64,000 nucleotides of DNA from Phenylobacterium sp. NIBR 498073 (GTDB taxonomy: Bacteria > Pseudomonadota > Alphaproteobacteria > Caulobacterales > Caulobacteraceae): NCBI RefSeq assembly GCF_027286305.1, contig NZ_CP114599.1:1736001-1800000 (forward strand). The letters are read 5' to 3'. Under the pieces are notes generated by a model that searched no databases, was not told the origin of the DNA, and saw only the letters and a program-made list of their open reading frames with translations. Numbering within the stretch: position 1 is the first letter of the stretch; each line of letters begins with the position of its first letter. The position numbers were made by a program, and so were the translations under genes. Below, in pieces: positions 1 to 64,000 of the stretch.

Positions 1-1799
1 GGCTCGTAGCTGGGGTTCAGGCCGAGGGTCACGACGCCCGGCGGGTTGAAGCCGCCGCCCTTGTAGCCCTTGGAGTACGAGGCGTAGATCAAGGTGTCGT
101 CGGTGAACGACAGGTCCGGCGACCAGTCCACGTTCAGGCGGCCGGTGGTCTCCTGGAACTGCACCTCCTGGTCGGCGGTGAAGGTGGGGCCGCGGCCGGG
201 GGTGAACAGGGTCGAGCCGCTGCCGCGGGTCCACTTCTTGTCGTCGGTGTAGCGCAGGCCGAGCGTGACCCTCAGGTCGTCGGTCGCCTGCCAGTAGAGC
301 TCGCCGAAAGCGGCCTTCGACTCCAGCTTATATTCGCTGAGGCTGATGTAGTAGTTGTGACCGGTGAAGTCCGGATCGCGCAGCGGATCGACATAGGCCA
401 GCGGCTGGACCACGCGCACCGCCGCGGTCGCCGCGTTGGTGGCGACATAGGTGATGCTGGTCGCCTCGTAGTCGAGGTAGATGCCTCCGACGTTGAAGTT
501 GAAGGCGCCGTCGAAGTTGGACTGCAGGCGCAGTTCCTGGGTCCATTGCTCGTTGTGGCTCGTGCCGCCGGACTCGCTCATCAGGCGGTCGGTGACCCCG
601 AACTGTGGGTCGTTCAGCACCCCGTTCGGCGTGAACGGCGTGATCCCGAACGGCACCGACGAGAAGCCGCCGGTGGAGTCGCCGCGGGTGTAGTTCTCAT
701 TCTCGTTATAGCTGGTCAGCGAGGTCGCGGTGAGCTCGGGGGTGATGTCCCATTCGAGGTTCAGCTCGTAGAGGTCGGTGCGCGGCCGGTAGGTCGGGCG
801 GCCATAGACCTCGATTTCGCGCAGGTTGCGCGAGATGGTCTTGCCGGCGAAGGCGTCGGTGGTCTGCAGGCCGATCTGCCGGGCGATGATGCCGGTGAAG
901 GTCGAGAGTTGGTTGGTCGTTCCGTAGACGTTGTCGCCATAGACAGAGGCGGGCAGGCAGCCCTGGGTGAACGCGGCCTGGGCCGCGCCGGTCGGCACGC
1001 CGAGCACGTTGGTGAGGCCAAGGTCCTTCTGGCACAGCTGCTTGCGGGCGCCGCGGGTATCGTCCTCAGAGAAGTTGTCCCACAGGATGTAGCCGCGGAA
1101 GTTGTCGGTCGGGGTGAAGCCCAGGGTGACCCGTGCGGCCCAGATCTCGCGGTCGTCGATGTCCTGGCCGTTCAGGGTGTTGTCGGTATAGCCGTCGCGC
1201 TGGAGAGCGAACCCGGCGGCGCGCAGCTGGAACATCTCGCCGAGCGGCACATTCACAAAGCCCTGCAACTTGATGCTGTTGTAGTTGCCGAACTCGGCGG
1301 TGATCGAGGCGTTGAACTCGTCGGACGGCTTGTTGGTGATGACGTTGACCACGCCGCCGGTGGCGTTGCGACCGTAGAGCGTGCCCTGCGGTCCGCGCAG
1401 CACCTCGACCCGTTCAACATCGTAGAACTCTGCGTCGGCCAAGCGGTTCGAGGTCAGCGGGACGTTGTTGTGGTGGATCCCGACGCCGTCGTCGCCGCCG
1501 GTCGAGACCAGCTGGGCGCCGACGCCGCGGATCTGGAAGTTGGTGCGCAGGGCGCGGCGGGTGAAGGTGAGGTTCGGGACCGACTGGACCAGGTTTCCGG
1601 CGGTGTCGATGCCTTGCGACTTCAGCGCCTGCTCGCTGAAGGCCGACACCGCGATGGGAACGTCCTGCACGGACTCTTCCCGTTTCTGGGCGGTGACGAT
1701 CAATTCTTCGATGACGTTTCCGCCCGAGGACTGAGCCCAGACGGGCGTGGACCAGACAAGCGCGAGCGCAGACGCAGAAGCCAGCAAGGCTTTGGCCAT
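1..1799 (-). CDS. TonB-dependent receptor, C-terminus beyond window edge
   Basis: Outer-membrane active-transport receptor energised by TonB. The reading frame stays open from the ATG at 1799 to the window edge (about 599 residues). A signal peptide ends near PVWAQS, followed by a TonB box (IEELIVTAQKRE), the plug motif VEVLRGPQGTLYGRNATGG and, near the edge, the barrel motif KGYKGGGF. Roughly the last 150 residues are missing. The start is supported by a GGGAGGGAAGA ribosome site just upstream. A degenerate copy of the AACGTT operator found in the 9.9-24.9 kb sugar locus lies about 110 bp upstream, so it may belong to that regulon. The substrate cannot be told from the sequence. Confidence 0.95.
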   Translation of the reverse strand, partial: MAKALLASASALALVWSTPVWAQSSGGNVIEELIVTAQKREESVQDVPIAVSAFSEQALKSQGIDTAGNLVQSVPNLTFTRRALRTNFQIRGVGAQLVSTGGDDGVGIHHNNVPLTSNRLADAEFYDVERVEVLRGPQGTLYGRNATGGVVNVITNKPSDEFNASITAEFGNYNSIKLQGFVNVPLGEMFQLRAAGFALQRDGYTDNTLNGQDIDDREIWAARVTLGFTPTDNFRGYILWDNFSEDDTRGARKQLCQKDLGLTNVLGVPTGAAQAAFTQGCLPASVYGDNVYGTTNQLSTFTGIIARQIGLQTTDAFAGKTISRNLREIEVYGRPTYRPRTDLYELNLEWDITPELTATSLTSYNENENYTRGDSTGGFSSVPFGITPFTPNGVLNDPQFGVTDRLMSESGGTSHNEQWTQELRLQSNFDGAFNFNVGGIYLDYEATSITYVATNAATAAVRVVQPLAYVDPLRDPDFTGHNYYISLSEYKLESKAAFGELYWQATDDLRVTLGLRYTDDKKWTRGSGSTLFTPGRGPTFTADQEVQFQETTGRLNVDWSPDLSFTDDTLIYASYSKGYKGGGFNPPGVVTLGLNPSYE

Positions 1800-1909
1800 T
1801 CTTCCCTCCCTAGTCCCCAGAAGCGGGGATCTTGTCGACGGTTCCTGGTCGAGCCGGACCGTTCAGGGTTGAAAGCTTGAGCCTGACTTTCCCCCGCGTC
1901 AAACGTGTT

Positions 1910-1923
1910 TGTTAACGTTGTTC
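1910..1923. promoter_or_regulatory. Degenerate LacI-type operator upstream of TonB receptor
   Basis: The reverse strand reads GAACAACGTTAACA, matching 11 of 14 bases of TGACAACGTTATCA, the motif repeated at 11289, 15176, 15199 and 21566. It sits 110 bp upstream of the receptor start. This is the weakest member of the set. Confidence 0.45.
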
Positions 1924-1946
1924 TTTGAGCCGGTATGCGTCGCCTT

Positions 1947-3143
1947 TCAGCCGAACGGCTTATCCAGGCTGGGTTGTGGCGCGGTGAACCAGGCTGCGCC
2001 GGCCTCGGTAACGTGGAAGTGATCTTCCAGTCGGACGCCGAACGAATCCGGGATCACGATCATCGGCTCGTTGGAAAAGCACATCCCGGGGGCGAGCGGG
2101 GTCTTGTCGCCGCGCACGAGATACGGCGCTTCGTGGATCGACAGGCCGATGCCGTGGCCGGTGCGGTGGGGCAGGCCAGGGAGTTCGTAGTCGGGGCTGA
2201 GACCGGCGGCGGCCAGCACGCGGCGGGCGACGGCGTCGATCTCCTCGCAGGGGACGCCGGGCCGGACGGCGGCGAAGGCCGCGGCCTGGGCCTGCTTTTC
2301 CAGCTCCCAGATCTTGCGCTGTTCGGGCGAGGCCTCGCCGAACACATAGGTGCGGGTGATGTCGGAGTGGTAGCCCTGGACCTGGCAGCCGGTGTCGATC
2401 AGCACGATCTGCCCGTCCTCGAGCGCCTGCTCGCCGGGCAGGCCGTGCGGGTAGGCGCTGGCCAGGCCGAACTGCACTGCGCAGAAGTAGGAGCCGTTGT
2501 CGGCGCCGAGGGCGCGATGGGCCTGGTCGATGAAGCGGCGGACCTCGCCGGTGGTGATCCCCGGCGCCAGGATGCGCGCGGCGCGGCGGTGGACCTCGAG
2601 CGTCATGGCCTTGGCCTGGGACATCAGGGCCAGCTCGGCCGGCGACTTGATCATCCGGCAGCCGTCGACGACCGGCGCGCCGTCCAGCAGCTTGAGGGCC
2701 GGCGCGGCCTTGGCCACGCCATTGAACACGAAGAAGGGCAGGGCGGGGTCGATGGCCAGCGAGGCCGCGCCGTCCAGCGCCCGTGCGGTCAGCTCATAGG
2801 GGCTCTCGTGCTCCTCCCAGAGCAGCAGTTCGGCGTCGACGCCGAGGGCGGCCTCCAGCGAGCCGAGCTCGAAGCGCGGGCAGATCATCCGCAGGTCGCC
2901 CTGGCGCGGCAGCACCATCGCGACCAGCCGTTCGGTCGGCCCCCAGGCGACGCCGGTGAAGTAGCGCAGGCTGGGGCCGGCGCCGATGATCAGCGCTTCT
3001 GCGCCGATCTCGTCCATCAGCTCGCGGGCGCGGGCGATGCGGGCGAGCCGTTCCTGGCGGGTGATGGCTGGGGCCGGATTGGGCCACGGCGCCAGGTCTG
3101 CGAGTTCGGTCTGGGCCGTCGAGCCGCCGATGCCGTTGGTCAT
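1947..3143 (-). CDS. M24 family metallopeptidase (Xaa-Pro dipeptidase/aminopeptidase-like)
   Basis: A 398-residue cytosolic pita-bread-fold peptidase. All five metal ligands of the family are in place: D250 (IDTGCQ), D261 (HSDITRTY), H330 (HRTGHGIG), E359 (FSNEP) and E373 (RLEDHF). The N-terminal creatinase-like domain covers about residues 25-165. The ATG at 3143 has GGAG about seven bases upstream. It is divergent from msrC with 68 bp between them. Family members cleave Xaa-Pro bonds or related amides; the exact substrate is not determined, and creatinase-like or other hydrolase activity is possible. Confidence 0.9.
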   Translation of the reverse strand: MTNGIGGSTAQTELADLAPWPNPAPAITRQERLARIARARELMDEIGAEALIIGAGPSLRYFTGVAWGPTERLVAMVLPRQGDLRMICPRFELGSLEAALGVDAELLLWEEHESPYELTARALDGAASLAIDPALPFFVFNGVAKAAPALKLLDGAPVVDGCRMIKSPAELALMSQAKAMTLEVHRRAARILAPGITTGEVRRFIDQAHRALGADNGSYFCAVQFGLASAYPHGLPGEQALEDGQIVLIDTGCQVQGYHSDITRTYVFGEASPEQRKIWELEKQAQAAAFAAVRPGVPCEEIDAVARRVLAAAGLSPDYELPGLPHRTGHGIGLSIHEAPYLVRGDKTPLAPGMCFSNEPMIVIPDSFGVRLEDHFHVTEAGAAWFTAPQPSLDKPFG

Positions 3144-3211
3144 GTCACGCTCCGGTACTGAAGGGCGCCGCGCGCTGGCGGCGCAGCAGGCGGGCCCGTA
3201 TATACGCGGCC

Positions 3212-3709
3212 ATGGCTGAAGCCTTCAACGAACTCACCCTGCCGACCGCCAAGGCCGAGCGCTACGCCGCCCTGGCCGAGGAGATCGCCGCGGTCCTCGA
3301 CGGCGAGCCCAATCGCACGGCCCGCATGGCGAGCGTCGCCTCGATGCTGGCGGCGACCTTCGAGACCTTCTTCTGGACCGGCTTCTACGTGGTCGATCCG
3401 GACAAGGAGCGCGAGCTGGTGGTCGGCCCCTACCAGGGCACGCTCGGCTGCCTGCGCATCGCCTTCGGGCGCGGGGTCTGCGGGGCCGCGGCGGCCAGCG
3501 GCCAAACCCAGCTGGTGCCGGACGTCCACGCTTTCCCGGGGCACATCGCCTGCGATGGCCGCTCGCAGAGCGAGGTCGTGGTCCCGGTGTTCGACGCCGC
3601 CGGCGCCCTGATCGCGGTGCTGGACGTCGATTCCGACCGGCTGGCGGCGTTCGACGAAGTCGACGCCCATTGGCTGGAAAAGATCGTGCGGAACACCTTC
3701 GCCGTCTAG
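3212..3709 (+). CDS. msrC: Free methionine-(R)-sulfoxide reductase, GAF domain
   Basis: A 165-residue single GAF-domain protein of the fRMsr family, which reduces free methionine-R-sulfoxide in the cytosol with thioredoxin. The three family cysteines are present at C80 (GTLGCLRI), C90 (GVCG) and C114 (HIACD), followed by the typical SQSEVVVP strand. Length and motif spacing match YebR/MsrC proteins. It stands alone, divergent from the M24 peptidase gene. Confidence 0.93.
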   Translation: MAEAFNELTLPTAKAERYAALAEEIAAVLDGEPNRTARMASVASMLAATFETFFWTGFYVVDPDKERELVVGPYQGTLGCLRIAFGRGVCGAAAASGQTQLVPDVHAFPGHIACDGRSQSEVVVPVFDAAGALIAVLDVDSDRLAAFDEVDAHWLEKIVRNTFAV

Positions 3710-3797
3710 CTGGCGCTGACGGGACGTCAGTCTGGACTCAAGGGGCCGGGCGGGCGCGTACTTGCGTGCAAGAACGTGGGTACGGGAGCGCCTTGGC

Positions 3798-5030
3798 GTG
3801 CAGACGTACGATCTGATCATCGTCGGCGGCGGCATCGGCGGTTCGGCCCTGGCCGCGGTGATGGCGCAGGCCGGGCGCTCGGTGCTGCTGCTGGAACAGA
3901 CCGAGGTCTACGAGGACAAGGTCCGCGGCGAATGGATCGCGCCCTGGGGCGTGGCCGAGGTGCATCGGCTGGGGCTCTACGACCTGCTGGTCGGGGCTGG
4001 CGGCCATCACATCACCCGCCACGTCACCTTCGATGAGTCGCTCGATCCCGGAACGGCGGAAGCCTCGGCCCTGCCGCTGAGCATCTTCCGTGAGGGCGTT
4101 CCCGGGCCGCTCTGCCTGCGCCATCCGCTGCACTGCCAGACCCTTTTCGATGCGGCGCGGGCGGCCGGCGCGGTCGCCCTGCGCGGGGTGATCGTCAATT
4201 CCGTCGAGGCTGGCCCGCGCCCGCGCGTGGTCTACGAGCATGACGGCCAGACGTACGAAGCCACGGCGCGGCTGCTGGCCGGCGCCGACGGGCGCGCCTC
4301 GCAGGTGCGCGAGGCCGCCGGGATCACGCTGCATCAGGACAGGGCGCATCACTGGTTCGGCGGGTTGCTGGTCAAGGACGTGGTCGGCTGGGACCCACAG
4401 CTGCAGGCGATCGGCACCGAGGGGGACTTCGGTTTCCTGGCCTTTCCGCAGGGCGGCGGCATGGTGCGGGTCTATGGCGGCTACGCGCTCGACCAGGCGC
4501 AGCGGTTCAAGGGCGCGGACGGGGCGCGCCGGTTCCTCGACGCCTTCGACCTCGGCTGCAGCCCGGCCAACCGCTGCCTGACCGCGGGGGCGCCGGCCGG
4601 GCCGCTGTTCAGCTACGTCAACGCCGACAGCTGGACCGACCAGCCCTATGGCCCAGGCGTGGTGTTGGTCGGCGACGCGGCCGGCTGGAACGACCCGATC
4701 ATCGGCCTGGGGCTGTCGATCACCTATCGCGACGTGCGCATCGTCTCCGAGCTGCTGAAGTCGGCCGACGACTGGGAGCGCCTGGACCTCGAACCGTATC
4801 GCGAGGAGCGCGCCGAGCGCATGCGCCGGCTGCGCTTCGCCGCAAAGCTGCAGGCCGCGCTCGACATGGAGTTCGGCGAAGCTGCGCGCCAGCGCCGTCG
4901 CCGCCACTTCGAGCGCGCCGCCGACGACCCGACCCTGCGGCTGCATAGCCTGGCGGTGATGGCCGGGCCCGAGGTCGCGCCGCCCGAGACGTTCACCGAG
5001 GCGCACCGCGCCCGCGTGTTGGAGGACTGA
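3798..5030 (+). CDS. FAD-dependent monooxygenase/oxidoreductase (PHBH fold)
   Basis: A 410-residue flavoprotein with the dinucleotide-binding motif GGGIGGS near the N-terminus, the DG fingerprint GADGRASQVR in the middle and the GD motif VLVGDAAGWNDP in the C-terminal third, as in single-component aromatic hydroxylases and related oxidases. I chose the GTG at 3798 because GGGAGCG lies at suitable spacing; the in-frame TTG at 3762 would add 12 unlikely residues. The gene directly abuts a SnoaL-like gene and then an APH-like kinase, so the three are probably one operon. Substrate unknown. Confidence 0.85.
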   Translation: MQTYDLIIVGGGIGGSALAAVMAQAGRSVLLLEQTEVYEDKVRGEWIAPWGVAEVHRLGLYDLLVGAGGHHITRHVTFDESLDPGTAEASALPLSIFREGVPGPLCLRHPLHCQTLFDAARAAGAVALRGVIVNSVEAGPRPRVVYEHDGQTYEATARLLAGADGRASQVREAAGITLHQDRAHHWFGGLLVKDVVGWDPQLQAIGTEGDFGFLAFPQGGGMVRVYGGYALDQAQRFKGADGARRFLDAFDLGCSPANRCLTAGAPAGPLFSYVNADSWTDQPYGPGVVLVGDAAGWNDPIIGLGLSITYRDVRIVSELLKSADDWERLDLEPYREERAERMRRLRFAAKLQAALDMEFGEAARQRRRRHFERAADDPTLRLHSLAVMAGPEVAPPETFTEAHRARVLED

Positions 5031-5375
5031 GTGGACATCGCCGATTACAACGCCCGCTGGCTGGGGGCCTGGACCGCCAAGGACGTCGAGGCCCTGTGCG
5101 GCTTCTACGCTGAGAACGTCGTCTACAAGGATCCGCAGACGGCGGCCGGGATCACCGGCCAGGACGCCCTGCGCGCCTATCTGACCGGCCTGTTCGCCGC
5201 CACGCCGGCCATGACCTACACCCCCGACGAGACCTGGCCAATCCCCGGCGGGTTCTGCGGCCGCTGGTATTGCGACATCGCCGGCGGCGGGCGGATGCGC
5301 GGCTTCGACCTGGTGATCCTCGACGGCGACAAGATCGCCCTGAACGAGGTCTATGTGCACCAACTGCCGGCATGA
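5031..5375 (+). CDS. SnoaL-like / NTF2-fold small protein
   Basis: A 114-residue protein starting at a GTG that directly follows the stop codon of the FAD gene, with GGAGG ten bases upstream. The opening (YNARWLGAWTAKDVEAL, then FYAENVVYKDP) is typical of SnoaL/NTF2-like alpha+beta cone proteins, which serve as cyclases, isomerases or binding partners. It overlaps the next gene by four bases (ATGA), which implies translational coupling. It most likely acts on or binds the product of the neighbouring monooxygenase; this is inferred from context. Confidence 0.8.
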   Translation: MDIADYNARWLGAWTAKDVEALCGFYAENVVYKDPQTAAGITGQDALRAYLTGLFAATPAMTYTPDETWPIPGGFCGRWYCDIAGGGRMRGFDLVILDGDKIALNEVYVHQLPA

Positions 5376-6445
5376 GCCGCCGCCCCGACATCCGCGCCCC
5401 GGGCGAGATCGACGCCGCCTGGCTGTCGGCGGTCCTGGCCGCTGGCGGGATCGACGCCTCGGTCCGCAGCTTCGAGGCCAGGCCCGTCGGCACCGGACAG
5501 ATCGGCGACAGCGTCCGCTTCCGCCTGACCTACGACCGCGGCGGCGACGACGCGCCCGCCGCCCTGGTCGGCAAGTTCCCGGCCGCCGGGGCCGAGAGCC
5601 GCGCGACCGGGATCATGCTGGGCAACTATCTGCGCGAGGTGCGCTTCTACCAGCAGCTGGCGCCCACCGCCCTGGTGCAGACCCCGCGCTGCTACTTCAC
5701 CGACGTCGACGAGGCGACCAGCGACTTCGTGCTGATGATGGAGGACCTGGCTCCGGCGGTGCAGGGCGACCAACTGGCCGGCGTCAGCCTGGAGCAGGCG
5801 CGGCTGGTGGTCGAGCAGGCCGCGCGGCTGCACGCCTCGCACTGGGGCGACGACGGGCTGGACGAACTGCCCTGGGTCTCCGGCTCCAAGGCCGCGCCGG
5901 CCAGCGCCGTCAGCGAGGAGATGGTCGCCGCGCTCTGGGCCGGGTTCAAGATACGCTACGGCGCGCGCCTGCAGCCGCAATGGACCGAAGTCGGCGACTG
6001 GCTGGCCCCGCGCTTTGGCGAGTTCGCGCGGACCGAAGAGGGGCCGCGCTGCCTGACCCACAACGATTTCCGCCCGGACAACATGATGTTTGGCACAGCG
6101 GCCGGCGGCTATCCGGTGGCGGTGCTGGACTGGCAGTCCTTCGCCTATGGCTGCGGCCCGACCGACCTGGCCTATTTCCTGGCCGGCGCGCTGCCGCCCG
6201 ACGTCCGCCGCGCGCAGGAGCCGGCCCTGCTGCAGCTCTATCTCGACACCCTGACGACCCATGGCGTCCGGGGCTTCGGCATGGAGGAGCTGAGGCCGCT
6301 CTACGGCCGCGGCGCCTACCTGCTGTTCGCCACCGCTTTCTTCGCATCGATGGTCGTCACCCAGACCGACCGCGGGGATGAGATGTTCCTGCAAATGATC
6401 GGGGCCGCGGCCGAGCACCTGTGCGATCATGGGGTGGTCGGATAG
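5372..6445 (+). CDS. APH/EcKinase-like phosphotransferase
   Basis: A 357-residue protein of the aminoglycoside-phosphotransferase/ecdysteroid-kinase-like fold. The catalytic loop is LTHNDFRPDNMMF and the metal-binding segment is VLDWQSFAYGCGPTDLAYF. An N-lobe lysine is suggested by LVGKFPA. The ATG at 5372 overlaps the SnoaL stop. Such kinases phosphorylate small hydroxylated molecules, fitting a cassette that first hydroxylates (FAD enzyme) and then phosphorylates a substrate. Antibiotic resistance is not implied by the sequence. Confidence 0.85.
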   Translation: MSRRPDIRAPGEIDAAWLSAVLAAGGIDASVRSFEARPVGTGQIGDSVRFRLTYDRGGDDAPAALVGKFPAAGAESRATGIMLGNYLREVRFYQQLAPTALVQTPRCYFTDVDEATSDFVLMMEDLAPAVQGDQLAGVSLEQARLVVEQAARLHASHWGDDGLDELPWVSGSKAAPASAVSEEMVAALWAGFKIRYGARLQPQWTEVGDWLAPRFGEFARTEEGPRCLTHNDFRPDNMMFGTAAGGYPVAVLDWQSFAYGCGPTDLAYFLAGALPPDVRRAQEPALLQLYLDTLTTHGVRGFGMEELRPLYGRGAYLLFATAFFASMVVTQTDRGDEMFLQMIGAAAEHLCDHGVVG

Positions 6446-6541
6446 GCGAGGGGCAGCCGCGGATGCGGCGGCCGCGCGTCATTGTCGAGACTTGGTTCGG
6501 GTGGACGTGGGGGCGGGCCCTCGACGTCCGCGGGCCGAGTC

Positions 6542-7117
6542 TCAGCGACGGGGCGGGACCACGTCGCTGAAGATCGAGAAACTTTTCCAGGCCGGTTCGA
6601 GCGGCGGGGCGTCTGCCCGCGGGACGTAGGGCGAGGGCGCCTTCAGCTCCAGTTCCGGGATATAGCGCGGGCAGTTGGGGAAGATGTCGCGTGGGCTGAC
6701 CTCGACCAGCAGCTGGGCGCCCGGCCACTGCGCCATCCGCGGATCGTCGCGCAGCACCCGGGCCGCGCCGTTCACCCGAAGCCGCGCCTGCTTGGGGCCG
6801 ACGCCCAGGAACAGCAGGCCGACGTGCGGATTGACCTCGACGTTGCCGAGGCTGCGGAACATGCCGTTGCCGTCGTAGTCGGGAAACACCAGCCGGTCGG
6901 GCGCCAGGATGCGAACGAAGCCGGGATCGCCGCCCTTGTAGGAACAGTCGGGGCGACCTTCGGCGTCGGCGGTGGCAAGGAAAAAGAACGGCAAGGCTTC
7001 GATGAAGGCCTTGTCGGCGTCGGTGAAGCGGTCGTGGCGCAGCCGTTCGTACAGCCTGTCGGCAAGGGGCGCGCTGGCGAACTCGTCCTGCAGACGGCGT
7101 TGTCCGGAATGGTACAT
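6542..7117 (-). CDS. Pyridoxamine 5'-phosphate oxidase-like FMN-binding protein
   Basis: A 191-residue PNPOx-fold protein. Residues around FFFLATADAEGRPDCSYKGGDPGFV and FPDYDGNGMFRSLGN form the split-barrel FMN site seen in this family. I place the start at the ATG at 7117 because GGGAGG precedes it closely; much longer upstream extensions are open only because of high GC. True pyridoxine oxidation is unlikely to be its role, and such proteins often reduce flavin- or F420-type substrates. It is transcribed toward the APH gene with no obvious partner. Confidence 0.8.
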   Translation of the reverse strand: MYHSGQRRLQDEFASAPLADRLYERLRHDRFTDADKAFIEALPFFFLATADAEGRPDCSYKGGDPGFVRILAPDRLVFPDYDGNGMFRSLGNVEVNPHVGLLFLGVGPKQARLRVNGAARVLRDDPRMAQWPGAQLLVEVSPRDIFPNCPRYIPELELKAPSPYVPRADAPPLEPAWKSFSIFSDVVPPRR

Positions 7118-7206
7118 GCGGGCCTCCCGTTTTCGCATGAGGCTAGCATGAAAACGCCGCCGGCCCTGCGGACCGACGGCGTTCCAGATCGGGTTCGGCG
7201 CGTCGC

Positions 7207-7737
7207 TCAGGCGGCGGCGAGCGCGACCTTGCGGCCACGACGGCGCAGGGCGGCGCCGGCCAGGCCGAAGCCGGTGATCATCATCGCCCAGGTCGCCGGT
7301 TCCGGCACCGCCGAGGGCACGTCGAGCAGGACGCGACCGCCGGTGACGGCGCGCGGCCCGCCGGTGTTCTGGTACTCGTACGAGGTGTTCAGAATGGCGG
7401 CTCCGCCAGCGGTCAGCGGGAAGAAGTCCAGGCGCAGCTGCTGGGCGTAGCCGCTGGTCGAGATCCGGAAGCCCTGGGTCGGCAGCGAGACCCAGTCGGC
7501 CAGAGCGGCGTTGTTGTAGGTGAAGGTCGAGAACACGCCCGGGCCGAACGTGCCAGAGGACGCGGTGATGTTGACGCCCAGCAGCGAGGTCAGGGTGTCG
7601 TCGGTGGTGAAGCTGCCGGTCAGCGAGCCGCCGCCCTGCAGGGTCACATTGTCGAGCACGAACACCTTGGCGGCCCAAGCCGGCGCGGCGGCAGTCATGG
7701 CGGCGATGGCTGCGGCGATGGCGATCAGGCGCTTCAT
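7207..7737 (-). CDS. PEPxxWA-CTERM sorting-domain protein
   Basis: A 176-residue exported protein. It has a signal peptide (MKRLIAIAAAIAAMTAAAPAWA), a beta-rich middle and the C-terminal sorting signal PEPATWAMMITGFGLAGAALRRR (proline-glutamate-proline motif, membrane span, basic tail). Such proteins are processed by an exosortase and handed to the envelope or extracellular matrix. No exosortase gene is in the window. The middle domain has no recognised function. Confidence 0.88.
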   Translation of the reverse strand: MKRLIAIAAAIAAMTAAAPAWAAKVFVLDNVTLQGGGSLTGSFTTDDTLTSLLGVNITASSGTFGPGVFSTFTYNNAALADWVSLPTQGFRISTSGYAQQLRLDFFPLTAGGAAILNTSYEYQNTGGPRAVTGGRVLLDVPSAVPEPATWAMMITGFGLAGAALRRRGRKVALAAA

Positions 7738-7952
7738 GTCGGTTCCAATACGGGAAAGCTGAACTGTATTGCACACGTCTAAGCAACATCGGCGCCAGTG
7801 ATGCAAGTTAAAGGAGCGGCGTTCGCTCGGCTGGCGAGGGGAGCCGGCGCGGGCGGCTTCACGTGCGCGTAAACCCCATTGGCTTACGTGACGTCGCGCA
7901 CCTAAATGACTCGCCGACGCGCGACGGACGCGCATTTATCGGGAGCGGAACA

Positions 7953-9125
7953 ATGGGCGAAGCCTATATCGTCGCGGCGACGCGGACGGCCGGCGGCCGC
8001 AAGGGCGGCAAGCTGAAGGATTGGCATCCGGTCGACCTGGGCGCCGTGGTGCTCAACGACATCATCGATCGCACGGGCGCCGATCCGGCCCTGGTCGAGG
8101 ACGTGGTCATGGGCTGCGTCGGCCAGGTCGGCGAGCAGGCGATCAACGTCGCGCGCAACGCCGTGCTGGCGTCCAAGCTTCCGGAAAGCGTGCCGGCCAC
8201 CAGCGTCGACCGCCAGTGCGGCTCCTCGCAGCAGGCGCTGCAGTTCGCCGCCCAGGCGGTGATGAGCGGCACTATGGACGTGGTGATCGCCGCGGGCGTG
8301 GAAAGCATGACCCGCGTGCCGATGGGCCTGTCGGCGGCGCTGCCGGCCCAGAACGGCTTCGGCAACTATATGAGCCCGCGGATGAAGGAGCGTTATCCGA
8401 ACATCCAGTTTAGCCAGTTCATGGGCGCCGAAATGGTCGCCAAGAAGTACGGCCTGACCAAGGACGAGATCGACCAGTACAGCTACGAGTCCCACCAGCG
8501 CGCGATCGCCGCCACCCAGGCCGGCAACTTCAAGAACGAGATCGTCGCGATCGAGGTGGTCGACGCCGAGGGCAACAAGACCCTGCACACCGTCGATGAA
8601 GGCATCCGCTTCGACGCCAGCCTCGACGGCATCAAGGGCGTGAAGCTGCTGGCCGAAGGCGGCGCCCTGACCGCGGCCTCGTCGAGCCAGATCTGCGACG
8701 GCGCCTCGGCGGTGATGGTCGTCTCGGAAAAGGGCCTGAAGGAACTGGGCGTGAAGCCGCTGGCCCGCATCCATCACCTGTCGCTGCTCGGCCACGATCC
8801 GGTGATCATGCTGGAAGCGCCGCTGCCAGCCTCGGAACGCGCCCTGAAGCGCGCCGGCATGAGCGTCGACGACATCGACCTGTTCGAAGTCAACGAGGCG
8901 TTCGGCTCGGTGCCGGTGGCCTACATGAAGCATCTCGGCGTCGCCCGCGATAAGATCAACGTCAACGGCGGCGCGATCGCGCTGGGCCACCCGCTCGGCG
9001 CCTCGGGAACCAAGCTGATGGCGACCCTGCTGAACGCCCTCGAACAGCGCGGCGGCCGCTACGGCCTACAGACGATGTGCGAAGGCGGTGGTATGGCGAA
9101 CGTCACGATCGTCGAGCGACTCTAA
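7953..9125 (+). CDS. Acetyl-CoA acetyltransferase / thiolase
   Basis: A 390-residue thiolase for reversible thiolytic cleavage of 3-ketoacyl-CoA. The nucleophile C89 is in DRQCGSS, H346 in GGAIALGHPLGASG and the second catalytic C376 in MCEGGGMAN. The ATG at 7953 is preceded by GGGAGCGG. It is followed after 54 bp by an SDR with its own strong ribosome site, so the two probably form an operon for acyl-CoA metabolism. Whether it is biosynthetic (PhaA) or degradative (FadA/AtoB) cannot be settled. Confidence 0.93.
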   Translation: MGEAYIVAATRTAGGRKGGKLKDWHPVDLGAVVLNDIIDRTGADPALVEDVVMGCVGQVGEQAINVARNAVLASKLPESVPATSVDRQCGSSQQALQFAAQAVMSGTMDVVIAAGVESMTRVPMGLSAALPAQNGFGNYMSPRMKERYPNIQFSQFMGAEMVAKKYGLTKDEIDQYSYESHQRAIAATQAGNFKNEIVAIEVVDAEGNKTLHTVDEGIRFDASLDGIKGVKLLAEGGALTAASSSQICDGASAVMVVSEKGLKELGVKPLARIHHLSLLGHDPVIMLEAPLPASERALKRAGMSVDDIDLFEVNEAFGSVPVAYMKHLGVARDKINVNGGAIALGHPLGASGTKLMATLLNALEQRGGRYGLQTMCEGGGMANVTIVERL

Positions 9126-9179
9126 GGCCCGTTCCGGCTCCGGACACGGGGCCGGGTCGCAGCCTAGAGGAGCTACCCC

Positions 9180-9878
9180 ATGACCGGACGCGTCTATGCA
9201 ATCACGGGCGCGTTCGGCGTGCTGGGCTCGGCCGTGGCGCGCGCCGCCGCGGCCAAGGGCGCTCGCGTCGCCCTGATCGACTATGCGAAGATCCCGCCCG
9301 AGGGCCTGGGGGACGACTGCGGTCCCGACGGCATGATCCTGGGCGGGGTCGACCTGACCGACGCCGTGGCGGCCGGCGTGGCGATCGACGCCGTCGCCCA
9401 CCACTTCGGACGGCTGGACGCCCTGATCAACGTCGCCGGCGGCTTCCGCTGGGAGACGCTGGAAGCTGGGTCCTGGGAGACCTGGCACCAGCTGTTCCGG
9501 ATGAACGTGCTGACCGCGACCAACGCGAGCCGCTCGGCTATCCCGCACCTGAAGCGCAGCAGCAGCGGCCGGATCGTCAATGTCGGCGCCAACGGGGCGG
9601 TGAAGGCCTCGATGGGCATGGGCGCCTACGCCGCCTCCAAGGCCGGGGTGCACAAACTGACCGAGGCCCTGGCCGAGGAGCTGAAAGCCGACGGGGTGAC
9701 CGTCAACGCGGTGCTGCCCTCGATCATCGACACCCCGACCAACCGGGCCGACATGCCGAGCGCCGACTTCAGCACTTGGGTCGCGCCGGCCGACCTGGCC
9801 GCGGCGATCCTGTTCCTGGCGTCGGAGGAGGCGCGGGCGGTGACCGGCGCGCTGCTGCCGGTGACCGGGCGGGTCTAG
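9180..9878 (+). CDS. Short-chain dehydrogenase/reductase
   Basis: A 232-residue classical SDR with cofactor motif TGAFGVLG, the NVAGG segment, the catalytic YAASK (Tyr/Lys) and PSIIDTP after the catalytic region. AGGAG precedes the ATG. Placement after the thiolase suggests a hydroxyacyl or alcohol substrate. It converges on the sorbosone dehydrogenase-like gene with 9 bp between the stops. Confidence 0.88.
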   Translation: MTGRVYAITGAFGVLGSAVARAAAAKGARVALIDYAKIPPEGLGDDCGPDGMILGGVDLTDAVAAGVAIDAVAHHFGRLDALINVAGGFRWETLEAGSWETWHQLFRMNVLTATNASRSAIPHLKRSSSGRIVNVGANGAVKASMGMGAYAASKAGVHKLTEALAEELKADGVTVNAVLPSIIDTPTNRADMPSADFSTWVAPADLAAAILFLASEEARAVTGALLPVTGRV

Positions 9879-9887
9879 ACCAAGGCT

Positions 9888-11213
9888 CTATCTGGCGGCG
9901 CCGGCGGGGGCGACCCGCCAGACCGCCTTGCCGACGTCGTCGGCGACCAGCAGGGCCCCGGTCTTGTCGACGGCGACGCCGACGGGGCGGCCCTGCGCCT
10001 GGTCCTTGGCGTCGAGGAAGCCGGTCAGGAATGCCTCCGGCGGGCCGCTCGGTTTGCCGCCCGCGAACGGCACGAAGACCACCCGATAGCCGCTAACCGG
10101 CTTGCGGTTCCAGGAGCCGTGCTGACCGATGAACGCCCCGCCCTTGTAGCGGGCCGGGAAGGCGTCGGCGGTGTAGAAGGCTAGGCCCAGCGAGGCGGTG
10201 TGCGAGCCCAGCGCATAGTCGGGGACGATGGCCTTGGCGACCAGATCGGGGCGCTGGGGCTTTACCCGCGCATCGACGTGCTGGCCGAAGTAGCTGTAGG
10301 GCCAGCCGTAGAAGCCGCCGTCCTGCAGGCTGGTCATGTAGTCCGGGACCAGATCGTCGCCGAGCATGTCGCGCTCGTTGACCGCGGTCCACGGGACGCC
10401 GGTGGTCGGTTCGAAGTCCAGGCCGTTGGGATTGCGGAGGCCCGAGGCGAACACCCGCGCAGGTCCAGCGGGCAGGGGGTAGACGATGACGGCGGCGCGA
10501 TTGGTTTCGTTCTCCATGCCGTTCTCGCCGATGTTCGAGTTCGAACCGACGGTGGCGTAGAGCTTCGTGCCGTCCGGGCTGGCGACGACGTTCTTGGTCC
10601 AGTGATGGTTGATCGGCCCGCCCGGCAGGTCGAAGACCTTCTCGCCGACCCCGATGATCTGGGTTTGACCGTCCGCATAGGGGAAGGCGACGACGGCGTC
10701 GTCGTTGGCGACGTAGAGCTTGCCGCCGGTCAGGGTCATGCCGAACGGCCGCTTCAGCCCCTCGGCGAAAGTGGTGCGCACCTCGGCCATCCCATCGCCG
10801 TCGCCGTCGCGCAGAAGGGTGATGCGGTTGGGGCTGGCCATGGTGGCGCCGGCCTTGTCCTGAAGGCGGTTGGCGATCATGGCGGTGATCCCCTTGGCCT
10901 TCGACGGCTCTGACGACGCCTCCGAGACCAGCACGTCGCCATTGGGCAGCACCAGCAGCCAGCGCGGGTGGGCGAGGTCGCCCGCGTAGCGGGTCACGGT
11001 GAAGCCGGCAGGGGCGACCGGCGCGGCGCCGGCCGGCCAGCCGACCGCCTGGCGGGCGTTCAGGGTCGGGATCAGGCTGGACTTGGGCGGCGGCAGCTGC
11101 GGGGAGGCGCCGAAGCCGGCGAACGGGTCCGTCGAGCCCTGGCCGCAGGCGGCGAGGGCCAGGGCGACCAGCGGCGCGGCCACGCGGGTCGGGACGGACG
11201 TGAAAGGGATCAT
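9888..11213 (-). CDS. Sorbosone dehydrogenase family (GSDH) lipoprotein
   Basis: A 441-residue predicted periplasmic lipoprotein: the N-terminus carries the lipobox LAAC, then a six-bladed GSDH propeller. Recognisable segments are VSEASSEPS, RPFGMTLTGG, GLRNPNGLDFEP, VNERDMLGDD and GPINHHWTKN. Relatives are PQQ- or aldose-type sugar dehydrogenases (glucose/sorbosone dehydrogenase). It is divergent from a carboxylesterase gene across a 150-bp region that holds a perfect LacI-type operator at 11289, which places it in the glucoside regulon. Confidence 0.87.
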   Translation of the reverse strand: MIPFTSVPTRVAAPLVALALAACGQGSTDPFAGFGASPQLPPPKSSLIPTLNARQAVGWPAGAAPVAPAGFTVTRYAGDLAHPRWLLVLPNGDVLVSEASSEPSKAKGITAMIANRLQDKAGATMASPNRITLLRDGDGDGMAEVRTTFAEGLKRPFGMTLTGGKLYVANDDAVVAFPYADGQTQIIGVGEKVFDLPGGPINHHWTKNVVASPDGTKLYATVGSNSNIGENGMENETNRAAVIVYPLPAGPARVFASGLRNPNGLDFEPTTGVPWTAVNERDMLGDDLVPDYMTSLQDGGFYGWPYSYFGQHVDARVKPQRPDLVAKAIVPDYALGSHTASLGLAFYTADAFPARYKGGAFIGQHGSWNRKPVSGYRVVFVPFAGGKPSGPPEAFLTGFLDAKDQAQGRPVGVAVDKTGALLVADDVGKAVWRVAPAGAAR

Positions 11214-11288
11214 GACGCAGGCCTTTGAATGAACGAGGATATTTGACCATCTGTCGGCGACTCGCGCCAGGGGCGGGGCGACAGGCGT

Positions 11289-11302
11289 TGACAACGTTAT
11301 CA
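11289..11302. promoter_or_regulatory. LacI-family operator TGACAACGTTATCA
   Basis: A 14-bp site centred on AACGTT, identical to the copy at 21566. It lies between the divergent GSDH and carboxylesterase genes (76 and 62 bp from their starts) and can control both. Central CpG palindromes of this type are typical of LacI-family operators. Confidence 0.8.
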
Positions 11303-11363
11303 GGCGTGGCCAACCATGCGGCGAACAAGGACGCGGCCACGAAGGCGGCGAGGGGAGGACGAC

Positions 11364-12947
11364 ATGATCGGCAAGGCGGGCCTGCTGGGCGCGGCCATGG
11401 CGCTGGGACTGGCCGGCGCGGCCCAGGCGCAGGGCGGCGAGGTGGTGAAGGTCGAGAGCGGCCAGCTGCAGGGCGTGGTGCAGGACGGAGTGCTCGCGTT
11501 CAAGGGCGTGCCGTTCGCGGCCCCGCCCGTGGGCGACCTGCGCTGGCGTCCGCCGCAGCCGGCGGCGAAGTGGAGCGGGATCCGTTCGGCCGCCGCCTAT
11601 GGCCACGACTGCGCCCAGAAGCCGTTCCCGAGCGACGCTGCGCCCCTGGGAACCGAACCGGCCGAGGATTGCCTGGTGCTGAACGTCTGGCGTCCGGCCG
11701 GGGCGCCGGCGAACGCCAAGCTGCCGGTGATGGTCTGGATCTATGGCGGCGGCTTCGTAAACGGCGGCTCCTCGCCGGAGGTCTATTCGGGCCACCAGTT
11801 CGCCAAGCAGGGTGTGGTGGTCGTCAGCTTCAACTACCGCGTCGGCCGTTTCGGGTTCTTCGCCCATCCGGCTCTGACCAAGGAAAACCCGGGCGGTCCG
11901 CTCGGCAACTACGGCTTCATGGACCAGATCGCCGCCCTGAAGTGGGTGCAGCGGAACATCGCGGCCTTTGGCGGCGACGCGGGCAACGTGACCATCTTCG
12001 GGGAGTCGGCGGGCGGCTTCTCGATCCACACCCTGATGACCACGCCGGCGGCGAAGGGACTGTTCCACAAGGCCATCGTCGAGTCCGGCGGCGGCCGCGG
12101 CAACATCAATCCCGGACGCCGGGTCAGCGGCCAGGCGCCCGGCGGCCCCCCCTCGGGCGAGCAGGTCGGCCTGGCGTTTGCGAAGAGCGTCGGGGTCGAG
12201 GGCGAGGACGCCGCGGCCCTGGCGGCGCTGCGCCAGCTGCCGGCCGACAAGGTCGTGGCGGGGCTGAACATGATGACCATGTTCACCCCGACCTATGCCG
12301 GTCCGATGGTCGACGGGCAGATCGTGGTCGACGAGCCGGGCAAGATCTATGCGGCCGGCGGCGGGGCGAACGTGCCGCTGATCGTCGGGGCCAACAGCAT
12401 GGACATCGGCTTCTCGATGGCCAAGTCGATGGACGAGGTGTTCGCGCCGTTCGGGGCCGAGCGCCGTACGGCGGCTGAGGCCGCGTTCGATCCCGACAAG
12501 AGCGGCGACGTGCGCAAGGTCGGAACCCTGGTCGCCAGCGACACCATGATGGTGGAGCCCGCGCGGTTCGTGGCCAAGGCCTGGGCCAAGGCCGGACGCC
12601 CGGTCTATGCCTACCGCTTCAGCTATGTGGCCGACTCCATGCGCAAGGAGTGGCCCGGCGCGCCGCACGCCACCGAGATCCCCTATGTGTTCGACACCGT
12701 GAAGGCCAAGTACGGCGAGGCGCTGAGCGGCTCGGACGCGGCGATGGCGCAGCTGACCAGCGCCTACTGGGTGGCCTTCGCCAAGAGCGGCGATCCGAAC
12801 GGAGCTGGGCGGCCGAACTGGCCGCGCTATGAGGCCAAGGGCGACCAGATCCTCGATTTCGCCAATGACGGGGCCAAGGCGGGACCCGATCCCTGGAAGG
12901 CGCGGCTGGATCTGGTCGAGCAGGCCGCGGACGCGGGGAAGCCGTAG
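11364..12947 (+). CDS. Type B carboxylesterase, exported
   Basis: A 527-residue alpha/beta hydrolase with a signal peptide (cleavage near AAQAQ). The nucleophile S215 is in FGESAGG, the oxyanion loop is YGGGFVNGG and the catalytic His is in APHATEIPY. It hydrolyses carboxylic esters in the periplasm or at the surface. The start has AGGGGAGGA upstream. The operator at 11289 and the neighbouring beta-glucosidase, sugar transporter and LacI genes suggest removal of acyl or aroyl groups from esterified glucosides; that role is inferred. Confidence 0.92.
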   Translation: MIGKAGLLGAAMALGLAGAAQAQGGEVVKVESGQLQGVVQDGVLAFKGVPFAAPPVGDLRWRPPQPAAKWSGIRSAAAYGHDCAQKPFPSDAAPLGTEPAEDCLVLNVWRPAGAPANAKLPVMVWIYGGGFVNGGSSPEVYSGHQFAKQGVVVVSFNYRVGRFGFFAHPALTKENPGGPLGNYGFMDQIAALKWVQRNIAAFGGDAGNVTIFGESAGGFSIHTLMTTPAAKGLFHKAIVESGGGRGNINPGRRVSGQAPGGPPSGEQVGLAFAKSVGVEGEDAAALAALRQLPADKVVAGLNMMTMFTPTYAGPMVDGQIVVDEPGKIYAAGGGANVPLIVGANSMDIGFSMAKSMDEVFAPFGAERRTAAEAAFDPDKSGDVRKVGTLVASDTMMVEPARFVAKAWAKAGRPVYAYRFSYVADSMRKEWPGAPHATEIPYVFDTVKAKYGEALSGSDAAMAQLTSAYWVAFAKSGDPNGAGRPNWPRYEAKGDQILDFANDGAKAGPDPWKARLDLVEQAADAGKP

Positions 12948-13002
12948 GGCGTTCCCCGGCGAGAATCCGCGCTATATCTGCGGGGATGAAGGACGCCGCA
13001 GC

Positions 13003-14022
13003 GTGACGACGATCAAGGACGTGGCTGCGCGCGCGGGACTGTCGGTGATGACCGTCTCGCGCGTGCTCAATGGCGAGCGTCACGTCAGCGCCCAGGCGCG
13101 CGAGAAAGTGCAGGCGGCGATCGAGGCGCTGGGCTACCGGCGCAACGTCTTCGCACGCGGCCTGCCCGGCGCGCGCTCGTTCCTGATCTGCATGCTGATC
13201 CCGGAGTCCATCCCGGACTACGTCGCCGAGTTCCAGCAGGGGGCGGTCGAGAAGTGCCGGTCGGCCGGCTACCACCTGGTGGTCCAGCCGTTCGACAGCC
13301 GAACGGGCATGGCGGCGCAGGCGGTGGCGGCTGCGGTCGCCTCGCTGCGGCCCGACGGTTTCCTGCTGTTGCCGCCGGTCAGCGACGATCTTGCGGCGCT
13401 CGACATGCTCGACAGGGCCGGCGTGCCCTATGGCCGCCTGGCGCCCAGCGTGGCGCCGGAGCGCGGCGCATGCGTGGCGATCGACGAGGTCGAGGCCGCG
13501 CGGGCGATGACCGCCGCCCTGCTGGACCTGGGCCATCGCCGCATCGGCTTCATCGGCGGCCCGCCCAATCATGGCGCCTCGGCCTGGAGACTGGAGGGCT
13601 ATCGCCGGGCGATGGCCGAGCGGGGCCTGACGCCCGAGCCGGGCCTGGTCCAGGACGGCGATTTCATGTTCGAAGGCGGGGAGGCGGCGGGGGCTCGGTT
13701 GCTGGACCTGACGCCGCCGCCCAGCGCGATCTTCGCGGGCAACGACGACATGGCGCTGGGCGTGATGGCCGTGGCCCAGCGTCGGGGCGTGTCGCTGCCG
13801 CGGGACCTGTCGGTCGTGGGCTTCGACGGCGGTGAGAGCGCCGACCTGGTCTGGCCGCAGCTGACCACGGTGCGCCAGCCGGTGCGGGAGATGGCGGCGA
13901 CGGCCGCGGAGGCGGTGATCGCCATGGTCGAAGCCGGCGAGCGGGGCGCCAGTTCGCAGAGGCTGGACTTCACCCTGCTGATGCGCGCCTCCAGCGCTCC
14001 GCCGACTGAGGCGAGCGCCTAG
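13003..14022 (+). CDS. LacI family transcriptional regulator
   Basis: A 339-residue repressor. The N-terminal helix-turn-helix is TTIKDVAARAGLSVMTVSRV followed by the hinge helix region ending FARGLPGARS, and then a periplasmic-binding-like sensor domain (FAGNDDMALGVMA, DLSVVGFDGGE, LTTVRQP). I choose the GTG at 13003 because homologues begin at this point. Its stop codon shares the bases CTAG with the stop of the opposing LacI gene. It resembles that gene in both domains and is a candidate for the TGACAACGTTATCA operators. Effector unknown, probably a sugar or glucoside. Confidence 0.93.
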   Translation: MTTIKDVAARAGLSVMTVSRVLNGERHVSAQAREKVQAAIEALGYRRNVFARGLPGARSFLICMLIPESIPDYVAEFQQGAVEKCRSAGYHLVVQPFDSRTGMAAQAVAAAVASLRPDGFLLLPPVSDDLAALDMLDRAGVPYGRLAPSVAPERGACVAIDEVEAARAMTAALLDLGHRRIGFIGGPPNHGASAWRLEGYRRAMAERGLTPEPGLVQDGDFMFEGGEAAGARLLDLTPPPSAIFAGNDDMALGVMAVAQRRGVSLPRDLSVVGFDGGESADLVWPQLTTVRQPVREMAATAAEAVIAMVEAGERGASSQRLDFTLLMRASSAPPTEASA

Positions 14023-15119
14023 GAAGAGGGAGCGCGGCCGCCCGGCGCGGCCGTGGAGCCGCGGACGCGGATTTCGAAAGGCAGCTGCCGCGCCGGATCT
14101 GCCAGCTCCTCGCCGTCGGCCAGGGTGATCAGCATGTCGGCGGCGGCCTCGCACATGACGTCGACCGGCTGGCGGACCGTGGTCAGCGGGGGTGAGGAGA
14201 GGCGCGCGATCCGGGTGTCGTCGAAGCCGGCGATGGAAATGTCGCCTGGGGCCGAGAGGCCGAGCTCACGGGCCGCGGCCAGCACGCCCAGGGCCGTCTT
14301 GTCGTTGGCGGCGAACACGGCGGTCGGGCGCCCGGAGCCGGCGAGCAGGGCGTGCCCGGCCGACACGCCGCTCTCGAACGTGAAATAGCCCTGCACCTTG
14401 CGTGCGGCCGCAACCGGGAGTCCGGCGCCGGCCATCGCCCGCTCGAACCCCTCCAGGCGCAGGTGCGCGGCGCCGTGGTCGGGATGGCCCAGCACGAAGC
14501 CGATCTCGCGGTGGCCCAGGCCGATCAGGTGCTGGGTCAGGGCGAAGGCGGCCGCCTCGTCGTCGATGAACACGCAGGGGCCTTGGTCGCGATCGGCGGT
14601 GGGGGCGATCCGCACGTGGGCGACGCCCAGCCGTTCGAGCACCGCCAGCGCCGCCGGGTCGTCCGAGATCGGCGGGGTGGCGATCACCCCGTCAAGGCGC
14701 AAGCTGGAGATGATCTGTTCGATCTGCCGGGCGACGTCGCCGCGCGAGTCGATCGGCTCGACCGCCAGATGGTAGCCGGCCTCGCGGCAGCGGAGCAGGG
14801 CGCCGATCTCAGCCTCGGTGACGTAGCTGTAGTTGGGATTGTCGTAGAGGAAGCCGATCAGCCGCGAACGGCCGCCGATCAGGCCGCGGGCGGCGATGTT
14901 GGGCTGGTAGTCGAGCGCCGCGGCCGCCGCCAGCACGCGCTCGCGCACCTCCTGGCGGACATGGGGCTCGCCGTTGAGCACCCGCGAGACGGTCTTGAAG
15001 GACACCTCGGCCCTGGAGGCGACGTCTTTGATCGTCGGTTGCCGGGACAAGCCAATCTCCACCCGCGCGGAGAGGAAGCTCTCGCGTGCTTTGCGCGCGG
15101 CGGCAAGTGCCGGCCGCAT
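14019..15119 (-). CDS. LacI family transcriptional regulator
   Basis: A 366-residue repressor with the helix-turn-helix PTIKDVASRAEVSFKTVSRV and a LacI sensor domain (FAANDKTALGVLA, ISIAGFDDTRIA, LTTVRQPVDVM). About 25 residues precede the usual start; the GTG at 15062 is an alternative. It is divergent from the first of two TonB receptor genes, and the two operators at 15176 and 15199 lie in between. This arrangement argues that it is the local regulator of the receptors and represses itself. Confidence 0.92.
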   Translation of the reverse strand: MRPALAAARKARESFLSARVEIGLSRQPTIKDVASRAEVSFKTVSRVLNGEPHVRQEVRERVLAAAAALDYQPNIAARGLIGGRSRLIGFLYDNPNYSYVTEAEIGALLRCREAGYHLAVEPIDSRGDVARQIEQIISSLRLDGVIATPPISDDPAALAVLERLGVAHVRIAPTADRDQGPCVFIDDEAAAFALTQHLIGLGHREIGFVLGHPDHGAAHLRLEGFERAMAGAGLPVAAARKVQGYFTFESGVSAGHALLAGSGRPTAVFAANDKTALGVLAAARELGLSAPGDISIAGFDDTRIARLSSPPLTTVRQPVDVMCEAAADMLITLADGEELADPARQLPFEIRVRGSTAAPGGRAPSS

Positions 15120-15175
15120 GAACCCTTGCCAGCGGCTGCAATGCCCGGTTGTCAGGCGCTTCGTCCGATGGTTGT

Positions 15176-15189
15176 CGGTAACGTTGTCA
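15176..15189. promoter_or_regulatory. LacI-family operator, distal copy
   Basis: Reverse strand reads TGACAACGTTACCG, 12 of 14 bases matching the consensus. Its centre is 23 bp from that of the next site, about two helical turns, which would suit cooperative binding. Confidence 0.7.
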
Positions 15190-15198
15190 GATTCGATT

Positions 15199-15212
15199 TG
15201 ACAACGTTATCT
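15199..15212. promoter_or_regulatory. LacI-family operator, proximal copy
   Basis: Reads TGACAACGTTATCT, 13 of 14 bases matching the consensus. It is 93 bp upstream of the TonB receptor start and 80 bp from the divergent LacI start. Confidence 0.78.
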
Positions 15213-15304
15213 GAACGCGCACACCTTCACCTTGCCCGCGTCGCATCGCCGTCACGGGACATCAGGATGGCCGGACTTCGATACCGGCCACGGAGGGGGA
15301 AACG

Positions 15305-17509
15305 ATGAAGACCAGGACGCTTCTGGCCGTGAGCGCGGCTGTCCAGGCGCTGCTGATCGCGGGCGCTGCGCATGCACAATCGAATGTCGAGATCGAAGAG
15401 GTGGTGGTCACCGCCGAGCGCCGCGAGGAGACCGCGCAGCGGACGCCGCTGGCGATCACCGCGCTGTCGGCCGATCAGCTGACCAAGCAGGGCGTGCGGA
15501 CGGTCACCGACCTGACCAACATCGTTCCCGGCGTCCAGATCGGGTCGACCGGCGGCTCGGTCGAGATCGCGGTGCGCGGCATCGGCAGCACCAACAACAC
15601 CGAGGTCGGCGATCCGGCCGTGGCGTTCAACATCGACGGCGTCTACATGGCGCGGCCGCGGTCGGCGGCGGGGCTGTTCTTCGACCTCGACCGGACTGAG
15701 GTGCTGCGCGGGCCGCAAGGCACGCTGTACGGCCGCAACGCCACCGCCGGCAGCATCAACGTCATCACCAAGAAGCCGACCGCCGAGTACGAGGCCGAGG
15801 GCCAGCTCGAGCTCGGCAACTTCTCGCTCGTGCGGGCCAGCGGGGCGGTGAACCTGCCGTTCTCGGAACAGGTCGCCGTGCGCGCGGCGTTCCAGTCCTC
15901 GAAGCGCGACGGCTACACCTCGAACGCGCCGAGCGGCGAATACAACGACGAAGACGCCACCGCCGTGCGCCTGCACGTGCTGCTGCGGCCGACCGAGGAC
16001 ATCTCGCTGCTGATCAGCGGCGACTACTTCCGCAACGACTATGCCGGCACCGCCAACGCGCCGCTCGGCCAGTACGCCGGGCCCGGCGATCCCTACACCT
16101 ATCCGATCTCGGTTCCCGGCAGCAGCAACCAGCAGAACTACGGCGTCACGCTGCAGGCGGACTGGAACCTGCCCTTCGCGACCCTGACCTATCTGGGCGC
16201 GGTCCGGAACGACATCGTCCACACCCTGGCCGGCTCGGGCCGCAACTATCCGTACGGGACGCCGCGTCCGGCCAACCGTTGCGAGCCGAGCCTCAACCTC
16301 GGCTGCAACACGATCTACTTCGACTCCAAGGAACGCCAGGAAACCCACGAGCTGCGGCTGGGCAGCTCCGAAGGCGCCTTCAAATGGGTCGCCGGCCTCT
16401 ACTACTTCGAGGAGCGGAACAACGTCTTCGCCAACGTCTTCCCGGCGGTGGCGTTCATCCAGCCGAACACCTACGCCGACTCCAAGGCCGCGTTCTTCCA
16501 GGGCACCTACAGCTTCACCGATCGGCTGCGGGGCACCGCCGGCCTGCGCTATACTCGCGACCACAAGGGACGCACCGGCGGGACCTATGTCGCGCTCGAC
16601 AACAGCGGCGGGTGCATGCTGCCCGGCGGGATGGAGCGGCCGTTCCTCGGCGCTGCGCCGCGCGGGTGCCTGCTCTACGGCAACGTCGCCGACTTCAGCT
16701 GGGAATCCACCGACTACAAGCTGGGCGTCGAGTTCGACCTGACCCCGACCTCGCTGATCTTCGCCTCGACCTCGACCGGCTACAAGGCCGGCGGCTACGG
16801 CGACGGGCTGCCGCCGCTGAACAACAAGTACGAGCCCGAGCAGCTGACCGCCTACGAGGTCGGCGCCAAGAACCGGTTCCTCGACAACCGCGCCCAGCTC
16901 AACGTCTCGGCCTTCTATTACGACTACCAGGACTTCCAGGTGACCGGGACCGGCGTCGTCGCCGGCCAGCCTTCGGCGGTGACCGTCAACGCCCCGAAGG
17001 CGACGCTCTACGGGGCCGAGCTGGAAGGCACCTTCCTGATCACCCGGAATGACAGGATCGACGCCTCGCTCGCCTATCTGCACGCCGAGTACGAGGACTT
17101 CACCCTCGTTAACGGCGACGCCTTCTCGCCGGGCTTTGCCGACTATTCGGGCCTGACGCTCGCCAAGTCGCCGGAGTGGACGTTCAACCTCGGCTATCAG
17201 CACAGCTGGGACTTCGCCAACGACGGGCGGCTGACCGTCCGGGTGCAGACGCACTACGAGAGCAGCAAGAACCTCGACTACCACAACTTCGCGGTCACCG
17301 ATCAGGACGCCTACACCAAGACGGACCTGATGGTGACCTACGATGCGCCCGGCGGCGCCTGGAGCTTGATGGCCTACGGCCGCAACCTCGAGGACGAAGC
17401 GGTCCTGGTCCAGGCCGCACCCGACGCCCAGAACGCCAATCGCCTCGGCGGCTCGGGCGCCTACGCCCCGCCGCGTCTCTACGGCGTGCAGCTGACGGCC
17501 AGGTTCTAG
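15305..17509 (+). CDS. TonB-dependent receptor (glucoside locus, first)
   Basis: A 734-residue outer-membrane receptor. The signal peptide ends at AAHAQS, the TonB box is IEEVVVTAERRE, the plug carries VLRGPQGTLYGRNATAGSIN and the barrel has STGYKAGGYGDG; it ends in LTARF with the expected terminal phenylalanine. The start has GGAGGGGGAAA upstream. Two LacI-type operators precede it. Together with the following receptor, beta-glucosidase and sugar importer it is likely to take up a glucoside or oligosaccharide, an inference from context. Confidence 0.95.
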   Translation: MKTRTLLAVSAAVQALLIAGAAHAQSNVEIEEVVVTAERREETAQRTPLAITALSADQLTKQGVRTVTDLTNIVPGVQIGSTGGSVEIAVRGIGSTNNTEVGDPAVAFNIDGVYMARPRSAAGLFFDLDRTEVLRGPQGTLYGRNATAGSINVITKKPTAEYEAEGQLELGNFSLVRASGAVNLPFSEQVAVRAAFQSSKRDGYTSNAPSGEYNDEDATAVRLHVLLRPTEDISLLISGDYFRNDYAGTANAPLGQYAGPGDPYTYPISVPGSSNQQNYGVTLQADWNLPFATLTYLGAVRNDIVHTLAGSGRNYPYGTPRPANRCEPSLNLGCNTIYFDSKERQETHELRLGSSEGAFKWVAGLYYFEERNNVFANVFPAVAFIQPNTYADSKAAFFQGTYSFTDRLRGTAGLRYTRDHKGRTGGTYVALDNSGGCMLPGGMERPFLGAAPRGCLLYGNVADFSWESTDYKLGVEFDLTPTSLIFASTSTGYKAGGYGDGLPPLNNKYEPEQLTAYEVGAKNRFLDNRAQLNVSAFYYDYQDFQVTGTGVVAGQPSAVTVNAPKATLYGAELEGTFLITRNDRIDASLAYLHAEYEDFTLVNGDAFSPGFADYSGLTLAKSPEWTFNLGYQHSWDFANDGRLTVRVQTHYESSKNLDYHNFAVTDQDAYTKTDLMVTYDAPGGAWSLMAYGRNLEDEAVLVQAAPDAQNANRLGGSGAYAPPRLYGVQLTARF

Positions 17510-17578
17510 GCCCCGCCACCTCAAGGAAACAGACGGCCGGGGCCATGAAGCTTCGGCCGCACATCAGGGAAAACGAAA

Positions 17579-19723
17579 ATGACCAAGCTCATGTGGCTGG
17601 CCGGGGCCGCCGCCCTGGCGATGGCCGGAACCGCGCAGGCCCAATCGGACGTCCAGGTCGAGGAGGTGGTGGTCACCGCCCAGAAGCGGGAAGGGACCGT
17701 TCAGGCCACGCCGCTGGCGGTCAGCGCCATCAGCGGCGACGTGCTGCAGCAGCAGAACGTCGTCGATGCCGGCGACCTGACCGGCAAGGTGCCGAACCTC
17801 AACATCGGCCAGGCCGGCAACGAGGTGATCATCAGCATCCGTGGGGTCAGCTCGGCCGGCGTGGTGCCGCAGCGCGACCCCTCGGTGGCCTTCCACCTGG
17901 ACGGCGTCTACCTGCCGCGGCCGTCGGGGGCGAACTCGGTGTTCTATGACCTCGAGCGGGTGGAGGTGCTGCGCGGGCCGCAGGGCACGCTGTGGGGCCG
18001 CAACGCCACCGCCGGCAGCCTGAACATCATCACCCGCAAGCCGGTGATGAACACCGGGCAGGCGGCGGGGGAGATCCTGGTCGGCGACTACGGCCGCTTC
18101 ACCGCCCAGGGCATGTACAACTTCCCGATCGTCGACGACACGCTAGCCGCCCGGGCCGCCTTCATCGTCAATCGCCGTGACGGCTACCAGGAGAATGTCA
18201 CACCGGGGATGCCGGACCTGGCCGACGCCCAGGAGGAGGCCGGCCGCGTCCACCTGCTGTTCACGCCCGGCGAGCGGCTGCGGCTGCTGCTGTCGGCCGA
18301 CTATTATCACGCGGGCGGGGCCGGGACCGGCAGCGTCCTGATCGGCAACGGCCCGGTCAGCTACATCGCCTCGGGCCGCAGCGCGCCCTATCGGGCCGAG
18401 ACCAACACCCCGGGCCACATCAACAACAAGATCTGGGGCGTGGCGGCCGAGGCGACCTATTCGCTGGACATGCTCGACATCGTCTCGGTGACCGCCTACC
18501 GCGCCGACGACCAGAACGTCACCAGCGATAGCGACGGCACTGCGACCGGCACGCAGACGACGTTCTATTACAATAAAAACAAGACGTTCTCGCAGGAACT
18601 TCGCTTGGCCTCGTCGGGCGAGGGGGCGCTGAAGTACATCCTCGGCGCCTTCTACATCAAGGAAACCAACGACGATAACCTGTTCCAGTACACCAACCTG
18701 GCGCGCACCGCGGGCGTGATCCTGCAGCGGCCGGAGCGGTTCGCCGAATCCTGGGCGGTGTTCGGCCAGGCCGACTACGACATCACCGACAGCCTGACGA
18801 TCTTCGCCGGGGTTCGCTATTCGGAGGATCGCAAGGGCAATCCGGTCGGGCTGACGCGGCCGATCGGAACCAACCTCAACACCTTCCGGCCCGACGCCGG
18901 GTCGTGGGCCAAGACCACCTGGCGGGTGGGCGCCGACTGGGAGATCACCCCCGACAACATGGTCTATGGCAGCGTCTCGACCGGCTACAAGGCGGGCGGC
19001 TTCTCCAGCAACCGCAACTTCGGTCCCGAGACCCTGACCGCCTACGAGGTCGGTTCGAAGAATTACTTCTTCGACCGCCGCCTGCTCGCGAACCTCTCGG
19101 CCTTCTACTACGACTACAAGGACCTGCAGGTGGTCTCGGTCGCGCCGGACGAGAACGGGGTGGTGCGGGCCCTGACCACCAACGCCGGGGTCTCGACGGT
19201 CTGGGGTATCGAGTTGGAAGGCCGCGCTCGGATCACCGAGGCGCTCAGCATCGACGGCTCGCTCGGCTATCTCGACGCCAAGTTCGACCGCTATGTCGGC
19301 GCCATCGACCCTCTGTACGGGACGGTGCAGGACCTGTCGGGCAACACCCTGCCGCGGGCGCCGCGCTGGAATGGCAACATCGGCGTGGCCTATGCGATCC
19401 CGCTGGCCTCGGGCCAGCTGACCGCCCGGATCAGCACCCGCTACCAGTCCGAAGTGTTCTTCACCGAGTTCAACGACCGCCGCATCACGGTGGCCGGCGC
19501 GGTGATCAATCCTTACGGCCTGGCCAGCCAGGACGGCTACACGGCCACCGACGTCAGCCTGCGCTACGACGACGACCGCGGCTGGTACGCCGAGGCCTTC
19601 GCCGACAATCTTGAAGACGAGGCCGTCCTGCTGTCGGTCAGCACCGACTCCGCGCGCAACTTCTTCGGCAGCTACGGCGCGCCGCGGACAGTCGGCGTCA
19701 AGGCCGGCTTCAAGTTCAACTGA
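17579..19723 (+). CDS. TonB-dependent receptor (glucoside locus, second)
   Basis: A 714-residue paralogue of the preceding receptor with signal peptide (GTAQAQS), TonB box VEEVVVTAQKRE, plug motif VLRGPQGTLWGRNATAGSLN and barrel motif STGYKAGGFSSN. The 69-bp spacer contains a possible hairpin (GGCCCCG at 17509 pairing with CGGGGCC at 17538) that could tune the ratio of the two receptors. It is transcribed in line with the phosphatase, glucokinase and probably the downstream genes. Confidence 0.94.
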   Translation: MTKLMWLAGAAALAMAGTAQAQSDVQVEEVVVTAQKREGTVQATPLAVSAISGDVLQQQNVVDAGDLTGKVPNLNIGQAGNEVIISIRGVSSAGVVPQRDPSVAFHLDGVYLPRPSGANSVFYDLERVEVLRGPQGTLWGRNATAGSLNIITRKPVMNTGQAAGEILVGDYGRFTAQGMYNFPIVDDTLAARAAFIVNRRDGYQENVTPGMPDLADAQEEAGRVHLLFTPGERLRLLLSADYYHAGGAGTGSVLIGNGPVSYIASGRSAPYRAETNTPGHINNKIWGVAAEATYSLDMLDIVSVTAYRADDQNVTSDSDGTATGTQTTFYYNKNKTFSQELRLASSGEGALKYILGAFYIKETNDDNLFQYTNLARTAGVILQRPERFAESWAVFGQADYDITDSLTIFAGVRYSEDRKGNPVGLTRPIGTNLNTFRPDAGSWAKTTWRVGADWEITPDNMVYGSVSTGYKAGGFSSNRNFGPETLTAYEVGSKNYFFDRRLLANLSAFYYDYKDLQVVSVAPDENGVVRALTTNAGVSTVWGIELEGRARITEALSIDGSLGYLDAKFDRYVGAIDPLYGTVQDLSGNTLPRAPRWNGNIGVAYAIPLASGQLTARISTRYQSEVFFTEFNDRRITVAGAVINPYGLASQDGYTATDVSLRYDDDRGWYAEAFADNLEDEAVLLSVSTDSARNFFGSYGAPRTVGVKAGFKFN

Positions 19724-19747
19724 TCCTCCTGTTTTGAGAGAACCACG

Positions 19748-20554
19748 ATGAAGCACAAGCGCGGGCCCCTGCGCGCCGGGCTGGTCGCCGCCGGGATTTC
19801 GATCCTGGCCGGCGCCGCCCTGGCGGGCTCCGAGCCGGTCAAGTTTCCGACCCTGCCCAAGGGCTACCTGCCGCCAGGGAGCCTGGACGCCGCCCGGGTG
19901 GTGCCGCCGGCCCCGAGCGACGGCGACCCGCGCGACCAGGTGGATCGGCAGGTGTTCCAGTCCACCCGCGCCTTGAAGGACAGCGAGCGCTGGAAACTGG
20001 CGACCCGCGACGTCGACATGATGCCGAGCGGGATGATGAGCGCCTTCTCGTGCGCGGTCGGGGTGAAGATGACCCCGCAAAACGCACCGAAGCTCAACGC
20101 TGTGATGCTGCGGGTGCTGGGGGACTCGATGGTCGCCAACGAGAGCGCCAAGCACCACTTCAAGCGGCTGCGGCCGTTCCAGGTGGCGCAGGGCGAGATC
20201 TGCCAGCCGACGGCCCAGGTCGCCGGCAGCTTCGACTATCCCTCCGGACATACGGTGTGGGGTTGGTCCTGGGCGTTGGTGCTGGCCGAACTGGCGCCGG
20301 ACCGCGCCACCGAGATCCTCAGCCGCGGCCGCGCCTACGGCCAGAGCCGGGCGGTCTGCGGCGCGCACAACGCCAGCGCCGTCGAGGCCGGCGGCATGGT
20401 GGCCGCGGCGACCAACGCTACGCTGCACGGCTCGGCCGAGTTCCGCGCCGATATGGACGCCGCGCGGGCCGAGCTCGCCAGCCTGCGCCAAAGCGGCGAG
20501 AAGCCGCCGGCCTGCGAGGCGGAAGCCGCGCTGATCGCCCAATCGGCCTACTGA
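19748..20554 (+). CDS. Class A acid phosphatase-like (PAP2) exported protein
   Basis: A 268-residue protein with a signal peptide and PAP2 signature motifs: KHHFKRLRP (K135-P143), PSGH (165-168) and SRAVCGAH (S200-H207). The class A bacterial phosphatase motif normally continues to a conserved Asp four residues after the nucleophilic His; here that position (211) is Ala. Activity may therefore be altered. It probably acts in the periplasm on sugar phosphates or other phosphomonoesters. It sits between the receptor and glucokinase genes with 10-25 bp gaps, so it is probably co-transcribed. Confidence 0.85.
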   Translation: MKHKRGPLRAGLVAAGISILAGAALAGSEPVKFPTLPKGYLPPGSLDAARVVPPAPSDGDPRDQVDRQVFQSTRALKDSERWKLATRDVDMMPSGMMSAFSCAVGVKMTPQNAPKLNAVMLRVLGDSMVANESAKHHFKRLRPFQVAQGEICQPTAQVAGSFDYPSGHTVWGWSWALVLAELAPDRATEILSRGRAYGQSRAVCGAHNASAVEAGGMVAAATNATLHGSAEFRADMDAARAELASLRQSGEKPPACEAEAALIAQSAY

Positions 20555-20563
20555 CGGGGCGCC

Positions 20564-21568
20564 ATGCGGAGAGATGCGAGTTACGCCCTGGTGGGCGATG
20601 TCGGCGGCACCAATGCGCGGTTCGCCGTCGCCGACCTGCAGGGCGCGCGCCCGTCGATCGTCCTGACCGGCGCGGTGCTGTGCAAGGACCACGAGAGCCT
20701 GGCCGCGGCGGCCGACGCGTTCCTGGCCTCGGCGGGCCTGGCGGCGCTGCCGGCGACGGCCACCATCGCGGTGGCCGGGCCGGTGGCGGACGGGGCCGCG
20801 CGGCTGACCAATGCGCCGTGGGACGCCTCGGAGGCCGAGCTCATGGAGTTGGGCTTCACGCGAGCGCGGCTGGTCAACGACTTCGAAGCGCTGGCGACCG
20901 GCGTCGCCGATCTGGCCCCCGAGGACAGCGTAGCCATCGGGCCGCAGGTGGAGGGCCTGACCCGCGCGCCGGTGGTGATCGCGGGGGCGGGCACCGGCTT
21001 TGGCCTGGCGGCCCTGGTCTGGCGCGCCGAGGGGCCGGCCCAGGTTTTAGCGAGCGAAGGCGGGCACGCCGCCTTCGCCCCGACCGATGAACTGGAGATC
21101 GAGGTCCTGCGGGCGCTTACCCGCCGTCACGGCCGGGTGTCGATCGAGCGGCTGCTGTCAGGTCCTGGGCTGCAGGCGCTGCACGCCGTCCTGGCGCAGA
21201 TCGAGGGCGTCCCCCCGCCTCAGGCGCTGTCGTCCGAGGAGATTGTGGCGCGCGCCTGCAGGGGCGTCGATCGCCAGTGCGTCGCGGCGGTCGAGCTGTT
21301 CTGCGCGGTGTTCGGCTCGGTTTGCGGCGACGCGGCCCTGACCCTAGGCGCGCGGGGAGGGGTGTACCTGGCCGGCGGCCTGATGCAGGGCGTCGAGCGG
21401 TTCCTGACCGGCGGCGCCTTCCGCGCCCGGTTCGAGGCCAAGGGACGGTTGTCGGGGTTCGTCGAATCGGTCCCGACGCGGTTGGTGGTGCAGCCGCACG
21501 TCGCCCTGCTGGGCGCGGCGAGGACCGCACGACGGCTGTCGCCGCAAGCGTTTCAAATGAGCGATTGA
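20564..21568 (+). CDS. glk: Glucokinase
   Basis: A 334-residue ROK-unrelated, E. coli-type glucokinase that phosphorylates glucose to glucose 6-phosphate in the cytosol. It shows the phosphate loop LVGDVGGTNARFA, the catalytic D106 in LVNDFEAL, the ATP-binding AGAGTGFGLA and the sugar-binding EGGHAAFAP. It would use glucose released by the downstream beta-glucosidase. Its stop codon TGA forms the first three bases of the operator at 21566. Confidence 0.94.
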   Translation: MRRDASYALVGDVGGTNARFAVADLQGARPSIVLTGAVLCKDHESLAAAADAFLASAGLAALPATATIAVAGPVADGAARLTNAPWDASEAELMELGFTRARLVNDFEALATGVADLAPEDSVAIGPQVEGLTRAPVVIAGAGTGFGLAALVWRAEGPAQVLASEGGHAAFAPTDELEIEVLRALTRRHGRVSIERLLSGPGLQALHAVLAQIEGVPPPQALSSEEIVARACRGVDRQCVAAVELFCAVFGSVCGDAALTLGARGGVYLAGGLMQGVERFLTGGAFRARFEAKGRLSGFVESVPTRLVVQPHVALLGAARTARRLSPQAFQMSD

Positions 21569-21579
21569 CAACGTTATCA
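21566..21579. promoter_or_regulatory. LacI-family operator TGACAACGTTATCA
   Basis: A perfect copy of the 14-bp site, overlapping the glucokinase stop codon and lying 97 bp upstream of the beta-glucosidase start. It implies a separate regulated promoter for the beta-glucosidase/transporter pair. Confidence 0.8.
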
Positions 21580-21675
21580 TCTGCGTGTGTCTTGGCCTCG
21601 CGCCAACCCGCGCGGCACTGGCGGGTCCCGGATGCCCCGGGGCCCGCCGCACTTTGCGCGGTTGGGAGAAGAACA

Positions 21676-23640
21676 ATGACGGGGAAGAGCGCGATGAGGG
21701 GCTGGACCAGCCTGATGCTGGGCCTGGCGGTCGCCGGGCCGGCATTGGCCGAGGCGCAACCGCAACTGGGCGCGCGCACCGCGCCGCGGTTGTCGGTCGA
21801 CGGCCTGGCCTTCAAGGACCTGAACCGCAACGGCAAGCTGGACCCGTACGAGGACTGGCGGCTGAGCGCCCAGGCGCGGGCGGCGGACCTCACCGGGCGT
21901 ATGACGCTCGAGGAAAAGGCTGGGACCATGATGCATGGCACCCTGCCGGCGCCGGGCAACGCCTTCGGCTCGGGCGAGCGCTATGACTTGGCGGGGGCGG
22001 GGAGCCTGATCGCCGATAAGCAGGTGTCGAGCTTCATCACCCGGCTGGCCGGATCGGGCGCGGTGATCGCAGAGGAGAACAACAAGGTCCAGGCCCTGGC
22101 CGAGCAGAGCCGCCTGGGGGTGCCGGTCACCATCAGCACCGATCCGCGCAACCACTTCCAGCACACCGCCGGGGCCGGCGTCGCCTCGGGCGGCTTTTCG
22201 CAATGGCCCGAGAGCCTGGGCTTTGCAGCGATCGGCGATGCAGCGCTGATGCGCCGGTTCGGCGAGGTGGCGCGGGCCGAGTATCGGGCCGTCGGCATCC
22301 ATGTAGCGCTGTCGCCCCAGGCGGACCTCGCCACCGAGCCGCGCTGGTCGCGGATCACCGGCACCTTCGGCGAGGACGCCGACCTCGCCTCGCGCATGGT
22401 CCGGGCCTATGTCGCCGGCTTCCAGGCCGGCGAGGGCGGGCTGAACAAGGACAGCGTGGTCGCGGTGGTCAAGCACTGGGTCGGCTACGGCGCGGCCAAG
22501 GACGGCTGGGACAGCCACAGCCCCTACGGCCGCTATGCGACTTTCCCGGGCGGGAATTTCGCCTATCACGTCAAGCCGTTCGAGGGCGCCTTCGCAGCCA
22601 AGGCGGCGGGCGTCATGCCGACCTATTCGATCCTTGAGAACCTCAGCCTCGACGGCAAGCCGGTCGAGCAGGTGGGGGCCGGGTTCAACAAGTTCCTGCT
22701 CACCGACCTGCTGCGCGGGACCTACGGCTTCCAGGGGGTGATCGTCTCGGACTGGGCGATCACCAATGATTGCCCGGCCGCTTGCCAGGGCGGCTGGAAA
22801 CCCGGCGAGCCGCCGGTGATCGGCATGCCCTGGGGCGTCGACGACCTCAGCGAGACCCAGCGCTTCGCCAAGGCGCTCGACGCCGGCGTCGACCAGTTCG
22901 GCGGCACCGAGAACAGCGAGCTGGTGGTGAACATCGTCAAGGCCGGCCAGGCCAGCGAGGCGCGGCTGGACCAGTCGGTGCAGCGCATCCTGGAGCAGAA
23001 GTTCGAGCAGGGGCTGTTTGAGAACCCTTATGTCGATCCCGCCGCCGCCGGCCAGCTGGTCGGATCGGCCGCGTTCCAGGCCGAGGGGCGCGCGGCGCAG
23101 AGCCGATCGTTGGTGTTCCTGGAACGTCGGGCGCAGAACCTGCCGCTGAAGGCCGGTTCGAAGGTCTATCTGAAGGGCGTCGACGCCGCCGCGGCGCAGG
23201 CCGCCGGGTTGGTGGTGGTCGACGCGCCGGAGAAGGCGGACGTGGCCATCGTGCGCACCGGAACGCCGCACCAGGTGCTGCATCCGAACTACCTGTTCGG
23301 GCTGATGCAGCACGAGGGCGACCTCGACTTCAAGGACGGCGACGCCGACTACGAGGCGATCAAGGCGATCAGCGCCAAGGTCCCGACCGTGGTCAGCGTC
23401 TTCCTCGACCGACCGGCGGTCCTGACCGGTCTGAAGGGCCGTGCGGCGGTGCTGATCGGCGATTTCGGGGTCAGCGACGGGGCGCTGCTTGACGTGCTGA
23501 CCGGCAAGGCCAAGGCTGAAGGCCGGCTGCCGTTCGAGCTCCCGTCCTCCATGGCCGCGGTCAAGGCGCAGGCGAGCGACAAACCCTATGACAGCGCCGA
23601 TCCGCTCTACCGGTTCGGCTATCGGCTGGAGCCCCGATGA
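21676..23640 (+). CDS. Glycoside hydrolase family 3 beta-glucosidase, exported
   Basis: A 654-residue GH3 enzyme that releases terminal beta-linked glucose in the periplasm. A signal peptide ends near ALAEAQ, then comes the calcium-loop-like DLNRNGKLDPYEDW found in many BglX-like enzymes. The nucleophile D359 lies in GVIVSDWAITND. The C-terminal GH3 domain ends with DPLYRFGY. The ATG at 21676 has GGGAGAAGAA upstream. The last four bases overlap the sugar-importer start (ATGA). The exact linkage and aglycone are unknown. Confidence 0.93.
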   Translation: MTGKSAMRGWTSLMLGLAVAGPALAEAQPQLGARTAPRLSVDGLAFKDLNRNGKLDPYEDWRLSAQARAADLTGRMTLEEKAGTMMHGTLPAPGNAFGSGERYDLAGAGSLIADKQVSSFITRLAGSGAVIAEENNKVQALAEQSRLGVPVTISTDPRNHFQHTAGAGVASGGFSQWPESLGFAAIGDAALMRRFGEVARAEYRAVGIHVALSPQADLATEPRWSRITGTFGEDADLASRMVRAYVAGFQAGEGGLNKDSVVAVVKHWVGYGAAKDGWDSHSPYGRYATFPGGNFAYHVKPFEGAFAAKAAGVMPTYSILENLSLDGKPVEQVGAGFNKFLLTDLLRGTYGFQGVIVSDWAITNDCPAACQGGWKPGEPPVIGMPWGVDDLSETQRFAKALDAGVDQFGGTENSELVVNIVKAGQASEARLDQSVQRILEQKFEQGLFENPYVDPAAAGQLVGSAAFQAEGRAAQSRSLVFLERRAQNLPLKAGSKVYLKGVDAAAAQAAGLVVVDAPEKADVAIVRTGTPHQVLHPNYLFGLMQHEGDLDFKDGDADYEAIKAISAKVPTVVSVFLDRPAVLTGLKGRAAVLIGDFGVSDGALLDVLTGKAKAEGRLPFELPSSMAAVKAQASDKPYDSADPLYRFGYRLEPR

Positions 23641-24938
23641 TGGTTGGCGGTGGAAGCAGTCAGGCGGCGTCGCCGGCGGCGGCAGGCGCAGGCGCAGGCG
23701 CGGCCGCCGGAAGGGTGGCGGCCCTAGTGGTGTCGCTGTTCTTCGCCTGGGGGTTCGCGACCGTCCTGATCGACACCCTGATCCCCAAGTTGAAGGGGCT
23801 GTTCCAGCTGAACTACGCCGAGGCGATGCTGACCCAGTTCGCCTTCTTCCTCGGCTATCTGGTGTTTTCGATCCCTGCCTCAATGCTCCTGGCGAGGATC
23901 GGCTACTTCCGACAGATCGTGCTGGGCTTGGGGGTGATGGCGACGGGCTGCCTGATGTTCGCGCCGGCCGCCCAGCTCGGGATCTATCCGGCCTTCCTGC
24001 TGGCGCTGTTCGTGATGGCGGCTGGGATCACCACCCTGCAGGTGGCGGCCAATCCGCTGATCGCGTTGCTGGGCAAGCCGGAGCTGGCCCATTCGCGGCT
24101 GAACCTGGCCCAGGCGTTCAACTCGCTGGGCACCACGGTCGGCCCTCTGGTCGGGGCGGCGCTGATCCTGAAGGGCGGGGTCGAGCATCCCGACGCGGCC
24201 AGCCTGACCCCGCCGGCGCTGGAGGTCTACCGCAAGGCCGAGGCGCATGCGGTCCAGGCGCCGTTCCTCGGCATCGCCGCAGTGCTGGTGGTGCTGGCCC
24301 TGGTGTTCTGGTTCCTGCGCCGCTCGCCGGCCGCGCCGTCGGCCGCGGGCGAGGCGGGCGGGGGCTTTCGGCCAGCGCTGCTGAAGCGGCCGCGGTTGGC
24401 GCTCGGGGCGCTGTCGATCTTTCTCTATGTGGGGGCCGAGGTGTCGATCGGCTCGCTGCTGGTCAACTATCTGATGGACGGCAAGACGCTCGGCGTGGTC
24501 GCGGCGACCGCCGGCCAGCTGGTGGCGCTCTACTGGGGCGGGGCGATGGTCGGGCGGTTCATCGGCTCGGCGGTGATGCGCAAGGTCCCGGCGGGGTTGG
24601 TGCTGATGGCCTGCGCGATCGGGGCGAGCCTGCTGGCCTGCCTCTCGGCCGGCACGGTCGGGCTGGTCTCGGCGGTGGCGGTGCTGGCCATCGGCCTGTG
24701 CAACTCGGTGATGTTCCCGACCATCTTCACCCTCGGTATCGAGGGGCTGGGCAAGGACACGCCGCAGGGCTCGGGCCTGCTGTGCCTGGCCATCGTCGGC
24801 GGGGCGGTGGTGCCGGTGGCCACCGGCATGGTCGCCGACCATGCCGGCCTGAGCGTGGCGCTGCTGGCGCCGGCGCTCTGCTATGTCTGGATCGCGGTCT
24901 ACGGCTTCATCTGCCGGCGACCGCCCACGGAAGCCTAG
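23637..24938 (+). CDS. MFS sugar permease, GluP/FucP type
   Basis: A 433-residue inner-membrane proton-sugar symporter. Family-diagnostic stretches are [19 protein letters not shown], the run [13 protein letters not shown], and [16 protein letters not shown] followed by [18 protein letters not shown]. These match glucose/galactose (GluP) and fucose (FucP) permeases. It is translationally coupled to the beta-glucosidase gene, so it most likely imports the glucose released by that enzyme for phosphorylation by glk. Confidence 0.92.
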
Positions 24939-25950
24939 GCCATGCCCAAGACGTCGGCTTCGGCTAGGTCGACCCGCTGGCGCGGCTCGCCCATGGTCAT
25001 CGGCCGCAGGCCGAGGTCGGCCATCAGCGCGGCGTCAGTGTCCTTGTCGGGGTTGGCGGTGGTGAGCAGCTTGCCGCCGATGAACATCGAGTTGGCGCCG
25101 GCCAGGAAGCAGAGCGCCTGCAGTTCTCTGGACATGTGCTCGCGGCCGGCCGAGAGCCGCACCACGGTCTTGGGGCAGACGATGCGAGCGACGGCGATCA
25201 TGCGCACGAACTCCAGCGGATCGACCGCCTCGGAGTTCCCGAGCGGGGTGCCTGGGATCGGCATCAGGTCGTTGATCGGCAGCGAGTTCGGATGTTCGGG
25301 CAGGGTGGCCAGCGCGTGCAGCAGGCCGGCGCGGTCGGCCCGCGTCTCGCCCATGCCGACGATGCCGCCGCAGCAGGTGCTCATGCCCACCGAGCGCACC
25401 GCTTCGAGGGTGTCGAGCCGGTCCTGATAGGTGCGGGTGGTGACCACCTGGTCGTAGTAGGCCGGGCCGGTGTCGAGGTTGTGGTTGTAGTAGTCGAGGC
25501 CGGCGTCCTTCAGCGACTGGGCCTGGTCGCGGGTCAGCATGCCCAGGGTGGCGCAGGTCTCCAGGCCGAGCGCCTTCACGCCGGAGATCATCGCCGCCAC
25601 CTTCGGCACGTCGCGGTCCTTCAGGTCGCGCCAGGCCGCGCCCATGCAGAAGCGCTGGGCCCCGCCGGCCTTGGCCTCCATCGCCGCGGCGATGACGGTG
25701 GTCGCGTCCATCAGCTTGGACGCCTTCACGCCGGTGTCGAAGTGCTGGCTCTGGCTGCAATAGCCGCAGTTCTCGGTGCAGCCGCCGGTCTTGACGCTGA
25801 GCAGCTGAGACAGTTGCACCTCGTTCGGATCGAACCAGGCCCGGTGCGCGCCGCGGCCTGGAACACCAGCTCCATGAATGGCAGCTCGAACAGCGCCTCG
25901 ACTTCCGCCGGCGTCCAGTCGTGACGCGGCTCTGCGGGATCGAACCTCAT
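24935..25950 (-). CDS. bioB: Biotin synthase, apparent -1 frameshift near codon 35
   Basis: Radical-SAM enzyme converting dethiobiotin to biotin. The main frame from 25819 holds the cluster motif [22 protein letters not shown] and RLSAGREHM. The usual N-terminus (start at 25950, [12 protein letters not shown] onwards to MELVFQAAA) lies in another frame. The frames must join at 25847-25848 within a GC-only run, where one codon has two bases; with one base added the junction reads as in other BioB proteins (AAA[14 protein letters not shown]). The GTG at 25819 could give only an N-terminally shortened product. The start overlaps the merR stop (ATGA). Biotin is the cofactor of the carboxylase encoded in the same operon. 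Confidence 0.88.
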
Positions 25951-26347
25951 GCCCGCAGCTCCAGCGGCCAGGGGGAGGCCTTTCGATGAACGAGCAGGGC
26001 GCTGAGCGCGGCCTCGGCCTCGCGGCGCTCCTGTTCCAGCACCTTCAGGCGCTCGGACAGGCGCGAGACGGCGTAGTCGATATGGGCGCTGCGGTCGCCG
26101 CCGGCGTCCTGGCGGCTAAGGATGGCGGCGATGTCGTCGAGCGACAGGCCCGCGCGCCGGAACTCGGCGATGGCGGCGAGGCGGGAGAGCGCGTCCTCGT
26201 CGTAGCGGCGGCGGTTGAGCTGGTCGCGGCCGGCGCGGACCAGGCCCAGCTCCTCATAGTAGCGGATCGCCCGGGCCGTCAGGTCGAGGCGGCGCATGAC
26301 TTCGCCGAGCGGGATGCACGCGGCGTCGCTGGGGGATTTCATCTGCA

Positions 26348-26348
<1 letters not shown>
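25947..26348 (-). CDS. MerR family regulator
   Basis: A 133-residue regulator. The winged helix is [26 protein letters not shown], followed by a dimerisation coiled coil (residues about 85-120). No metal-binding cysteine pair is seen. The start overlaps the pccA stop (TGATG) and the stop overlaps bioB (ATGA), so all are one operon. Related MerR proteins (LiuR type) control branched-chain and propionyl-CoA catabolism; a similar role is inferred from position. The ATG at 26342 is an alternative start. Confidence 0.88.
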
Positions 26349-28324
<1,976 letters not shown>

Positions 28325-28334
28325 TAAGCGCGAC

Positions 28335-29903
28335 CTACAGCGGGATGTTGTCGTGTTTCTTCCAGGGGTTGGCGAGCTGCTTACCCTGGAGGTTCTTGAG
28401 CGCGCCTGCGATGCGGCGGCGGGTGGAGTGGGGCATGATGACATCGTCGATGTAGCCGCGGGAAGCGGCGACGAACGGATTGGCGAAGCGCTCCTTGTAC
28501 TCGGCCTCTCGGGCGGCGATGGCCTCGGGGTCGCCGATCTCGGAGCGGAAGATGATCTCGACCGCGCCCTTGGAGCCCATCACCGCGATCTCGGCCGAGG
28601 GCCAGGCGTAGTTGAGATCGCCGCGGATGTGCTTGGAGCTCATCACGTCATAGGCCCCGCCATAGGCCTTGCGGGTGATCAAGGTGACCTTGGGCACGGT
28701 GGCCTCGGCGTAGGCGAACAGCAGCTTGGCCCCATGGCGGATCAGCCCGCCCTGCTCCTGGCGGGTGCCGGGCATGAAGCCGGGCACGTCGACCAGGGTG
28801 ACCAGCGGGATCTCGAAGGCGTCGCAGAAGCGCACGAAGCGGGCGGCCTTGCGCGAGGAGTCGATGTCGAGCACCCCGGCCAGCACCTGCGGCTGGTTGG
28901 CGACGATGCCGACCGTGGCCCCCTCGATGCGGCCGAAGCCGCAGATGATGTTCTTGGCGAACTCCGGGCTGATCTCGAAGAAGTCGGCCTCGTCGACGAC
29001 TTTGAGGATCAGCTCCTTCATGTCGTAGGGCTTGTTGGGGTTGGCCGGCACCAGGCTGTCGAGCGAGGGCTCCAGCCGGTCGGGCGCATCGAAGCTCTCG
29101 CGCACCGGCGGCTTCTGGCGGTTGGAGAGCGGCAGGAAGTCGACCAGCCGGCGCACCTGGGTCAGCGCCTCCAGGTCGTTCTCGAACGCCCCGTCGGCGA
29201 CCCCCGACTTGATCGCGTGCACCCGGTAGCCGCCGAGCTCCTCGTGGGTGACCTCCTCGTGGGTGACGGTCTTCACCACGTCCGGGCCGGTCACGTACAT
29301 GTAGGAGGTGTCCTTCACCATGAAGATGAAGTCGGTGATCGCCGGCGAATAGACGTCGCCGCCCGCGCAGGGGCCCATGATCACGCTGATCTGCGGGATC
29401 ACCCCTGAGGCCAGGGTGTTCTGCAGGAAGATGTCGGCATAGCCGGCCAGGCCGTCGACCCCCTCCTGGATCCGCGCCCCGCCGGCGTCGAACAGGCCGA
29501 TGATCGGGGCGCCGACCTTCAGCGCCTGCTCCTGCACCTTGACGATCTTGCGGGCGTGGGCGTTCGACAGGCTGCCGCCGAACACCGTGAAGTCCTTGGA
29601 GAACACGAACACCAGCCGGCCGTTGATCTTGCCCCAGCCGGTCACCACTCCGTCGCCTGGCACCCGGTTGTCGGCCATCCCGAAGTCCACCGCCCGGTGC
29701 TCGACGAACATGTCGAACTCTTCGAACGAGCCCTCGTCCAGCAGCAGCTCCAGCCGCTCGCGCGCCGTCAACTTGCCCTTGCCGTGCTGGCTCGCGATCC
29801 GACGCTCGCCCCCGCCCAGACGCGCCTCCCCACGGCGCTTCTCAAGCTCTTCAAGGATGTGCTTGGCGCCCGTCGGCGCGAGGTTGCGGACGATGGAATT
29901 CAC
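28335..29903 (-). CDS. pccB: Propionyl-CoA carboxylase beta subunit (carboxyltransferase)
   Basis: A 522-residue carboxyltransferase that moves CO2 from biotin to propionyl-CoA. Marker segments are [53 protein letters not shown] and [13 protein letters not shown], all typical of PCC beta chains. The start is GTG at 29903. It heads the operon pccB-pccA-merR-bioB. A ScfR/PccR regulator gene is divergent, 137 bp away. Confidence 0.95.
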
Positions 29904-30027
29904 GGGCCTGGCCTTGCGTTTGGCGCGCCATCGAAAGCAGGCGCGGACCTGCGATAGGCGCCAGGGCAGGTGACGTCATGTGAATAGAGGCGCTATTGTG
30001 GAAAACACGCTTCACAAACTTACATTC

Positions 30028-30050
30028 TGCAAAGTTGCAAATGTCGCAAA
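30028..30050 (+). promoter_or_regulatory. Tandem TGCAAA repeats at regulator start
   Basis: Three direct repeats, TGCAAA at 30028, TGCAAA at 30036 and CGCAAA at 30045, overlap the start codon of the ScfR/PccR gene. PccR of Rhodobacter sphaeroides is reported to bind TTTGCAAA-type repeats, so these are plausible autoregulatory sites also serving the divergent pccB promoter. Confidence 0.6.
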
Positions 30051-31450
30051 AGCTATTCGTCGGACCGAAGGTGCGCCGCCTGCGCGAGGGGCGGGGTTGG
30101 AAGCTGGAGCCTTGTGCAGCAAGGCTTGGCGTCTCGGTCAGCTATCTCTCGCAGATCGAGGCCAACCAGCGCCCGGTCACCGCGCGGGTGCTGATCTCGA
30201 TGATGCGAGTGTTCGATGTGGACGCCGCTTCGCTCGACGCCGACGACGACCAGAGGATGATCGCCGACCTGCGCGAGGCGACGGCGGAGAGCGCCGTCGA
30301 CGCGCCCGCGCCGTCGCTGGCGGAGCTGAAGCTGGTGGTGACCAACGCGCCGAGCTTCGCGCGGCACTACCTGGATCTGCACCGGGCGCACCGGCGGGCC
30401 GGCGAGCGGCTGAGCGCCACCGACGAGGCTCTTGCCCTGGACGAGACGGTCGCGGCCAGCGCGCAGCTGCCCTACGAGGAGGTGCGCGACTATTTCCATT
30501 ACAAGAACAACTACATCCATGCGCTGGATGTGGCGGCCGAGCAGTTGCACGGCCGATGCGGTCTGGCCCCGGAAATCCCGCTGGAGAGCGCGCTGGAGGC
30601 CTATCTGCGCGACAAGCTGCAGGTTGTCGTGCGGCGGGTGGCCGAGGGCGATCTGATGCGCCGCTACGATCCGGAGCGGCGGGAGCTGACGCTGAACATG
30701 GCTCAGCCGGCCGAGACCCGGACCTTCCAGATGGCCTGCCATGTGGTCGCCGCCGAACTGGGCGAGATCATCGAGGCCGAGCTGGAGGCCTCCGAGCTGC
30801 GCAGCCCGGCGGCGGTGGACATCTGCCGGATCAGCCTGACCAACTACGCGGCCGGCGCCCTGGTCCTGCCCTATGAGGCGTTCCGACAGGCGGCGCAGGA
30901 GCTGCGGCACGACATCGACGCCCTGACCCTGCGCTTCCAGTCCAGCTTCGAGCAGACCTGCCACCGCTTAAGCACCCTGCAGCGGCCCAGCGCCCGCGGG
31001 GTGCCGTTCTACTTCGTGCGGGTCGATCCGGCCGGCAACATCACCAAGCGTCACAGCGCCACCCGGTTCCAGTTCGCGCGGTTCGGCGGCACCTGTCCGC
31101 TGTGGAACGTGCACGAGGCGTTCGGGCGCGATGGGCGCATCCTGACCCAGGTGGCCGAGATGCCGGACGGCGCACGTTATCTGTGCCTGGCCTGGAGCGT
31201 GCTGAAGCGGTCGGGCGGCCACGGCACGCCGGACCGCCGCTACGCCCTGGGGCTGGGCTGCGAGGTCGAGTACGCCGACGCCATCGTCTATTCCGACGGC
31301 GTCGACCTGAAGGGGCCGCCGGCGCGGATCGGGGTCAGCTGCCGGATCTGCGAGCGCGACGACTGCCTGCAACGGGCGTTTCCGCCAGTGGATCGCAGCT
31401 TCCGCGTCTCGCGCACCGAGCGTTCGATCGTGCCGTTCTCGCTCAGCTAG
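30041..31450 (+). CDS. Short-chain fatty acyl-CoA regulator (ScfR/PccR family)
   Basis: A 469-residue regulator. The XRE-type helix-turn-helix (KVRRLREGRGWKLEPCAARLGVS, then YLSQIEANQRPV) is followed by an ImmA/IrrE-like domain and the DUF2083 C-terminus with the cysteine motif CRICERDDC. This layout is that of ScfR proteins, which sense propionyl-CoA or related acyl-CoAs and control pcc, acetate or glyoxylate genes. It is divergent from the pcc operon. The ATG at 30041 has no clear ribosome site and overlaps the TGCAAA repeats, so repressor binding could block initiation. Its stop shares CTAG with the opposing DUF411 gene. Confidence 0.93.
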   Translation: MSQKLFVGPKVRRLREGRGWKLEPCAARLGVSVSYLSQIEANQRPVTARVLISMMRVFDVDAASLDADDDQRMIADLREATAESAVDAPAPSLAELKLVVTNAPSFARHYLDLHRAHRRAGERLSATDEALALDETVAASAQLPYEEVRDYFHYKNNYIHALDVAAEQLHGRCGLAPEIPLESALEAYLRDKLQVVVRRVAEGDLMRRYDPERRELTLNMAQPAETRTFQMACHVVAAELGEIIEAELEASELRSPAAVDICRISLTNYAAGALVLPYEAFRQAAQELRHDIDALTLRFQSSFEQTCHRLSTLQRPSARGVPFYFVRVDPAGNITKRHSATRFQFARFGGTCPLWNVHEAFGRDGRILTQVAEMPDGARYLCLAWSVLKRSGGHGTPDRRYALGLGCEVEYADAIVYSDGVDLKGPPARIGVSCRICERDDCLQRAFPPVDRSFRVSRTERSIVPFSLS

Positions 31451-31920
31451 CCGTGGCGGGCGAAGACCCGCGTCTTCCCCGACCGGTCGAGCAGCAGCAG
31501 GGTGGCGTAGACCTCGGTGCGGCCGTCAGGGCTTTCCATGCCCGGCGAGCCGATGGGCATGCCCGGCACGGTGAGGCCGAGCGCCTTGGGGCGTTCCTTG
31601 AGCAGCCGCAGGACGTCGGCGGGCGGCACGTGGCCCTCGACGACATAGCCGCCGATCACGCCGGTGTGGCAGGACGACAGTTCGAAGGGCACGCCCTGCT
31701 TGTCGCGGATCGGGGCGAGGTCTTCGACCTCGTGCACGGTTGGTTTGAAACCGGCCTTGGCCATGTGGCTGATCCAGCTCTTGCAGCAACCGCAGTAGGG
31801 CGTCTTGTAGACGACCAAGTCGAGCGGCGGCGCGGCCTGAGCGCAGCCGGCCGTCAGCAGCAGGGCGGACGCCGCCAGCAGCAGGCGCCGCCGGTCGGGG
31901 GCGGGGTTCGACGAACTCAT
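31447..31920 (-). CDS. DUF411 family exported metal-binding-like protein
   Basis: A 157-residue protein with an Arg-rich N-terminus and hydrophobic export signal (RRRLLLAASALLLTAGC), possibly a lipoprotein or Tat substrate. The DUF411 signature YKTPYCGCCKSW and the later SCHTG and GHVPPADVLRLL segments are present. DUF411 proteins are often found near copper-handling genes, but direct function is unknown. The start is uncertain; an upstream ATG at 31977 is in frame. Confidence 0.85.
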   Translation of the reverse strand: MSSSNPAPDRRRLLLAASALLLTAGCAQAAPPLDLVVYKTPYCGCCKSWISHMAKAGFKPTVHEVEDLAPIRDKQGVPFELSSCHTGVIGGYVVEGHVPPADVLRLLKERPKALGLTVPGMPIGSPGMESPDGRTEVYATLLLLDRSGKTRVFARHG

Positions 31921-32010
31921 CAATTCAACACCGTTACTCAAAAGCGTGGCCCCGCAGGCCGGGGGAGCCCCGCCCATGGACAGATACGCGCAGGGTGCGA
32001 GGGCCCCTCA

Positions 32011-32127
32011 TCAAAGCAGCCACGCGCGGATCAGGTAGCTGACCGCGCCGACGGTCAGGACGCCAGCCAGCCAGAGGCCGACGAACCAGGCCAGTCGCCG
32101 CCAGGCGGCGGGGGAGGGGGCGGCCAT
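32011..32127 (-). CDS. DUF2474/CydX-like small membrane subunit of CIO oxidase
   Basis: A 38-residue peptide with one membrane helix: MAAPSPAAWRRLAWFVGLW continues into LAGVLTVGAVSYLIRAWLL. Its ATG overlaps the cioB stop (TGATG). Small one-helix peptides encoded after cydB or cioB (CydX, CydY, DUF2474) stabilise the bd-type oxidase, and position, size and hydrophobic profile all fit. Confidence 0.85.
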   Translation of the reverse strand: MAAPSPAAWRRLAWFVGLWLAGVLTVGAVSYLIRAWLL

Positions 32128-33128
32128 CAGTGATAGCCCTCGTGGCCGACCTTGCCGCGGAACACCCAGTAGGCGTAGGCGGTGTAGGCCAGGATGATCG
32201 GGATCAGCACCGAGGCGCCGACCAGCATGAACAGCAGGCTGGAGTCGGGGGCTGCGGCCTCCCAGATGGTCACCGCGCCGGGCACGACATAGGGGAACAT
32301 GCTGACCCCAAGCCCGACGAAGCTGAGGCCGAAGAGGGCCAGCGCCAGCAGGAAGGGCCAGCGCTCATGGCCCTTGCGCAGGCTACGGAAGAACAGCACC
32401 GCGCCGATCAGCACCAGCAGAGGCACCTGGGCGGTGAGCAGCACGCTCGGCCAGGCGAACCAGTTCTCGTAATAGGCGCCCTCCAGGAACGGGGTGACGG
32501 CGCTGACGACGGCGATCAGCAGGATCGTGGCCGCGCCCAGCCAGCCGGCCATGCGCCGCATGTGGGCCTGGATGGCGCCCTCGGTCTTCATCACCAGCCA
32601 GGTCGCGCCCAGCAGGGCGTAGCCGACCACGATGCTGACGCCGGTGAGCAGGCTGAACGGGGTCAGCCAGTCCCACCAGCCGCCGGCGTACTGGCGGCCC
32701 TCGACGGTGATCCCTTGGAGGAGCGCGCCCAGGGTCACGCCCTGGGCGAAAGCGGCGACCACTGATCCGGCGGTGAAGGCGAAGTCCCAGAATCGGCGAT
32801 GATCGGGATCGCGCCAGCGGAACTCGAAGGCCACACCGCGGAAGATCAGCGCCAGCAGCATGGCGATGATCGGCGCGTAGAGGGCCGGCAGCACGAGGGC
32901 GTAGGCGAGCGGGAAGGCGGCCATCAGCCCGCCGCCGCCGAGCACCAGCCAGGTTTCGTTGCCGTCCCACACCGGCGCGACCGAGTTCATCGCCGAGTCG
33001 CGCTCGCGTCCCGGCTTGAAGGTCGGGAACAGGATGCCGATGCCGAGGTCGAAGCCGTCCATGACGACATAGGCGAAGACCGCGAAGGCGATCACGAAGG
33101 CCCAGATGAAGGGAAGGTCCAGGGTCAC
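32127..33128 (-). CDS. cioB: Cyanide-insensitive quinol oxidase subunit II
   Basis: A 333-residue multi-span subunit of a bd-family quinol oxidase in the inner membrane. It has the conserved VMDGFDLGIGILFP and WDGNETWLVLGGGGLMAAFP motifs. The GTG start at 33128 overlaps the cioA stop (GTGA) and has GAGGGAGA upstream. Like cioA it is closest in character to the CIO branch rather than E. coli CydB, judged from the partner's short Q-loop. Confidence 0.93.
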   Translation of the reverse strand: MTLDLPFIWAFVIAFAVFAYVVMDGFDLGIGILFPTFKPGRERDSAMNSVAPVWDGNETWLVLGGGGLMAAFPLAYALVLPALYAPIIAMLLALIFRGVAFEFRWRDPDHRRFWDFAFTAGSVVAAFAQGVTLGALLQGITVEGRQYAGGWWDWLTPFSLLTGVSIVVGYALLGATWLVMKTEGAIQAHMRRMAGWLGAATILLIAVVSAVTPFLEGAYYENWFAWPSVLLTAQVPLLVLIGAVLFFRSLRKGHERWPFLLALALFGLSFVGLGVSMFPYVVPGAVTIWEAAAPDSSLLFMLVGASVLIPIILAYTAYAYWVFRGKVGHEGYH

Positions 33129-34552
33129 GAGGCGTCTCCCTCGCTGGCGCGGTGGACGGTGATGCCGGGCGCGGGCGTGATGCCGGCGGTGCGGACCGGG
33201 TGGTCCGGCGTCGGCTCCAGGCCCGGCTCGCCCGGATGGGGCGGATGGCTCATCAGCTTGAGGATGTACCCGGCGCCGGCCGAGAACACGATGAAGTAGA
33301 CGACCACGAAGGCCAGCAGCGAGGCGGCGACCGCCGGCGCGTCGAGCGGGGCGGCCGACTGCGAGGTGCGCAGCAGGCCGTAGACCGTGAAGGGCTGGCG
33401 GCCGACCTCGGTGGTCACCCATCCGGCCAGCACGGCGACGAAGCCGGCCGGCCCCATGACCAGGGCGAAGCGGTGCAGCCAGGGCCAATCGTAGAGCTTG
33501 CGGCGAACGCGGGCGACCAGGCTGACCGCCCCGAGGGCCAGCATCAGCATGCCCAGGCCGACCATGATCCGGAACGACCAGAAGACGATAGCCACGTGGG
33601 GCCAGTTTTCGCGCGGCACGGTGTCGAGCCCGGCCAGCGGCGCGTTCGGGTCGTGCTTGAGGATCAGCGAGGAGGCCTTGGGGATCGAGATTTCGGAATG
33701 AACCGTGGCGGCCTTCTCGTCGGGGAGGCCGAATAGGATCAGGGGCGCGCCGTCCGGATGGCTCTGGAAGTGGCCCTCCATGGCCATGACCTTGGCGGGC
33801 TGGTGCTCCAGGGTGTTCAGGCCGTGCATGTCGCCGGCGAAGATCTGGATCGGGGCGGCCACGGCGATCATGCCCATGGCCATGTTGAACATCACCCGCG
33901 CGCCGGCGTTGGTCTTGTCCTTCAGCAGGTGCCAGGCCCCGACCGCCCCGACCGCCAGGGCGGTGGTCAGATAGGCCCCGAGCACGGTGTGCACGAGCCG
34001 GTAGGGGAAGGACGGGTTGAAGACGATCGCCCACCAGTCGGCCGGCTCGAACTGGCCGGCGGCGTTCATCACGAAGCCCTGCGGAGTCTGCATCCAGCTG
34101 TTGGCCGAGAGGATCCAGAAGGCGGAGATGAAGGTGCCGATCGCCACGGCCAGGGTGGCCACGTAGTGCAGCCTGGGCCCCACGCGGTTCATGCCGAACA
34201 GCATCACGCCCAGGAAGCCGGCCTCCAGGAAGAAGGCGGTCATCACCTCATAGGCCATCAGCGGGCCGATCACCGGCCCGGCCTTGTCCGAGAACACCGA
34301 CCAGTTGGTGCCGAACTGGTAGGACATGGTGATGCCGGAGACGACGCCCATGGCGAAGGCCAGGGCGAAGATCTTCAGCCAGTATTTGAAGAGGTTGAGA
34401 TAGACCTCCTTGCCGGTCTTGAGCCACAGCCCCTCGAGCACCGCCAGGTAGCTGGCCAGGCCGATCGAGAAGGCCGGGAAGATGAAGTGGAACGAGACGG
34501 TGAAGGCGAACTGGGCCCGCGCCAGGGTCAGCGCGCTGATGTCGTCAAACAT
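33125..34552 (-). CDS. cioA: Cyanide-insensitive quinol oxidase subunit I
   Basis: A 475-residue haem-bearing subunit that oxidises quinol and reduces O2 in the inner membrane. Visible haem ligand regions are FHFIFPAFSIG (His of haem b595), FPYRLVHTVLGAY (His of b558) and FWSFRIMVGLGM (Met of b558); GRQPF follows in the periplasmic loop region. The Q-loop is short, as in CIO enzymes. The start lies inside the last codons of the upstream regulator gene (8-bp overlap). Confidence 0.94.
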   Translation of the reverse strand: MFDDISALTLARAQFAFTVSFHFIFPAFSIGLASYLAVLEGLWLKTGKEVYLNLFKYWLKIFALAFAMGVVSGITMSYQFGTNWSVFSDKAGPVIGPLMAYEVMTAFFLEAGFLGVMLFGMNRVGPRLHYVATLAVAIGTFISAFWILSANSWMQTPQGFVMNAAGQFEPADWWAIVFNPSFPYRLVHTVLGAYLTTALAVGAVGAWHLLKDKTNAGARVMFNMAMGMIAVAAPIQIFAGDMHGLNTLEHQPAKVMAMEGHFQSHPDGAPLILFGLPDEKAATVHSEISIPKASSLILKHDPNAPLAGLDTVPRENWPHVAIVFWSFRIMVGLGMLMLALGAVSLVARVRRKLYDWPWLHRFALVMGPAGFVAVLAGWVTTEVGRQPFTVYGLLRTSQSAAPLDAPAVAASLLAFVVVYFIVFSAGAGYILKLMSHPPHPGEPGLEPTPDHPVRTAGITPAPGITVHRASEGDAS

Positions 34553-35138
34553 CGGCCTGGCCCTCGGACTTGGCGCGGCGGCGGGACTTGCCGCCGGCGA
34601 CGACCTTCAATCGGTCCTTGATCTCGAAAACCTTTTGCACCTTGGAGCCTACCTCGAGCAGTTGGATCAGGGTCTGGGTCTCGAGCTTCTGAATGTCCTC
34701 CGACCAGCGGGTGACAAGCTCGATAAGGCCGTGCATCTCGGCCATGCGCGCCTGGGCGTGGCGTTCGCCCTCGGTCGCGGGCGTTTCGACCAGCGCCTGG
34801 CGCAGCATCGATAGGGTCGGGTCGATCTCCCGCTTGCGCCGTTCCTCGGCCAGGATGCGCACGATCTCCCAGATGTCCTCAGGCGTCGAGAAGTACTCGC
34901 GGCGGTCGCCGGGCTTGTGCTGCAGCCTCACCAGCCGCCAGGACGACAGCTCCTTGAGGCCCATGCTGACATTGGAGCGCGAGAAGCCGAGCTTCTCGGT
35001 GATGTCGTCGGCGTTCAGTGGTTCTTCGGCCAGGAACAGCAGGGCGTAGATCTGGCCGACCGTGCGGCTGATGCCCCAGCGGCTGCCCATCTCTCCGAAG
35101 TGGAGGACGAAGGCCTGGGTAAGCGGGGGGAGATTCAT
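34545..35138 (-). CDS. GbsR/MarR-like transcriptional regulator of the oxidase operon
   Basis: A 197-residue winged-helix regulator. DNA-binding residues are in LNADDITEKLGFSRSNVSMGLKEL, the wing in QHKPGDRREYF. The fold and length match the GbsR branch of MarR proteins. It overlaps cioA by 8 bp and so heads the operon. Two inverted repeats over and next to its start codon (35134-35147 and 35149-35166) suggest direct autorepression and thereby control of the oxidase. Confidence 0.88.
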   Translation of the reverse strand: MNLPPLTQAFVLHFGEMGSRWGISRTVGQIYALLFLAEEPLNADDITEKLGFSRSNVSMGLKELSSWRLVRLQHKPGDRREYFSTPEDIWEIVRILAEERRKREIDPTLSMLRQALVETPATEGERHAQARMAEMHGLIELVTRWSEDIQKLETQTLIQLLEVGSKVQKVFEIKDRLKVVAGGKSRRRAKSEGQADV

Positions 35139-35166
35139 TTTAATGAACTTTCAGGAATTCCTGAAA
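35134..35166. promoter_or_regulatory. Inverted repeats at gbsR-like gene start
   Basis: TTTCAGGAATTCCTGAAA (35149-35166) is a perfect 18-bp palindrome 11 bp upstream of the start codon. The adjacent TTCATT-TT-AATGAA (35134-35147) overlaps the start codon. Both are AT-rich against the local GC and are good operator candidates for the adjacent regulator. Confidence 0.75.
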
Positions 35167-35290
35167 ATTAGAAAATCGATGACGCTGGGTCAATGCCCCG
35201 CGCGGCGGCCGAACGCCGCGCGGGTGGAAAGCGGCCGCCGGCTGTACTAAGTGGCCACGACGACAGCCGCTCCGAGCGACCCGATTGGCC

Positions 35291-35362
35291 ATGCAAACCG
35301 AACATCGCGACAGCTACCGCCTATCCGTCGCCCCGATGATGGACTGGACGGAATTCGCTTAA
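35291..35362 (+). pseudogene. dusA: 5' fragment of dusA (tRNA-dihydrouridine synthase A), probable island attachment site
   Basis: A 23-codon open frame begins with ATG at 35291 and contains YRLSVAPMMDWTE, the very conserved N-terminal flavin-binding stretch of DusA, then stops after two unrelated codons (TAA at 35360). Homology ends at about 35352. Known families of integrases insert genomic islands into exactly this 5' part of dusA, leaving a short dusA start at one end while the full gene is rebuilt at the other. The left-hand chromosome is therefore host and the sequence to the right is island. Confidence 0.8.
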
Positions 35363-35724
35363 AAATCAAAGTGTTACGGCGTGTCTTGTGCGCCGCTAGT
35401 TCGCGAATGTTCTCGCAGTTTTTCGCGTTTGTTCGCGCCTCTGTCGGTAGTTCCAGAACTGGACCGACTGGGAGAACAGTTGGTCCTGTCAGGCTGGTCG
35501 GTCTGCCCCACGGTCCGAAGTACGAATGCAAACTTCGGACGTGGAGGAGCCGACGGACCTCGCCGGCGCGCCGGGGCGACTTTCTGGACCTGTGCGGCCG
35601 CGAGGTGTCGAGGTGATACTGCAGCGGCTGATGGAGGGGCTTTCGCCTGCGGCGCAAATCTAGGTCGCGGCTGGGCAGAGCCTCGGCGGCGCACGGGCGA
35701 GCAGGCGCAACCGTTCGACCGGTG
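35363..35724. other. Gene-free stretch with three consecutive inverted repeats
   Basis: No credible coding frame. Three inverted repeats follow one another: TCCAG-AA-CTGGA (35452-35463), a 10-bp stem with one mismatch GGACCGACTG/CAGTTGGTCC (35461-35486) and GTCCGAAG/CTTCGGAC (35513-35540). Next to a proposed attachment site they could be integrase or excisionase arm sites, or part of a structured RNA. Confidence 0.5.
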
Positions 35725-35904
35725 CTAGTGCGTTTTCTGGGCTGGCAGGTCGGCCCCTCGATTGAAGACCGTAGCGGTATGCTCCGCGTCTTCCCGCGAC
35801 AGGCCAGATTGCCGCTCCATCGCGATCATAAGCGTCTCGCCGGTCGTCAGGTCGTAGACACTGAAGCCGCCTGGGTCGGGCCGGATGGCGAAGCGATTCT
35901 CCAT
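35725..35904 (-). CDS. Small hypothetical protein, 59 aa
   Basis: A short frame beginning MENRFAIRPDPGGFSVYDL and ending LPAQKTH. The segment FSVYDLTTGETLMIAMERQSGL reads like a natural small alpha/beta protein describing a query-like domain, and there are few rare codons. No clear ribosome site precedes the ATG. I do not recognise a function. It is followed on the same strand upstream side by the XRE regulator gene. Confidence 0.6.
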   Translation of the reverse strand: MENRFAIRPDPGGFSVYDLTTGETLMIAMERQSGLSREDAEHTATVFNRGADLPAQKTH

Positions 35905-35935
35905 GCAGTGACTATGCGCCCGAGCTTAGCCATTG

Positions 35936-36460
35936 TCAGTCTTGGCCATCCCCTGTGTGGCGGCGCCGGCCCTTGGGAAGAAAGGTTGAGCGCAGGCCCA
36001 ATCGCCCGGCTTGTTCATCAAGCCACGTCTCGGCCGTGAGGTCGCGCTTGCGAACATGTTCCGTCAGATCCTGAAACAGGCGCCTGAACCCGCCCCACCA
36101 GACACGCGGTTCGATCAACACCAAGTCGTCGCCCATTTCCTCCTGGAATGGGCTCAGGGCCAGCATCATGACCACCATTGGCTTGCTGTCGATCGAGCGA
36201 ACCGCAAACTCGGGCGACCGCAACCAGATACTGGCGACAATGGCGAACGGGTCGCTATCGGTCGCCTCCGAGAACAGACGAATTCTCTCAAGGTCAAACG
36301 GACCCGTTCCCTCCTCGAAGTGCTGATAGGTGCGTAGGGGAAGGCCCATCGCTAGCGCGACGTCAGTGGCGCGCATGCCGCGCGCCCGGCGTACGGCGCG
36401 CAGAGCGGCCGCCAGCAGGGCGTCCTGGCTAAGACCATTGCCTGGGGTCGCGTCGTCCAT
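35936..36460 (-). CDS. XRE-family helix-turn-helix regulator
   Basis: A 174-residue protein with an N-terminal Cro/CI-type helix-turn-helix (LRAVRRARGMRATDVALAMG, then LPLRTYQHFEEG). The C-terminal part carries no recognised domain. GGAGGGG lies just before the ATG at 36460. It sits near the proposed island end, where such regulators often control island genes; its targets are unknown. Confidence 0.82.
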   Translation of the reverse strand: MDDATPGNGLSQDALLAAALRAVRRARGMRATDVALAMGLPLRTYQHFEEGTGPFDLERIRLFSEATDSDPFAIVASIWLRSPEFAVRSIDSKPMVVMMLALSPFQEEMGDDLVLIEPRVWWGGFRRLFQDLTEHVRKRDLTAETWLDEQAGRLGLRSTFLPKGRRRHTGDGQD

Positions 36461-36998
36461 ACCCCTCCGCCCGCCATCGTTCGAGGATAGATACCCTCGC
36501 GCATTGCGCGCATGGACTCAAAGTATAGTTGTATTTTTCTCTGCGTCTTTACCTAGGGGCGGTAGTGAGGGGGCGGGCGTTGGAATCTTCGCAGCACGAA
36601 GCCCGCTATCTCGCCGAGCGCTCGCCGCCTCGCGACTGAGTCGCCCCTGGCTCTTGAACGTCGGCCGCTTCACGGCGCCCGCCGCCTCCATCATCTGGCG
36701 CGCATGAGCGGGCTGCAAGCTTGACCCGCGTTTCGCTCGCCAGCAACGTCGTCTGAGTAGTGCTCCGCTGAGCGCCGCGTCGACCTCAATTTTGCTGCGC
36801 CGGAAACTGGCGCGGTCTGCGCCCAAAAAAGGCGCGCCCGGCACGGACGTAGAGCGAGTTTCGCCGCTGTCGAAAAGTTGGCTCCGCCCGCAGGGAGCGG
36901 AGCCAAAGTGAAATAAGGAGAAAATGCCGAGCAGGCCGAACGAGATCGGGAGCAAGTCCCGACCCCGCCCGACTGACGGTAAGAAGATCTCGAAAGCT

Positions 36999-37013
36999 TC
37001 GAACGGAGTTTCA
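36999..37013. promoter_or_regulatory. Island palindrome copy 1
   Basis: TCGAACGGAGTTTCA, with the flank shared with other copies (reverse strand begins TTGTGAAAC). It is 151 bp upstream of the MFS gene at 37164. Confidence 0.6.
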
Positions 37014-37047
37014 CAAGCGCTCTGGCGGGGGAATTCTGATCGGATTG

Positions 37048-37062
37048 TCGAACGCAATTCGA
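37048..37062. promoter_or_regulatory. Island palindrome copy 2
   Basis: TCGAACGCAATTCGA, arms TCGAA/TTCGA; 102 bp upstream of the MFS gene and 49 bp from copy 1. Confidence 0.6.
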
Positions 37063-37163
37063 ATCCGCGAGATGTACGGCGGCGGCAGCAGCGGCTGATC
37101 CGAACATTTGGCGCACGCGACAAGGGCACCTGAGCCCCATGACGTGGCCTGGGGGGAGTTTGG

Positions 37164-38432
37164 ATGGGTGATTTGACTAGCGCCGGTGGGGTGAGCCAGT
37201 CGGCGAGAGGCTCGGCGCCGCGCCAGGCCGCCTTCGGCTTCATCTTCGCGTCGGCTCTCATGAACTCGATCTCGTTCGGGATCATGCTGCCGATTGTTCC
37301 AAACCTTATTCGGGAGCTGGCCGGCGGCGACACTTCGTCGGCATCTGAGTGGAACGTGCTCTTCGCGACCAGCTGGGGTGTGATGCAGCTCTTTTGCGGG
37401 CCGCTCCTCGGCATGCTGTCCGATCGGATTGGGCGGCGGCCGGTGCTGTTGATCTCATTCTTCGGGCTCGGCTTGGACTTCCTTCTCATGGCCTATGCGC
37501 CGAACCTTTGGTGGCTGCTCGCCGGACGGCTGCTCAATGGCGCGACGGCGAGCACGATGTCGACCGCCAACGCCTATCTCGCCGATGTCACACCGCCAGA
37601 TCAGCGCGCCAAGACCTTTGGCCTGATGGCATCAGCCTTCTCCATCGGCTTCATCGTGGGGCCGATGATCGGGGGGCTACTGGGCGAGTACGGGCTGCGA
37701 CTACCGTTCATTGCCGCGGCCGTCATTACCTTCGCCAATGCGATCTATGGCCTGCTCGTTTTGCCGGAGTCGCTGCCGAAGGAGCGACGCGCCAAACGGT
37801 TTGAGTGGGGCCGGGCCAATCCGCTGGGCGCCTTGAGGCTGCTCCGCTCGCACTCGGACCTGCTTCCTCTCGCGGGCGTGGCTTTTCTCTTCCAGCTTTC
37901 TCAAATGGTCCTGCCCACGATCTATGTCCTCTACACCGCCCACCGCTACGGTTGGTCGACCGGCATGGAGGGCGCCGCTTTTCTGCTGATCGGGGTTCTT
38001 GGGGTCTTTGTTCAGATGGTCCTGGTCGGGCCCGTCGTCGCTCGGATTGGCTTGAGGAACGCCATCTTGCTCGGGGCTGTATCCGGCGCGGCTTGCTATG
38101 CCTGGTACGGCGCCATGGCGAACGGATGGGTGTTCCTGGTTGGCGCGGCTCTGCAGGCGCTGCAGGGATTCCTGATGCCTGGTCTACAGGGGCTCATGAC
38201 CCGCTTGGTCCGGCCAGAGGAGCAGGGCCAGTTGCAGGGCGCCAATCAAAGTATGATGGGTGTCGCTTCGATCGCCGGGCCGATGATCTTTGGGATGGTG
38301 TTCGCTTGGTCAGTTCGCCACGAGACCATCTCATCGATTCCAGGGCTGGCCTTCTACGTGGCGTCGGGCCTCATGGTCGCTGCCGTCTTGCTGGCCTTCT
38401 GGAAGGCGCAACCTCCTGAGAAGGAAGCCTAG
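37164..38432 (+). CDS. MFS transporter, TetA-like (DHA1) drug/metabolite exporter
   Basis: A 422-residue twelve-span transporter. The inter-helix loop motif GMLSDRIGRRPVLL and the motif GFIVGPMIGGLLG, which marks antiporters, place it in the DHA1/TCR branch. GGGGGAG precedes the ATG. Two palindrome copies lie upstream. Export of a toxic intermediate or of the substrate itself is plausible in a hydrocarbon-type catabolic island, but specificity cannot be read from sequence. Confidence 0.9.
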   Translation: MGDLTSAGGVSQSARGSAPRQAAFGFIFASALMNSISFGIMLPIVPNLIRELAGGDTSSASEWNVLFATSWGVMQLFCGPLLGMLSDRIGRRPVLLISFFGLGLDFLLMAYAPNLWWLLAGRLLNGATASTMSTANAYLADVTPPDQRAKTFGLMASAFSIGFIVGPMIGGLLGEYGLRLPFIAAAVITFANAIYGLLVLPESLPKERRAKRFEWGRANPLGALRLLRSHSDLLPLAGVAFLFQLSQMVLPTIYVLYTAHRYGWSTGMEGAAFLLIGVLGVFVQMVLVGPVVARIGLRNAILLGAVSGAACYAWYGAMANGWVFLVGAALQALQGFLMPGLQGLMTRLVRPEEQGQLQGANQSMMGVASIAGPMIFGMVFAWSVRHETISSIPGLAFYVASGLMVAAVLLAFWKAQPPEKEA

Positions 38433-38461
38433 GGACGAGGGCGGCCGCATTGCGACGGCTC

Positions 38462-38713
38462 TCAGCTGAGGCCGGCGAGAAGTTGCTTGCACTTGTCTCT
38501 CAGCACCCCGTCGTGGGGCCGCGTGGCCAGCCAATCGCTGAAAGCGATGATCCTGGCTTCCTGGGCGGGCGACCAAGTCTCGACCCGCATCAACAGCGTC
38601 AGTATGGCCTGTGCGCGCTCACGGGGGGAGGGGGCGCTTGGCAGCGTGCGGCAAAGGCTCTTGGCCTCGACCATGGCATGGTGACGCGGGGACATCTTGT
38701 TGCTGTGGATCAT
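38462..38713 (-). CDS. Small hypothetical protein, about 77-83 aa
   Basis: The frame from ATG 38713 (or ATG 38695) encodes a mostly helical protein with segments SPRERAQAILTLLMRVETWS and PAQEARIIAFSDWLATRPHD. Composition is protein-like, whereas the further upstream extension of the frame is not. No ribosome site is clear for either start. It converges on the MFS gene. No function is recognised. Confidence 0.5.
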   Translation of the reverse strand: MIHSNKMSPRHHAMVEAKSLCRTLPSAPSPRERAQAILTLLMRVETWSPAQEARIIAFSDWLATRPHDGVLRDKCKQLLAGLS

Positions 38714-39265
38714 TGGTTGGCGGGGAAGCGCTCTTGTGCGTGGAACACGGAACTCAACGCAAGATGCAGAGCTCGGGGGCCCTTGGCAGAAGAAGGGCGC
38801 GGTCCCCGCCGTGAATGGCGGGCACCGCGCCCCGGGACTGGAAAGAAAACTACTAAAGTACGCGAACGCGTGAGTGCCGTTCACCGTTAATGAAAGTGCG
38901 CGGGAGACGCTCGCGCAGGTGGGTTGAAACGCCTCGAACGGCTTTCGAAAATAGGAACATTGAAACCGTTGCGGAGGCAGTCGGGCGGCTGACGAGAAGC
39001 TGATCGGCTGTCTGCGTTGAAGAGCGCGTCTCAAATCACTTCGCGGCCCTGCTCGTTGCACGCGTCGACATCTGGCGCTGATCCAGGCAAGTGGAAGGCG
39101 AATTGCGGCAGCGGGACGAGCTAGCCGTGCATGCGGATGGCGCGCCGCGCGCCAAATTACCGCGCAGATGGTGCGTCGAGCCCCACTATCCCGTCCTCGC
39201 CTCCGGATTTCGTAGTTTCTCGCATCTGATTGTGTTCGAGGACCCACTGGCGGGGCGTTTCGATC
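38714..39265. other. Gene-free stretch
   Basis: No credible coding frame. It contains one palindrome copy at 38934 and a nearby half-like repeat (TTGAAACG at 38924). The rest shows nothing recognisable. Confidence 0.5.
38934..38948. promoter_or_regulatory. Island palindrome copy 3
   Basis: TCGAACGGCTTTCGA, arms matching at six of seven positions. It is about 220 bp upstream of the leftward small gene and has no close rightward gene. Confidence 0.55.
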
Positions 39266-39661
39266 ATGCCAACCCTTCGGCGTACGGACTTCGCGTGGGA
39301 ATTCCTGCGCCGCAACGAGCGCTACCGTCGGCATGCATCTAGCGGATGCGCCGATCTTGGCAAGCTGCCCGGGGGCGGACCCAAGCCTGGGGAGGGGCCG
39401 ACCAAAGAACAGAGGGACGCTGGGTACTTCGACCTGCTCTTCATTGGAACCAGCGACGATGGCCGAAAGGTGCGGGTATCCGTCAAGGGCGACAAGGATC
39501 CGGGCTATGGATCAACATCCAAGATGCTCGCCGAGACCGCCATCTGTCTGGTGAACTCCACTGAGACGCCCGGTGGAATATGGACGCCTGGGGCCGCACT
39601 CCGGGGCAAGTTGATCTCGCGTCTGGAAGAGCACGCCGGCGTGAAGTTCGAGGTCGAGTAA
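39266..39661 (+). CDS. Chimeric protein: DUF6499 N-terminus joined to saccharopine dehydrogenase-like C-terminus
   Basis: A 131-residue frame. Residues 1-24 (RTDFAWEFLRRNERYRRHA) match the DUF6499 domain that starts many plasmid- and island-borne regulator-like proteins. From about residue 55 on, KGDKDPGYGSTSKMLAETA and the later PGGIWTPGAALRGKLI resemble the extreme C-terminus of saccharopine dehydrogenase-like oxidoreductases, with the whole N-terminal NAD domain missing. It is most likely the scar of a recombination event, and probably non-functional in either role. Both family assignments are from memory of the motifs. Confidence 0.6.
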   Translation: MPTLRRTDFAWEFLRRNERYRRHASSGCADLGKLPGGGPKPGEGPTKEQRDAGYFDLLFIGTSDDGRKVRVSVKGDKDPGYGSTSKMLAETAICLVNSTETPGGIWTPGAALRGKLISRLEEHAGVKFEVE

Positions 39662-39679
39662 CAACGGGAACTCGTTGTC

Positions 39680-39711
39680 GAAATGGGGGCAGGTTGACCT
39701 GGCCCCATTTC
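39680..39711. terminator. Bidirectional hairpin between convergent genes
   Basis: A 15-bp stem with one mismatch and a two-base loop, arms GAAATGGGGGCAGGT and ACCTGGCCCCATTTC. It sits between the stops of the chimeric gene and the ferredoxin reductase gene. Confidence 0.7.
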
Positions 39712-39727
39712 ACTAGCTTTGGCGCGC

Positions 39728-40960
39728 CTATTCGGCGACTTCGGTCATCGGGATGCTGATGTCCGCAAGCCTTCCCTTGTTAACGGGACGTCGCCCACCG
39801 ATCAGGTTCTTGCCCATCATGAACTCGGGAGGAGAATTGAGGGCTTCGACCGCTTGGACCAGGTTCTCCTTGAGGTGGAAGACTGCGAACCTGCCGGACT
39901 GCGGGTCACCCCGAACGACCAAGTCGTCGACGTCGAAGGGGTAGCCAGCGATCTGCAGCTTCAGATCGTACTGGTCCGACCACTGCCACGGCGTCTCTGC
40001 TCGCGGCGGGGCGCGGCCGGTAATCGCGGCGGCCGCCTGTTTGGCCTGCTCAAGGGCGTTTGGAACGCTCTCCAGGCGGAAGTTCCGGTTATAGAGGGGC
40101 AATGGACGCTGAGTGACATCGCCGATAGCGAAGATGTCGGGATCGCTCGTCCGCGCTTCGAGATCGACGATGATGCCCCGGGCGCAGTCGAGCCCTGCTT
40201 CGGAGGCGATCTCCTGATTGGGAGCAGCTCCGATGCCTACGACCGCGATGTCGCACGGAAGGGTTCGGCCATCGGTCAGAACAACGGCTTCCACTCGACC
40301 ATTCCGGCCCACAAAGGCCTCAGCGCTGCAGCCGACTTCGAAGCGCACGCCCTTGCGTTGATGATAGTCGGTGAAGAAGTCTGACAACGCCTCGCTGGCG
40401 ACCCGAGCCAGGACGCGTGGTTCGCGCTCGATCACGACGACCTCAACGCCAAGGCTCCGTCCGGAAGCGGCGACCTCAAGACCGACGTAGCCGCCGCCAA
40501 TCACAACCATCGTCTTGCCTGGAGCTAGCGAAGCCTTCAGGCCCTCGGCGTCCTCGGCCGTCCGCAAGAACCGGACCCCCGCCAGGTTGGCGCCTTGGAT
40601 CGGGAGGGCGATGGGGCGGGCGCCGGTCGCGATGACGAGCGTGTCGTAGGGGATGACCCAGCCGTCGGCGCAGTCGATGAGCTTGTCGGCGCGATGAATG
40701 CGCACGGCCCTGGTGCTGCTGTGAAAGGTAATGTCGTTCTCGGAATAGAATTCCAAGGGCCTGAGCGCGAGGCTCTCGGCGTCCGCTTCGCCTTTCAGCC
40801 AGGCCTTGGAGAGCGGCGGCCGTTGGTACGGGGGAATGGGTTCGTCTCCGATGAGAACGATTGGCCCCTTGTGTCCGTACTGCCTCAGTAGGGCCGCGCA
40901 GGCGCCGCCCGCGTGCCCCGCCCCTAGGATCGCGACTCTCGCAGCTGAATGGTCACACAT
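39728..40960 (-). CDS. NAD(P)H-dependent FAD ferredoxin reductase for P450
   Basis: A 410-residue flavoprotein of the putidaredoxin-reductase type, passing electrons from NAD(P)H to a 2Fe-2S ferredoxin. The FAD motif is VAILGAGHAGGACA, the NAD motif VVIGGGYVGLEVAA, and the second FAD motif DIFAIGDV. The segment PYQRPPLSKAWL is typical of the class. The start at 40960 has GGGGGACAG upstream. No P450 is adjacent, but the CYP153 gene (45.7 kb) and the ferredoxin (51.3 kb) complete a class I chain. A palindrome copy lies 162 bp upstream. Confidence 0.92.
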   Translation of the reverse strand: MCDHSAARVAILGAGHAGGACAALLRQYGHKGPIVLIGDEPIPPYQRPPLSKAWLKGEADAESLALRPLEFYSENDITFHSSTRAVRIHRADKLIDCADGWVIPYDTLVIATGARPIALPIQGANLAGVRFLRTAEDAEGLKASLAPGKTMVVIGGGYVGLEVAASGRSLGVEVVVIEREPRVLARVASEALSDFFTDYHQRKGVRFEVGCSAEAFVGRNGRVEAVVLTDGRTLPCDIAVVGIGAAPNQEIASEAGLDCARGIIVDLEARTSDPDIFAIGDVTQRPLPLYNRNFRLESVPNALEQAKQAAAAITGRAPPRAETPWQWSDQYDLKLQIAGYPFDVDDLVVRGDPQSGRFAVFHLKENLVQAVEALNSPPEFMMGKNLIGGRRPVNKGRLADISIPMTEVAE

Positions 40961-41121
40961 TCTGTCCCCCAAAGACTCGAGCGGATGGGTAATATTACGA
41001 CGTGGTATTGTCTTCCAACCAAAACGTAAAATCACTCCCTACATGTTCATTTCAGTGGCTGGCGAGCAGTTGCCAGCCACCGCAGTCAGTCGAGTTCCGG
41101 GGCGTGCCAATTCGACGCTTT

Positions 41122-41136
41122 TCGAATGTTGTTCGA
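41122..41136. promoter_or_regulatory. Island palindrome copy 4
   Basis: TCGAATGTTGTTCGA, arms TCGAA(T/C)/TTCGA. Upstream of the leftward ferredoxin reductase gene. Confidence 0.65.
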
Positions 41137-41158
41137 TCCCGCCTGCTAGCCCGGCTCG

Positions 41159-41383
41159 GTGAACGAGCACCAACGCAACCTGTGGGACGCAATGATCCAG
41201 TTCCGACTCTGTTTCCTGACGGCGAGCGATCACCTTGCGGATGCGATCGACCTGCCGATGCCCTCGCTGGAGGCGGCGATCGAGCACGCTGAGGGTCTTG
41301 CTGATGGTCGGCGCATGGAGCTTTGGCGGGACGCTGAGCGAATGAAGCTGTGGCCGGCAGGCCGCGCCGAACCCGCTGCCTAG
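41159..41383 (+). CDS. Possible small hypothetical protein, 74 aa
   Basis: Frame from a GTG at 41159, with fairly natural composition (LADAIDLPMPSLEAAIEHAE) and moderately GC-rich third positions. There is no ribosome site and no recognised family; it may be spurious. A palindrome copy ends 23 bp before its start. Confidence 0.3.
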   Translation: MNEHQRNLWDAMIQFRLCFLTASDHLADAIDLPMPSLEAAIEHAEGLADGRRMELWRDAERMKLWPAGRAEPAA

Positions 41384-41458
41384 GTTCGCTCGGTCCACAC
41401 GAGCGAGCTGAAACGCGAGCCCTGCACCCAGCGCAGGAAATGGGCGTTCGACCAGTTG

Positions 41459-41473
41459 TGGAACGTCGTTCGA
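41459..41473. promoter_or_regulatory. Island palindrome copy 5
   Basis: TGGAACGTCGTTCGA, identical over 15 bp to copy 7 at 52751 and sharing the left flank TTG. It is 241 bp upstream of the GPH transporter gene. Confidence 0.7.
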
Positions 41474-41713
41474 ATCCTTCTCGTCCCAATCGCGGCGGGG
41501 AGGCCGCGAGCAGCTCCGCGTCCCAGGGGCTGAGGCCCGTCCCTTGGTGTTGCAGCACGCCGGGGACGGGCCGTCTGGCGCCCAGGCGGCAGGGGCGCCG
41601 CAGCGGGACCACTGAGGCGACCTGCCCATCGCCGCGGCGAACCCGCCGCGGCGACAACAATCAAAGCACGCCGGCCAAACGCCAGGCGTCAATCGTGGGG
41701 AAGTAACGCAACG

Positions 41714-43141
41714 ATGACCAAGGCTGCTTCAGCCCGCTCCTCCCAGGTGCCCTTGCTCACCGCATTGGCCTTCGCCGCTGTCAGTCTGCCGGTCGCGGCG
41801 GTGGGCATCGCGATGTCGGTCTACCTGCCACGACACTTCGCCAGCCACTTGGGCGTGGACTTGGCGGTCATCGGCTCGGCCTTCTTCATTGTCCGCATGA
41901 TCGATATTCCCATTGACGGCCTTCTTGGCTGGTCGATGGACAAAACCCGCACGCCGCTCGGCCGCTATCGCCTCTGGACGATCCTGGGCGCGCCTATCCT
42001 GATGCTCGGGGTGTACTTCCTCTTTATGCCCCCCGAAGGCGTCGGCCGGACCTACCTAATCTTCTGGCTCCTCGTTCTCTATCTGGGCAACTCGATCCTA
42101 GCGCTCTCGCATGCAGCATGGGCGGCGACGCTTGCGCCCCACTACAATGATCGCTCGCGGGTCTTCGGCATCATCGCGGCGATCAGCGTTCTGGGCGCCG
42201 CCAGCGTCTTGGCGATTCCGATCGTCAACGAGGCGCGAGCAGTGTCCGACGTCGGCAACGTGGCGATGATGGGCTGGCTCATTATCCTGCTTGCGCCCAT
42301 TACGGTCGCGCTCGTCGTCTGGCGAACGCCAGAGAAGATCGCCCCCGAGGTGGATGGGGAGGGCTTTCGGTTGCGCGACTACGGCGCGCTGATCGCGCGG
42401 CCGTCGTTCGCGCGAATCCTCCTGGCGGACCTTTGCTTGGCGCTGGGGCCGGGCTGGATGAGCGCAACCTATCTGTTCTTCTTCACCGACAGTCGAGGGT
42501 TCACGACGGGGCAGGCGAGCATTCTGCTCGCGATCTACATCCTGGCTGGGATTGTCGGGGCGCCGCTGATGGGGCGGCTCGCAATGAAGATTTCAAAGCA
42601 TCGCGCGGTGATGGTCGCCACCACCTGCTATTCGCTGACGCTCATCTCACTGATCGCGATCCCTCAGGGGAATTTGGCGGTGGCCGCCATTCCGCTGGTG
42701 TTCGCTGGAATCATGGCCTCCGGGTTCAACGTGCTGACTCGCGCGATGACCGCTGACATCGCCGACGAGATCCGCCTGGAGAAGGGTAAGGAACGGTCCG
42801 GCCTGCTCTATGCGATCACCACGATGACCACCAAGGTGGCCGGCGCTTTTTCCATCGGGCTCACCTTCCTGGTCCTTTCCCAGGTCGGCTACAACGCCGC
42901 CGATGGCGCACAAAATACGGCGCACGCCATCAGAAACCTTGAGCTGGTGTTCCTGGTGGGGCCTGTCGTGTTCGTGATGTTGGGCGGGGCCTGCATGATT
43001 GGCTACGGCCTCGGAGCCGAGCGGCATGCTGAAATCCGTCGCCAGCTAGATGAGCGCGATGCGCTATTCGATCAGCCCCCGATCCTCGAGAGCGTGACGG
43101 CGGAAGCCGCGGTCGCCGTTCCACCTCCATCCAAGACATGA
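41714..43141 (+). CDS. MFS transporter, GPH (glycoside-pentoside-hexuronide:cation symporter) type
   Basis: A 475-residue transporter. The N-terminal segment RMIDIPIDGLLGWSMDKTRT followed by PLGRYRLW is the GPH signature. Other GPH members carry sugars or, in sphingomonads and caulobacters, various organic compounds. GGGGAAG precedes the ATG. Its stop overlaps the start of the histidine kinase (ATGA), which suggests that transport and sensing are coupled. Confidence 0.88.
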   Translation: MTKAASARSSQVPLLTALAFAAVSLPVAAVGIAMSVYLPRHFASHLGVDLAVIGSAFFIVRMIDIPIDGLLGWSMDKTRTPLGRYRLWTILGAPILMLGVYFLFMPPEGVGRTYLIFWLLVLYLGNSILALSHAAWAATLAPHYNDRSRVFGIIAAISVLGAASVLAIPIVNEARAVSDVGNVAMMGWLIILLAPITVALVVWRTPEKIAPEVDGEGFRLRDYGALIARPSFARILLADLCLALGPGWMSATYLFFFTDSRGFTTGQASILLAIYILAGIVGAPLMGRLAMKISKHRAVMVATTCYSLTLISLIAIPQGNLAVAAIPLVFAGIMASGFNVLTRAMTADIADEIRLEKGKERSGLLYAITTMTTKVAGAFSIGLTFLVLSQVGYNAADGAQNTAHAIRNLELVFLVGPVVFVMLGGACMIGYGLGAERHAEIRRQLDERDALFDQPPILESVTAEAAVAVPPPSKT

Positions 43142-44889
43142 CCCAGCCCGGCAAGGACGGCGTCGCGCAGTGGGGCGGGGCGGCCTTGCCCGATCTCATT
43201 GAAGCCATGGCTGGCCGGTCTCGTCAGCTTTGGCTCAGACTGGTGATCGGCGTGCTGATCGCCTGCATCGTCGGTCCCTCGTTGGGGGCGCCCCTGACGG
43301 TCGGCTGGTACGTCGCGTGGTCCCTGTTGCAACTGGCCGAAGTGGCGTGGACGCGCCGAGCCCAGCGCATGTCGCGCGAGCAGGCCGTCATCGGCGGCGT
43401 GGTGCTAGTCGCACTGGGGAGCACAGTGCTGGCCGCCCTTGGGGCGGCCGCCATCCTGAGCGGGAACAGCTGGCTGCTGGTTTGTGGTGTCTGGCTCCTG
43501 GCCGGCGCCTTGCTCAACGCCTGCGCCGCAAGCGGGACGTCCCCGGCAATCTTCTGGGCCACGGCGGCTCCGACTTTCGCCGGCACGCTTGCGGTGGTGC
43601 TGGCGGCGGCTCGGGCCGGGGCGCCTGCCGCTATGCTGTGTGCGCTGACGCTCTCGGCCACCTTGCTCTTTGTCGCAGCTCTGGCGGTTCGGGGCGTCGC
43701 TCTGCGTGCGCTGCAGTCAGCAAGGGCGGCGAGCGCATCCAAAGGCGCATTTCTCGCCCAGGTCAGTCACGAAATCCGCACACCGCTGAACGGCGTGCTC
43801 GGCATGGCTCAGATTATGTCTTCCGGTGAGCTGTCCGACGAGCAGCGCGAGCGCCTGGAAGTGATCAATCGATCGGGGCGCGCGCTGCTCTCGCTCCTGA
43901 ATGACGTCCTCGACATATCCAAAATCGAGGCCGGCAAGTTGACGTTCGACGTTCGACCTTTCGACCTCGAGCAACTCGCGCTTGATCTGGCGCTGGCCTT
44001 TGACGCAGCGGCTGGCCCGGGCGTGGGCGTATGCGCAGATCTTGACGCGGCCATCGCGGGCCGTTGGCTTGGCGACGAAACTCGGACCCGCCAGATCCTC
44101 ACCAACCTACTGTCCAATGCGGTGAAGTTTACGAAGGCCGGCGAAATTCGGCTTACCGCGCGGGTGTTGGACGGCGGGGTGGAGCTCGCCGTCTCCGACA
44201 GCGGGATCGGCATCCCAGCCGATCGGTTGGAAAGCATCTTCGACTCCTATGAACAGGCCAGCGCCAGTACGGCCCGGGAGTTCGGCGGGACGGGCCTTGG
44301 CCTCGCCATAAGTCGGGAACTCGCCATGCTGATGGGAGGGCGTATCTGGGCGACAAGTGTTCTTGGCATTGGCAGCACCTTTCGACTGTGGCTGCCGCTC
44401 CCGTTTGAGGCCGATCCGTTGGAGGAGCCGGCGCCACCCAGTTCGACGGTGGTCGACTTTGAAAGCCTGCGGGTACTGGTCGCCGAAGATCACCCCGTGA
44501 ACCAGGAGGTGATCCGGCTGATGTTGGAGCCGCTGGGGATCAAGCCGATCATCGCGGGCGACGGGCGGGCCGCGGTGGAGGCCTGGCGGCAGGCCGATTG
44601 GGACCTTGTCCTCATGGATATCCAAATGCCGGTGATGGACGGGTTGGAAGCTGTCGCACTCATCCGGGCCGAAGAAGCCCGCGCTGGGCGCCCGCCCACA
44701 CCGGTGATCGCCCTCACAGCAAACGCGATGTCTCATCAGATCGAGGAGTACGTCGCTGCAGGGATGAGCGGCTGCGTGGCCAAGCCGCTGGAATTTGCGT
44801 TGCTGGTCGAAGCCATGAGCGCCGCCCTCGGAGGCGCGAGCGCCGCAGCAGGCAAGCATGTTCACGAGGCCGGGCCGGTCGGCGGCTAG
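43138..44889 (+). CDS. Hybrid histidine kinase with C-terminal receiver
   Basis: A 583-residue membrane sensor. Several hydrophobic helices span residues about 25-190 with no obvious periplasmic sensor domain. Then follow HisKA with H211 (QVSHEIRTPLNG), the HATPase with N-box ILTNLLSNAVKF and G-boxes DSGIGIP and GGTGLGLAI, and a receiver with phospho-acceptor D494 (LVLMDIQMPVMDG). There is no HPt domain or response regulator nearby, so the phosphorelay partner is elsewhere. Overlap with the transporter gene suggests that the substrate of that transporter is what is sensed. Confidence 0.93.
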   Translation: MTQPGKDGVAQWGGAALPDLIEAMAGRSRQLWLRLVIGVLIACIVGPSLGAPLTVGWYVAWSLLQLAEVAWTRRAQRMSREQAVIGGVVLVALGSTVLAALGAAAILSGNSWLLVCGVWLLAGALLNACAASGTSPAIFWATAAPTFAGTLAVVLAAARAGAPAAMLCALTLSATLLFVAALAVRGVALRALQSARAASASKGAFLAQVSHEIRTPLNGVLGMAQIMSSGELSDEQRERLEVINRSGRALLSLLNDVLDISKIEAGKLTFDVRPFDLEQLALDLALAFDAAAGPGVGVCADLDAAIAGRWLGDETRTRQILTNLLSNAVKFTKAGEIRLTARVLDGGVELAVSDSGIGIPADRLESIFDSYEQASASTAREFGGTGLGLAISRELAMLMGGRIWATSVLGIGSTFRLWLPLPFEADPLEEPAPPSSTVVDFESLRVLVAEDHPVNQEVIRLMLEPLGIKPIIAGDGRAAVEAWRQADWDLVLMDIQMPVMDGLEAVALIRAEEARAGRPPTPVIALTANAMSHQIEEYVAAGMSGCVAKPLEFALLVEAMSAALGGASAAAGKHVHEAGPVGG

Positions 44890-45521
44890 GTCTTGGTGGC
44901 TGGTTGCGGGCCCTCGCTGGGGGCTTGATCAGGCGCCACGTCGGGCAGGGCTATCAAGCGCTCCAAACTTGCGGCTACAAGATCGATGTAGACCTCGCGT
45001 TCACGGCCCTCAAGCGCCTCACCGCGGATAAGCCGCTCAACCAGAAAACCGATGTACGTCCCTGCGAACACCCGAGCGCGCGCGTCGGCTGCCGGGCCAT
45101 GCAGCCAGTTGCGGATGGGACCCAGGAAGCGCTCCTGAATGAGCACGTTGAGCAGCGGCGCGGTGCTGGGCGTTGTGGCCGCGCGCAGCAGGAATTGAAA
45201 TCGGTCCGTCCGCGCTTCGTCGGCATGGGGACTGTCGGCCAGCATCACAGCAATCTCGCGCGAGATGGTCGCGCGATTCCACTCCCGGAGATCCTCGGCG
45301 CCGAACGACGCCTTCAGAGCGGCGACAAACAGCGCCTCTTTGCCTCCGAAGTAGCGCTTCACCAGTGCAACATCAGCGCCAGCCTCGCCAGCGATATCCC
45401 GCAGGGTGCAGTCATAGCCCGCCCGCGCAAATTGGCGCTTGGCCGCTTCGAGAATGGCCGCCCGGGTGGCCTCGGCGTCGCGCCGACGAAGCGGGCGGGC
45501 AAGCGCAGAAGGATCAGTCAT
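44886..45521 (-). CDS. TetR family regulator, divergent from CYP153
   Basis: A 211-residue regulator; helix-turn-helix TLRDIAGEAGADVALVKRYF near residues 38-58, ligand domain C-terminal. It faces the P450 gene across 216 bp that contain the inverted repeat GTCAA-N6-TTGAC at 45620. It is therefore the best candidate for P450 control. Its stop shares CTAG with the histidine kinase stop. Confidence 0.9.
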   Translation of the reverse strand: MTDPSALARPLRRRDAEATRAAILEAAKRQFARAGYDCTLRDIAGEAGADVALVKRYFGGKEALFVAALKASFGAEDLREWNRATISREIAVMLADSPHADEARTDRFQFLLRAATTPSTAPLLNVLIQERFLGPIRNWLHGPAADARARVFAGTYIGFLVERLIRGEALEGREREVYIDLVAASLERLIALPDVAPDQAPSEGPQPATKT

Positions 45522-45619
45522 TCCAATCTTCTACATCAAGCCGAGCCAGCGGTCAGGCCATGCCAGCGGCGGCTCGTAGGGCAGGCGGCCGAAGGGGCTG
45601 TCGCCGCCCTTCACGCTAA

Positions 45620-45635
45620 GTCAATCGACGTTGAC
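45620..45635. promoter_or_regulatory. Inverted repeat GTCAA-N6-TTGAC, candidate TetR operator
   Basis: GTCAATCGACGTTGAC lies between the divergent TetR and P450 genes, 99 and 103 bp from their starts. It differs from the island palindrome family, which is absent from this promoter region. Confidence 0.5.
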
Positions 45636-45737
45636 ATGTGAGCGATTGAGGAACACCGTCGTGGAAGAAGATCAAGAAACGAGGTGCGAGCTGCTGCTCA
45701 TCCTTTCGGGCGGCCGACCGCGAACGGGAGGAACACC

Positions 45738-47024
45738 ATGAACATTGCAGCCAAGATCCAGGCCGCTGACGCTGCCGCCGAGATCGCCGCCATGCCGCTT
45801 GAGCAGCTCAACCCCGCCAAGGTCTCTCGCTTCTACGACGACACGATCTGGCCGGTGTTCGAACGCCTGCGCCGCGAGGATCCAATCCACTTCACGCCCG
45901 ACAGCGAGTACGGCCCATACTGGTCGATTACCAAGTGGACCGACATCATGGCGGTCGACACCAATCATGAAGCCTTCTCGTCCGCCGACGGCATCACGCT
46001 GATCAATCAGGAGGCCATGGCCGAACAGATCAAGATCATGGGAGAGCGGCGTCGCGGCGGCGCCGGGTTCATTACGATGGATGAGCCCCAGCACAGCTTT
46101 GCGCGCAAAGCGGTCAGTCCGACGCTGGCGCCGAGCAATCTGCACGCGATGGCTCCGCAAGTTCGTGAGCGGGCAGGTCAGATCCTCGACTCCCTGCCGA
46201 TCGGCCAGGAGTTCGATTGGGTCGACCTGGTGTCGAAGGAACTGACGGCTATGACCCTGGCCACCCTGTTCGACTTCCCGTTCGAGCAGCGGCGAAAGCT
46301 GCCCTGGTGGTCCGACATGATCATGAATCAGCCCGGCCACGGCCCCGTTGAGACGTGGGAACAGAAGGGCGCGGCGATGTTCGAATGTTTCAACGCATTC
46401 CATGAACTCTGGAACGAGCGGGTCAATTCAGAGCCGCGCGGCGACTTGATCTCGATGCTGGCGCACAATCCGGCGACCCGGGACATGCCGATGGAGACCT
46501 ACCAGGGCAACGTCATCCTGCTGATCGTCGGCGGCAACGACACCACCCGCAACACAATCTCGAGCAGCGTGCATGCGCTGAACCAAAATCCCGATCAATA
46601 CGCCAAGCTGCGCGCCAACCCGGACCTGATCCTCTCGATGGTGTCCGAAACCATCCGGTGGCAGACTCCGCTGGCGCACATGGCCCGGGTCGCGACGCGC
46701 GACGTTGAGATGGGCGGCAAGACCATCAAGAAGGGCGACCGGGTGGCCATGTGGTACATCTCGGGCAATCGCGACGATGAGTTCATCGAGCGACCCAACG
46801 AATTCATCATCGACCGCGAGCGGCCCCGCCAGCACATGTCGTTCGGCTTCGGCGTCCATCGCTGTGTCGGCAACCGCGTGGCCGAGATGCAGCTGACCAT
46901 CATCTGGGAAGAAATCCTCAAGCGCTTCCCTGAGATCAAAGTGGTCGGCGAACCGGTCCTGAACTGGTCGGCCTTCGTTCATGGCTACGAGACCTTGCCG
47001 GTGATCATCCCTTACCGGACCTAA
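45738..47024 (+). CDS. Cytochrome P450, CYP153 family (alkane/terminal hydroxylase type)
   Basis: A 428-residue soluble P450. The haem-thiolate C376 is in SFGFGVHRCVGNR, the I-helix oxygen motif is VGGNDTTRN (265-272) and the ExxR motif is E304-R307. Long stretches (YGPYWSITKWTDIMAV, EFDWVDLVSKELT, LATLFDFPFEQR, LISMLAHNPATR) match CYP153 enzymes, which hydroxylate the end carbon of alkanes, fatty acids or cyclic and terpenoid hydrocarbons using NADH, ferredoxin reductase and ferredoxin. GGGAGGA precedes the ATG at 45738. The redox partners are 5 kb away on either side. Confidence 0.93.
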   Translation: MNIAAKIQAADAAAEIAAMPLEQLNPAKVSRFYDDTIWPVFERLRREDPIHFTPDSEYGPYWSITKWTDIMAVDTNHEAFSSADGITLINQEAMAEQIKIMGERRRGGAGFITMDEPQHSFARKAVSPTLAPSNLHAMAPQVRERAGQILDSLPIGQEFDWVDLVSKELTAMTLATLFDFPFEQRRKLPWWSDMIMNQPGHGPVETWEQKGAAMFECFNAFHELWNERVNSEPRGDLISMLAHNPATRDMPMETYQGNVILLIVGGNDTTRNTISSSVHALNQNPDQYAKLRANPDLILSMVSETIRWQTPLAHMARVATRDVEMGGKTIKKGDRVAMWYISGNRDDEFIERPNEFIIDRERPRQHMSFGFGVHRCVGNRVAEMQLTIIWEEILKRFPEIKVVGEPVLNWSAFVHGYETLPVIIPYRT

Positions 47025-47051
47025 TGATTGACCTGTGCTGGGGGTGTGGGC

Positions 47052-47082
47052 CGGACGGTCAGCAACGTATGCTGGCCGTCCG
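47052..47082 (+). terminator. Terminator after CYP153
   Basis: A 12-bp stem with one G-U pair (CGGACGGTCAGC/GCTGGCCGTCCG) and a 7-nt loop, 28 bp after the P450 stop. It is followed by CGACCCTTT. Confidence 0.7.
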
Positions 47083-47138
47083 CGACCCTTTAGAAGGTCG
47101 TACGCTGGGCGTTGAGCGCCGCGAGCGCGGCCAACCGA

Positions 47139-48245
47139 TCAGCCTGCGGACACGTAGTTGGGGTAGTCGACGTAACCCTCGCCGCCGCCGCCATAATATG
47201 TATCCCGATCCGGCTTGGCCAAAGCCCAGCCCCGACGGAGGCGCTCCACCAGATCGGGATTGGCGATGAACGGCTGTCCAATGGCGGCAAGGTCAATCAG
47301 ACCGGAAGCCACAAGCGGCTCGGCCCGTTCCTTGTCGAGACCGCCCGCCAGGATGATCGCGCCTGAGAAGCGCTCTCGAGCCTGGCGAAGGAACTGATCG
47401 TCGACCGCTCGGGCGCCGGCGCGCACGCCGGTGTCGCTGAAGTGTAAATAGCCGAGCTGCCGGCGCCCGAGTTCGGAGATCACGTGAAGGTAGGTCTCGG
47501 GATTGCCCTCATAGGGCGGCGCGCCGAGGAGGCTCGCATTCGGTGAGAGGCGCACGCCAAGCCGTTCTGGCCCAGTTACGGCCGCGATGGCGTCTACCAC
47601 CTCAACCAGTAGCCGGGCGCGCGCCTCAAGAGAACCGCCGTACTGGTCAGACCGGTAATTGATCTTGGGGTTTAGGAACTGCTCGATCAGATAGCCGTGC
47701 GCGGCATGGACCTCGACGCCGTCGAAGCCCGCTGCGAGCGCCCGTTGGGCGGCCGAGGCGTAGTCCGCGACCACCCTAGAGACTTCAGAAGTGTCGAGAG
47801 CCCTTGGCGGGCTTGGCTGAACAAAGCCCACGCTGCCGTCATCGCGCCAAGCGTAGGCGAACACGCGATCACCCGCCGCGGGCTGGGTTGTAGAGCTTAC
47901 CGGCTGGCGTCCATCTTCTTGTAGCGAGGTGTGCGACACGCGGCCGACATGCCAGAGCTGAGCGAAGATGCGTCCGCCGCCCTTATGGACGGCGTTCGTT
48001 GTCTGGCGCCAGCCGGCGACCTGCTCGTCAGTTGAGATGCCCGGCAGGAAGGCATAGCCGACCGCTTCGCGGGAAATCGGCACGCCTTCGCTCACGATCA
48101 ATCCGGCGGTCGAGCGCTGAGCATAGTAGGCGGCGGTGAGCTCGTCGGCGCACTCGGTCTTGGCGCGCGAGCGCGTCATCGGGGCCATCACGATGCGGTT
48201 GGGGAGGGTAAGGCCCCCTAGTTGGAAATTGGAGAAGAGCGGCAT
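47139..48245 (-). CDS. Old yellow enzyme family FMN ene-reductase (NemA-like)
   Basis: A 368-residue TIM-barrel flavoprotein that reduces activated C=C bonds with NAD(P)H. Markers are MAPMTRSRA, FAQLWHVGRVSH, the substrate-binding pair in VEVHAAHGYLIEQF and the run NYRSDQYGGSLEARARLL. The ATG at 48245 has GAGGTGATC upstream. It is divergent from a TetR gene, the classic nemRA-like arrangement, and may detoxify or reduce enones formed in the pathway. Confidence 0.93.
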   Translation of the reverse strand: MPLFSNFQLGGLTLPNRIVMAPMTRSRAKTECADELTAAYYAQRSTAGLIVSEGVPISREAVGYAFLPGISTDEQVAGWRQTTNAVHKGGGRIFAQLWHVGRVSHTSLQEDGRQPVSSTTQPAAGDRVFAYAWRDDGSVGFVQPSPPRALDTSEVSRVVADYASAAQRALAAGFDGVEVHAAHGYLIEQFLNPKINYRSDQYGGSLEARARLLVEVVDAIAAVTGPERLGVRLSPNASLLGAPPYEGNPETYLHVISELGRRQLGYLHFSDTGVRAGARAVDDQFLRQARERFSGAIILAGGLDKERAEPLVASGLIDLAAIGQPFIANPDLVERLRRGWALAKPDRDTYYGGGGEGYVDYPNYVSAG

Positions 48246-48473
48246 GATCACCTCGCCGACGAGAAGGTGGCGCGCAATCTTGCTTGTCCGCAATCGCCAC
48301 GCCGCCTATCGATGTTACGTAATGGGTATGCTATCTAACCGGATCGTAAAATCAATGGACGCGATCCGCGCGATGGAGCGGAGGACATGCAGGAGATGAG
48401 CGATGCGCAGGCAGCGCTGATGAGAGGCCGGGAGGCTGCCGCCATCGTCCCGGCGCGAATTGGAGACTAGGAG

Positions 48474-49076
48474 GTGGCGCGAACTGTCTGCCAGCACCGC
48501 CTCGAGGCCATTCTCACCGCGACGTCGAAGGTCGTCAAAGTGCGTGGAGCACAGGCATCCATGGCGGAGATAGCCCGGGAGGCGGGGGTCTCCAAACAGA
48601 CCCTCTACAACCGATTTGGCTCGAAGGAAGCCCTTGTCCTGGCGCTCGCGACTCGCCGCCCAATGGCGATCGCGGCCACGCTCGAAGCGGCCGACAGCTT
48701 CGCCGATGTTGAAGCGACGCTCTACGCTTTCGCTCGGCTGCTGTTGCAAACATGCTTGGCTTCGGATGACGTCGCGATTACGCGCCTGGCGGCGGTCAAC
48801 GTGGGGGCGGCCCCTGAGATGGCCACGGCGGTCTACGAAGCGGGCCCCAAGAAGGTTGTGAGGGCGCTGGAGGTCTTCATGGTGGCGGCGGATGCCGCAG
48901 GCCAGTTGAACTGCCCTGATCCCGGCCAAGCTGCCGAGTTCTTCGCGAGCATGGTGGTGGGAATGCGCCAGATCGATCGTCTGCTCGGCGCGACTCTAGA
49001 GTCACTAGAGCCGCAATTCGAACATGTGGCGCGCGAGGCGGCGCTGCGATTCGTGCGGGCATACGGGCCGGCCTAG
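48474..49076 (+). CDS. TetR family regulator, divergent from ene-reductase
   Basis: A 200-residue regulator with helix-turn-helix SMAEIAREAGVSKQTLYNRF. Start is GTG 48474 with ACTAGGAG upstream. The 228-bp spacer to the ene-reductase contains TTACGTAA (48315-48322), a possible operator core. Likely ligand is an electrophile or pathway intermediate, by analogy with NemR-type pairs. Confidence 0.9.
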   Translation: MARTVCQHRLEAILTATSKVVKVRGAQASMAEIAREAGVSKQTLYNRFGSKEALVLALATRRPMAIAATLEAADSFADVEATLYAFARLLLQTCLASDDVAITRLAAVNVGAAPEMATAVYEAGPKKVVRALEVFMVAADAAGQLNCPDPGQAAEFFASMVVGMRQIDRLLGATLESLEPQFEHVAREAALRFVRAYGPA

Positions 49077-49340
49077 GGCGCTGCTCGACGGGTGGCGCTT
49101 TGCCGCGGCCACGTCGCGCAGCGCCCATTCCGGCTGGATCTTGCGGCGGCCGCCGCTTTGGCCCGAGGTTGCCCCTAGGTGAACTTTCCCCTGCGGCTCT
49201 TGTCGCTTGCGGCCAATGTGTTTACGAACGAGTACCGTGTCGAGCGAAGTGGTAATGGCGATCGGCAGGTGACCCGCCGCAACAGGACGCTTACGCGCGC
49301 TGATCGTCGGGTGAGCGAAAGTTGCGGAGGAGGAACGCGC

Positions 49341-50216
49341 GTGGGTCTGCTGGACGGAAAAGTCGCCATCATTACGGGCGCAGGGAACGGGCTGGGCGAG
49401 GCCTACGCCAAGCTGTTCGCCAAGGAAGGCGCGGCGGTCGTCGTCAACGACCTGGGCGGACCGCGCGACGGCTCGGGCTCGGACCGGGGCGCGGCGCAGA
49501 AGGTGGTCGACGACATCATCGCGGCCGGCGGCAGGGCCGCGGCCAACACCGACGACGTCTCGACCATCGAGGGCGGCGAGAACATCCTCAAGACCGCCCT
49601 GGATAATTTCGGCCAGGTCGACATCCTGGTCTGCAACGCCGGCATCCTGCGCGACAAGACCTTCGCCAACACCACCGAGCAGGACTGGGACCTGGTCGTG
49701 AAGGTCCACCTGAAGGGCACCTACTGCTGCACCATGCCGGTGTGGAAGTGGATGAAGGACAACGGCAAGCCTGGGACGATCATCATGACGTCCTCGACCT
49801 CAGGTCTCTACGGCAACTTCGGCCAGTCGAACTACGGCGCGGCCAAGGCCGGCATCTATGGCTTCATGCGCGTACTCTCGATCGAGGGACGCAAGTACGG
49901 CATCCGCGTCATGGGCCTGGCCCCCGGCGCCTTCACCCGCATGACCTCGGATTTGCCGGGCCGACGCGATCAAGAGCCGGATCCGCTGTCGCTCCCGGAG
50001 AACGTCGCGCCTGGCGTGCTCTACATGGCCTCGGACCTGGCCGCCGACCACACCGGCAAGGTGCTGGCGGTCTCCTTCCGTGGCGTGCGGGAGATCAAGA
50101 TGATGCAGACGGACGGCTTCGCCCCGGGACGGCCCTATACCGCCCAGGATGTGGCCGCCGCCGCCGACAAGGTCTTCTTCCCGGCTGCGCCGGAGCGGAC
50201 CGCCAAGGACGGATAG
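49341..50216 (+). CDS. SDR, MFE-2/3-hydroxyacyl-CoA dehydrogenase-like
   Basis: A 291-residue SDR with cofactor loop GAGNGLGEAYA, the specificity segment VVVNDLGGPRDG, NAGILRD and the catalytic NYGAAKAG. The VNDLGG pattern and C-terminal extension are those of the dehydrogenase domain of peroxisomal multifunctional enzyme 2 (17-beta-HSD4), suggesting oxidation of a 3-hydroxyacyl-CoA or a secondary alcohol. GTG 49341 has GGAGGAGGAA upstream. A terminator follows at once. Confidence 0.88.
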   Translation: MGLLDGKVAIITGAGNGLGEAYAKLFAKEGAAVVVNDLGGPRDGSGSDRGAAQKVVDDIIAAGGRAAANTDDVSTIEGGENILKTALDNFGQVDILVCNAGILRDKTFANTTEQDWDLVVKVHLKGTYCCTMPVWKWMKDNGKPGTIIMTSSTSGLYGNFGQSNYGAAKAGIYGFMRVLSIEGRKYGIRVMGLAPGAFTRMTSDLPGRRDQEPDPLSLPENVAPGVLYMASDLAADHTGKVLAVSFRGVREIKMMQTDGFAPGRPYTAQDVAAAADKVFFPAAPERTAKDG

Positions 50217-50219
50217 TCC

Positions 50220-50254
50220 AACGGCGCCAGCTTCGAACCGTAGCTGGCGCCGTT
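50220..50254 (+). terminator. Terminator after SDR
   Basis: Perfect 12-bp stem AACGGCGCCAGC/GCTGGCGCCGTT with an 11-nt loop, starting four bases after the stop; followed by CATTTC. Confidence 0.72.
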
Positions 50255-50308
50255 CATTTCAACGCAGCTGGGGGCGCTCGCCCGCGAGGTGCTCTGATCG
50301 TGTGAGGG

Positions 50309-51091
50309 ATGGTGATGTTGCAAGGAAAAGCGACCGCGCATCAGGAGGCTGGTTCTCGCTTCGAGCCGCACGAGGGTGCGCCCGACTGGATCGCCCGGTC
50401 TGGCGGCGCGCACGACTTCAATGCGGTTGCAACCCCAGCTGATGATCAACCCAGCGCATTGATGCGCGGAGCCAAGGGCCGGGCCAAGCACCTCTCGCTC
50501 GAGGTGAACAATCTCAAGTCCAGAGCTGTGGCCGCTGCCGAGAAAATTCTAGCAAGCCAGGGCGTGGAAGATCTGAACCTGCGCGCGATCGCCGATCTGG
50601 CGGGCATCGGCATCGCCTCAATGTACCACTACTTCGGTAGCAAGGACGATTTGCTGCTACATCTGGCTGTCCGCGGATTTGACCACCTGCACCGTGAAAT
50701 GATCCGGCTGCAGAGCGATCCGGACTTCGGCTCGTCGATGCGTGCGGGGGGACGAGCCTTTGTAGACTTCGCTTGCGCGCAGCCGGCGCTTTTCTCGTTA
50801 ATGTTCAATTCGCGCCTCCTCGCACGTCACGAAGTCCTGCGTGCGGCCGAAGCGCGGGCCCTACATGCCTACGAGGCGGCCGTGCAGGCTGATGATCGCA
50901 TTCCACGCGAGCACCAGTCGAACGCGACCCTTGCGATCTGGGCGCTCGGACGCGGGATCGCCGGAATAATCTCATCGCAACCGGCTGATCAATGCGCGGC
51001 CGCGCTCACTCAGCGCCTGTTTGCGGGCGCTGCGTTTCTGCTGGACCACGCCCAGCTGGCAATCGCGAGCGATGCTGGACCTGCGCGATAG
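50309..51091 (+). CDS. TetR family regulator A (paralogue pair)
   Basis: A 260-residue regulator with an unusual ~65-residue N-terminal extension before the helix-turn-helix [19 protein letters not shown]. The ligand domain closely resembles that of the TetR at 51738 (shared FSLMF, AYEAAV, DDRIP-like, IWALGRG and RLFAGAA segments). The two flank the ferredoxin gene. Start ATG 50309 has GTGAGGG upstream; ATG 50315 is an alternative. A candidate binder of the island palindrome. Confidence 0.88.
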
Positions 51092-51212
51092 TCATCTGCG
51101 CGCAGCTTCGTCCTCCAGGGGCGGCACAGGTGCGAACGCCCGGCGCGTTGCGGTGTGCCCGATTTTCAACGACGGACGCGACGTCGCAGCTGTTAGGCGC
51201 GATCAGGCCTTT

Positions 51213-51227
51213 TCGAACGCCGTTTCA
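51213..51227. promoter_or_regulatory. Island palindrome copy 6, ferredoxin promoter
   Basis: TCGAACGCCGTTTCA, 43 bp before the ferredoxin start codon, a position where a bound repressor would block transcription. Confidence 0.72.
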
Positions 51228-51269
51228 AGCCTTTCAACCCTCCCTGACCTATTAGGAAAGGAGGAACGA

Positions 51270-51590
51270 GTGCCTAAGCTCATCTACCAGATTTTTGGCG
51301 GCGAAACCCGTGAAGTGGAGGTTCCGGATGGGACCAGCGTCATGGAAGGCGCCGTGCGAAATGGGGTGCCGGGGATCGATGGAGACTGCGGCGGCGCCTG
51401 CGCCTGCGCGACCTGCCACGTCTATGTCCCGGACGCCTGGCTCGAGAAGCTCGAACCCCAATCGGAGATGGAGCGCAGCATGCTTGAGTTTGCGGAAAAC
51501 GTGACCCCCAACTCTCGGCTGGGCTGTCAGATCAAGCTCGTCGGCAGCCTCGACGGCCTGGAACTGATGCTGCCGGAAAGCCAACACTAG
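51270..51590 (+). CDS. 2Fe-2S ferredoxin (adrenodoxin/putidaredoxin type)
   Basis: A 106-residue electron carrier between the FAD reductase and the P450. Cluster ligands are C40, C46 and C49 (C-x5-C-x2-C) and C86 (RLGCQI). The start is GTG 51270 with a strong AAAGGAGGA site. It sits alone between two paralogous TetR genes, unlike the usual ferredoxin-next-to-P450 order. Confidence 0.95.
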
Positions 51591-51737
51591 ACTGTGGCTG
51601 AGGGGCGTCGCGCGGCCTGGCGGCGCCTCGACTGCGGCGTGATGGTCGAGCTGAGACCGTGACGGGCCGTCATGCAGACCCGCCTGCGGGTCCAACATCC
51701 AGCCTAGGCCGTGCAGCCAAGCGGGAGGGAGCGCGAT

Positions 51738-52532
51738 ATGAGCCGCCGAATTGGACCGCGGAGCGCTGCCGAAGACCGTGCGCAGCCTAGGCCGTGGGCC
51801 TTCCCAATGACCGATGCGACGGGGCCGATCAACGGCTCCCCAGCAGTGCGGCCCAATCACGCCGGCCAGGGATCGAACGCCGTGGCCCCCAAGCCTATCG
51901 GAACGCGATCGGCGGGTCCCCGCAATGCCCGTGAACTGTCTGTCTGGGTCAGAACGATGAAGACGCCAAAACCTTCCCACGAAGTCGGAAGCCTGAAGGC
52001 CAAGGCGCTGCGCGCCGCAGCCAAGGTATTGTCCGAGCGGGGGGTGGAGAAGCTGAACCTTCGGGCCATCGCAGTCGCGGGCGGTATCGGCGCCGCCTCG
52101 ATGTATCACTACTTCGCCAGCAAGGACGATCTGCTCTTAAACCTGGCCATCCAAGGCTTTGCCGACCTGCGCGCCGACATCATGTCTCTTCAGTCGGACG
52201 ATGAGTCCCCAATCCGTGGCGGGGCGCGGGCCTTCTTCGGGTTTGCTCAGGAAAACCCAGAACTCTTTTCGCTCATGTTCGACGAACGGCTGATGTCGCG
52301 ACATGAGAGCCTGCGGCACGCCGAGCACGAGTCTTTCCTGGCGTATGAAGCTGCGGTCGTAGCCGACCATCGCATTCCTGCGCAGCACAAGTCCGTCGCC
52401 GCTTTTGCGCTTTGGGCTCTGGGCCGTGGCATGGCGGCGACCATGTCGTCGTATCCAGACGGCCGCCCGCCAGACGACGTGCTCGAGAAGCTCTTCGCTG
52501 GCGCGGCCTACCTTGTTTACCATCCGGAGTAG
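51738..52532 (+). CDS. TetR family regulator B (paralogue pair)
   Basis: A 264-residue regulator related to the one at 50309; helix-turn-helix RAIAVAGGIGAASMYHYFAS. The ATG at 51738 has a strong GGAGGGAGCG site and gives a 73-residue N-terminal extension of unknown role; an internal ATG at 51957 would give a standard-length TetR. It precedes the acyl-CoA dehydrogenase pair. With its paralogue it is a candidate for recognising the island palindromes. Confidence 0.88.
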   Translation: MSRRIGPRSAAEDRAQPRPWAFPMTDATGPINGSPAVRPNHAGQGSNAVAPKPIGTRSAGPRNARELSVWVRTMKTPKPSHEVGSLKAKALRAAAKVLSERGVEKLNLRAIAVAGGIGAASMYHYFASKDDLLLNLAIQGFADLRADIMSLQSDDESPIRGGARAFFGFAQENPELFSLMFDERLMSRHESLRHAEHESFLAYEAAVVADHRIPAQHKSVAAFALWALGRGMAATMSSYPDGRPPDDVLEKLFAGAAYLVYHPE

Positions 52533-52855
52533 GGCTCAGGAGCGCGAAAGAGTGGGGGCGCCGGCCAGCCTCGCAGGCAGTCGTCTTCAGCCTGGTACAG
52601 CCGTCGCCTAGGGGCCTGAGTTCGCGAACGGCAGCCAGACCCCCGCCGGTTAGTTTGTCTCCGACAAGCTTCTCGACGCCCGGCGAACACTCATCAAGGG
52701 GGCCCGGCGATCCACCGCATTTGTCTGCGCCTGCGACCAAGGGGCGATTGTGGAACGTCGTTCGAAGCCGGCTGATGCGCGCCGAACTGGTTCGAGGAGG
52801 CACCGGCCGCAGGGCGCCGGGCGCTCGGGCCTGAGACAAACAGGGAGATGGATCC
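52533..52855. other. Promoter region of the acyl-CoA dehydrogenase pair
   Basis: No gene is seen. It contains palindrome copy 7 about 90 bp before the first dehydrogenase start. Confidence 0.5.
52751..52765. promoter_or_regulatory. Island palindrome copy 7
   Basis: TGGAACGTCGTTCGA, identical to copy 5 including left flank TTG and the following A; 91 bp upstream of the dehydrogenase start. Confidence 0.75.
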
Positions 52856-54058
52856 ATGGCGGATTTCGGCGGCACTGATTTGGACGCCTTCCGGGCCGAA
52901 GCGAAGGCTTGGCTTGCTGAGAACTTTCCAGCAGAGCTTGGTGCGTCGCCGGCGACGCACACCGAGGCGTTCAATGGCGCGGGTCAGCTGACCGAGGTGC
53001 AGGCGTCATGGAAACGCCTCATGGGCGAGAAGGGCTGGGGCGTTCCGACCTGGCCCAAGGCCTATGGCGGCGGCGGGCTGTCGCCGCAGGAGGCCCGCGT
53101 TCTGGCGCAGGAGATGGTCAAGATCGGTGCGATGAATCCGATCATGGGCATGGGCATCTCGATGTTCGGTCCCACGCTGCTTGAATACGGCTCCGAAGAG
53201 CAGAAGCTGAAGTACATTCCCGATATCGCCACCGGTAAGGTCCGTTGGTGCCAGGGCTTCTCGGAGCCCGGCGCGGGCTCCGATCTTGCGAGCCTGCAGA
53301 CCAAGGCGGAGGACAAAGGCGACCACTGGATCGTCAACGGTTCGAAAATCTGGACCAGCGGCGCCCAGTACGCGGACATGATCTTTTGCCTGGTGCGCAC
53401 TGACCAGGCCAAGAAGCATGAAGGCATTTCCTTTGTGCTGTTCTCCATGCACCAGCCCGGCGTCGAGATCCGGCCCATCAAGCTCATCGCGGGCAATTCG
53501 CCCTTCTGCGAGACCTTCTTCACCGACGTGAAGGTCTCCAAGGAGGATCTGGTGGGGCCGCTGAACGGCGGTTGGTCGGTGGCCAAGCGTCTGCTGCAAC
53601 ACGAACGCAGCGGCATGAACAGCGCCCGCGGCGGCTCGGGTGAGCCGCTTGGGGTCACCGCCAAGCGCTACATTGGGGCTGATGACGCCGGCCGCCTGTC
53701 CGACAGTGACCTGCGCACCCGCATTGTCATGAACGAAATGGAGGCCCGGACGGTCCAGCAGACGGTCCAGCGCGCCGCGTTGGAATCAAAGGCCAACGCC
53801 GGCCCGTCAGCGGCGACCTCGATCATGAAGAACGCCTTCATGAAGGTGGCTCAGGACCGCGCAGAACTGACCCTCGAGTTCATGGGGCACCAGGGTCTTG
53901 GCTGGGAGGGCGAGGCCTTCTCGAGCGAGGAACTCTCAACGGTTCGGTCGTGGCTGTCTGGAAAGGCCGGCTCCATCTACGGCGGCTCGAACGAAGTGCA
54001 GAACAACATCATTTCCAAGCGCATCCTCGGCCTGCCTGAAATGGGCCAGGGCGCGTGA
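52856..54058 (+). CDS. Acyl-CoA dehydrogenase (first of pair 1)
   Basis: A 400-residue FAD enzyme for alpha,beta-dehydrogenation of acyl-CoA. It shows QGFSEPGAGSDLASLQT and a C-terminal IYGGSNEVQNNIISKRILG. Where MCAD-type enzymes have the catalytic Glu in YEG, this has YGG, so its base must lie elsewhere or in a partner. It is followed after 42 bp by a second dehydrogenase gene; such pairs encode alpha2beta2 enzymes in steroid and related catabolism. An upstream palindrome ties it to the island regulon. Confidence 0.92.
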   Translation: MADFGGTDLDAFRAEAKAWLAENFPAELGASPATHTEAFNGAGQLTEVQASWKRLMGEKGWGVPTWPKAYGGGGLSPQEARVLAQEMVKIGAMNPIMGMGISMFGPTLLEYGSEEQKLKYIPDIATGKVRWCQGFSEPGAGSDLASLQTKAEDKGDHWIVNGSKIWTSGAQYADMIFCLVRTDQAKKHEGISFVLFSMHQPGVEIRPIKLIAGNSPFCETFFTDVKVSKEDLVGPLNGGWSVAKRLLQHERSGMNSARGGSGEPLGVTAKRYIGADDAGRLSDSDLRTRIVMNEMEARTVQQTVQRAALESKANAGPSAATSIMKNAFMKVAQDRAELTLEFMGHQGLGWEGEAFSSEELSTVRSWLSGKAGSIYGGSNEVQNNIISKRILGLPEMGQGA

Positions 54059-54100
54059 TCGTCAGAACAACCACAGAATTTCGAGAATAGGATTTTAGAC

Positions 54101-55237
54101 ATGGCCGTTCTGAACGAAGAACAGAGCATGCTCCGCGACGCAGCCAAGAGCTGGGTCCAGGAAAAGAGCCCGGTCACCGCCTTCCGCAAGATGCGCGACT
54201 CCGGCGTCGAGCTCGGCTACGACGCCGCCGCCTGGAACGAGCAGGCTGAAATGGGTTGGGCCGGGGTCATCATCCCGGAAGACTTCGGCGGGTCGAACTT
54301 CGGCTACCTGTCGATGGGCCTGATCCTTGAGGAAATGGGCCGCACGCTCACCGCCTCGCCGCTGCTGGCCTCGGGCCTGGCCGCCGCCAGCGCCCTGATC
54401 CTGGGCGGCAACGACGCCCAGAAGGGCGAGTACCTGCCCAAGATCGCCGACGGTTCGCTGGTCGCCACCCTGGCGGTCGACGAAGGCGCCCACCACGCCC
54501 CGGAAAAGGTCGCGCTGGAAGCCAAGACGTCGGGCGCCGGCTACGTCCTGAACGGCAAGAAGACCTTCGTGCTCGAAGGTCCGGGCGCCGGCCTGTTCGT
54601 GGTTTCGGCCCGCACCAGCGGCAAGCCGGGCGACAAGGACGGCATCTCGCTGTTCCTGGTGGCCGCCGACGCCAAGGGCGTGACCAAGCAGAACCTGAAG
54701 CAAGCCGACAGCCGCGGCGTGTCGAACGTCTCGTTCGACAACGTCGAAGTCGGCGCCGACGCCCTGCTGGGCGCCGAAGGCAAGGGCTGGGACGTGCTTG
54801 AGGCCACCCTCGATCGCGCCCGCGCCGGCCTCGCCGCCGAAATGCTCGGCGCCGCCGTGCAGGCCTTCGAAACCACCCTGGACTACCTGAAGGTCCGCGT
54901 TCAGTTCGGCCAGGTCATCGGTTCGTTCCAGGCCCTGCAGCACCGCGCGGCCAAGATGTTCACCGACCTGGAACTGGCCCGCTCGGCCGTCGAAGCCGCC
55001 CTGGCGGCGATCGACGCCGGCAGCCCGGACGTGCCGGAGCTGGTCTCGCTGGCCAAGGCCAAGATGGGCGACGTGTTCCACCTCGTCTCCAACGAAATGG
55101 TCCAGATGCATGGCGGCATCGGCATGACCGACGCCCACGACGCGGGCTTCTACCTGAAGCGCGCCCGTGCGGCCGAAGCGGCCTACGGCAGCCAGTCGTA
55201 CCATCGCGACCGTTACGCCCGCATCCAGGGCTACTAA
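54101..55237 (+). CDS. Acyl-CoA dehydrogenase (second of pair 1)
   Basis: A 378-residue acyl-CoA dehydrogenase fold protein. The middle domain is shortened and the C-terminal MHGGIGMTDAHDAGFYLKRA is the form seen in the partner subunit of heteromeric enzymes. It probably pairs with the preceding gene product. Codon use is almost uniformly GC at third positions, unlike nearby TetR genes. Confidence 0.91.
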   Translation: MAVLNEEQSMLRDAAKSWVQEKSPVTAFRKMRDSGVELGYDAAAWNEQAEMGWAGVIIPEDFGGSNFGYLSMGLILEEMGRTLTASPLLASGLAAASALILGGNDAQKGEYLPKIADGSLVATLAVDEGAHHAPEKVALEAKTSGAGYVLNGKKTFVLEGPGAGLFVVSARTSGKPGDKDGISLFLVAADAKGVTKQNLKQADSRGVSNVSFDNVEVGADALLGAEGKGWDVLEATLDRARAGLAAEMLGAAVQAFETTLDYLKVRVQFGQVIGSFQALQHRAAKMFTDLELARSAVEAALAAIDAGSPDVPELVSLAKAKMGDVFHLVSNEMVQMHGGIGMTDAHDAGFYLKRARAAEAAYGSQSYHRDRYARIQGY

Positions 55238-55250
55238 GACGACCTGAGCT

Positions 55251-55277
55251 TCGCCCCGCGCCTTTGGCGCGGGGCGA
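55251..55277 (+). terminator. Terminator after acyl-CoA dehydrogenase pair
   Basis: Perfect 12-bp stem TCGCCCCGCGCC/GGCGCGGGGCGA with loop TTT; no U-tract follows. Confidence 0.65.
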
Positions 55278-55373
55278 ACGGGCCTGCCAGAGCACGAAGA
55301 CCTGCGGGACGCGACGTTAAGCCAGGGCGGCTGGCGGCGTTCTGCGCGTGGTCACCAACCAACAGGTTTGCAG

Positions 55374-56717
55374 ATGAAGTCCGACCTTGCAGAGGATCGG
55401 GGCGTGACGGCCGCGGCGGTCCCACCGAGCGACGCCAATAGCCTCGCCGAGCGCGAAGCGCGTTACGAAAAGTTCGTTTGGGACAACCTCCCGAGGAACA
55501 TGGTCGCAAACTTCCTGCACGGCACGCTCGGGCAGACCGGTTTTCGCATCTTCAACGCTCCGACCTTCCTTCCAGCCTATCTGAGTCTGATCACCGGCTC
55601 GCCGGCCATGGTCGGGCTGGCGCTGTCGCTGCAGCAGCTTGGTGGCGTCGCCTCGCCTGTGGTCGGCGCGACGCTGGTCGAGCATCGCACCAAGGTTCTG
55701 CCCTCCGCCATGCTGTTCGGCACGCTGATGCGATTGCAATTCCTTGGCATCGCGCTCGCCGGCTTCTTTCTCAAGGGCGAGGCGCTGGTCTACGCCACGC
55801 TGGCGTTCCTGTTCTTGCTCGGGGTCTTCATGGGCCCGCAGGGCGTGGCGTTCCAACTGCTGCTCGCCAAGGTCATTCCGATCAGCCGCCGTGGACAGCT
55901 ACAGGCCTGGCGCAATGTGGTCGGCGGCGTCGTGGCGGCCGTTCTCGCTTGGGCGGCGGGCCGCTACATCGTCGAGGCGAACCTGTTCGGAAACGGCTAT
56001 GCGACGACGTTCGTGATCGCGGTGGTGCTCACCAGCCTGGGCCTCACGGCGCTGCGCGTGCTGATCCGTGAGCCAGAGCTTCCCACGGCGCGCCCGAAGA
56101 GCCGGGTCATCGACAGAGTTCGCGAGTTTCCGACGCTTCTGGCCGCTGACCGCGGCTTCGCCCACTTTCTGCTCGCGACCGCCCTGGCGAACGGCGCCCG
56201 CATCGCAGCGCCCTTCTACATCCTCTTTGCCGGTCAATCGGTCGAACTCAACGGGAGCACACTGGGCTACCTTTCCCTGGCCTATCTTGGCGCCGACACG
56301 CTTAGCAACCTCGCCTGGGGTGCCGCCGGTGACCGGGTCGGTTTTCGCTCGAGCTTCATCGTGTCTCTCGCCTTGTGGGCGGCGTCGATCGTGTTACTGA
56401 TCAACGCCCACGATCTCACCCTGCTGCTTGGCGCTTTCATCGGATTGGGCGCCTCCCAGTCGGGATACCTGATGAGCTCTCAGACCATGGTCCTCGAGTT
56501 CGGCTCTCGCGACGACATGGCGATGCGCCTTGCTATTCTCTCGACGGTCCAGGGCGCCCTGTCGGCGATCGGACCGCTGGTTGGCGGCCTCCTGGCCGCG
56601 AGCGTCGGCTATGCCTCACTGTTTTGGGCCGCCGTCGTTCTGCTCGCTGCAGGCCTATTGGTGCTGGTCTTCCTGGTGGACGAGCCGCGTCGTAGGCGCG
56701 CGACAGAGGGAAGGTGA
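55374..56717 (+). CDS. MFS transporter
   Basis: A 447-residue transporter with an N-terminal cytosolic leader of about 30 residues and twelve predicted spans. The loop AWGAAGDRVGFRSSF is the central MFS motif. The substrate class is not recognisable. ATG 55374 is preferred over the TTG six bases upstream. It converges on the TonB receptor gene. The surroundings suggest uptake or export of a pathway compound. Confidence 0.85.
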   Translation: MKSDLAEDRGVTAAAVPPSDANSLAEREARYEKFVWDNLPRNMVANFLHGTLGQTGFRIFNAPTFLPAYLSLITGSPAMVGLALSLQQLGGVASPVVGATLVEHRTKVLPSAMLFGTLMRLQFLGIALAGFFLKGEALVYATLAFLFLLGVFMGPQGVAFQLLLAKVIPISRRGQLQAWRNVVGGVVAAVLAWAAGRYIVEANLFGNGYATTFVIAVVLTSLGLTALRVLIREPELPTARPKSRVIDRVREFPTLLAADRGFAHFLLATALANGARIAAPFYILFAGQSVELNGSTLGYLSLAYLGADTLSNLAWGAAGDRVGFRSSFIVSLALWAASIVLLINAHDLTLLLGAFIGLGASQSGYLMSSQTMVLEFGSRDDMAMRLAILSTVQGALSAIGPLVGGLLAASVGYASLFWAAVVLLAAGLLVLVFLVDEPRRRRATEGR

Positions 56718-56900
56718 GCCCCGCGGTCGCTTGGTCAAGGCGGTTTCCCTCGCGGCGTTCGTCGTTTTGCGAGCAGGTGGCCCAAGGTGAAGCGAACTGG
56801 CGTGAGCCCAGTGCGGCGAGTATCCGGCGCCGGACGCCAGCTCTCGCGTGGATAGCGCTACGGGGCCCCAGATAAATCCAGCTGCAAGGGTGAGTAAATA

Positions 56901-56931
56901 CGGCGTCGGGCGGAAAGGCCGCCCGACGCCG
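56901..56931 (-). terminator. Terminator of TonB receptor gene
   Basis: Perfect 13-bp stem CGGCGTCGGGCGG/CCGCCCGACGCCG with a 5-nt loop just past the receptor stop; the reverse strand continues TATTTAC. Confidence 0.75.
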
Positions 56932-56937
56932 CAGTTG

Positions 56938-59520
56938 CTAGAAGCGATACTGGAACTCGATCCCGTAGGTCCGCGGGAAGATCAGCGTGACCTGGCGGCG
57001 GGCGCCGACCGCAGAGACCCCTGAGGGGCTCGCAGTCGAGCTGCCAAAGCCGACCTCGTCGGTGACGTTTTTCACAAAACCGATGACGGTGAAGCGGTCG
57101 TCGGAATCGCGCCACAGAGCCCGCAGATCGCCAGTGGTGAACGACTCGGTCCTGTAGATCGGGTTGTTGAACAACGTCGACGACTGCGGATCGATATAGG
57201 TCGCGGTGCCGCTGAAGGTGAGGGTGCCCGCATCGAGTTCGAAGCGGTAGTTCGCCCCGAGCGTCACCTTGTTTTCCGGCGACAGCGGCAAGTCGTTGCC
57301 CACGACCGACTGGGCCACACGTCCACCTGGGGCCGGCGCCGCAGGCTGAGCGCCTGGGGTCGTCGCGAACGGGTCCGCCGTGTCGACGAAACAGCAGCCG
57401 GTATCAAGCTCGGTGTTCAGATAGGCGTAGTTGAGCATGATCTGCAGATTGTCGATCGGGGCCCATTGGCTCTCCAGCTCGAAACCCCAGATGGTGGCGT
57501 CGAGATTGAGGAACTGGGTGGCGGTGATCGTGCCGAGCGGGACGGTCAACGGCGCCTGGAAGCCCTTGTAGTCAGTATAGAACAGCGCAGAGTTGATCTG
57601 AAGACGGCCTGCGAAGGTCTTCTTGGCGCCAAGCTCGTAGGAGTTGACGTACTCAGGGTCGGCATAGGGATCTGGGGACAGGCCGTTGGCCCCAAGCCAG
57701 CCGCCCGACTTATAGCCGCGGGAGTAGCGCAGGTAGATGTTGGTGTCGGGCTCCGGCTCCCACTGCACGCCGAGCGTGCCGGTAAGCGCATCCCAATCCC
57801 CCGAGAGATCACGGCGCAGGCCGCCGGTCGGATTGGCCACCAGGTTGGCGGTGAGGGGATTGGCTGCGCAGGACGCGATCGTCGTTCCACCACACACTTG
57901 CTGGGTGGTCAGGTCGACCGCGAAGCCCTGGGCCACGGCCGGCGGTGCGGCCGCGCCAAAGGCTAGGGCCAGGGTCGGGATACGAGCCACATACCGCGCG
58001 ATGTCGTAGCCGGTCTTCTCATCATAGGTGTAGCGAAGGCCGGCCGTGAGCGTCCAGGTGTCGGCGAACTTCCAGTCCATTTGCCCAAACGCGGCATAGG
58101 ACTTGGTTTCCAGATGGCCATCAACCGAGACGAACGCGCCGCGATCGTTGCGCTGTGAGGGGGTCCCCTGCAGGCTCAGCGGGGTGAACATGGCCGGATC
58201 TCCGACCACGCGAATGCCCTGCGGCTGATCGTACTCTTGATAGTACTGGTAGAGGCCGACGATCCAGTTCAACGCTCCGTCGCTGTTGGACGAAAGGTTG
58301 ATCTCGTTCGAGTACCAGCTCTGGCGCTCTTCATAGAAGGTCCGAGCGTCCGTCGACACGCCGGTCGCGGTGAAGGCGGGAAGTGGGCCGGGGCCGTCGA
58401 GGTCGACGAGGATATTCCGCGTCGCGGTCTGCGGCGTTCCGTCGGAATCGGTCGAGGTATTGTAGTCGTACTGCTGGAAGCCGGCGATGTACTTCAAGGT
58501 CGCCCAGCCGAGGTCGCTTGTCAGGTCGAAGTGAAGCCGATGGTGGTTGTCGAGCGACCCGTAGCTCGGCGCATTGACATTTTGCGTGTAGGGATCGGTA
58601 ACGCCAGGGTTCGGGCTCGTGAAGCCGAACGAGGTGTTATAGTAGAGTGCGCTGGTGCCGATGCCGGTGAGCGACGTCGTGTCGTAGGGTGACAGGTTGT
58701 TGAGCAGCGTATTGCCAACGCCGTAGCTGTCATCCCAATCGAACTTGGTATAGCGCAGACGCGCCACCGTGTTGTCGCCCAGGTCGGCTTCGAGTTGCGC
58801 CTCGAACATCCAGCGGCGGATTTCAGCGGTATCTCTCGCCGGACCGATATTGTTGATGAAGCCCTCGTCGCGGCGTTCCATGTAGCCGCCGACCAGGAAG
58901 CGAAGGTTGTCGGCGATCGGCCCGCTCATCAACCCGTCGAGCCTGTAGCTCTCATAGTTGCCGGCCATGGCGCGAACTTCCGCCTGGAACTCCTCGGTCG
59001 GTCGTTTCGAGACGATATTGATCGTCCCGCCGATCGAGTTGCGTCCATAGAGCGTGCCCTGCGGTCCGCGGAGAATTTCAGTTCGCTCGATGAAGAGGGA
59101 GGGCGTCGAGGAATCGAACATGGAGTTCGAGAAGATGCCGTCCGAATATAGCGCGACACTAGGATCGGTCCCGATGGCGTTGGTCAGGCGGCCAAGCCCG
59201 CGGATCGACATCCGGTCGTTGTTTGTATAGCTCACGCTCGGCGTAATGCGGGCGATGTCTTCGACCGAGTTCACGCCAAGGACATCGCGCTTCTCGCTCG
59301 TATAGGCTGAGACGGCGACGGGGACGTCCTGAAGGCTTTGTTCTCGCTTCTCAGCGGTCACGACCAATTCTTCGATCATGTTGCTGGACGAACCTGAGGC
59401 CTCCTGCGCCAACGCTGGACCGGTCGCGAGCGCGCCGATCACGATGGCCGAGGCGCCGCAGACCAACGCGTCCCGAAGGCGACAAGGCAATGCCAGGCGC
59501 AAATGCGCTCTGTTAGTCAT
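56938..59520 (-). CDS. TonB-dependent receptor (island)
   Basis: An 860-residue outer-membrane receptor. The signal peptide is long (about 38 residues, ending ALAQE). The TonB box is IEELVVTAEKRE, the plug motif ILRGPQGTLYGRNSIGGTIN, the barrel motif SRGYKSGGWLGAN, and the protein ends FQYRF. GGGAGGA precedes the ATG. A palindrome copy lies 55 bp upstream. It is the probable entry route for the hydrophobic substrate of the island pathway, an inference. Confidence 0.95.
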   Translation of the reverse strand: MTNRAHLRLALPCRLRDALVCGASAIVIGALATGPALAQEASGSSSNMIEELVVTAEKREQSLQDVPVAVSAYTSEKRDVLGVNSVEDIARITPSVSYTNNDRMSIRGLGRLTNAIGTDPSVALYSDGIFSNSMFDSSTPSLFIERTEILRGPQGTLYGRNSIGGTINIVSKRPTEEFQAEVRAMAGNYESYRLDGLMSGPIADNLRFLVGGYMERRDEGFINNIGPARDTAEIRRWMFEAQLEADLGDNTVARLRYTKFDWDDSYGVGNTLLNNLSPYDTTSLTGIGTSALYYNTSFGFTSPNPGVTDPYTQNVNAPSYGSLDNHHRLHFDLTSDLGWATLKYIAGFQQYDYNTSTDSDGTPQTATRNILVDLDGPGPLPAFTATGVSTDARTFYEERQSWYSNEINLSSNSDGALNWIVGLYQYYQEYDQPQGIRVVGDPAMFTPLSLQGTPSQRNDRGAFVSVDGHLETKSYAAFGQMDWKFADTWTLTAGLRYTYDEKTGYDIARYVARIPTLALAFGAAAPPAVAQGFAVDLTTQQVCGGTTIASCAANPLTANLVANPTGGLRRDLSGDWDALTGTLGVQWEPEPDTNIYLRYSRGYKSGGWLGANGLSPDPYADPEYVNSYELGAKKTFAGRLQINSALFYTDYKGFQAPLTVPLGTITATQFLNLDATIWGFELESQWAPIDNLQIMLNYAYLNTELDTGCCFVDTADPFATTPGAQPAAPAPGGRVAQSVVGNDLPLSPENKVTLGANYRFELDAGTLTFSGTATYIDPQSSTLFNNPIYRTESFTTGDLRALWRDSDDRFTVIGFVKNVTDEVGFGSSTASPSGVSAVGARRQVTLIFPRTYGIEFQYRF

Positions 59521-59574
59521 GGATTGATCCTCCCTTTGAGCGCTCTCTCGGCGCTTGGAATCGAGCAGGAGGCG

Positions 59575-59589
59575 TCGAACAAGGTTCGA
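59575..59589. promoter_or_regulatory. Island palindrome copy 8, TonB receptor promoter
   Basis: TCGAACAAGGTTCGA, arms matching at six of seven positions, 55 bp upstream of the receptor start. Confidence 0.68.
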
Positions 59590-59696
59590 AAACTGATTGT
59601 GGAGGTGAAGGGCGTGTTAACGCCTTCCTCAACGTCAACTGTTGCTGAGTTGCAACGCGGGCGCTCGGGCCCCCGCCGAAAGCTTCATCAAAAGGA

Positions 59697-59721
59697 GCCC
59701 CGCCGATAAATTCGGCGGGGC
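59697..59721 (-). terminator. Leftward hairpin GCCCCGCCGA/TCGGCGGGGC
   Basis: Perfect 10-bp stem with loop TAAAT; the reverse strand continues TCCTTTTGAT. There is no annotated leftward gene that it would end. Confidence 0.5.
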
Positions 59722-59812
59722 CTAGTCGATTGGGGGAAGTCTGGCGTCAGAAGGACCGTCGTCCAGCGCACATGCGAGGGTCGACAGTACGCCGAGGCGC
59801 GAAGAGATGGGC

Positions 59813-59827
59813 TCGAACGGCGTTCCA
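59813..59827. promoter_or_regulatory. Island palindrome copy 9
   Basis: TCGAACGGCGTTCCA; the reverse strand reads TTGTGGAACGCCGTTCGA, the extended form. Confidence 0.7.
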
Positions 59828-59914
59828 CAACACCAATTGACGCAGCGTCAGCCTGACCGCCTTCGGCTGGCCGCATGGCGGAGTTCGCGCCGACGGCGAG
59901 CCGGGGGCAGGCGC

Positions 59915-59947
59915 AAAAAAAAAAAGGGCGAGCGGTTTTGCTCGCCC
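59915..59947 (-). terminator. Intrinsic terminator with 11-T run, leftward, orphan
   Basis: On the reverse strand, GGGCGAGC and GCTCGCCC form an 8-bp stem with a 6-nt loop, followed directly by eleven T. This is the clearest intrinsic terminator in the window, yet no leftward gene lies upstream of it. Confidence 0.75.
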
Positions 59948-59996
59948 AGTCGTCAGCAGGAAGCGCGTTGAAGGCGCCTCGACTATCGGAGAAGTG

Positions 59997-60011
59997 TCGA
60001 ACGCCTTTCGA
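59997..60011. promoter_or_regulatory. Island palindrome copy 10
   Basis: TCGAACGCCTTTCGA, six of seven arm positions paired. Confidence 0.68.
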
Positions 60012-60055
60012 CAAGGTCCGAGACGCTAGCCTGACCTGAGAGGTGCGCAGGCTTG

Positions 60056-60070
60056 TGGAACGCCGTTCGA
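60056..60070. promoter_or_regulatory. Island palindrome copy 11
   Basis: TGGAACGCCGTTCGA with left flank TTG and following A, the extended form also seen in copies 5, 7 and 9. Its centre is 59 bp from copy 10 and it is about 314 bp upstream of the aldehyde dehydrogenase start. Confidence 0.7.
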
Positions 60071-60383
60071 AGCTGTTGCTTCGCAGGCGGAGACTGAGGA
60101 GCGTGCCCACAACGCGGCTCAACTGTCTCTCGCGCGGCGTCGCCTGGAGAGCTTCAGTTTTTCGGTCGCCTGAGGATCTCGACACGAAGTCGATTCGGCT
60201 TGGGCGTCGCCGCGCTTCACCTTGCACCGCCAGGCCAGGCCGGTTTGCGGGCTTTAACGCTGAGAGCATGGCGCTCGGTCGAGGTCCGGCCGCAGAAGGG
60301 CGCTCGACGCCTCAGACCGTTGAACCTGCAGGCGGGCCTAGCAGCAATATTCAATAGGTCGGCCAGTGAGAGGGCCCTTACAA

Positions 60384-61820
60384 ATGCGCGAGTACCTGCA
60401 GTTCTACATCGACGGTCAGTGGGTCGATCCGGTCGAACCCAAGACGCTCGACGTCATCAACCCAGCGACTGAAGAAGTCGCGGGCAAGATCTCGCTCGGC
60501 GGCGCCGCCGACGTGGACAAGGCCGTGAAGGCCGCCAAGAAGGCGTTCGTGACCTGGTCGCAGACCACCCGCGAAGAGCGCCTGGACGTCCTGAACCGCA
60601 TCCTCGCCGAGTACCAGAAGCGCTTCGGCGACCTGGCCACCGCGGTCACCGAGGAAATGGGCGCGCCTTCGTCGCTGGCGCAGCGCGCGCAGGTTCCGAT
60701 CGGCATGGGCCACCTGGGTACGGCCGCCGCCGTGCTGAAGGACTTCAAGTTCGAAGAAGACCGCGGCCCGACGATGATCGTCAAAGAACCGATCGGCGTC
60801 TGCGGCTTCATCACCCCCTGGAACTGGCCGCTGAACCAGATCGTCTGCAAGGTGGCCCCTGCCATCGCCACCGGCTGCACCATGGTGCTGAAGCCGTCGG
60901 AAGTGGCCCCGTTCACCGGCCACATCTTCGCTGAGATCATGCATGCCGCCGGCGTGCCGGCCGGCGTGTTCAACCTGGTGCAAGGCGACGGCGCCGGCGT
61001 CGGCGCTCCGCTGTCCAGCCATCCGGACGTGGACCTGATCTCGTTCACCGGTTCGACCCGCGCCGGCATCGAGGTGGCCAAGAACGCCGCCCCGACCGTC
61101 AAGCGCGTGGCCCAGGAACTGGGCGGCAAGAGCCCGAACATCGTCCTGGACGACGAGGTGCTAGGCAAGAGTGTCGCCGCCGGCGTGGCGAGCATCATGA
61201 CCAATTCCGGCCAGTCCTGTAACGCCCCGACCCGCATGTTGGTCCCGGCGGCGCGCATGGAAGAGGCCATCGCGGTTGCCGGCGCCGCCGCTTCGCAGAT
61301 CACCGTCGGCGACCCGAACGGCAACAGCCTGCTGGGCCCGGTGGTCTCCGAGGTTCAGTTCAACAAGATTCAGAAGCTGATCCAATCGGGCATCGACGAG
61401 GGCGCGACCCTGGTCGCCGGCGGCGTCGGCCGTCCGGAAGGCCTGGACAAGGGCTACTATGTGAAGCCGACCGTGTTCGCCAACGTGACCCCGGAGATGA
61501 CTATCTCCAAGGAAGAGATCTTCGGCCCGGTGCTGTCGATCCTCGGCTACGAGAACGTCGACCAGGCCATCCAGATTGGCAACGACACCGAGTACGGCCT
61601 GGCCGCCTACGTCAACGGCGCGGATCTCTCCAAGGCTCGTGACGTAGCTTCCAAGCTGCGCGCCGGACAGGTCATCATCAACGGCGCGAGCGACCTGATG
61701 GCGCCGTTCGGCGGCTACAAAATGAGCGGCAACGGGCGCGAGTGGGGCGATTTCGCCTTCAACGAGTTCCTCGAAGTGAAGGCCGTCCTCGGCTACGCGC
61801 CGAAGGAAGCGGCTGAGTAA
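60384..61820 (+). CDS. NAD(P)-dependent aldehyde dehydrogenase
   Basis: A 478-residue enzyme oxidising an aldehyde to the acid. The general base E245 is in QELGGKSPN and the nucleophile C279 in NSGQSCNAP; the cofactor segment is TPWNWPLNQI. The ATG at 60384 has GAGAGGG upstream. It fits the third step after P450 hydroxylation and alcohol oxidation. Four palindromes lie upstream and a strong terminator follows. Confidence 0.94.
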   Translation: MREYLQFYIDGQWVDPVEPKTLDVINPATEEVAGKISLGGAADVDKAVKAAKKAFVTWSQTTREERLDVLNRILAEYQKRFGDLATAVTEEMGAPSSLAQRAQVPIGMGHLGTAAAVLKDFKFEEDRGPTMIVKEPIGVCGFITPWNWPLNQIVCKVAPAIATGCTMVLKPSEVAPFTGHIFAEIMHAAGVPAGVFNLVQGDGAGVGAPLSSHPDVDLISFTGSTRAGIEVAKNAAPTVKRVAQELGGKSPNIVLDDEVLGKSVAAGVASIMTNSGQSCNAPTRMLVPAARMEEAIAVAGAAASQITVGDPNGNSLLGPVVSEVQFNKIQKLIQSGIDEGATLVAGGVGRPEGLDKGYYVKPTVFANVTPEMTISKEEIFGPVLSILGYENVDQAIQIGNDTEYGLAAYVNGADLSKARDVASKLRAGQVIINGASDLMAPFGGYKMSGNGREWGDFAFNEFLEVKAVLGYAPKEAAE

Positions 61821-61843
61821 CGCTCGGAAATAGCTGACGCTTT

Positions 61844-61877
61844 GCGGGCCGGCAGGATGGGCGTCCTGCCGGCCCGC
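61844..61877 (+). terminator. Terminator after aldehyde dehydrogenase
   Basis: Perfect 14-bp stem GCGGGCCGGCAGGA/TCCTGCCGGCCCGC with a 6-nt loop, 24 bp after the stop. Confidence 0.78.
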
Positions 61878-62076
61878 CTTGCATCCCCCATCAGAAACCA
61901 TGCGCCCCTGGGGCGATGAAGGATGTGCTCGCCTGACGCGATGGCGCGAAGAATGACGCAGCGGTTTCGATAGCGAACCGAGACGTAAAAACAATTTGCG
62001 CCATCGCGGGGCCTTTGTAAGCTCGCCTCAATGCAAACGCGCGCGGACTCCGCGCCGCAGTGTCAGGGAGGATTTC

Positions 62077-63303
62077 TTGGATTTCGAGCTCACTGCCGAT
62101 CAATGGGCATGGCGCGAGGAGATCCGTTCATTCCTCACCGACCATGTCACGCCGGAACTCCTGCATGAGCTGCTTCACCTGGGCGCCGAAGCTCGGGGGC
62201 CGGAGCTACGCGCATTCCGCAGCAAGGTCGGAGAGCGGGGATGGTACGGCCTGGCCTGGCCCGTTGAGTTCGGCGGCCTCGGCCGCGGTCCTGTCGACCA
62301 GCACATCCTCCAGACGGAGTTTCTCTACGCGGGAGTGCCGGGGCCGGACTTCACCGTAACGTCCATGGCGCCCATGATCATGCGCTACGGCACTGAGCAG
62401 AATAAGGCCGAGTTCCTGCCTGGCATCGCGCGAGGCGAGATTTTCGCGGCCATCGGATACTCAGAACCCAGCGCGGGCACGGACCTCGCAAGCCTGCGAA
62501 CCCACGCCGAACTCGATGGCGACGAGTGGGTGATCAACGGGTCCAAAATCTGGAACAGCTTCGCGCATTCGGCCACCCATGAGTGGCTGTTGGTGCGTAC
62601 CGATCGGACGGCGGCCAAGCACAAGGGACTGTCGGTCATCATGGTCCCGATCGACACCAAGGGGATCGATGTCCGACCGCTCCGGACCTGGGCCGATTGG
62701 CGGATCAACGAAACCTTCTTCACCGACGTCAGGGTGCCGCGGACCAACCTCATCGGCGAGGTGAACAAGGGTTGGATCTATGTCACCGGGGCGCTCGACC
62801 TCGAACGGGGTGCGATGCTCACCTCAGGGGACCTGCGACGAGAGTTCGAAGCGCTGGTGGAGTTCTGCCGGACGCAGACACTGAACGACGTGCGGCTCAT
62901 CGAACAACCGGACGTACGCACCAAGCTGGTGGAGCTTGATGGTGACATCGAGATCGGCCGCCTCATGGGCCTGGCCGCAGCCTCGAAACTCGAGAGCGGC
63001 TCGATCCCCTCGACCCTAATCAGCGCCGAAAAGATCTTTCTTAGCGAGTTGCGGCAGCGACTTGCCGATTACGGGACGCAGATCCTGGGGGCTTACGGCC
63101 AGCTTCACTGGGCCGATCAGCGATCGCCATTCGAGGGGGCCATGGAACGCCTCTATCGATTCGCGCCGCCTGGGCGGTTCGGCGGCGGCACGAACGAGGT
63201 GCTTCGCGATATCATCGCTCAGCGGGGCTACGGGATGCCCAGTTCCGGCCGTGCGCCCCCGCCAAAACCAGTCTCCTCCCAAGACCTCAAGCAGGAGGCC
63301 TGA
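62077..63303 (+). CDS. Acyl-CoA dehydrogenase (first of pair 2)
   Basis: A 408-residue enzyme. GYSEPSAGTDLASLRT binds FAD and substrate; the C-terminal GRFGGGTNEVLRDIIAQRGYG is present. The TTG at 62077 is chosen because GGGAGGA ends five bases upstream and homologues begin at DFELTADQ. The next gene starts two bases after its stop and is another dehydrogenase, so this is a second heteromeric pair. Confidence 0.92.
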   Translation: MDFELTADQWAWREEIRSFLTDHVTPELLHELLHLGAEARGPELRAFRSKVGERGWYGLAWPVEFGGLGRGPVDQHILQTEFLYAGVPGPDFTVTSMAPMIMRYGTEQNKAEFLPGIARGEIFAAIGYSEPSAGTDLASLRTHAELDGDEWVINGSKIWNSFAHSATHEWLLVRTDRTAAKHKGLSVIMVPIDTKGIDVRPLRTWADWRINETFFTDVRVPRTNLIGEVNKGWIYVTGALDLERGAMLTSGDLRREFEALVEFCRTQTLNDVRLIEQPDVRTKLVELDGDIEIGRLMGLAAASKLESGSIPSTLISAEKIFLSELRQRLADYGTQILGAYGQLHWADQRSPFEGAMERLYRFAPPGRFGGGTNEVLRDIIAQRGYGMPSSGRAPPPKPVSSQDLKQEA

Positions 63304-63304
63304 G

Positions 63305-64000
63305 ATGGACCTGTCCTTGAACGCCGAACAGGAAGCCCTTCAGGAGTCCTTCCGCCGCCTCTTCTCCAAGGAATGTCCCACAAGCCTTGTGCGGGACTTG
63401 CAGGCCAATCCGGACGGCGACCACATTTCGTCGCTGTGGAGCAGCCTTGCCGAGGTAGGGTTGTTCGGTCTCGCCTTGCCTGAAGACTTTGGCGGCTACG
63501 GAAGTCTCTTCGATCTGGGATTGGCCTTCATGGAGGCGGGGCGGGTCCTGTGCCCTACGCCGGTCTACAGCACCGTGGCGTTCGGTCAGGCGCTGCACCG
63601 GTTCGGTTCGGCCGCGCAGAAGCAGCAGTGGTTGCCCGGCGTAGCGGCCGGCGCGATGGTCGGCAGCGTGGCCTTGTCCAACCCTTCTGACGCCTCGGAC
63701 GTCTCGCCGCGTCTTATTGCACGCTACGAAGATGGCGGTTGGCGGCTGAGCGGGGCGCTTGAGTTCGTTGCAAACGCCGACCTTGCATCCGCCGTTGTGA
63801 TCTCTGCTCAAGTGGACGCCGCAGAACCTCCGACCACGCTGGTCTGCATCGTGGATGGCGATCATCCTGATTGCCGCATCGAGCGCATGCAGACCTTTGG
63901 CCGCGACGTCCAATGCGTCATGACCTTCGATGGCGTCGCCGTTGATCCGGCGCGCCTTATTTACGTCGAGCCGGCCGAACGCCTGTCGGGTGAACTCCAC
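63305..64000 (+). CDS. Acyl-CoA dehydrogenase (second of pair 2), cut by window edge
   Basis: The first 232 residues of an acyl-CoA dehydrogenase (DLSLNAEQEALQESFRRLF, LALPEDFGGYGSLFDLGLAF). ATG 63305 follows the previous stop closely, with AGGAGG inside the preceding codons. The FAD/substrate motif normally reading EPxxG is degenerate here (LSNPSDASD), which suggests the non-catalytic partner subunit. Confidence 0.9.
   Translation, partial: MDLSLNAEQEALQESFRRLFSKECPTSLVRDLQANPDGDHISSLWSSLAEVGLFGLALPEDFGGYGSLFDLGLAFMEAGRVLCPTPVYSTVAFGQALHRFGSAAQKQQWLPGVAAGAMVGSVALSNPSDASDVSPRLIARYEDGGWRLSGALEFVANADLASAVVISAQVDAAEPPTTLVCIVDGDHPDCRIERMQTFGRDVQCVMTFDGVAVDPARLIYVEPAERLSGELH

Follow-up and report, generated by a model that had tools for sequence, protein, structure and literature searches.

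The window (the whole analysed stretch of 64,000 nucleotides from Phenylobacterium sp. NIBR 498073) contains eleven palindromic sites and a set of catabolic, uptake and regulatory genes. These lie within a dus-associated island of 52.5 kb, whose left end is in the window. The features are listed below, with the sites given without strand and their scores in bits.

35336..35352, + strand: left island end, 17-bp direct repeat within a 5' dus-like stub
36999..37013: site TCGAACGGAGTTTCA, upstream of MFS 37164+; 21.3
37048..37062: site TCGAACGCAATTCGA, upstream of MFS 37164+; 22.2
37164..38432, + strand: MFS transporter
38934..38948: site TCGAACGGCTTTCGA, within a 1.3-kb gap, target unsure; 22.7
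39728..41035, - strand: ferredoxin reductase
41122..41136: site TCGAATGTTGTTCGA, 86 bp before the ferredoxin reductase ORF; 22.4
41459..41473: site TGGAACGTCGTTCGA with TTG -35-like element, upstream of GPH-type MFS 41714+; 25.1
41714..43141, + strand: GPH-type MFS transporter
45738..47024, + strand: cytochrome P450, CYP153 type (3rwl CYP153A7, E=1.4e-159); no site before the gene
50462..51091, + strand: TetR1, candidate reader of the sites; Pfam TetR_N + TetR_C_33 (longer ORF 50309-51091)
51213..51227: site TCGAACGCCGTTTCA, upstream of ferredoxin 51270+; 24.8
51270..51590, + strand: 2Fe-2S ferredoxin
51957..52532, + strand: TetR2, candidate reader, between sites 51213 and 52751; TetR_N
52751..52765: site TGGAACGTCGTTCGA with TTG -35-like element, upstream of acyl-CoA dehydrogenase pair 52856+/54101+; 26.1
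52856..55237, + strand: two acyl-CoA dehydrogenase genes
56938..59520, - strand: TonB-dependent receptor
59575..59589: site TCGAACAAGGTTCGA, 54 bp before the TonB receptor ORF; 24.1
59813..59827: site TCGAACGGCGTTCCA, between TonB receptor and aldehyde dehydrogenase; 21.2
59997..60011: site TCGAACGCCTTTCGA, between TonB receptor and aldehyde dehydrogenase; 24.2
60056..60070: site TGGAACGCCGTTCGA with TTG -35-like element, upstream of aldehyde dehydrogenase; 25.1
60366..61820, + strand: aldehyde dehydrogenase
76435, 82338, 82662, 82680, 84321 (window-continued coordinates): five more sites right of the window, matrix matches

The preliminary description had reported eleven intergenic copies of this palindrome. 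A pattern check of the window found all 11 at the positions claimed, and the gene calls made in this analysis placed 11/11 in intergenic DNA, with the expected targets behind them (ferredoxin, ferredoxin reductase, acyl-CoA dehydrogenase pair, TonB receptor, aldehyde dehydrogenase and transporters). The site halves are TCGAAC-N3-GTTCGA, with a half spacing of three bases, and the flanks differ from copy to copy. The consensus as first written matches exactly only at 41459, 52751, 59813 and 60056 (4/11), with one mismatch at 3/11 and two at 4/11. Copies 5 and 7 (41459 and 52751) are indeed the same 15-mer. The asymmetric extension TTGTGGAACGNCGTTCGAA, ascribed to several copies, is present in full at 41459, 52751 and 60056; at 59813 (reverse strand) only its final base is missing. 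A LexA-like box was also considered for the sites because of the GAAC/GTTC halves; Gram-positive LexA boxes have such halves at a spacing of 4, not 3.

With at most two mismatches, TSGAACGNCGTTCSA is found 13 times in the window, where 1.30 would be expected (sd 1.13), a count reached in 0/100 shuffles; the two places other than the sites, 57875 and 62801, are both in coding DNA. A matrix built from the 11 window sites recovered five extra sites (score gap 18.7 vs 13.2), all beyond 60070, so that the eleven-copy set was right but incomplete. Left of 35.3 kb, where no copy had been noticed, the same matrix gave a top match of 9.7, within a gene, as against at least 20.6 for the 11. The resulting 16 sites in 119 kb score 20.9–26.1 bits and are all intergenic; the best other match has 13.6 bits, and a third-order Markov model predicts 0.068 places of at least 20 bits per 119 kb. 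A chance origin was rejected on the shuffles and the Markov expectation. All 16 sites are inside the 52.5-kb island; the 66.5 kb of flanking DNA scanned contains none. The matrix scan showed no site at the CYP153 gene (45738), at the operon 62077-66635 or in the 67–75 kb stretch. A genome scan, as the preliminary description had suggested, was run by pattern matching only, not by matrix; it returned 13 exact places of TSGAAYNNNRTTCSA in 4.29 Mb, 11 of them on the island (binomial p 7e-20), and favours a regulon. This regulon had been called island-specific, which holds for nearly all strong sites. It is not wholly island-bound, because one perfect site is found on the core chromosome at 4130528, between a related TetR gene and a TonB receptor gene, and is conserved in other Phenylobacterium. 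The lower-scoring places outside the island at 396315 (16.5), 1586881 (19.2) and 2844825 (16.5) are at chance level, with ~8.9 places of at least 18 bits expected per genome.

The 52.5-kb stretch was probably acquired. Its 17-bp repeat at 35336 recurs at 87798, both ends lie in 5' dus sequence, and the left stub is 86–94% identical over 29–42 bp to the dus 5' regions of six relatives. A tyrosine integrase gene (86577-87644, - strand; Phage_integrase 7.6e-25) is located 153 bp from dus. The accessible text on dusA-specific genomic islands describes an integrase gene by dus and 21-bp semiconserved direct repeats (PMC4482086). The present island shares with these the integrase beside dus and the direct repeats within dus at both ends, whereas its repeat is 17 bp long and exact, and its integrase is likened to theirs by gene position. 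No empty insertion site was found in the relatives examined. The dus and marR flanks of G191 and G168 are ~30 and 41 kb apart with different DNA between them, in which neither a close cargo relative nor an integrase match at 1e-20 was found; left-hand similarity stops at 35221-35231, ~105–115 bp short of the repeat. The island is apparently mobile, with regulators and operators carried together.

TetR1 and TetR2 are paralogues (54% identical) with TetR_N helix-turn-helix domains (2.6e-12 and 2e-12, respectively). The AlphaFold model of TetR2 has 10 helices at a mean pLDDT of 87.6, and TetR-type regulators top its 293 Foldseek matches in the PDB (E<=0.001). The FasR, FadR, BkaR and KstR structures have the TetR fold in common with the model. 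FasR and FadR, acyl-CoA-bound by their structure titles, are among the best 50 of the 293 matches; identity to TetR2 in these 50 is only 14–22%, and therefore the ligand is not deducible from them. Close TetR2 relatives are scarce, occurring in 4/149 family genomes at E <1e-50, own genome included. Among 385 class genomes at 1e-35 (at most 8 candidates scored per genome) an orthologue was found in the own genome only, and 72,556 plasmid records gave 0 copies at 1e-15.

Other Caulobacteraceae, Parvibaculum and Rhodobiaceae also carry genes of the TetR1/TetR2 clade near this site, which there mostly precedes a CYP153 P450 gene; in a second TetR clade it stands in front of a TonB receptor gene. 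A match of at least 14 bits was present within 2.5 kb in 23/43 TetR rows (TetR1 and TetR2, site-bearing by construction, among them, and some rows being near-copies), compared with five such matches in 614,979 positions of the remainder of the same loci and 1/54 distant control loci with a match within 2.5 kb. The 14-bit threshold was chosen after a first inspection of the locus hits; L057, L058, L066, L075 and L077 passed it narrowly (14.2–15.6), and in L058 the best match is within a gene and the intergenic match has 15.3. Placing the site label on the TetR tree takes 3 changes, compared with 14.5 on average for shuffled labels (as low in 0/500). Site-bearing rows make up 14/15 of the TetR1/2 clade, 9/10 of the TonB-linked clade and 0/18 of the other TetR rows. 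The one row per site-bearing clade with no site within 2.5 kb is G000t3 or G088b; near G000t3 there is a weak 12.9-bit match 51 bp before a TonB receptor gene. The named loci were found by a scan with a single peptide pattern from the recognition helix. A TetR gene adjoins CYP153, with the site before CYP153, in L052, L055, L056, L057, L060, G111, G047 and G128, and in L058 the site precedes a ferredoxin-CYP153 pair with a TetR gene alongside. In G088, three island targets have relatives that are preceded by sites, namely a GPH transporter (85%), a GMC oxidoreductase (83%) and a TonB receptor (76%).

This clade-site co-occurrence bears on the earlier suggestion that the TetR genes at 50309 and 51738 act at the sites. 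They are the right candidates, because, of the island regulators compared, they alone have relatives that repeatedly occur next to this site in other genomes; binding is a prediction. The TetR1/TetR2 subfamily is thus the likely reader, with a putative dimer on the palindromic operator. The association fits reading of the sites by TetR1, by TetR2 or by both.

A regulon read by TetR proteins, as first proposed, is the best reading of the locus, supported by the confinement of the sites and by the TetR association. We consider it quite probable that the palindromes are operators of TetR1 and/or TetR2, through which the island catabolic genes would be repressed and, on ligand release, induced. 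TetR1 and/or TetR2, encoded mid-element, would read the sites, a homodimer holding both halves of TCGAAC-N3-GTTCGA. A TTG stands directly 5' of 17/44 gene-oriented sites, whereas CAA stands directly 3' of 3 (p 0.0026); at 14 of these 17 a T occupies the position at which a -10 box would finish if the spacer were 17 bp, a column selected after the table was seen. This geometry, present at about a third of sites, suits promoter occlusion by a site fused to a -35-like element: many operators would overlie the -35 element together with the spacer to the -10 box, so blocking RNA polymerase. Release of the protein by a ligand, probably the substrate or an acyl-CoA derived from it, would jointly induce uptake (TonB receptors, MFS), CYP153 hydroxylation with ferredoxin and reductase, alcohol/aldehyde oxidation and part of the beta-oxidation genes. 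We infer binding, repression rather than activation, ligand and substrate.

It is doubtful, if conceivable, that the TetR protein activates, or that TetR1 and TetR2 share the sites and respond to different ligands. The two paralogues on one island, and the Foldseek top match FasR, named an activator by NCBIfam, point that way, whereas sites with the TTG element (only the 17/44) have the operator over the -35 and spacer, the usual place of a repressor. Control by another regulator is distinctly unlikely: the island has five further TetR-type genes (44886-, 48561+, 75632+ and the double TetRs 68304- and 71231+), a host protein might also act, and no site directly precedes the start of TetR1 or of TetR2, but it is the TetR1/2 relatives that follow the site on the tree, and homologues of 44886, 48561 and the double TetRs are nowhere the best match in 34 loci (E 1e-15; the query was without the 75632 gene and non-TetR host regulators). 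A REP-type or other non-regulatory repeat, to which the identical 15-mers 11 kb apart and the partly symmetric sequence might point, is rejected as exceedingly improbable because of the 13 exact TSGAAYNNNRTTCSA places genome-wide, and given the differing flanks and the matches before CYP153 and TonB receptor genes in other species.

The likeness to KstR drawn in the preliminary description stands for the general kind of regulator only, because the KstR model gives TetR1 23.1 bits, the NCBIfam cut-off being 280; KstR orthology was rejected on this score, and TetR2 is not among the KstR-model matches at 0.001. The KstR operator TNNAACNNGTTNNA cited there, a term also found in PMC1995591, is not matched, the present sites having a three-base spacing. 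The mycobacterial KstR system likewise has one TetR-type repressor with a large lipid-degradation regulon (PMC1995591). It differs in having AAC-N2-GTT and CYP125 in place of AAC-N3-GTT and CYP153. CypR of the Alcanivorax and Dietzia CYP153 operons also controls CYP153 genes; it belongs to another family (AraC/XylS) and is listed as an activator (PMC8784404). The CYP153 cluster of Mycolicibacterium chubuense NBB4 has a TetR-like gene alongside, as here, but an AraC homologue is taken as its regulator and the accessible text gives no operator for the TetR-like gene (PMC8784404). AlkX of Dietzia, the TetR repressor of alkW1X, represses an alkane hydroxylase, much as predicted here, though an AlkB-type, actinobacterial one (PMC8784404). 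In the literature available, largely outside subscription papers, the descriptions of CYP153 control concern AraC-type activators, and no TetR operator for an alphaproteobacterial CYP153 was found. The locus offers a testable operator and a candidate regulator for CYP153 gene clusters of Alphaproteobacteria. It also shows a whole regulon, operators and candidate regulator alike, on one apparently mobile element, to which nearly all strong genome sites are confined.

Further island cargo comprises an alcohol dehydrogenase, a CoA ligase and more than one TonB receptor, and the gene content points to breakdown of an oily compound, perhaps alkane-, terpenoid- or sterol-like. CYP125 sterol side-chain catabolism, the first idea from gene content, was set aside as the P450 is instead CYP153-type, and therefore no single substrate was assigned. 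If the binding is true, the site could serve to predict the induced genes and help to identify the substrate. More tentatively, one operator code may be common to the resident Phenylobacterium TonB receptor-TetR circuit and to mobile catabolic islands. An arriving island might then join the host uptake circuit at once, and two paralogues, perhaps with different ligands, would read the 16 island sites and the core site, so that hydrophobic-substrate catabolism would be switched by two inputs. For the double TetR genes, the gaps 69456-69672, 70882-71230 and 72425-72668 gave no common palindrome as a second motif; one 10-mer is common to two of them, in inverted orientation.

All 11 of the 15-bp intergenic palindromes listed in the preliminary description were found where it had placed them. 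Its consensus, TSGAACGNCGTTCSA, was exact at four of the 11, with one mismatch at three and two mismatches at four, and the motif is better stated as TCGAAC-N3-GTTCGA, in which one half often reads T(G/A)(G/A)AAC. The window (G000:C1:1736001-1800000 of a one-contig genome of 4,289,989 bases) was joined to 55 kb of right-hand DNA, giving window-continued coordinates, and the 119 kb were scanned. A matrix built from the 11 sites alone recovered five more (84321, 82338, 82662, 76435 and 82680) at 18.7–25.2 bits, with the next match at 13.2. With a symmetrised 19-column matrix built from all 16, the sites scored 20.9–26.1 bits; the next match (13.6 bits) overlaps two sites and the one after it (12.8 bits) lies inside a gene. 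From simulated DNA of matching composition, 0.068 places of at least 20 bits would be expected in 119 kb and 2.45 in the whole genome. In keeping with the island-specific set suggested earlier, a whole-genome scan run as an exact pattern found TSGAAYNNNRTTCSA at 13 places, 11 of them in the dus-associated island; the other two are at 4130528 and 1586881.

Sites and the genes beside them
Two sites: upstream of the MFS gene 37164
One site: before the ferredoxin reductase gene
One site: before the GPH transporter gene 41714
One site: before the ferredoxin gene 51270
One site: before the acyl-CoA dehydrogenase genes 52856
Four sites: between TonB receptor 56938-59520 and the aldehyde dehydrogenase
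Site: before the GMC oxidoreductase gene 76618
Three sites: between TonB receptor 79695-82283 and P450 82870
Site: before the thiolase gene 84432

Site 38934 is without a clear target. In the 16-site matrix scan, no site was found at the first P450, the 62077-66635 operon or the double-TetR stretch. The motif is absent from the gap 45522-45737 between the minus-strand TetR gene at 44886 and the first CYP153 gene, and this P450 may therefore answer to another regulator. The double-TetR-like proteins (window-continued 68304-69455, minus strand, 383 aa, and 71231-72424, plus strand, 397 aa; L005:6304-7455 and L005:9231-10424 in locus numbering) are encoded next to acyl-CoA dehydrogenase genes, with no motif copy near them. 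Two TetR_N stretches pass in the 397-aa protein; in the 383-aa protein one passes (residues 203-249), behind a TetR C-terminal domain. The 397-aa protein matches Mce3R (PDB 9b7y; E 1.1e-7), a double TetR of mycobacteria whose binding site, according to PMC11667970, is not a palindrome.

Main cargo genes
From 45738, plus strand: first cytochrome P450, closest in the PDB to CYP153A7 (E 1.4e-159)
From 82870, plus strand: second cytochrome P450, best match to many CYP153 genes of other loci
From 51270, plus strand: ferredoxin
39728-41035, minus strand: ferredoxin reductase
From 76618, plus strand: GMC oxidoreductase
From 60366, plus strand: aldehyde dehydrogenase
From 73948, plus strand: CoA ligase
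79695-82283, minus strand: second TonB receptor, by likeness of its translation to the first TonB receptor only

The island holds six acyl-CoA dehydrogenases, a MaoC-type pair, three MFS transporters and, in all, two TonB receptors. A gene for a ChsH2-type OB protein follows each of two thiolase-like genes, a set reminiscent of sterol side-chain enzymes. As predicted from sequence, the cargo would serve to take up a hydrophobic compound, hydroxylate it terminally and degrade it by beta-oxidation; PMC8784404 names alkanes, limonene and others among the substrates of CYP153. Further island genes encode a citrate-synthase-type protein (window-continued 67132-68295, plus strand) whose N-terminus matches HTH_17 weakly, below the Pfam cut-off, and a SIR2-like protein (also below the cut-off; 78497-79573, plus strand), of which a 36% relative (L052:15212-16090) lies near a TetR-CYP153 pair in a Caulobacter locus. 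A hybrid histidine kinase ORF (43138-44889) is possibly co-translated with the GPH transporter gene, because its start overlaps the end of that gene by 4 bases. Two remnant-like ORFs (window 39269-39661 and window-continued 86047-86448) gave one partial Trans_reg_dom match and one LysR substrate-domain match below the Pfam cut-off.

The candidate readers of the sites are TetR1 (50462-51091, plus strand) and TetR2 (51957-52532, plus strand). TetR2 was searched against 149 genomes of the family, and an alignment of ten TetRs against 84,980 species genomes, which returned at least 225 relatives, the best 80 being used. Among these 80 are nine named loci with at least 42% identity, of which eight carry an intergenic site within 2.4 kb (14.8–25.8 bits); the ninth, L067, whose match spans 102 residues only, has no site and belongs to another clade. 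Sites also stand beside close TetR relatives in genomes G047 (22.0 bits) and G128 (18.8 bits), and in G111 before a TetR and CoA ligase (26.8 bits) and before its P450 (23.1 bits); G088 has five in a cluster with a GPH transporter, TonB receptor and GMC oxidoreductase. In a second clade, 30–36% identical, the site lies between the TetR and a TonB receptor (14.2–25.2 bits) among the matches listed and the family genomes (own genome at 4130528, G088, G118, L064, L066, L068, L074, L075 and L077). A third TetR of the TetR1/2 clade in the own genome (G000:C1:1630727-1634287; 49% to TetR2) adjoins a TonB receptor that shares 77% identity with the first one of the island; a weak 12.9-bit match lies 51 bp before this receptor.

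A match of at least 14 bits, a threshold chosen after the first scan of the loci, lay within 2.5 kb in 23 of 43 TetR rows; the rest of the same loci held five such matches in 614,979 positions. On the TetR tree, site-bearing rows made up 14/15 of the TetR1/2 clade, 9/10 of the TonB clade and 0/18 elsewhere, where the rows include near-copies (L073 and G118b being the same contig, and G118core almost identical to L074) and TetR1 and TetR2 were labelled site-bearing by construction. The label required 3 changes versus 14.5 for shuffled labels (0/500 shuffles as low). Among 54 distant control loci, mostly of other phyla or classes and of different base composition, three exceeded 16 bits anywhere, seven reached 14 bits anywhere and one did so within 2.5 kb of the match. 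No match above 14 bits was found at L061, L062, L067 and L076, where CYP153 stands beside an other-clade TetR, or at L065, where CYP153 is further off; across these loci the predicted site thus goes with the TetR, not with the P450. The CYP153 genes of the first four are probably under a different operator.

When 44 sites were oriented to their genes (one row that repeated an already counted site being left out), TTG directly preceded the 15-mer in 17 and CAA directly followed it in 3 (p 0.0026); for the 36 with one clear target the counts were 14 and 1 (p 0.001). In 14 of the 17 TTG sites a T occupies the position expected for the last base of a -10 box behind a 17-bp spacer, a column picked after the table was seen, with related sequences counted singly. 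Given the TTG and this T, the asymmetric extension noted in the preliminary description would most simply be a -35 element fused to the predicted operator. Such an operator would cover the -35/-10 spacer, which would suit a repressor that acts by occlusion. No hint of this kind came from the remaining 27 oriented sites.

The predicted model of TetR2 (mean pLDDT 87.6) is a TetR fold of ten helices, and its top 50 structural matches include FasR, FadR, BkaR and KstR, at 14–22% identity. The FasR and FadR structures were solved with acyl-CoA; at such low identity the likeness is only a hint for the modelled TetR2. TetR regulons that span many catabolic genes are already known, KstR being an example. 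As far as we have searched, the operator, the TetR subfamily and the link of both with CYP153 and TonB receptors are new: no description of a TetR operator or subfamily linked to CYP153 was found in a full-text search of mostly open literature. For Mycolicibacterium chubuense NBB4, PMC8784404 does mention a TetR-like gene next to the CYP153 cluster.

Borders of the island
35336-35352 and 87798-87814: 17-bp direct repeat
86577-87644, minus strand: tyrosine integrase, 153 bp from the dus gene
Starts 87798, plus strand: dus gene

The left repeat copy sits in a stub reading MQTEHRDSYRLSVAPMMDWTEFA, after which the sequence breaks off; the last 29–42 bp of the stub are 86–94% identical to the dus 5' regions of six relatives. 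With one repeat in a dus-like stub and the other at dus, the element is about 52.5 kb long. In 2-kb steps its G+C is 0.61–0.67 versus 0.65–0.73 in the flanks, one step at the left border excepted. In G191 and G168, both near relatives, about 30 and 41 kb, respectively, separate dus from the genes of the left flank; the DNA between matches island proteins only distantly (25–36% identity) and has no integrase match at 1e-20, so that, judged by these comparisons, both are without this cargo at the corresponding place. No empty insertion site was seen in either. Left-hand similarity to relatives stops 105–115 bp before the repeat, and right-hand similarity in G191 and G168 extends about 118–153 bp into the DNA preceding dus. 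The two flanks with unrelated DNA between them (G191:C6 362-396 kb; G168:C1 3-48 kb) mark a variable place in the genus.
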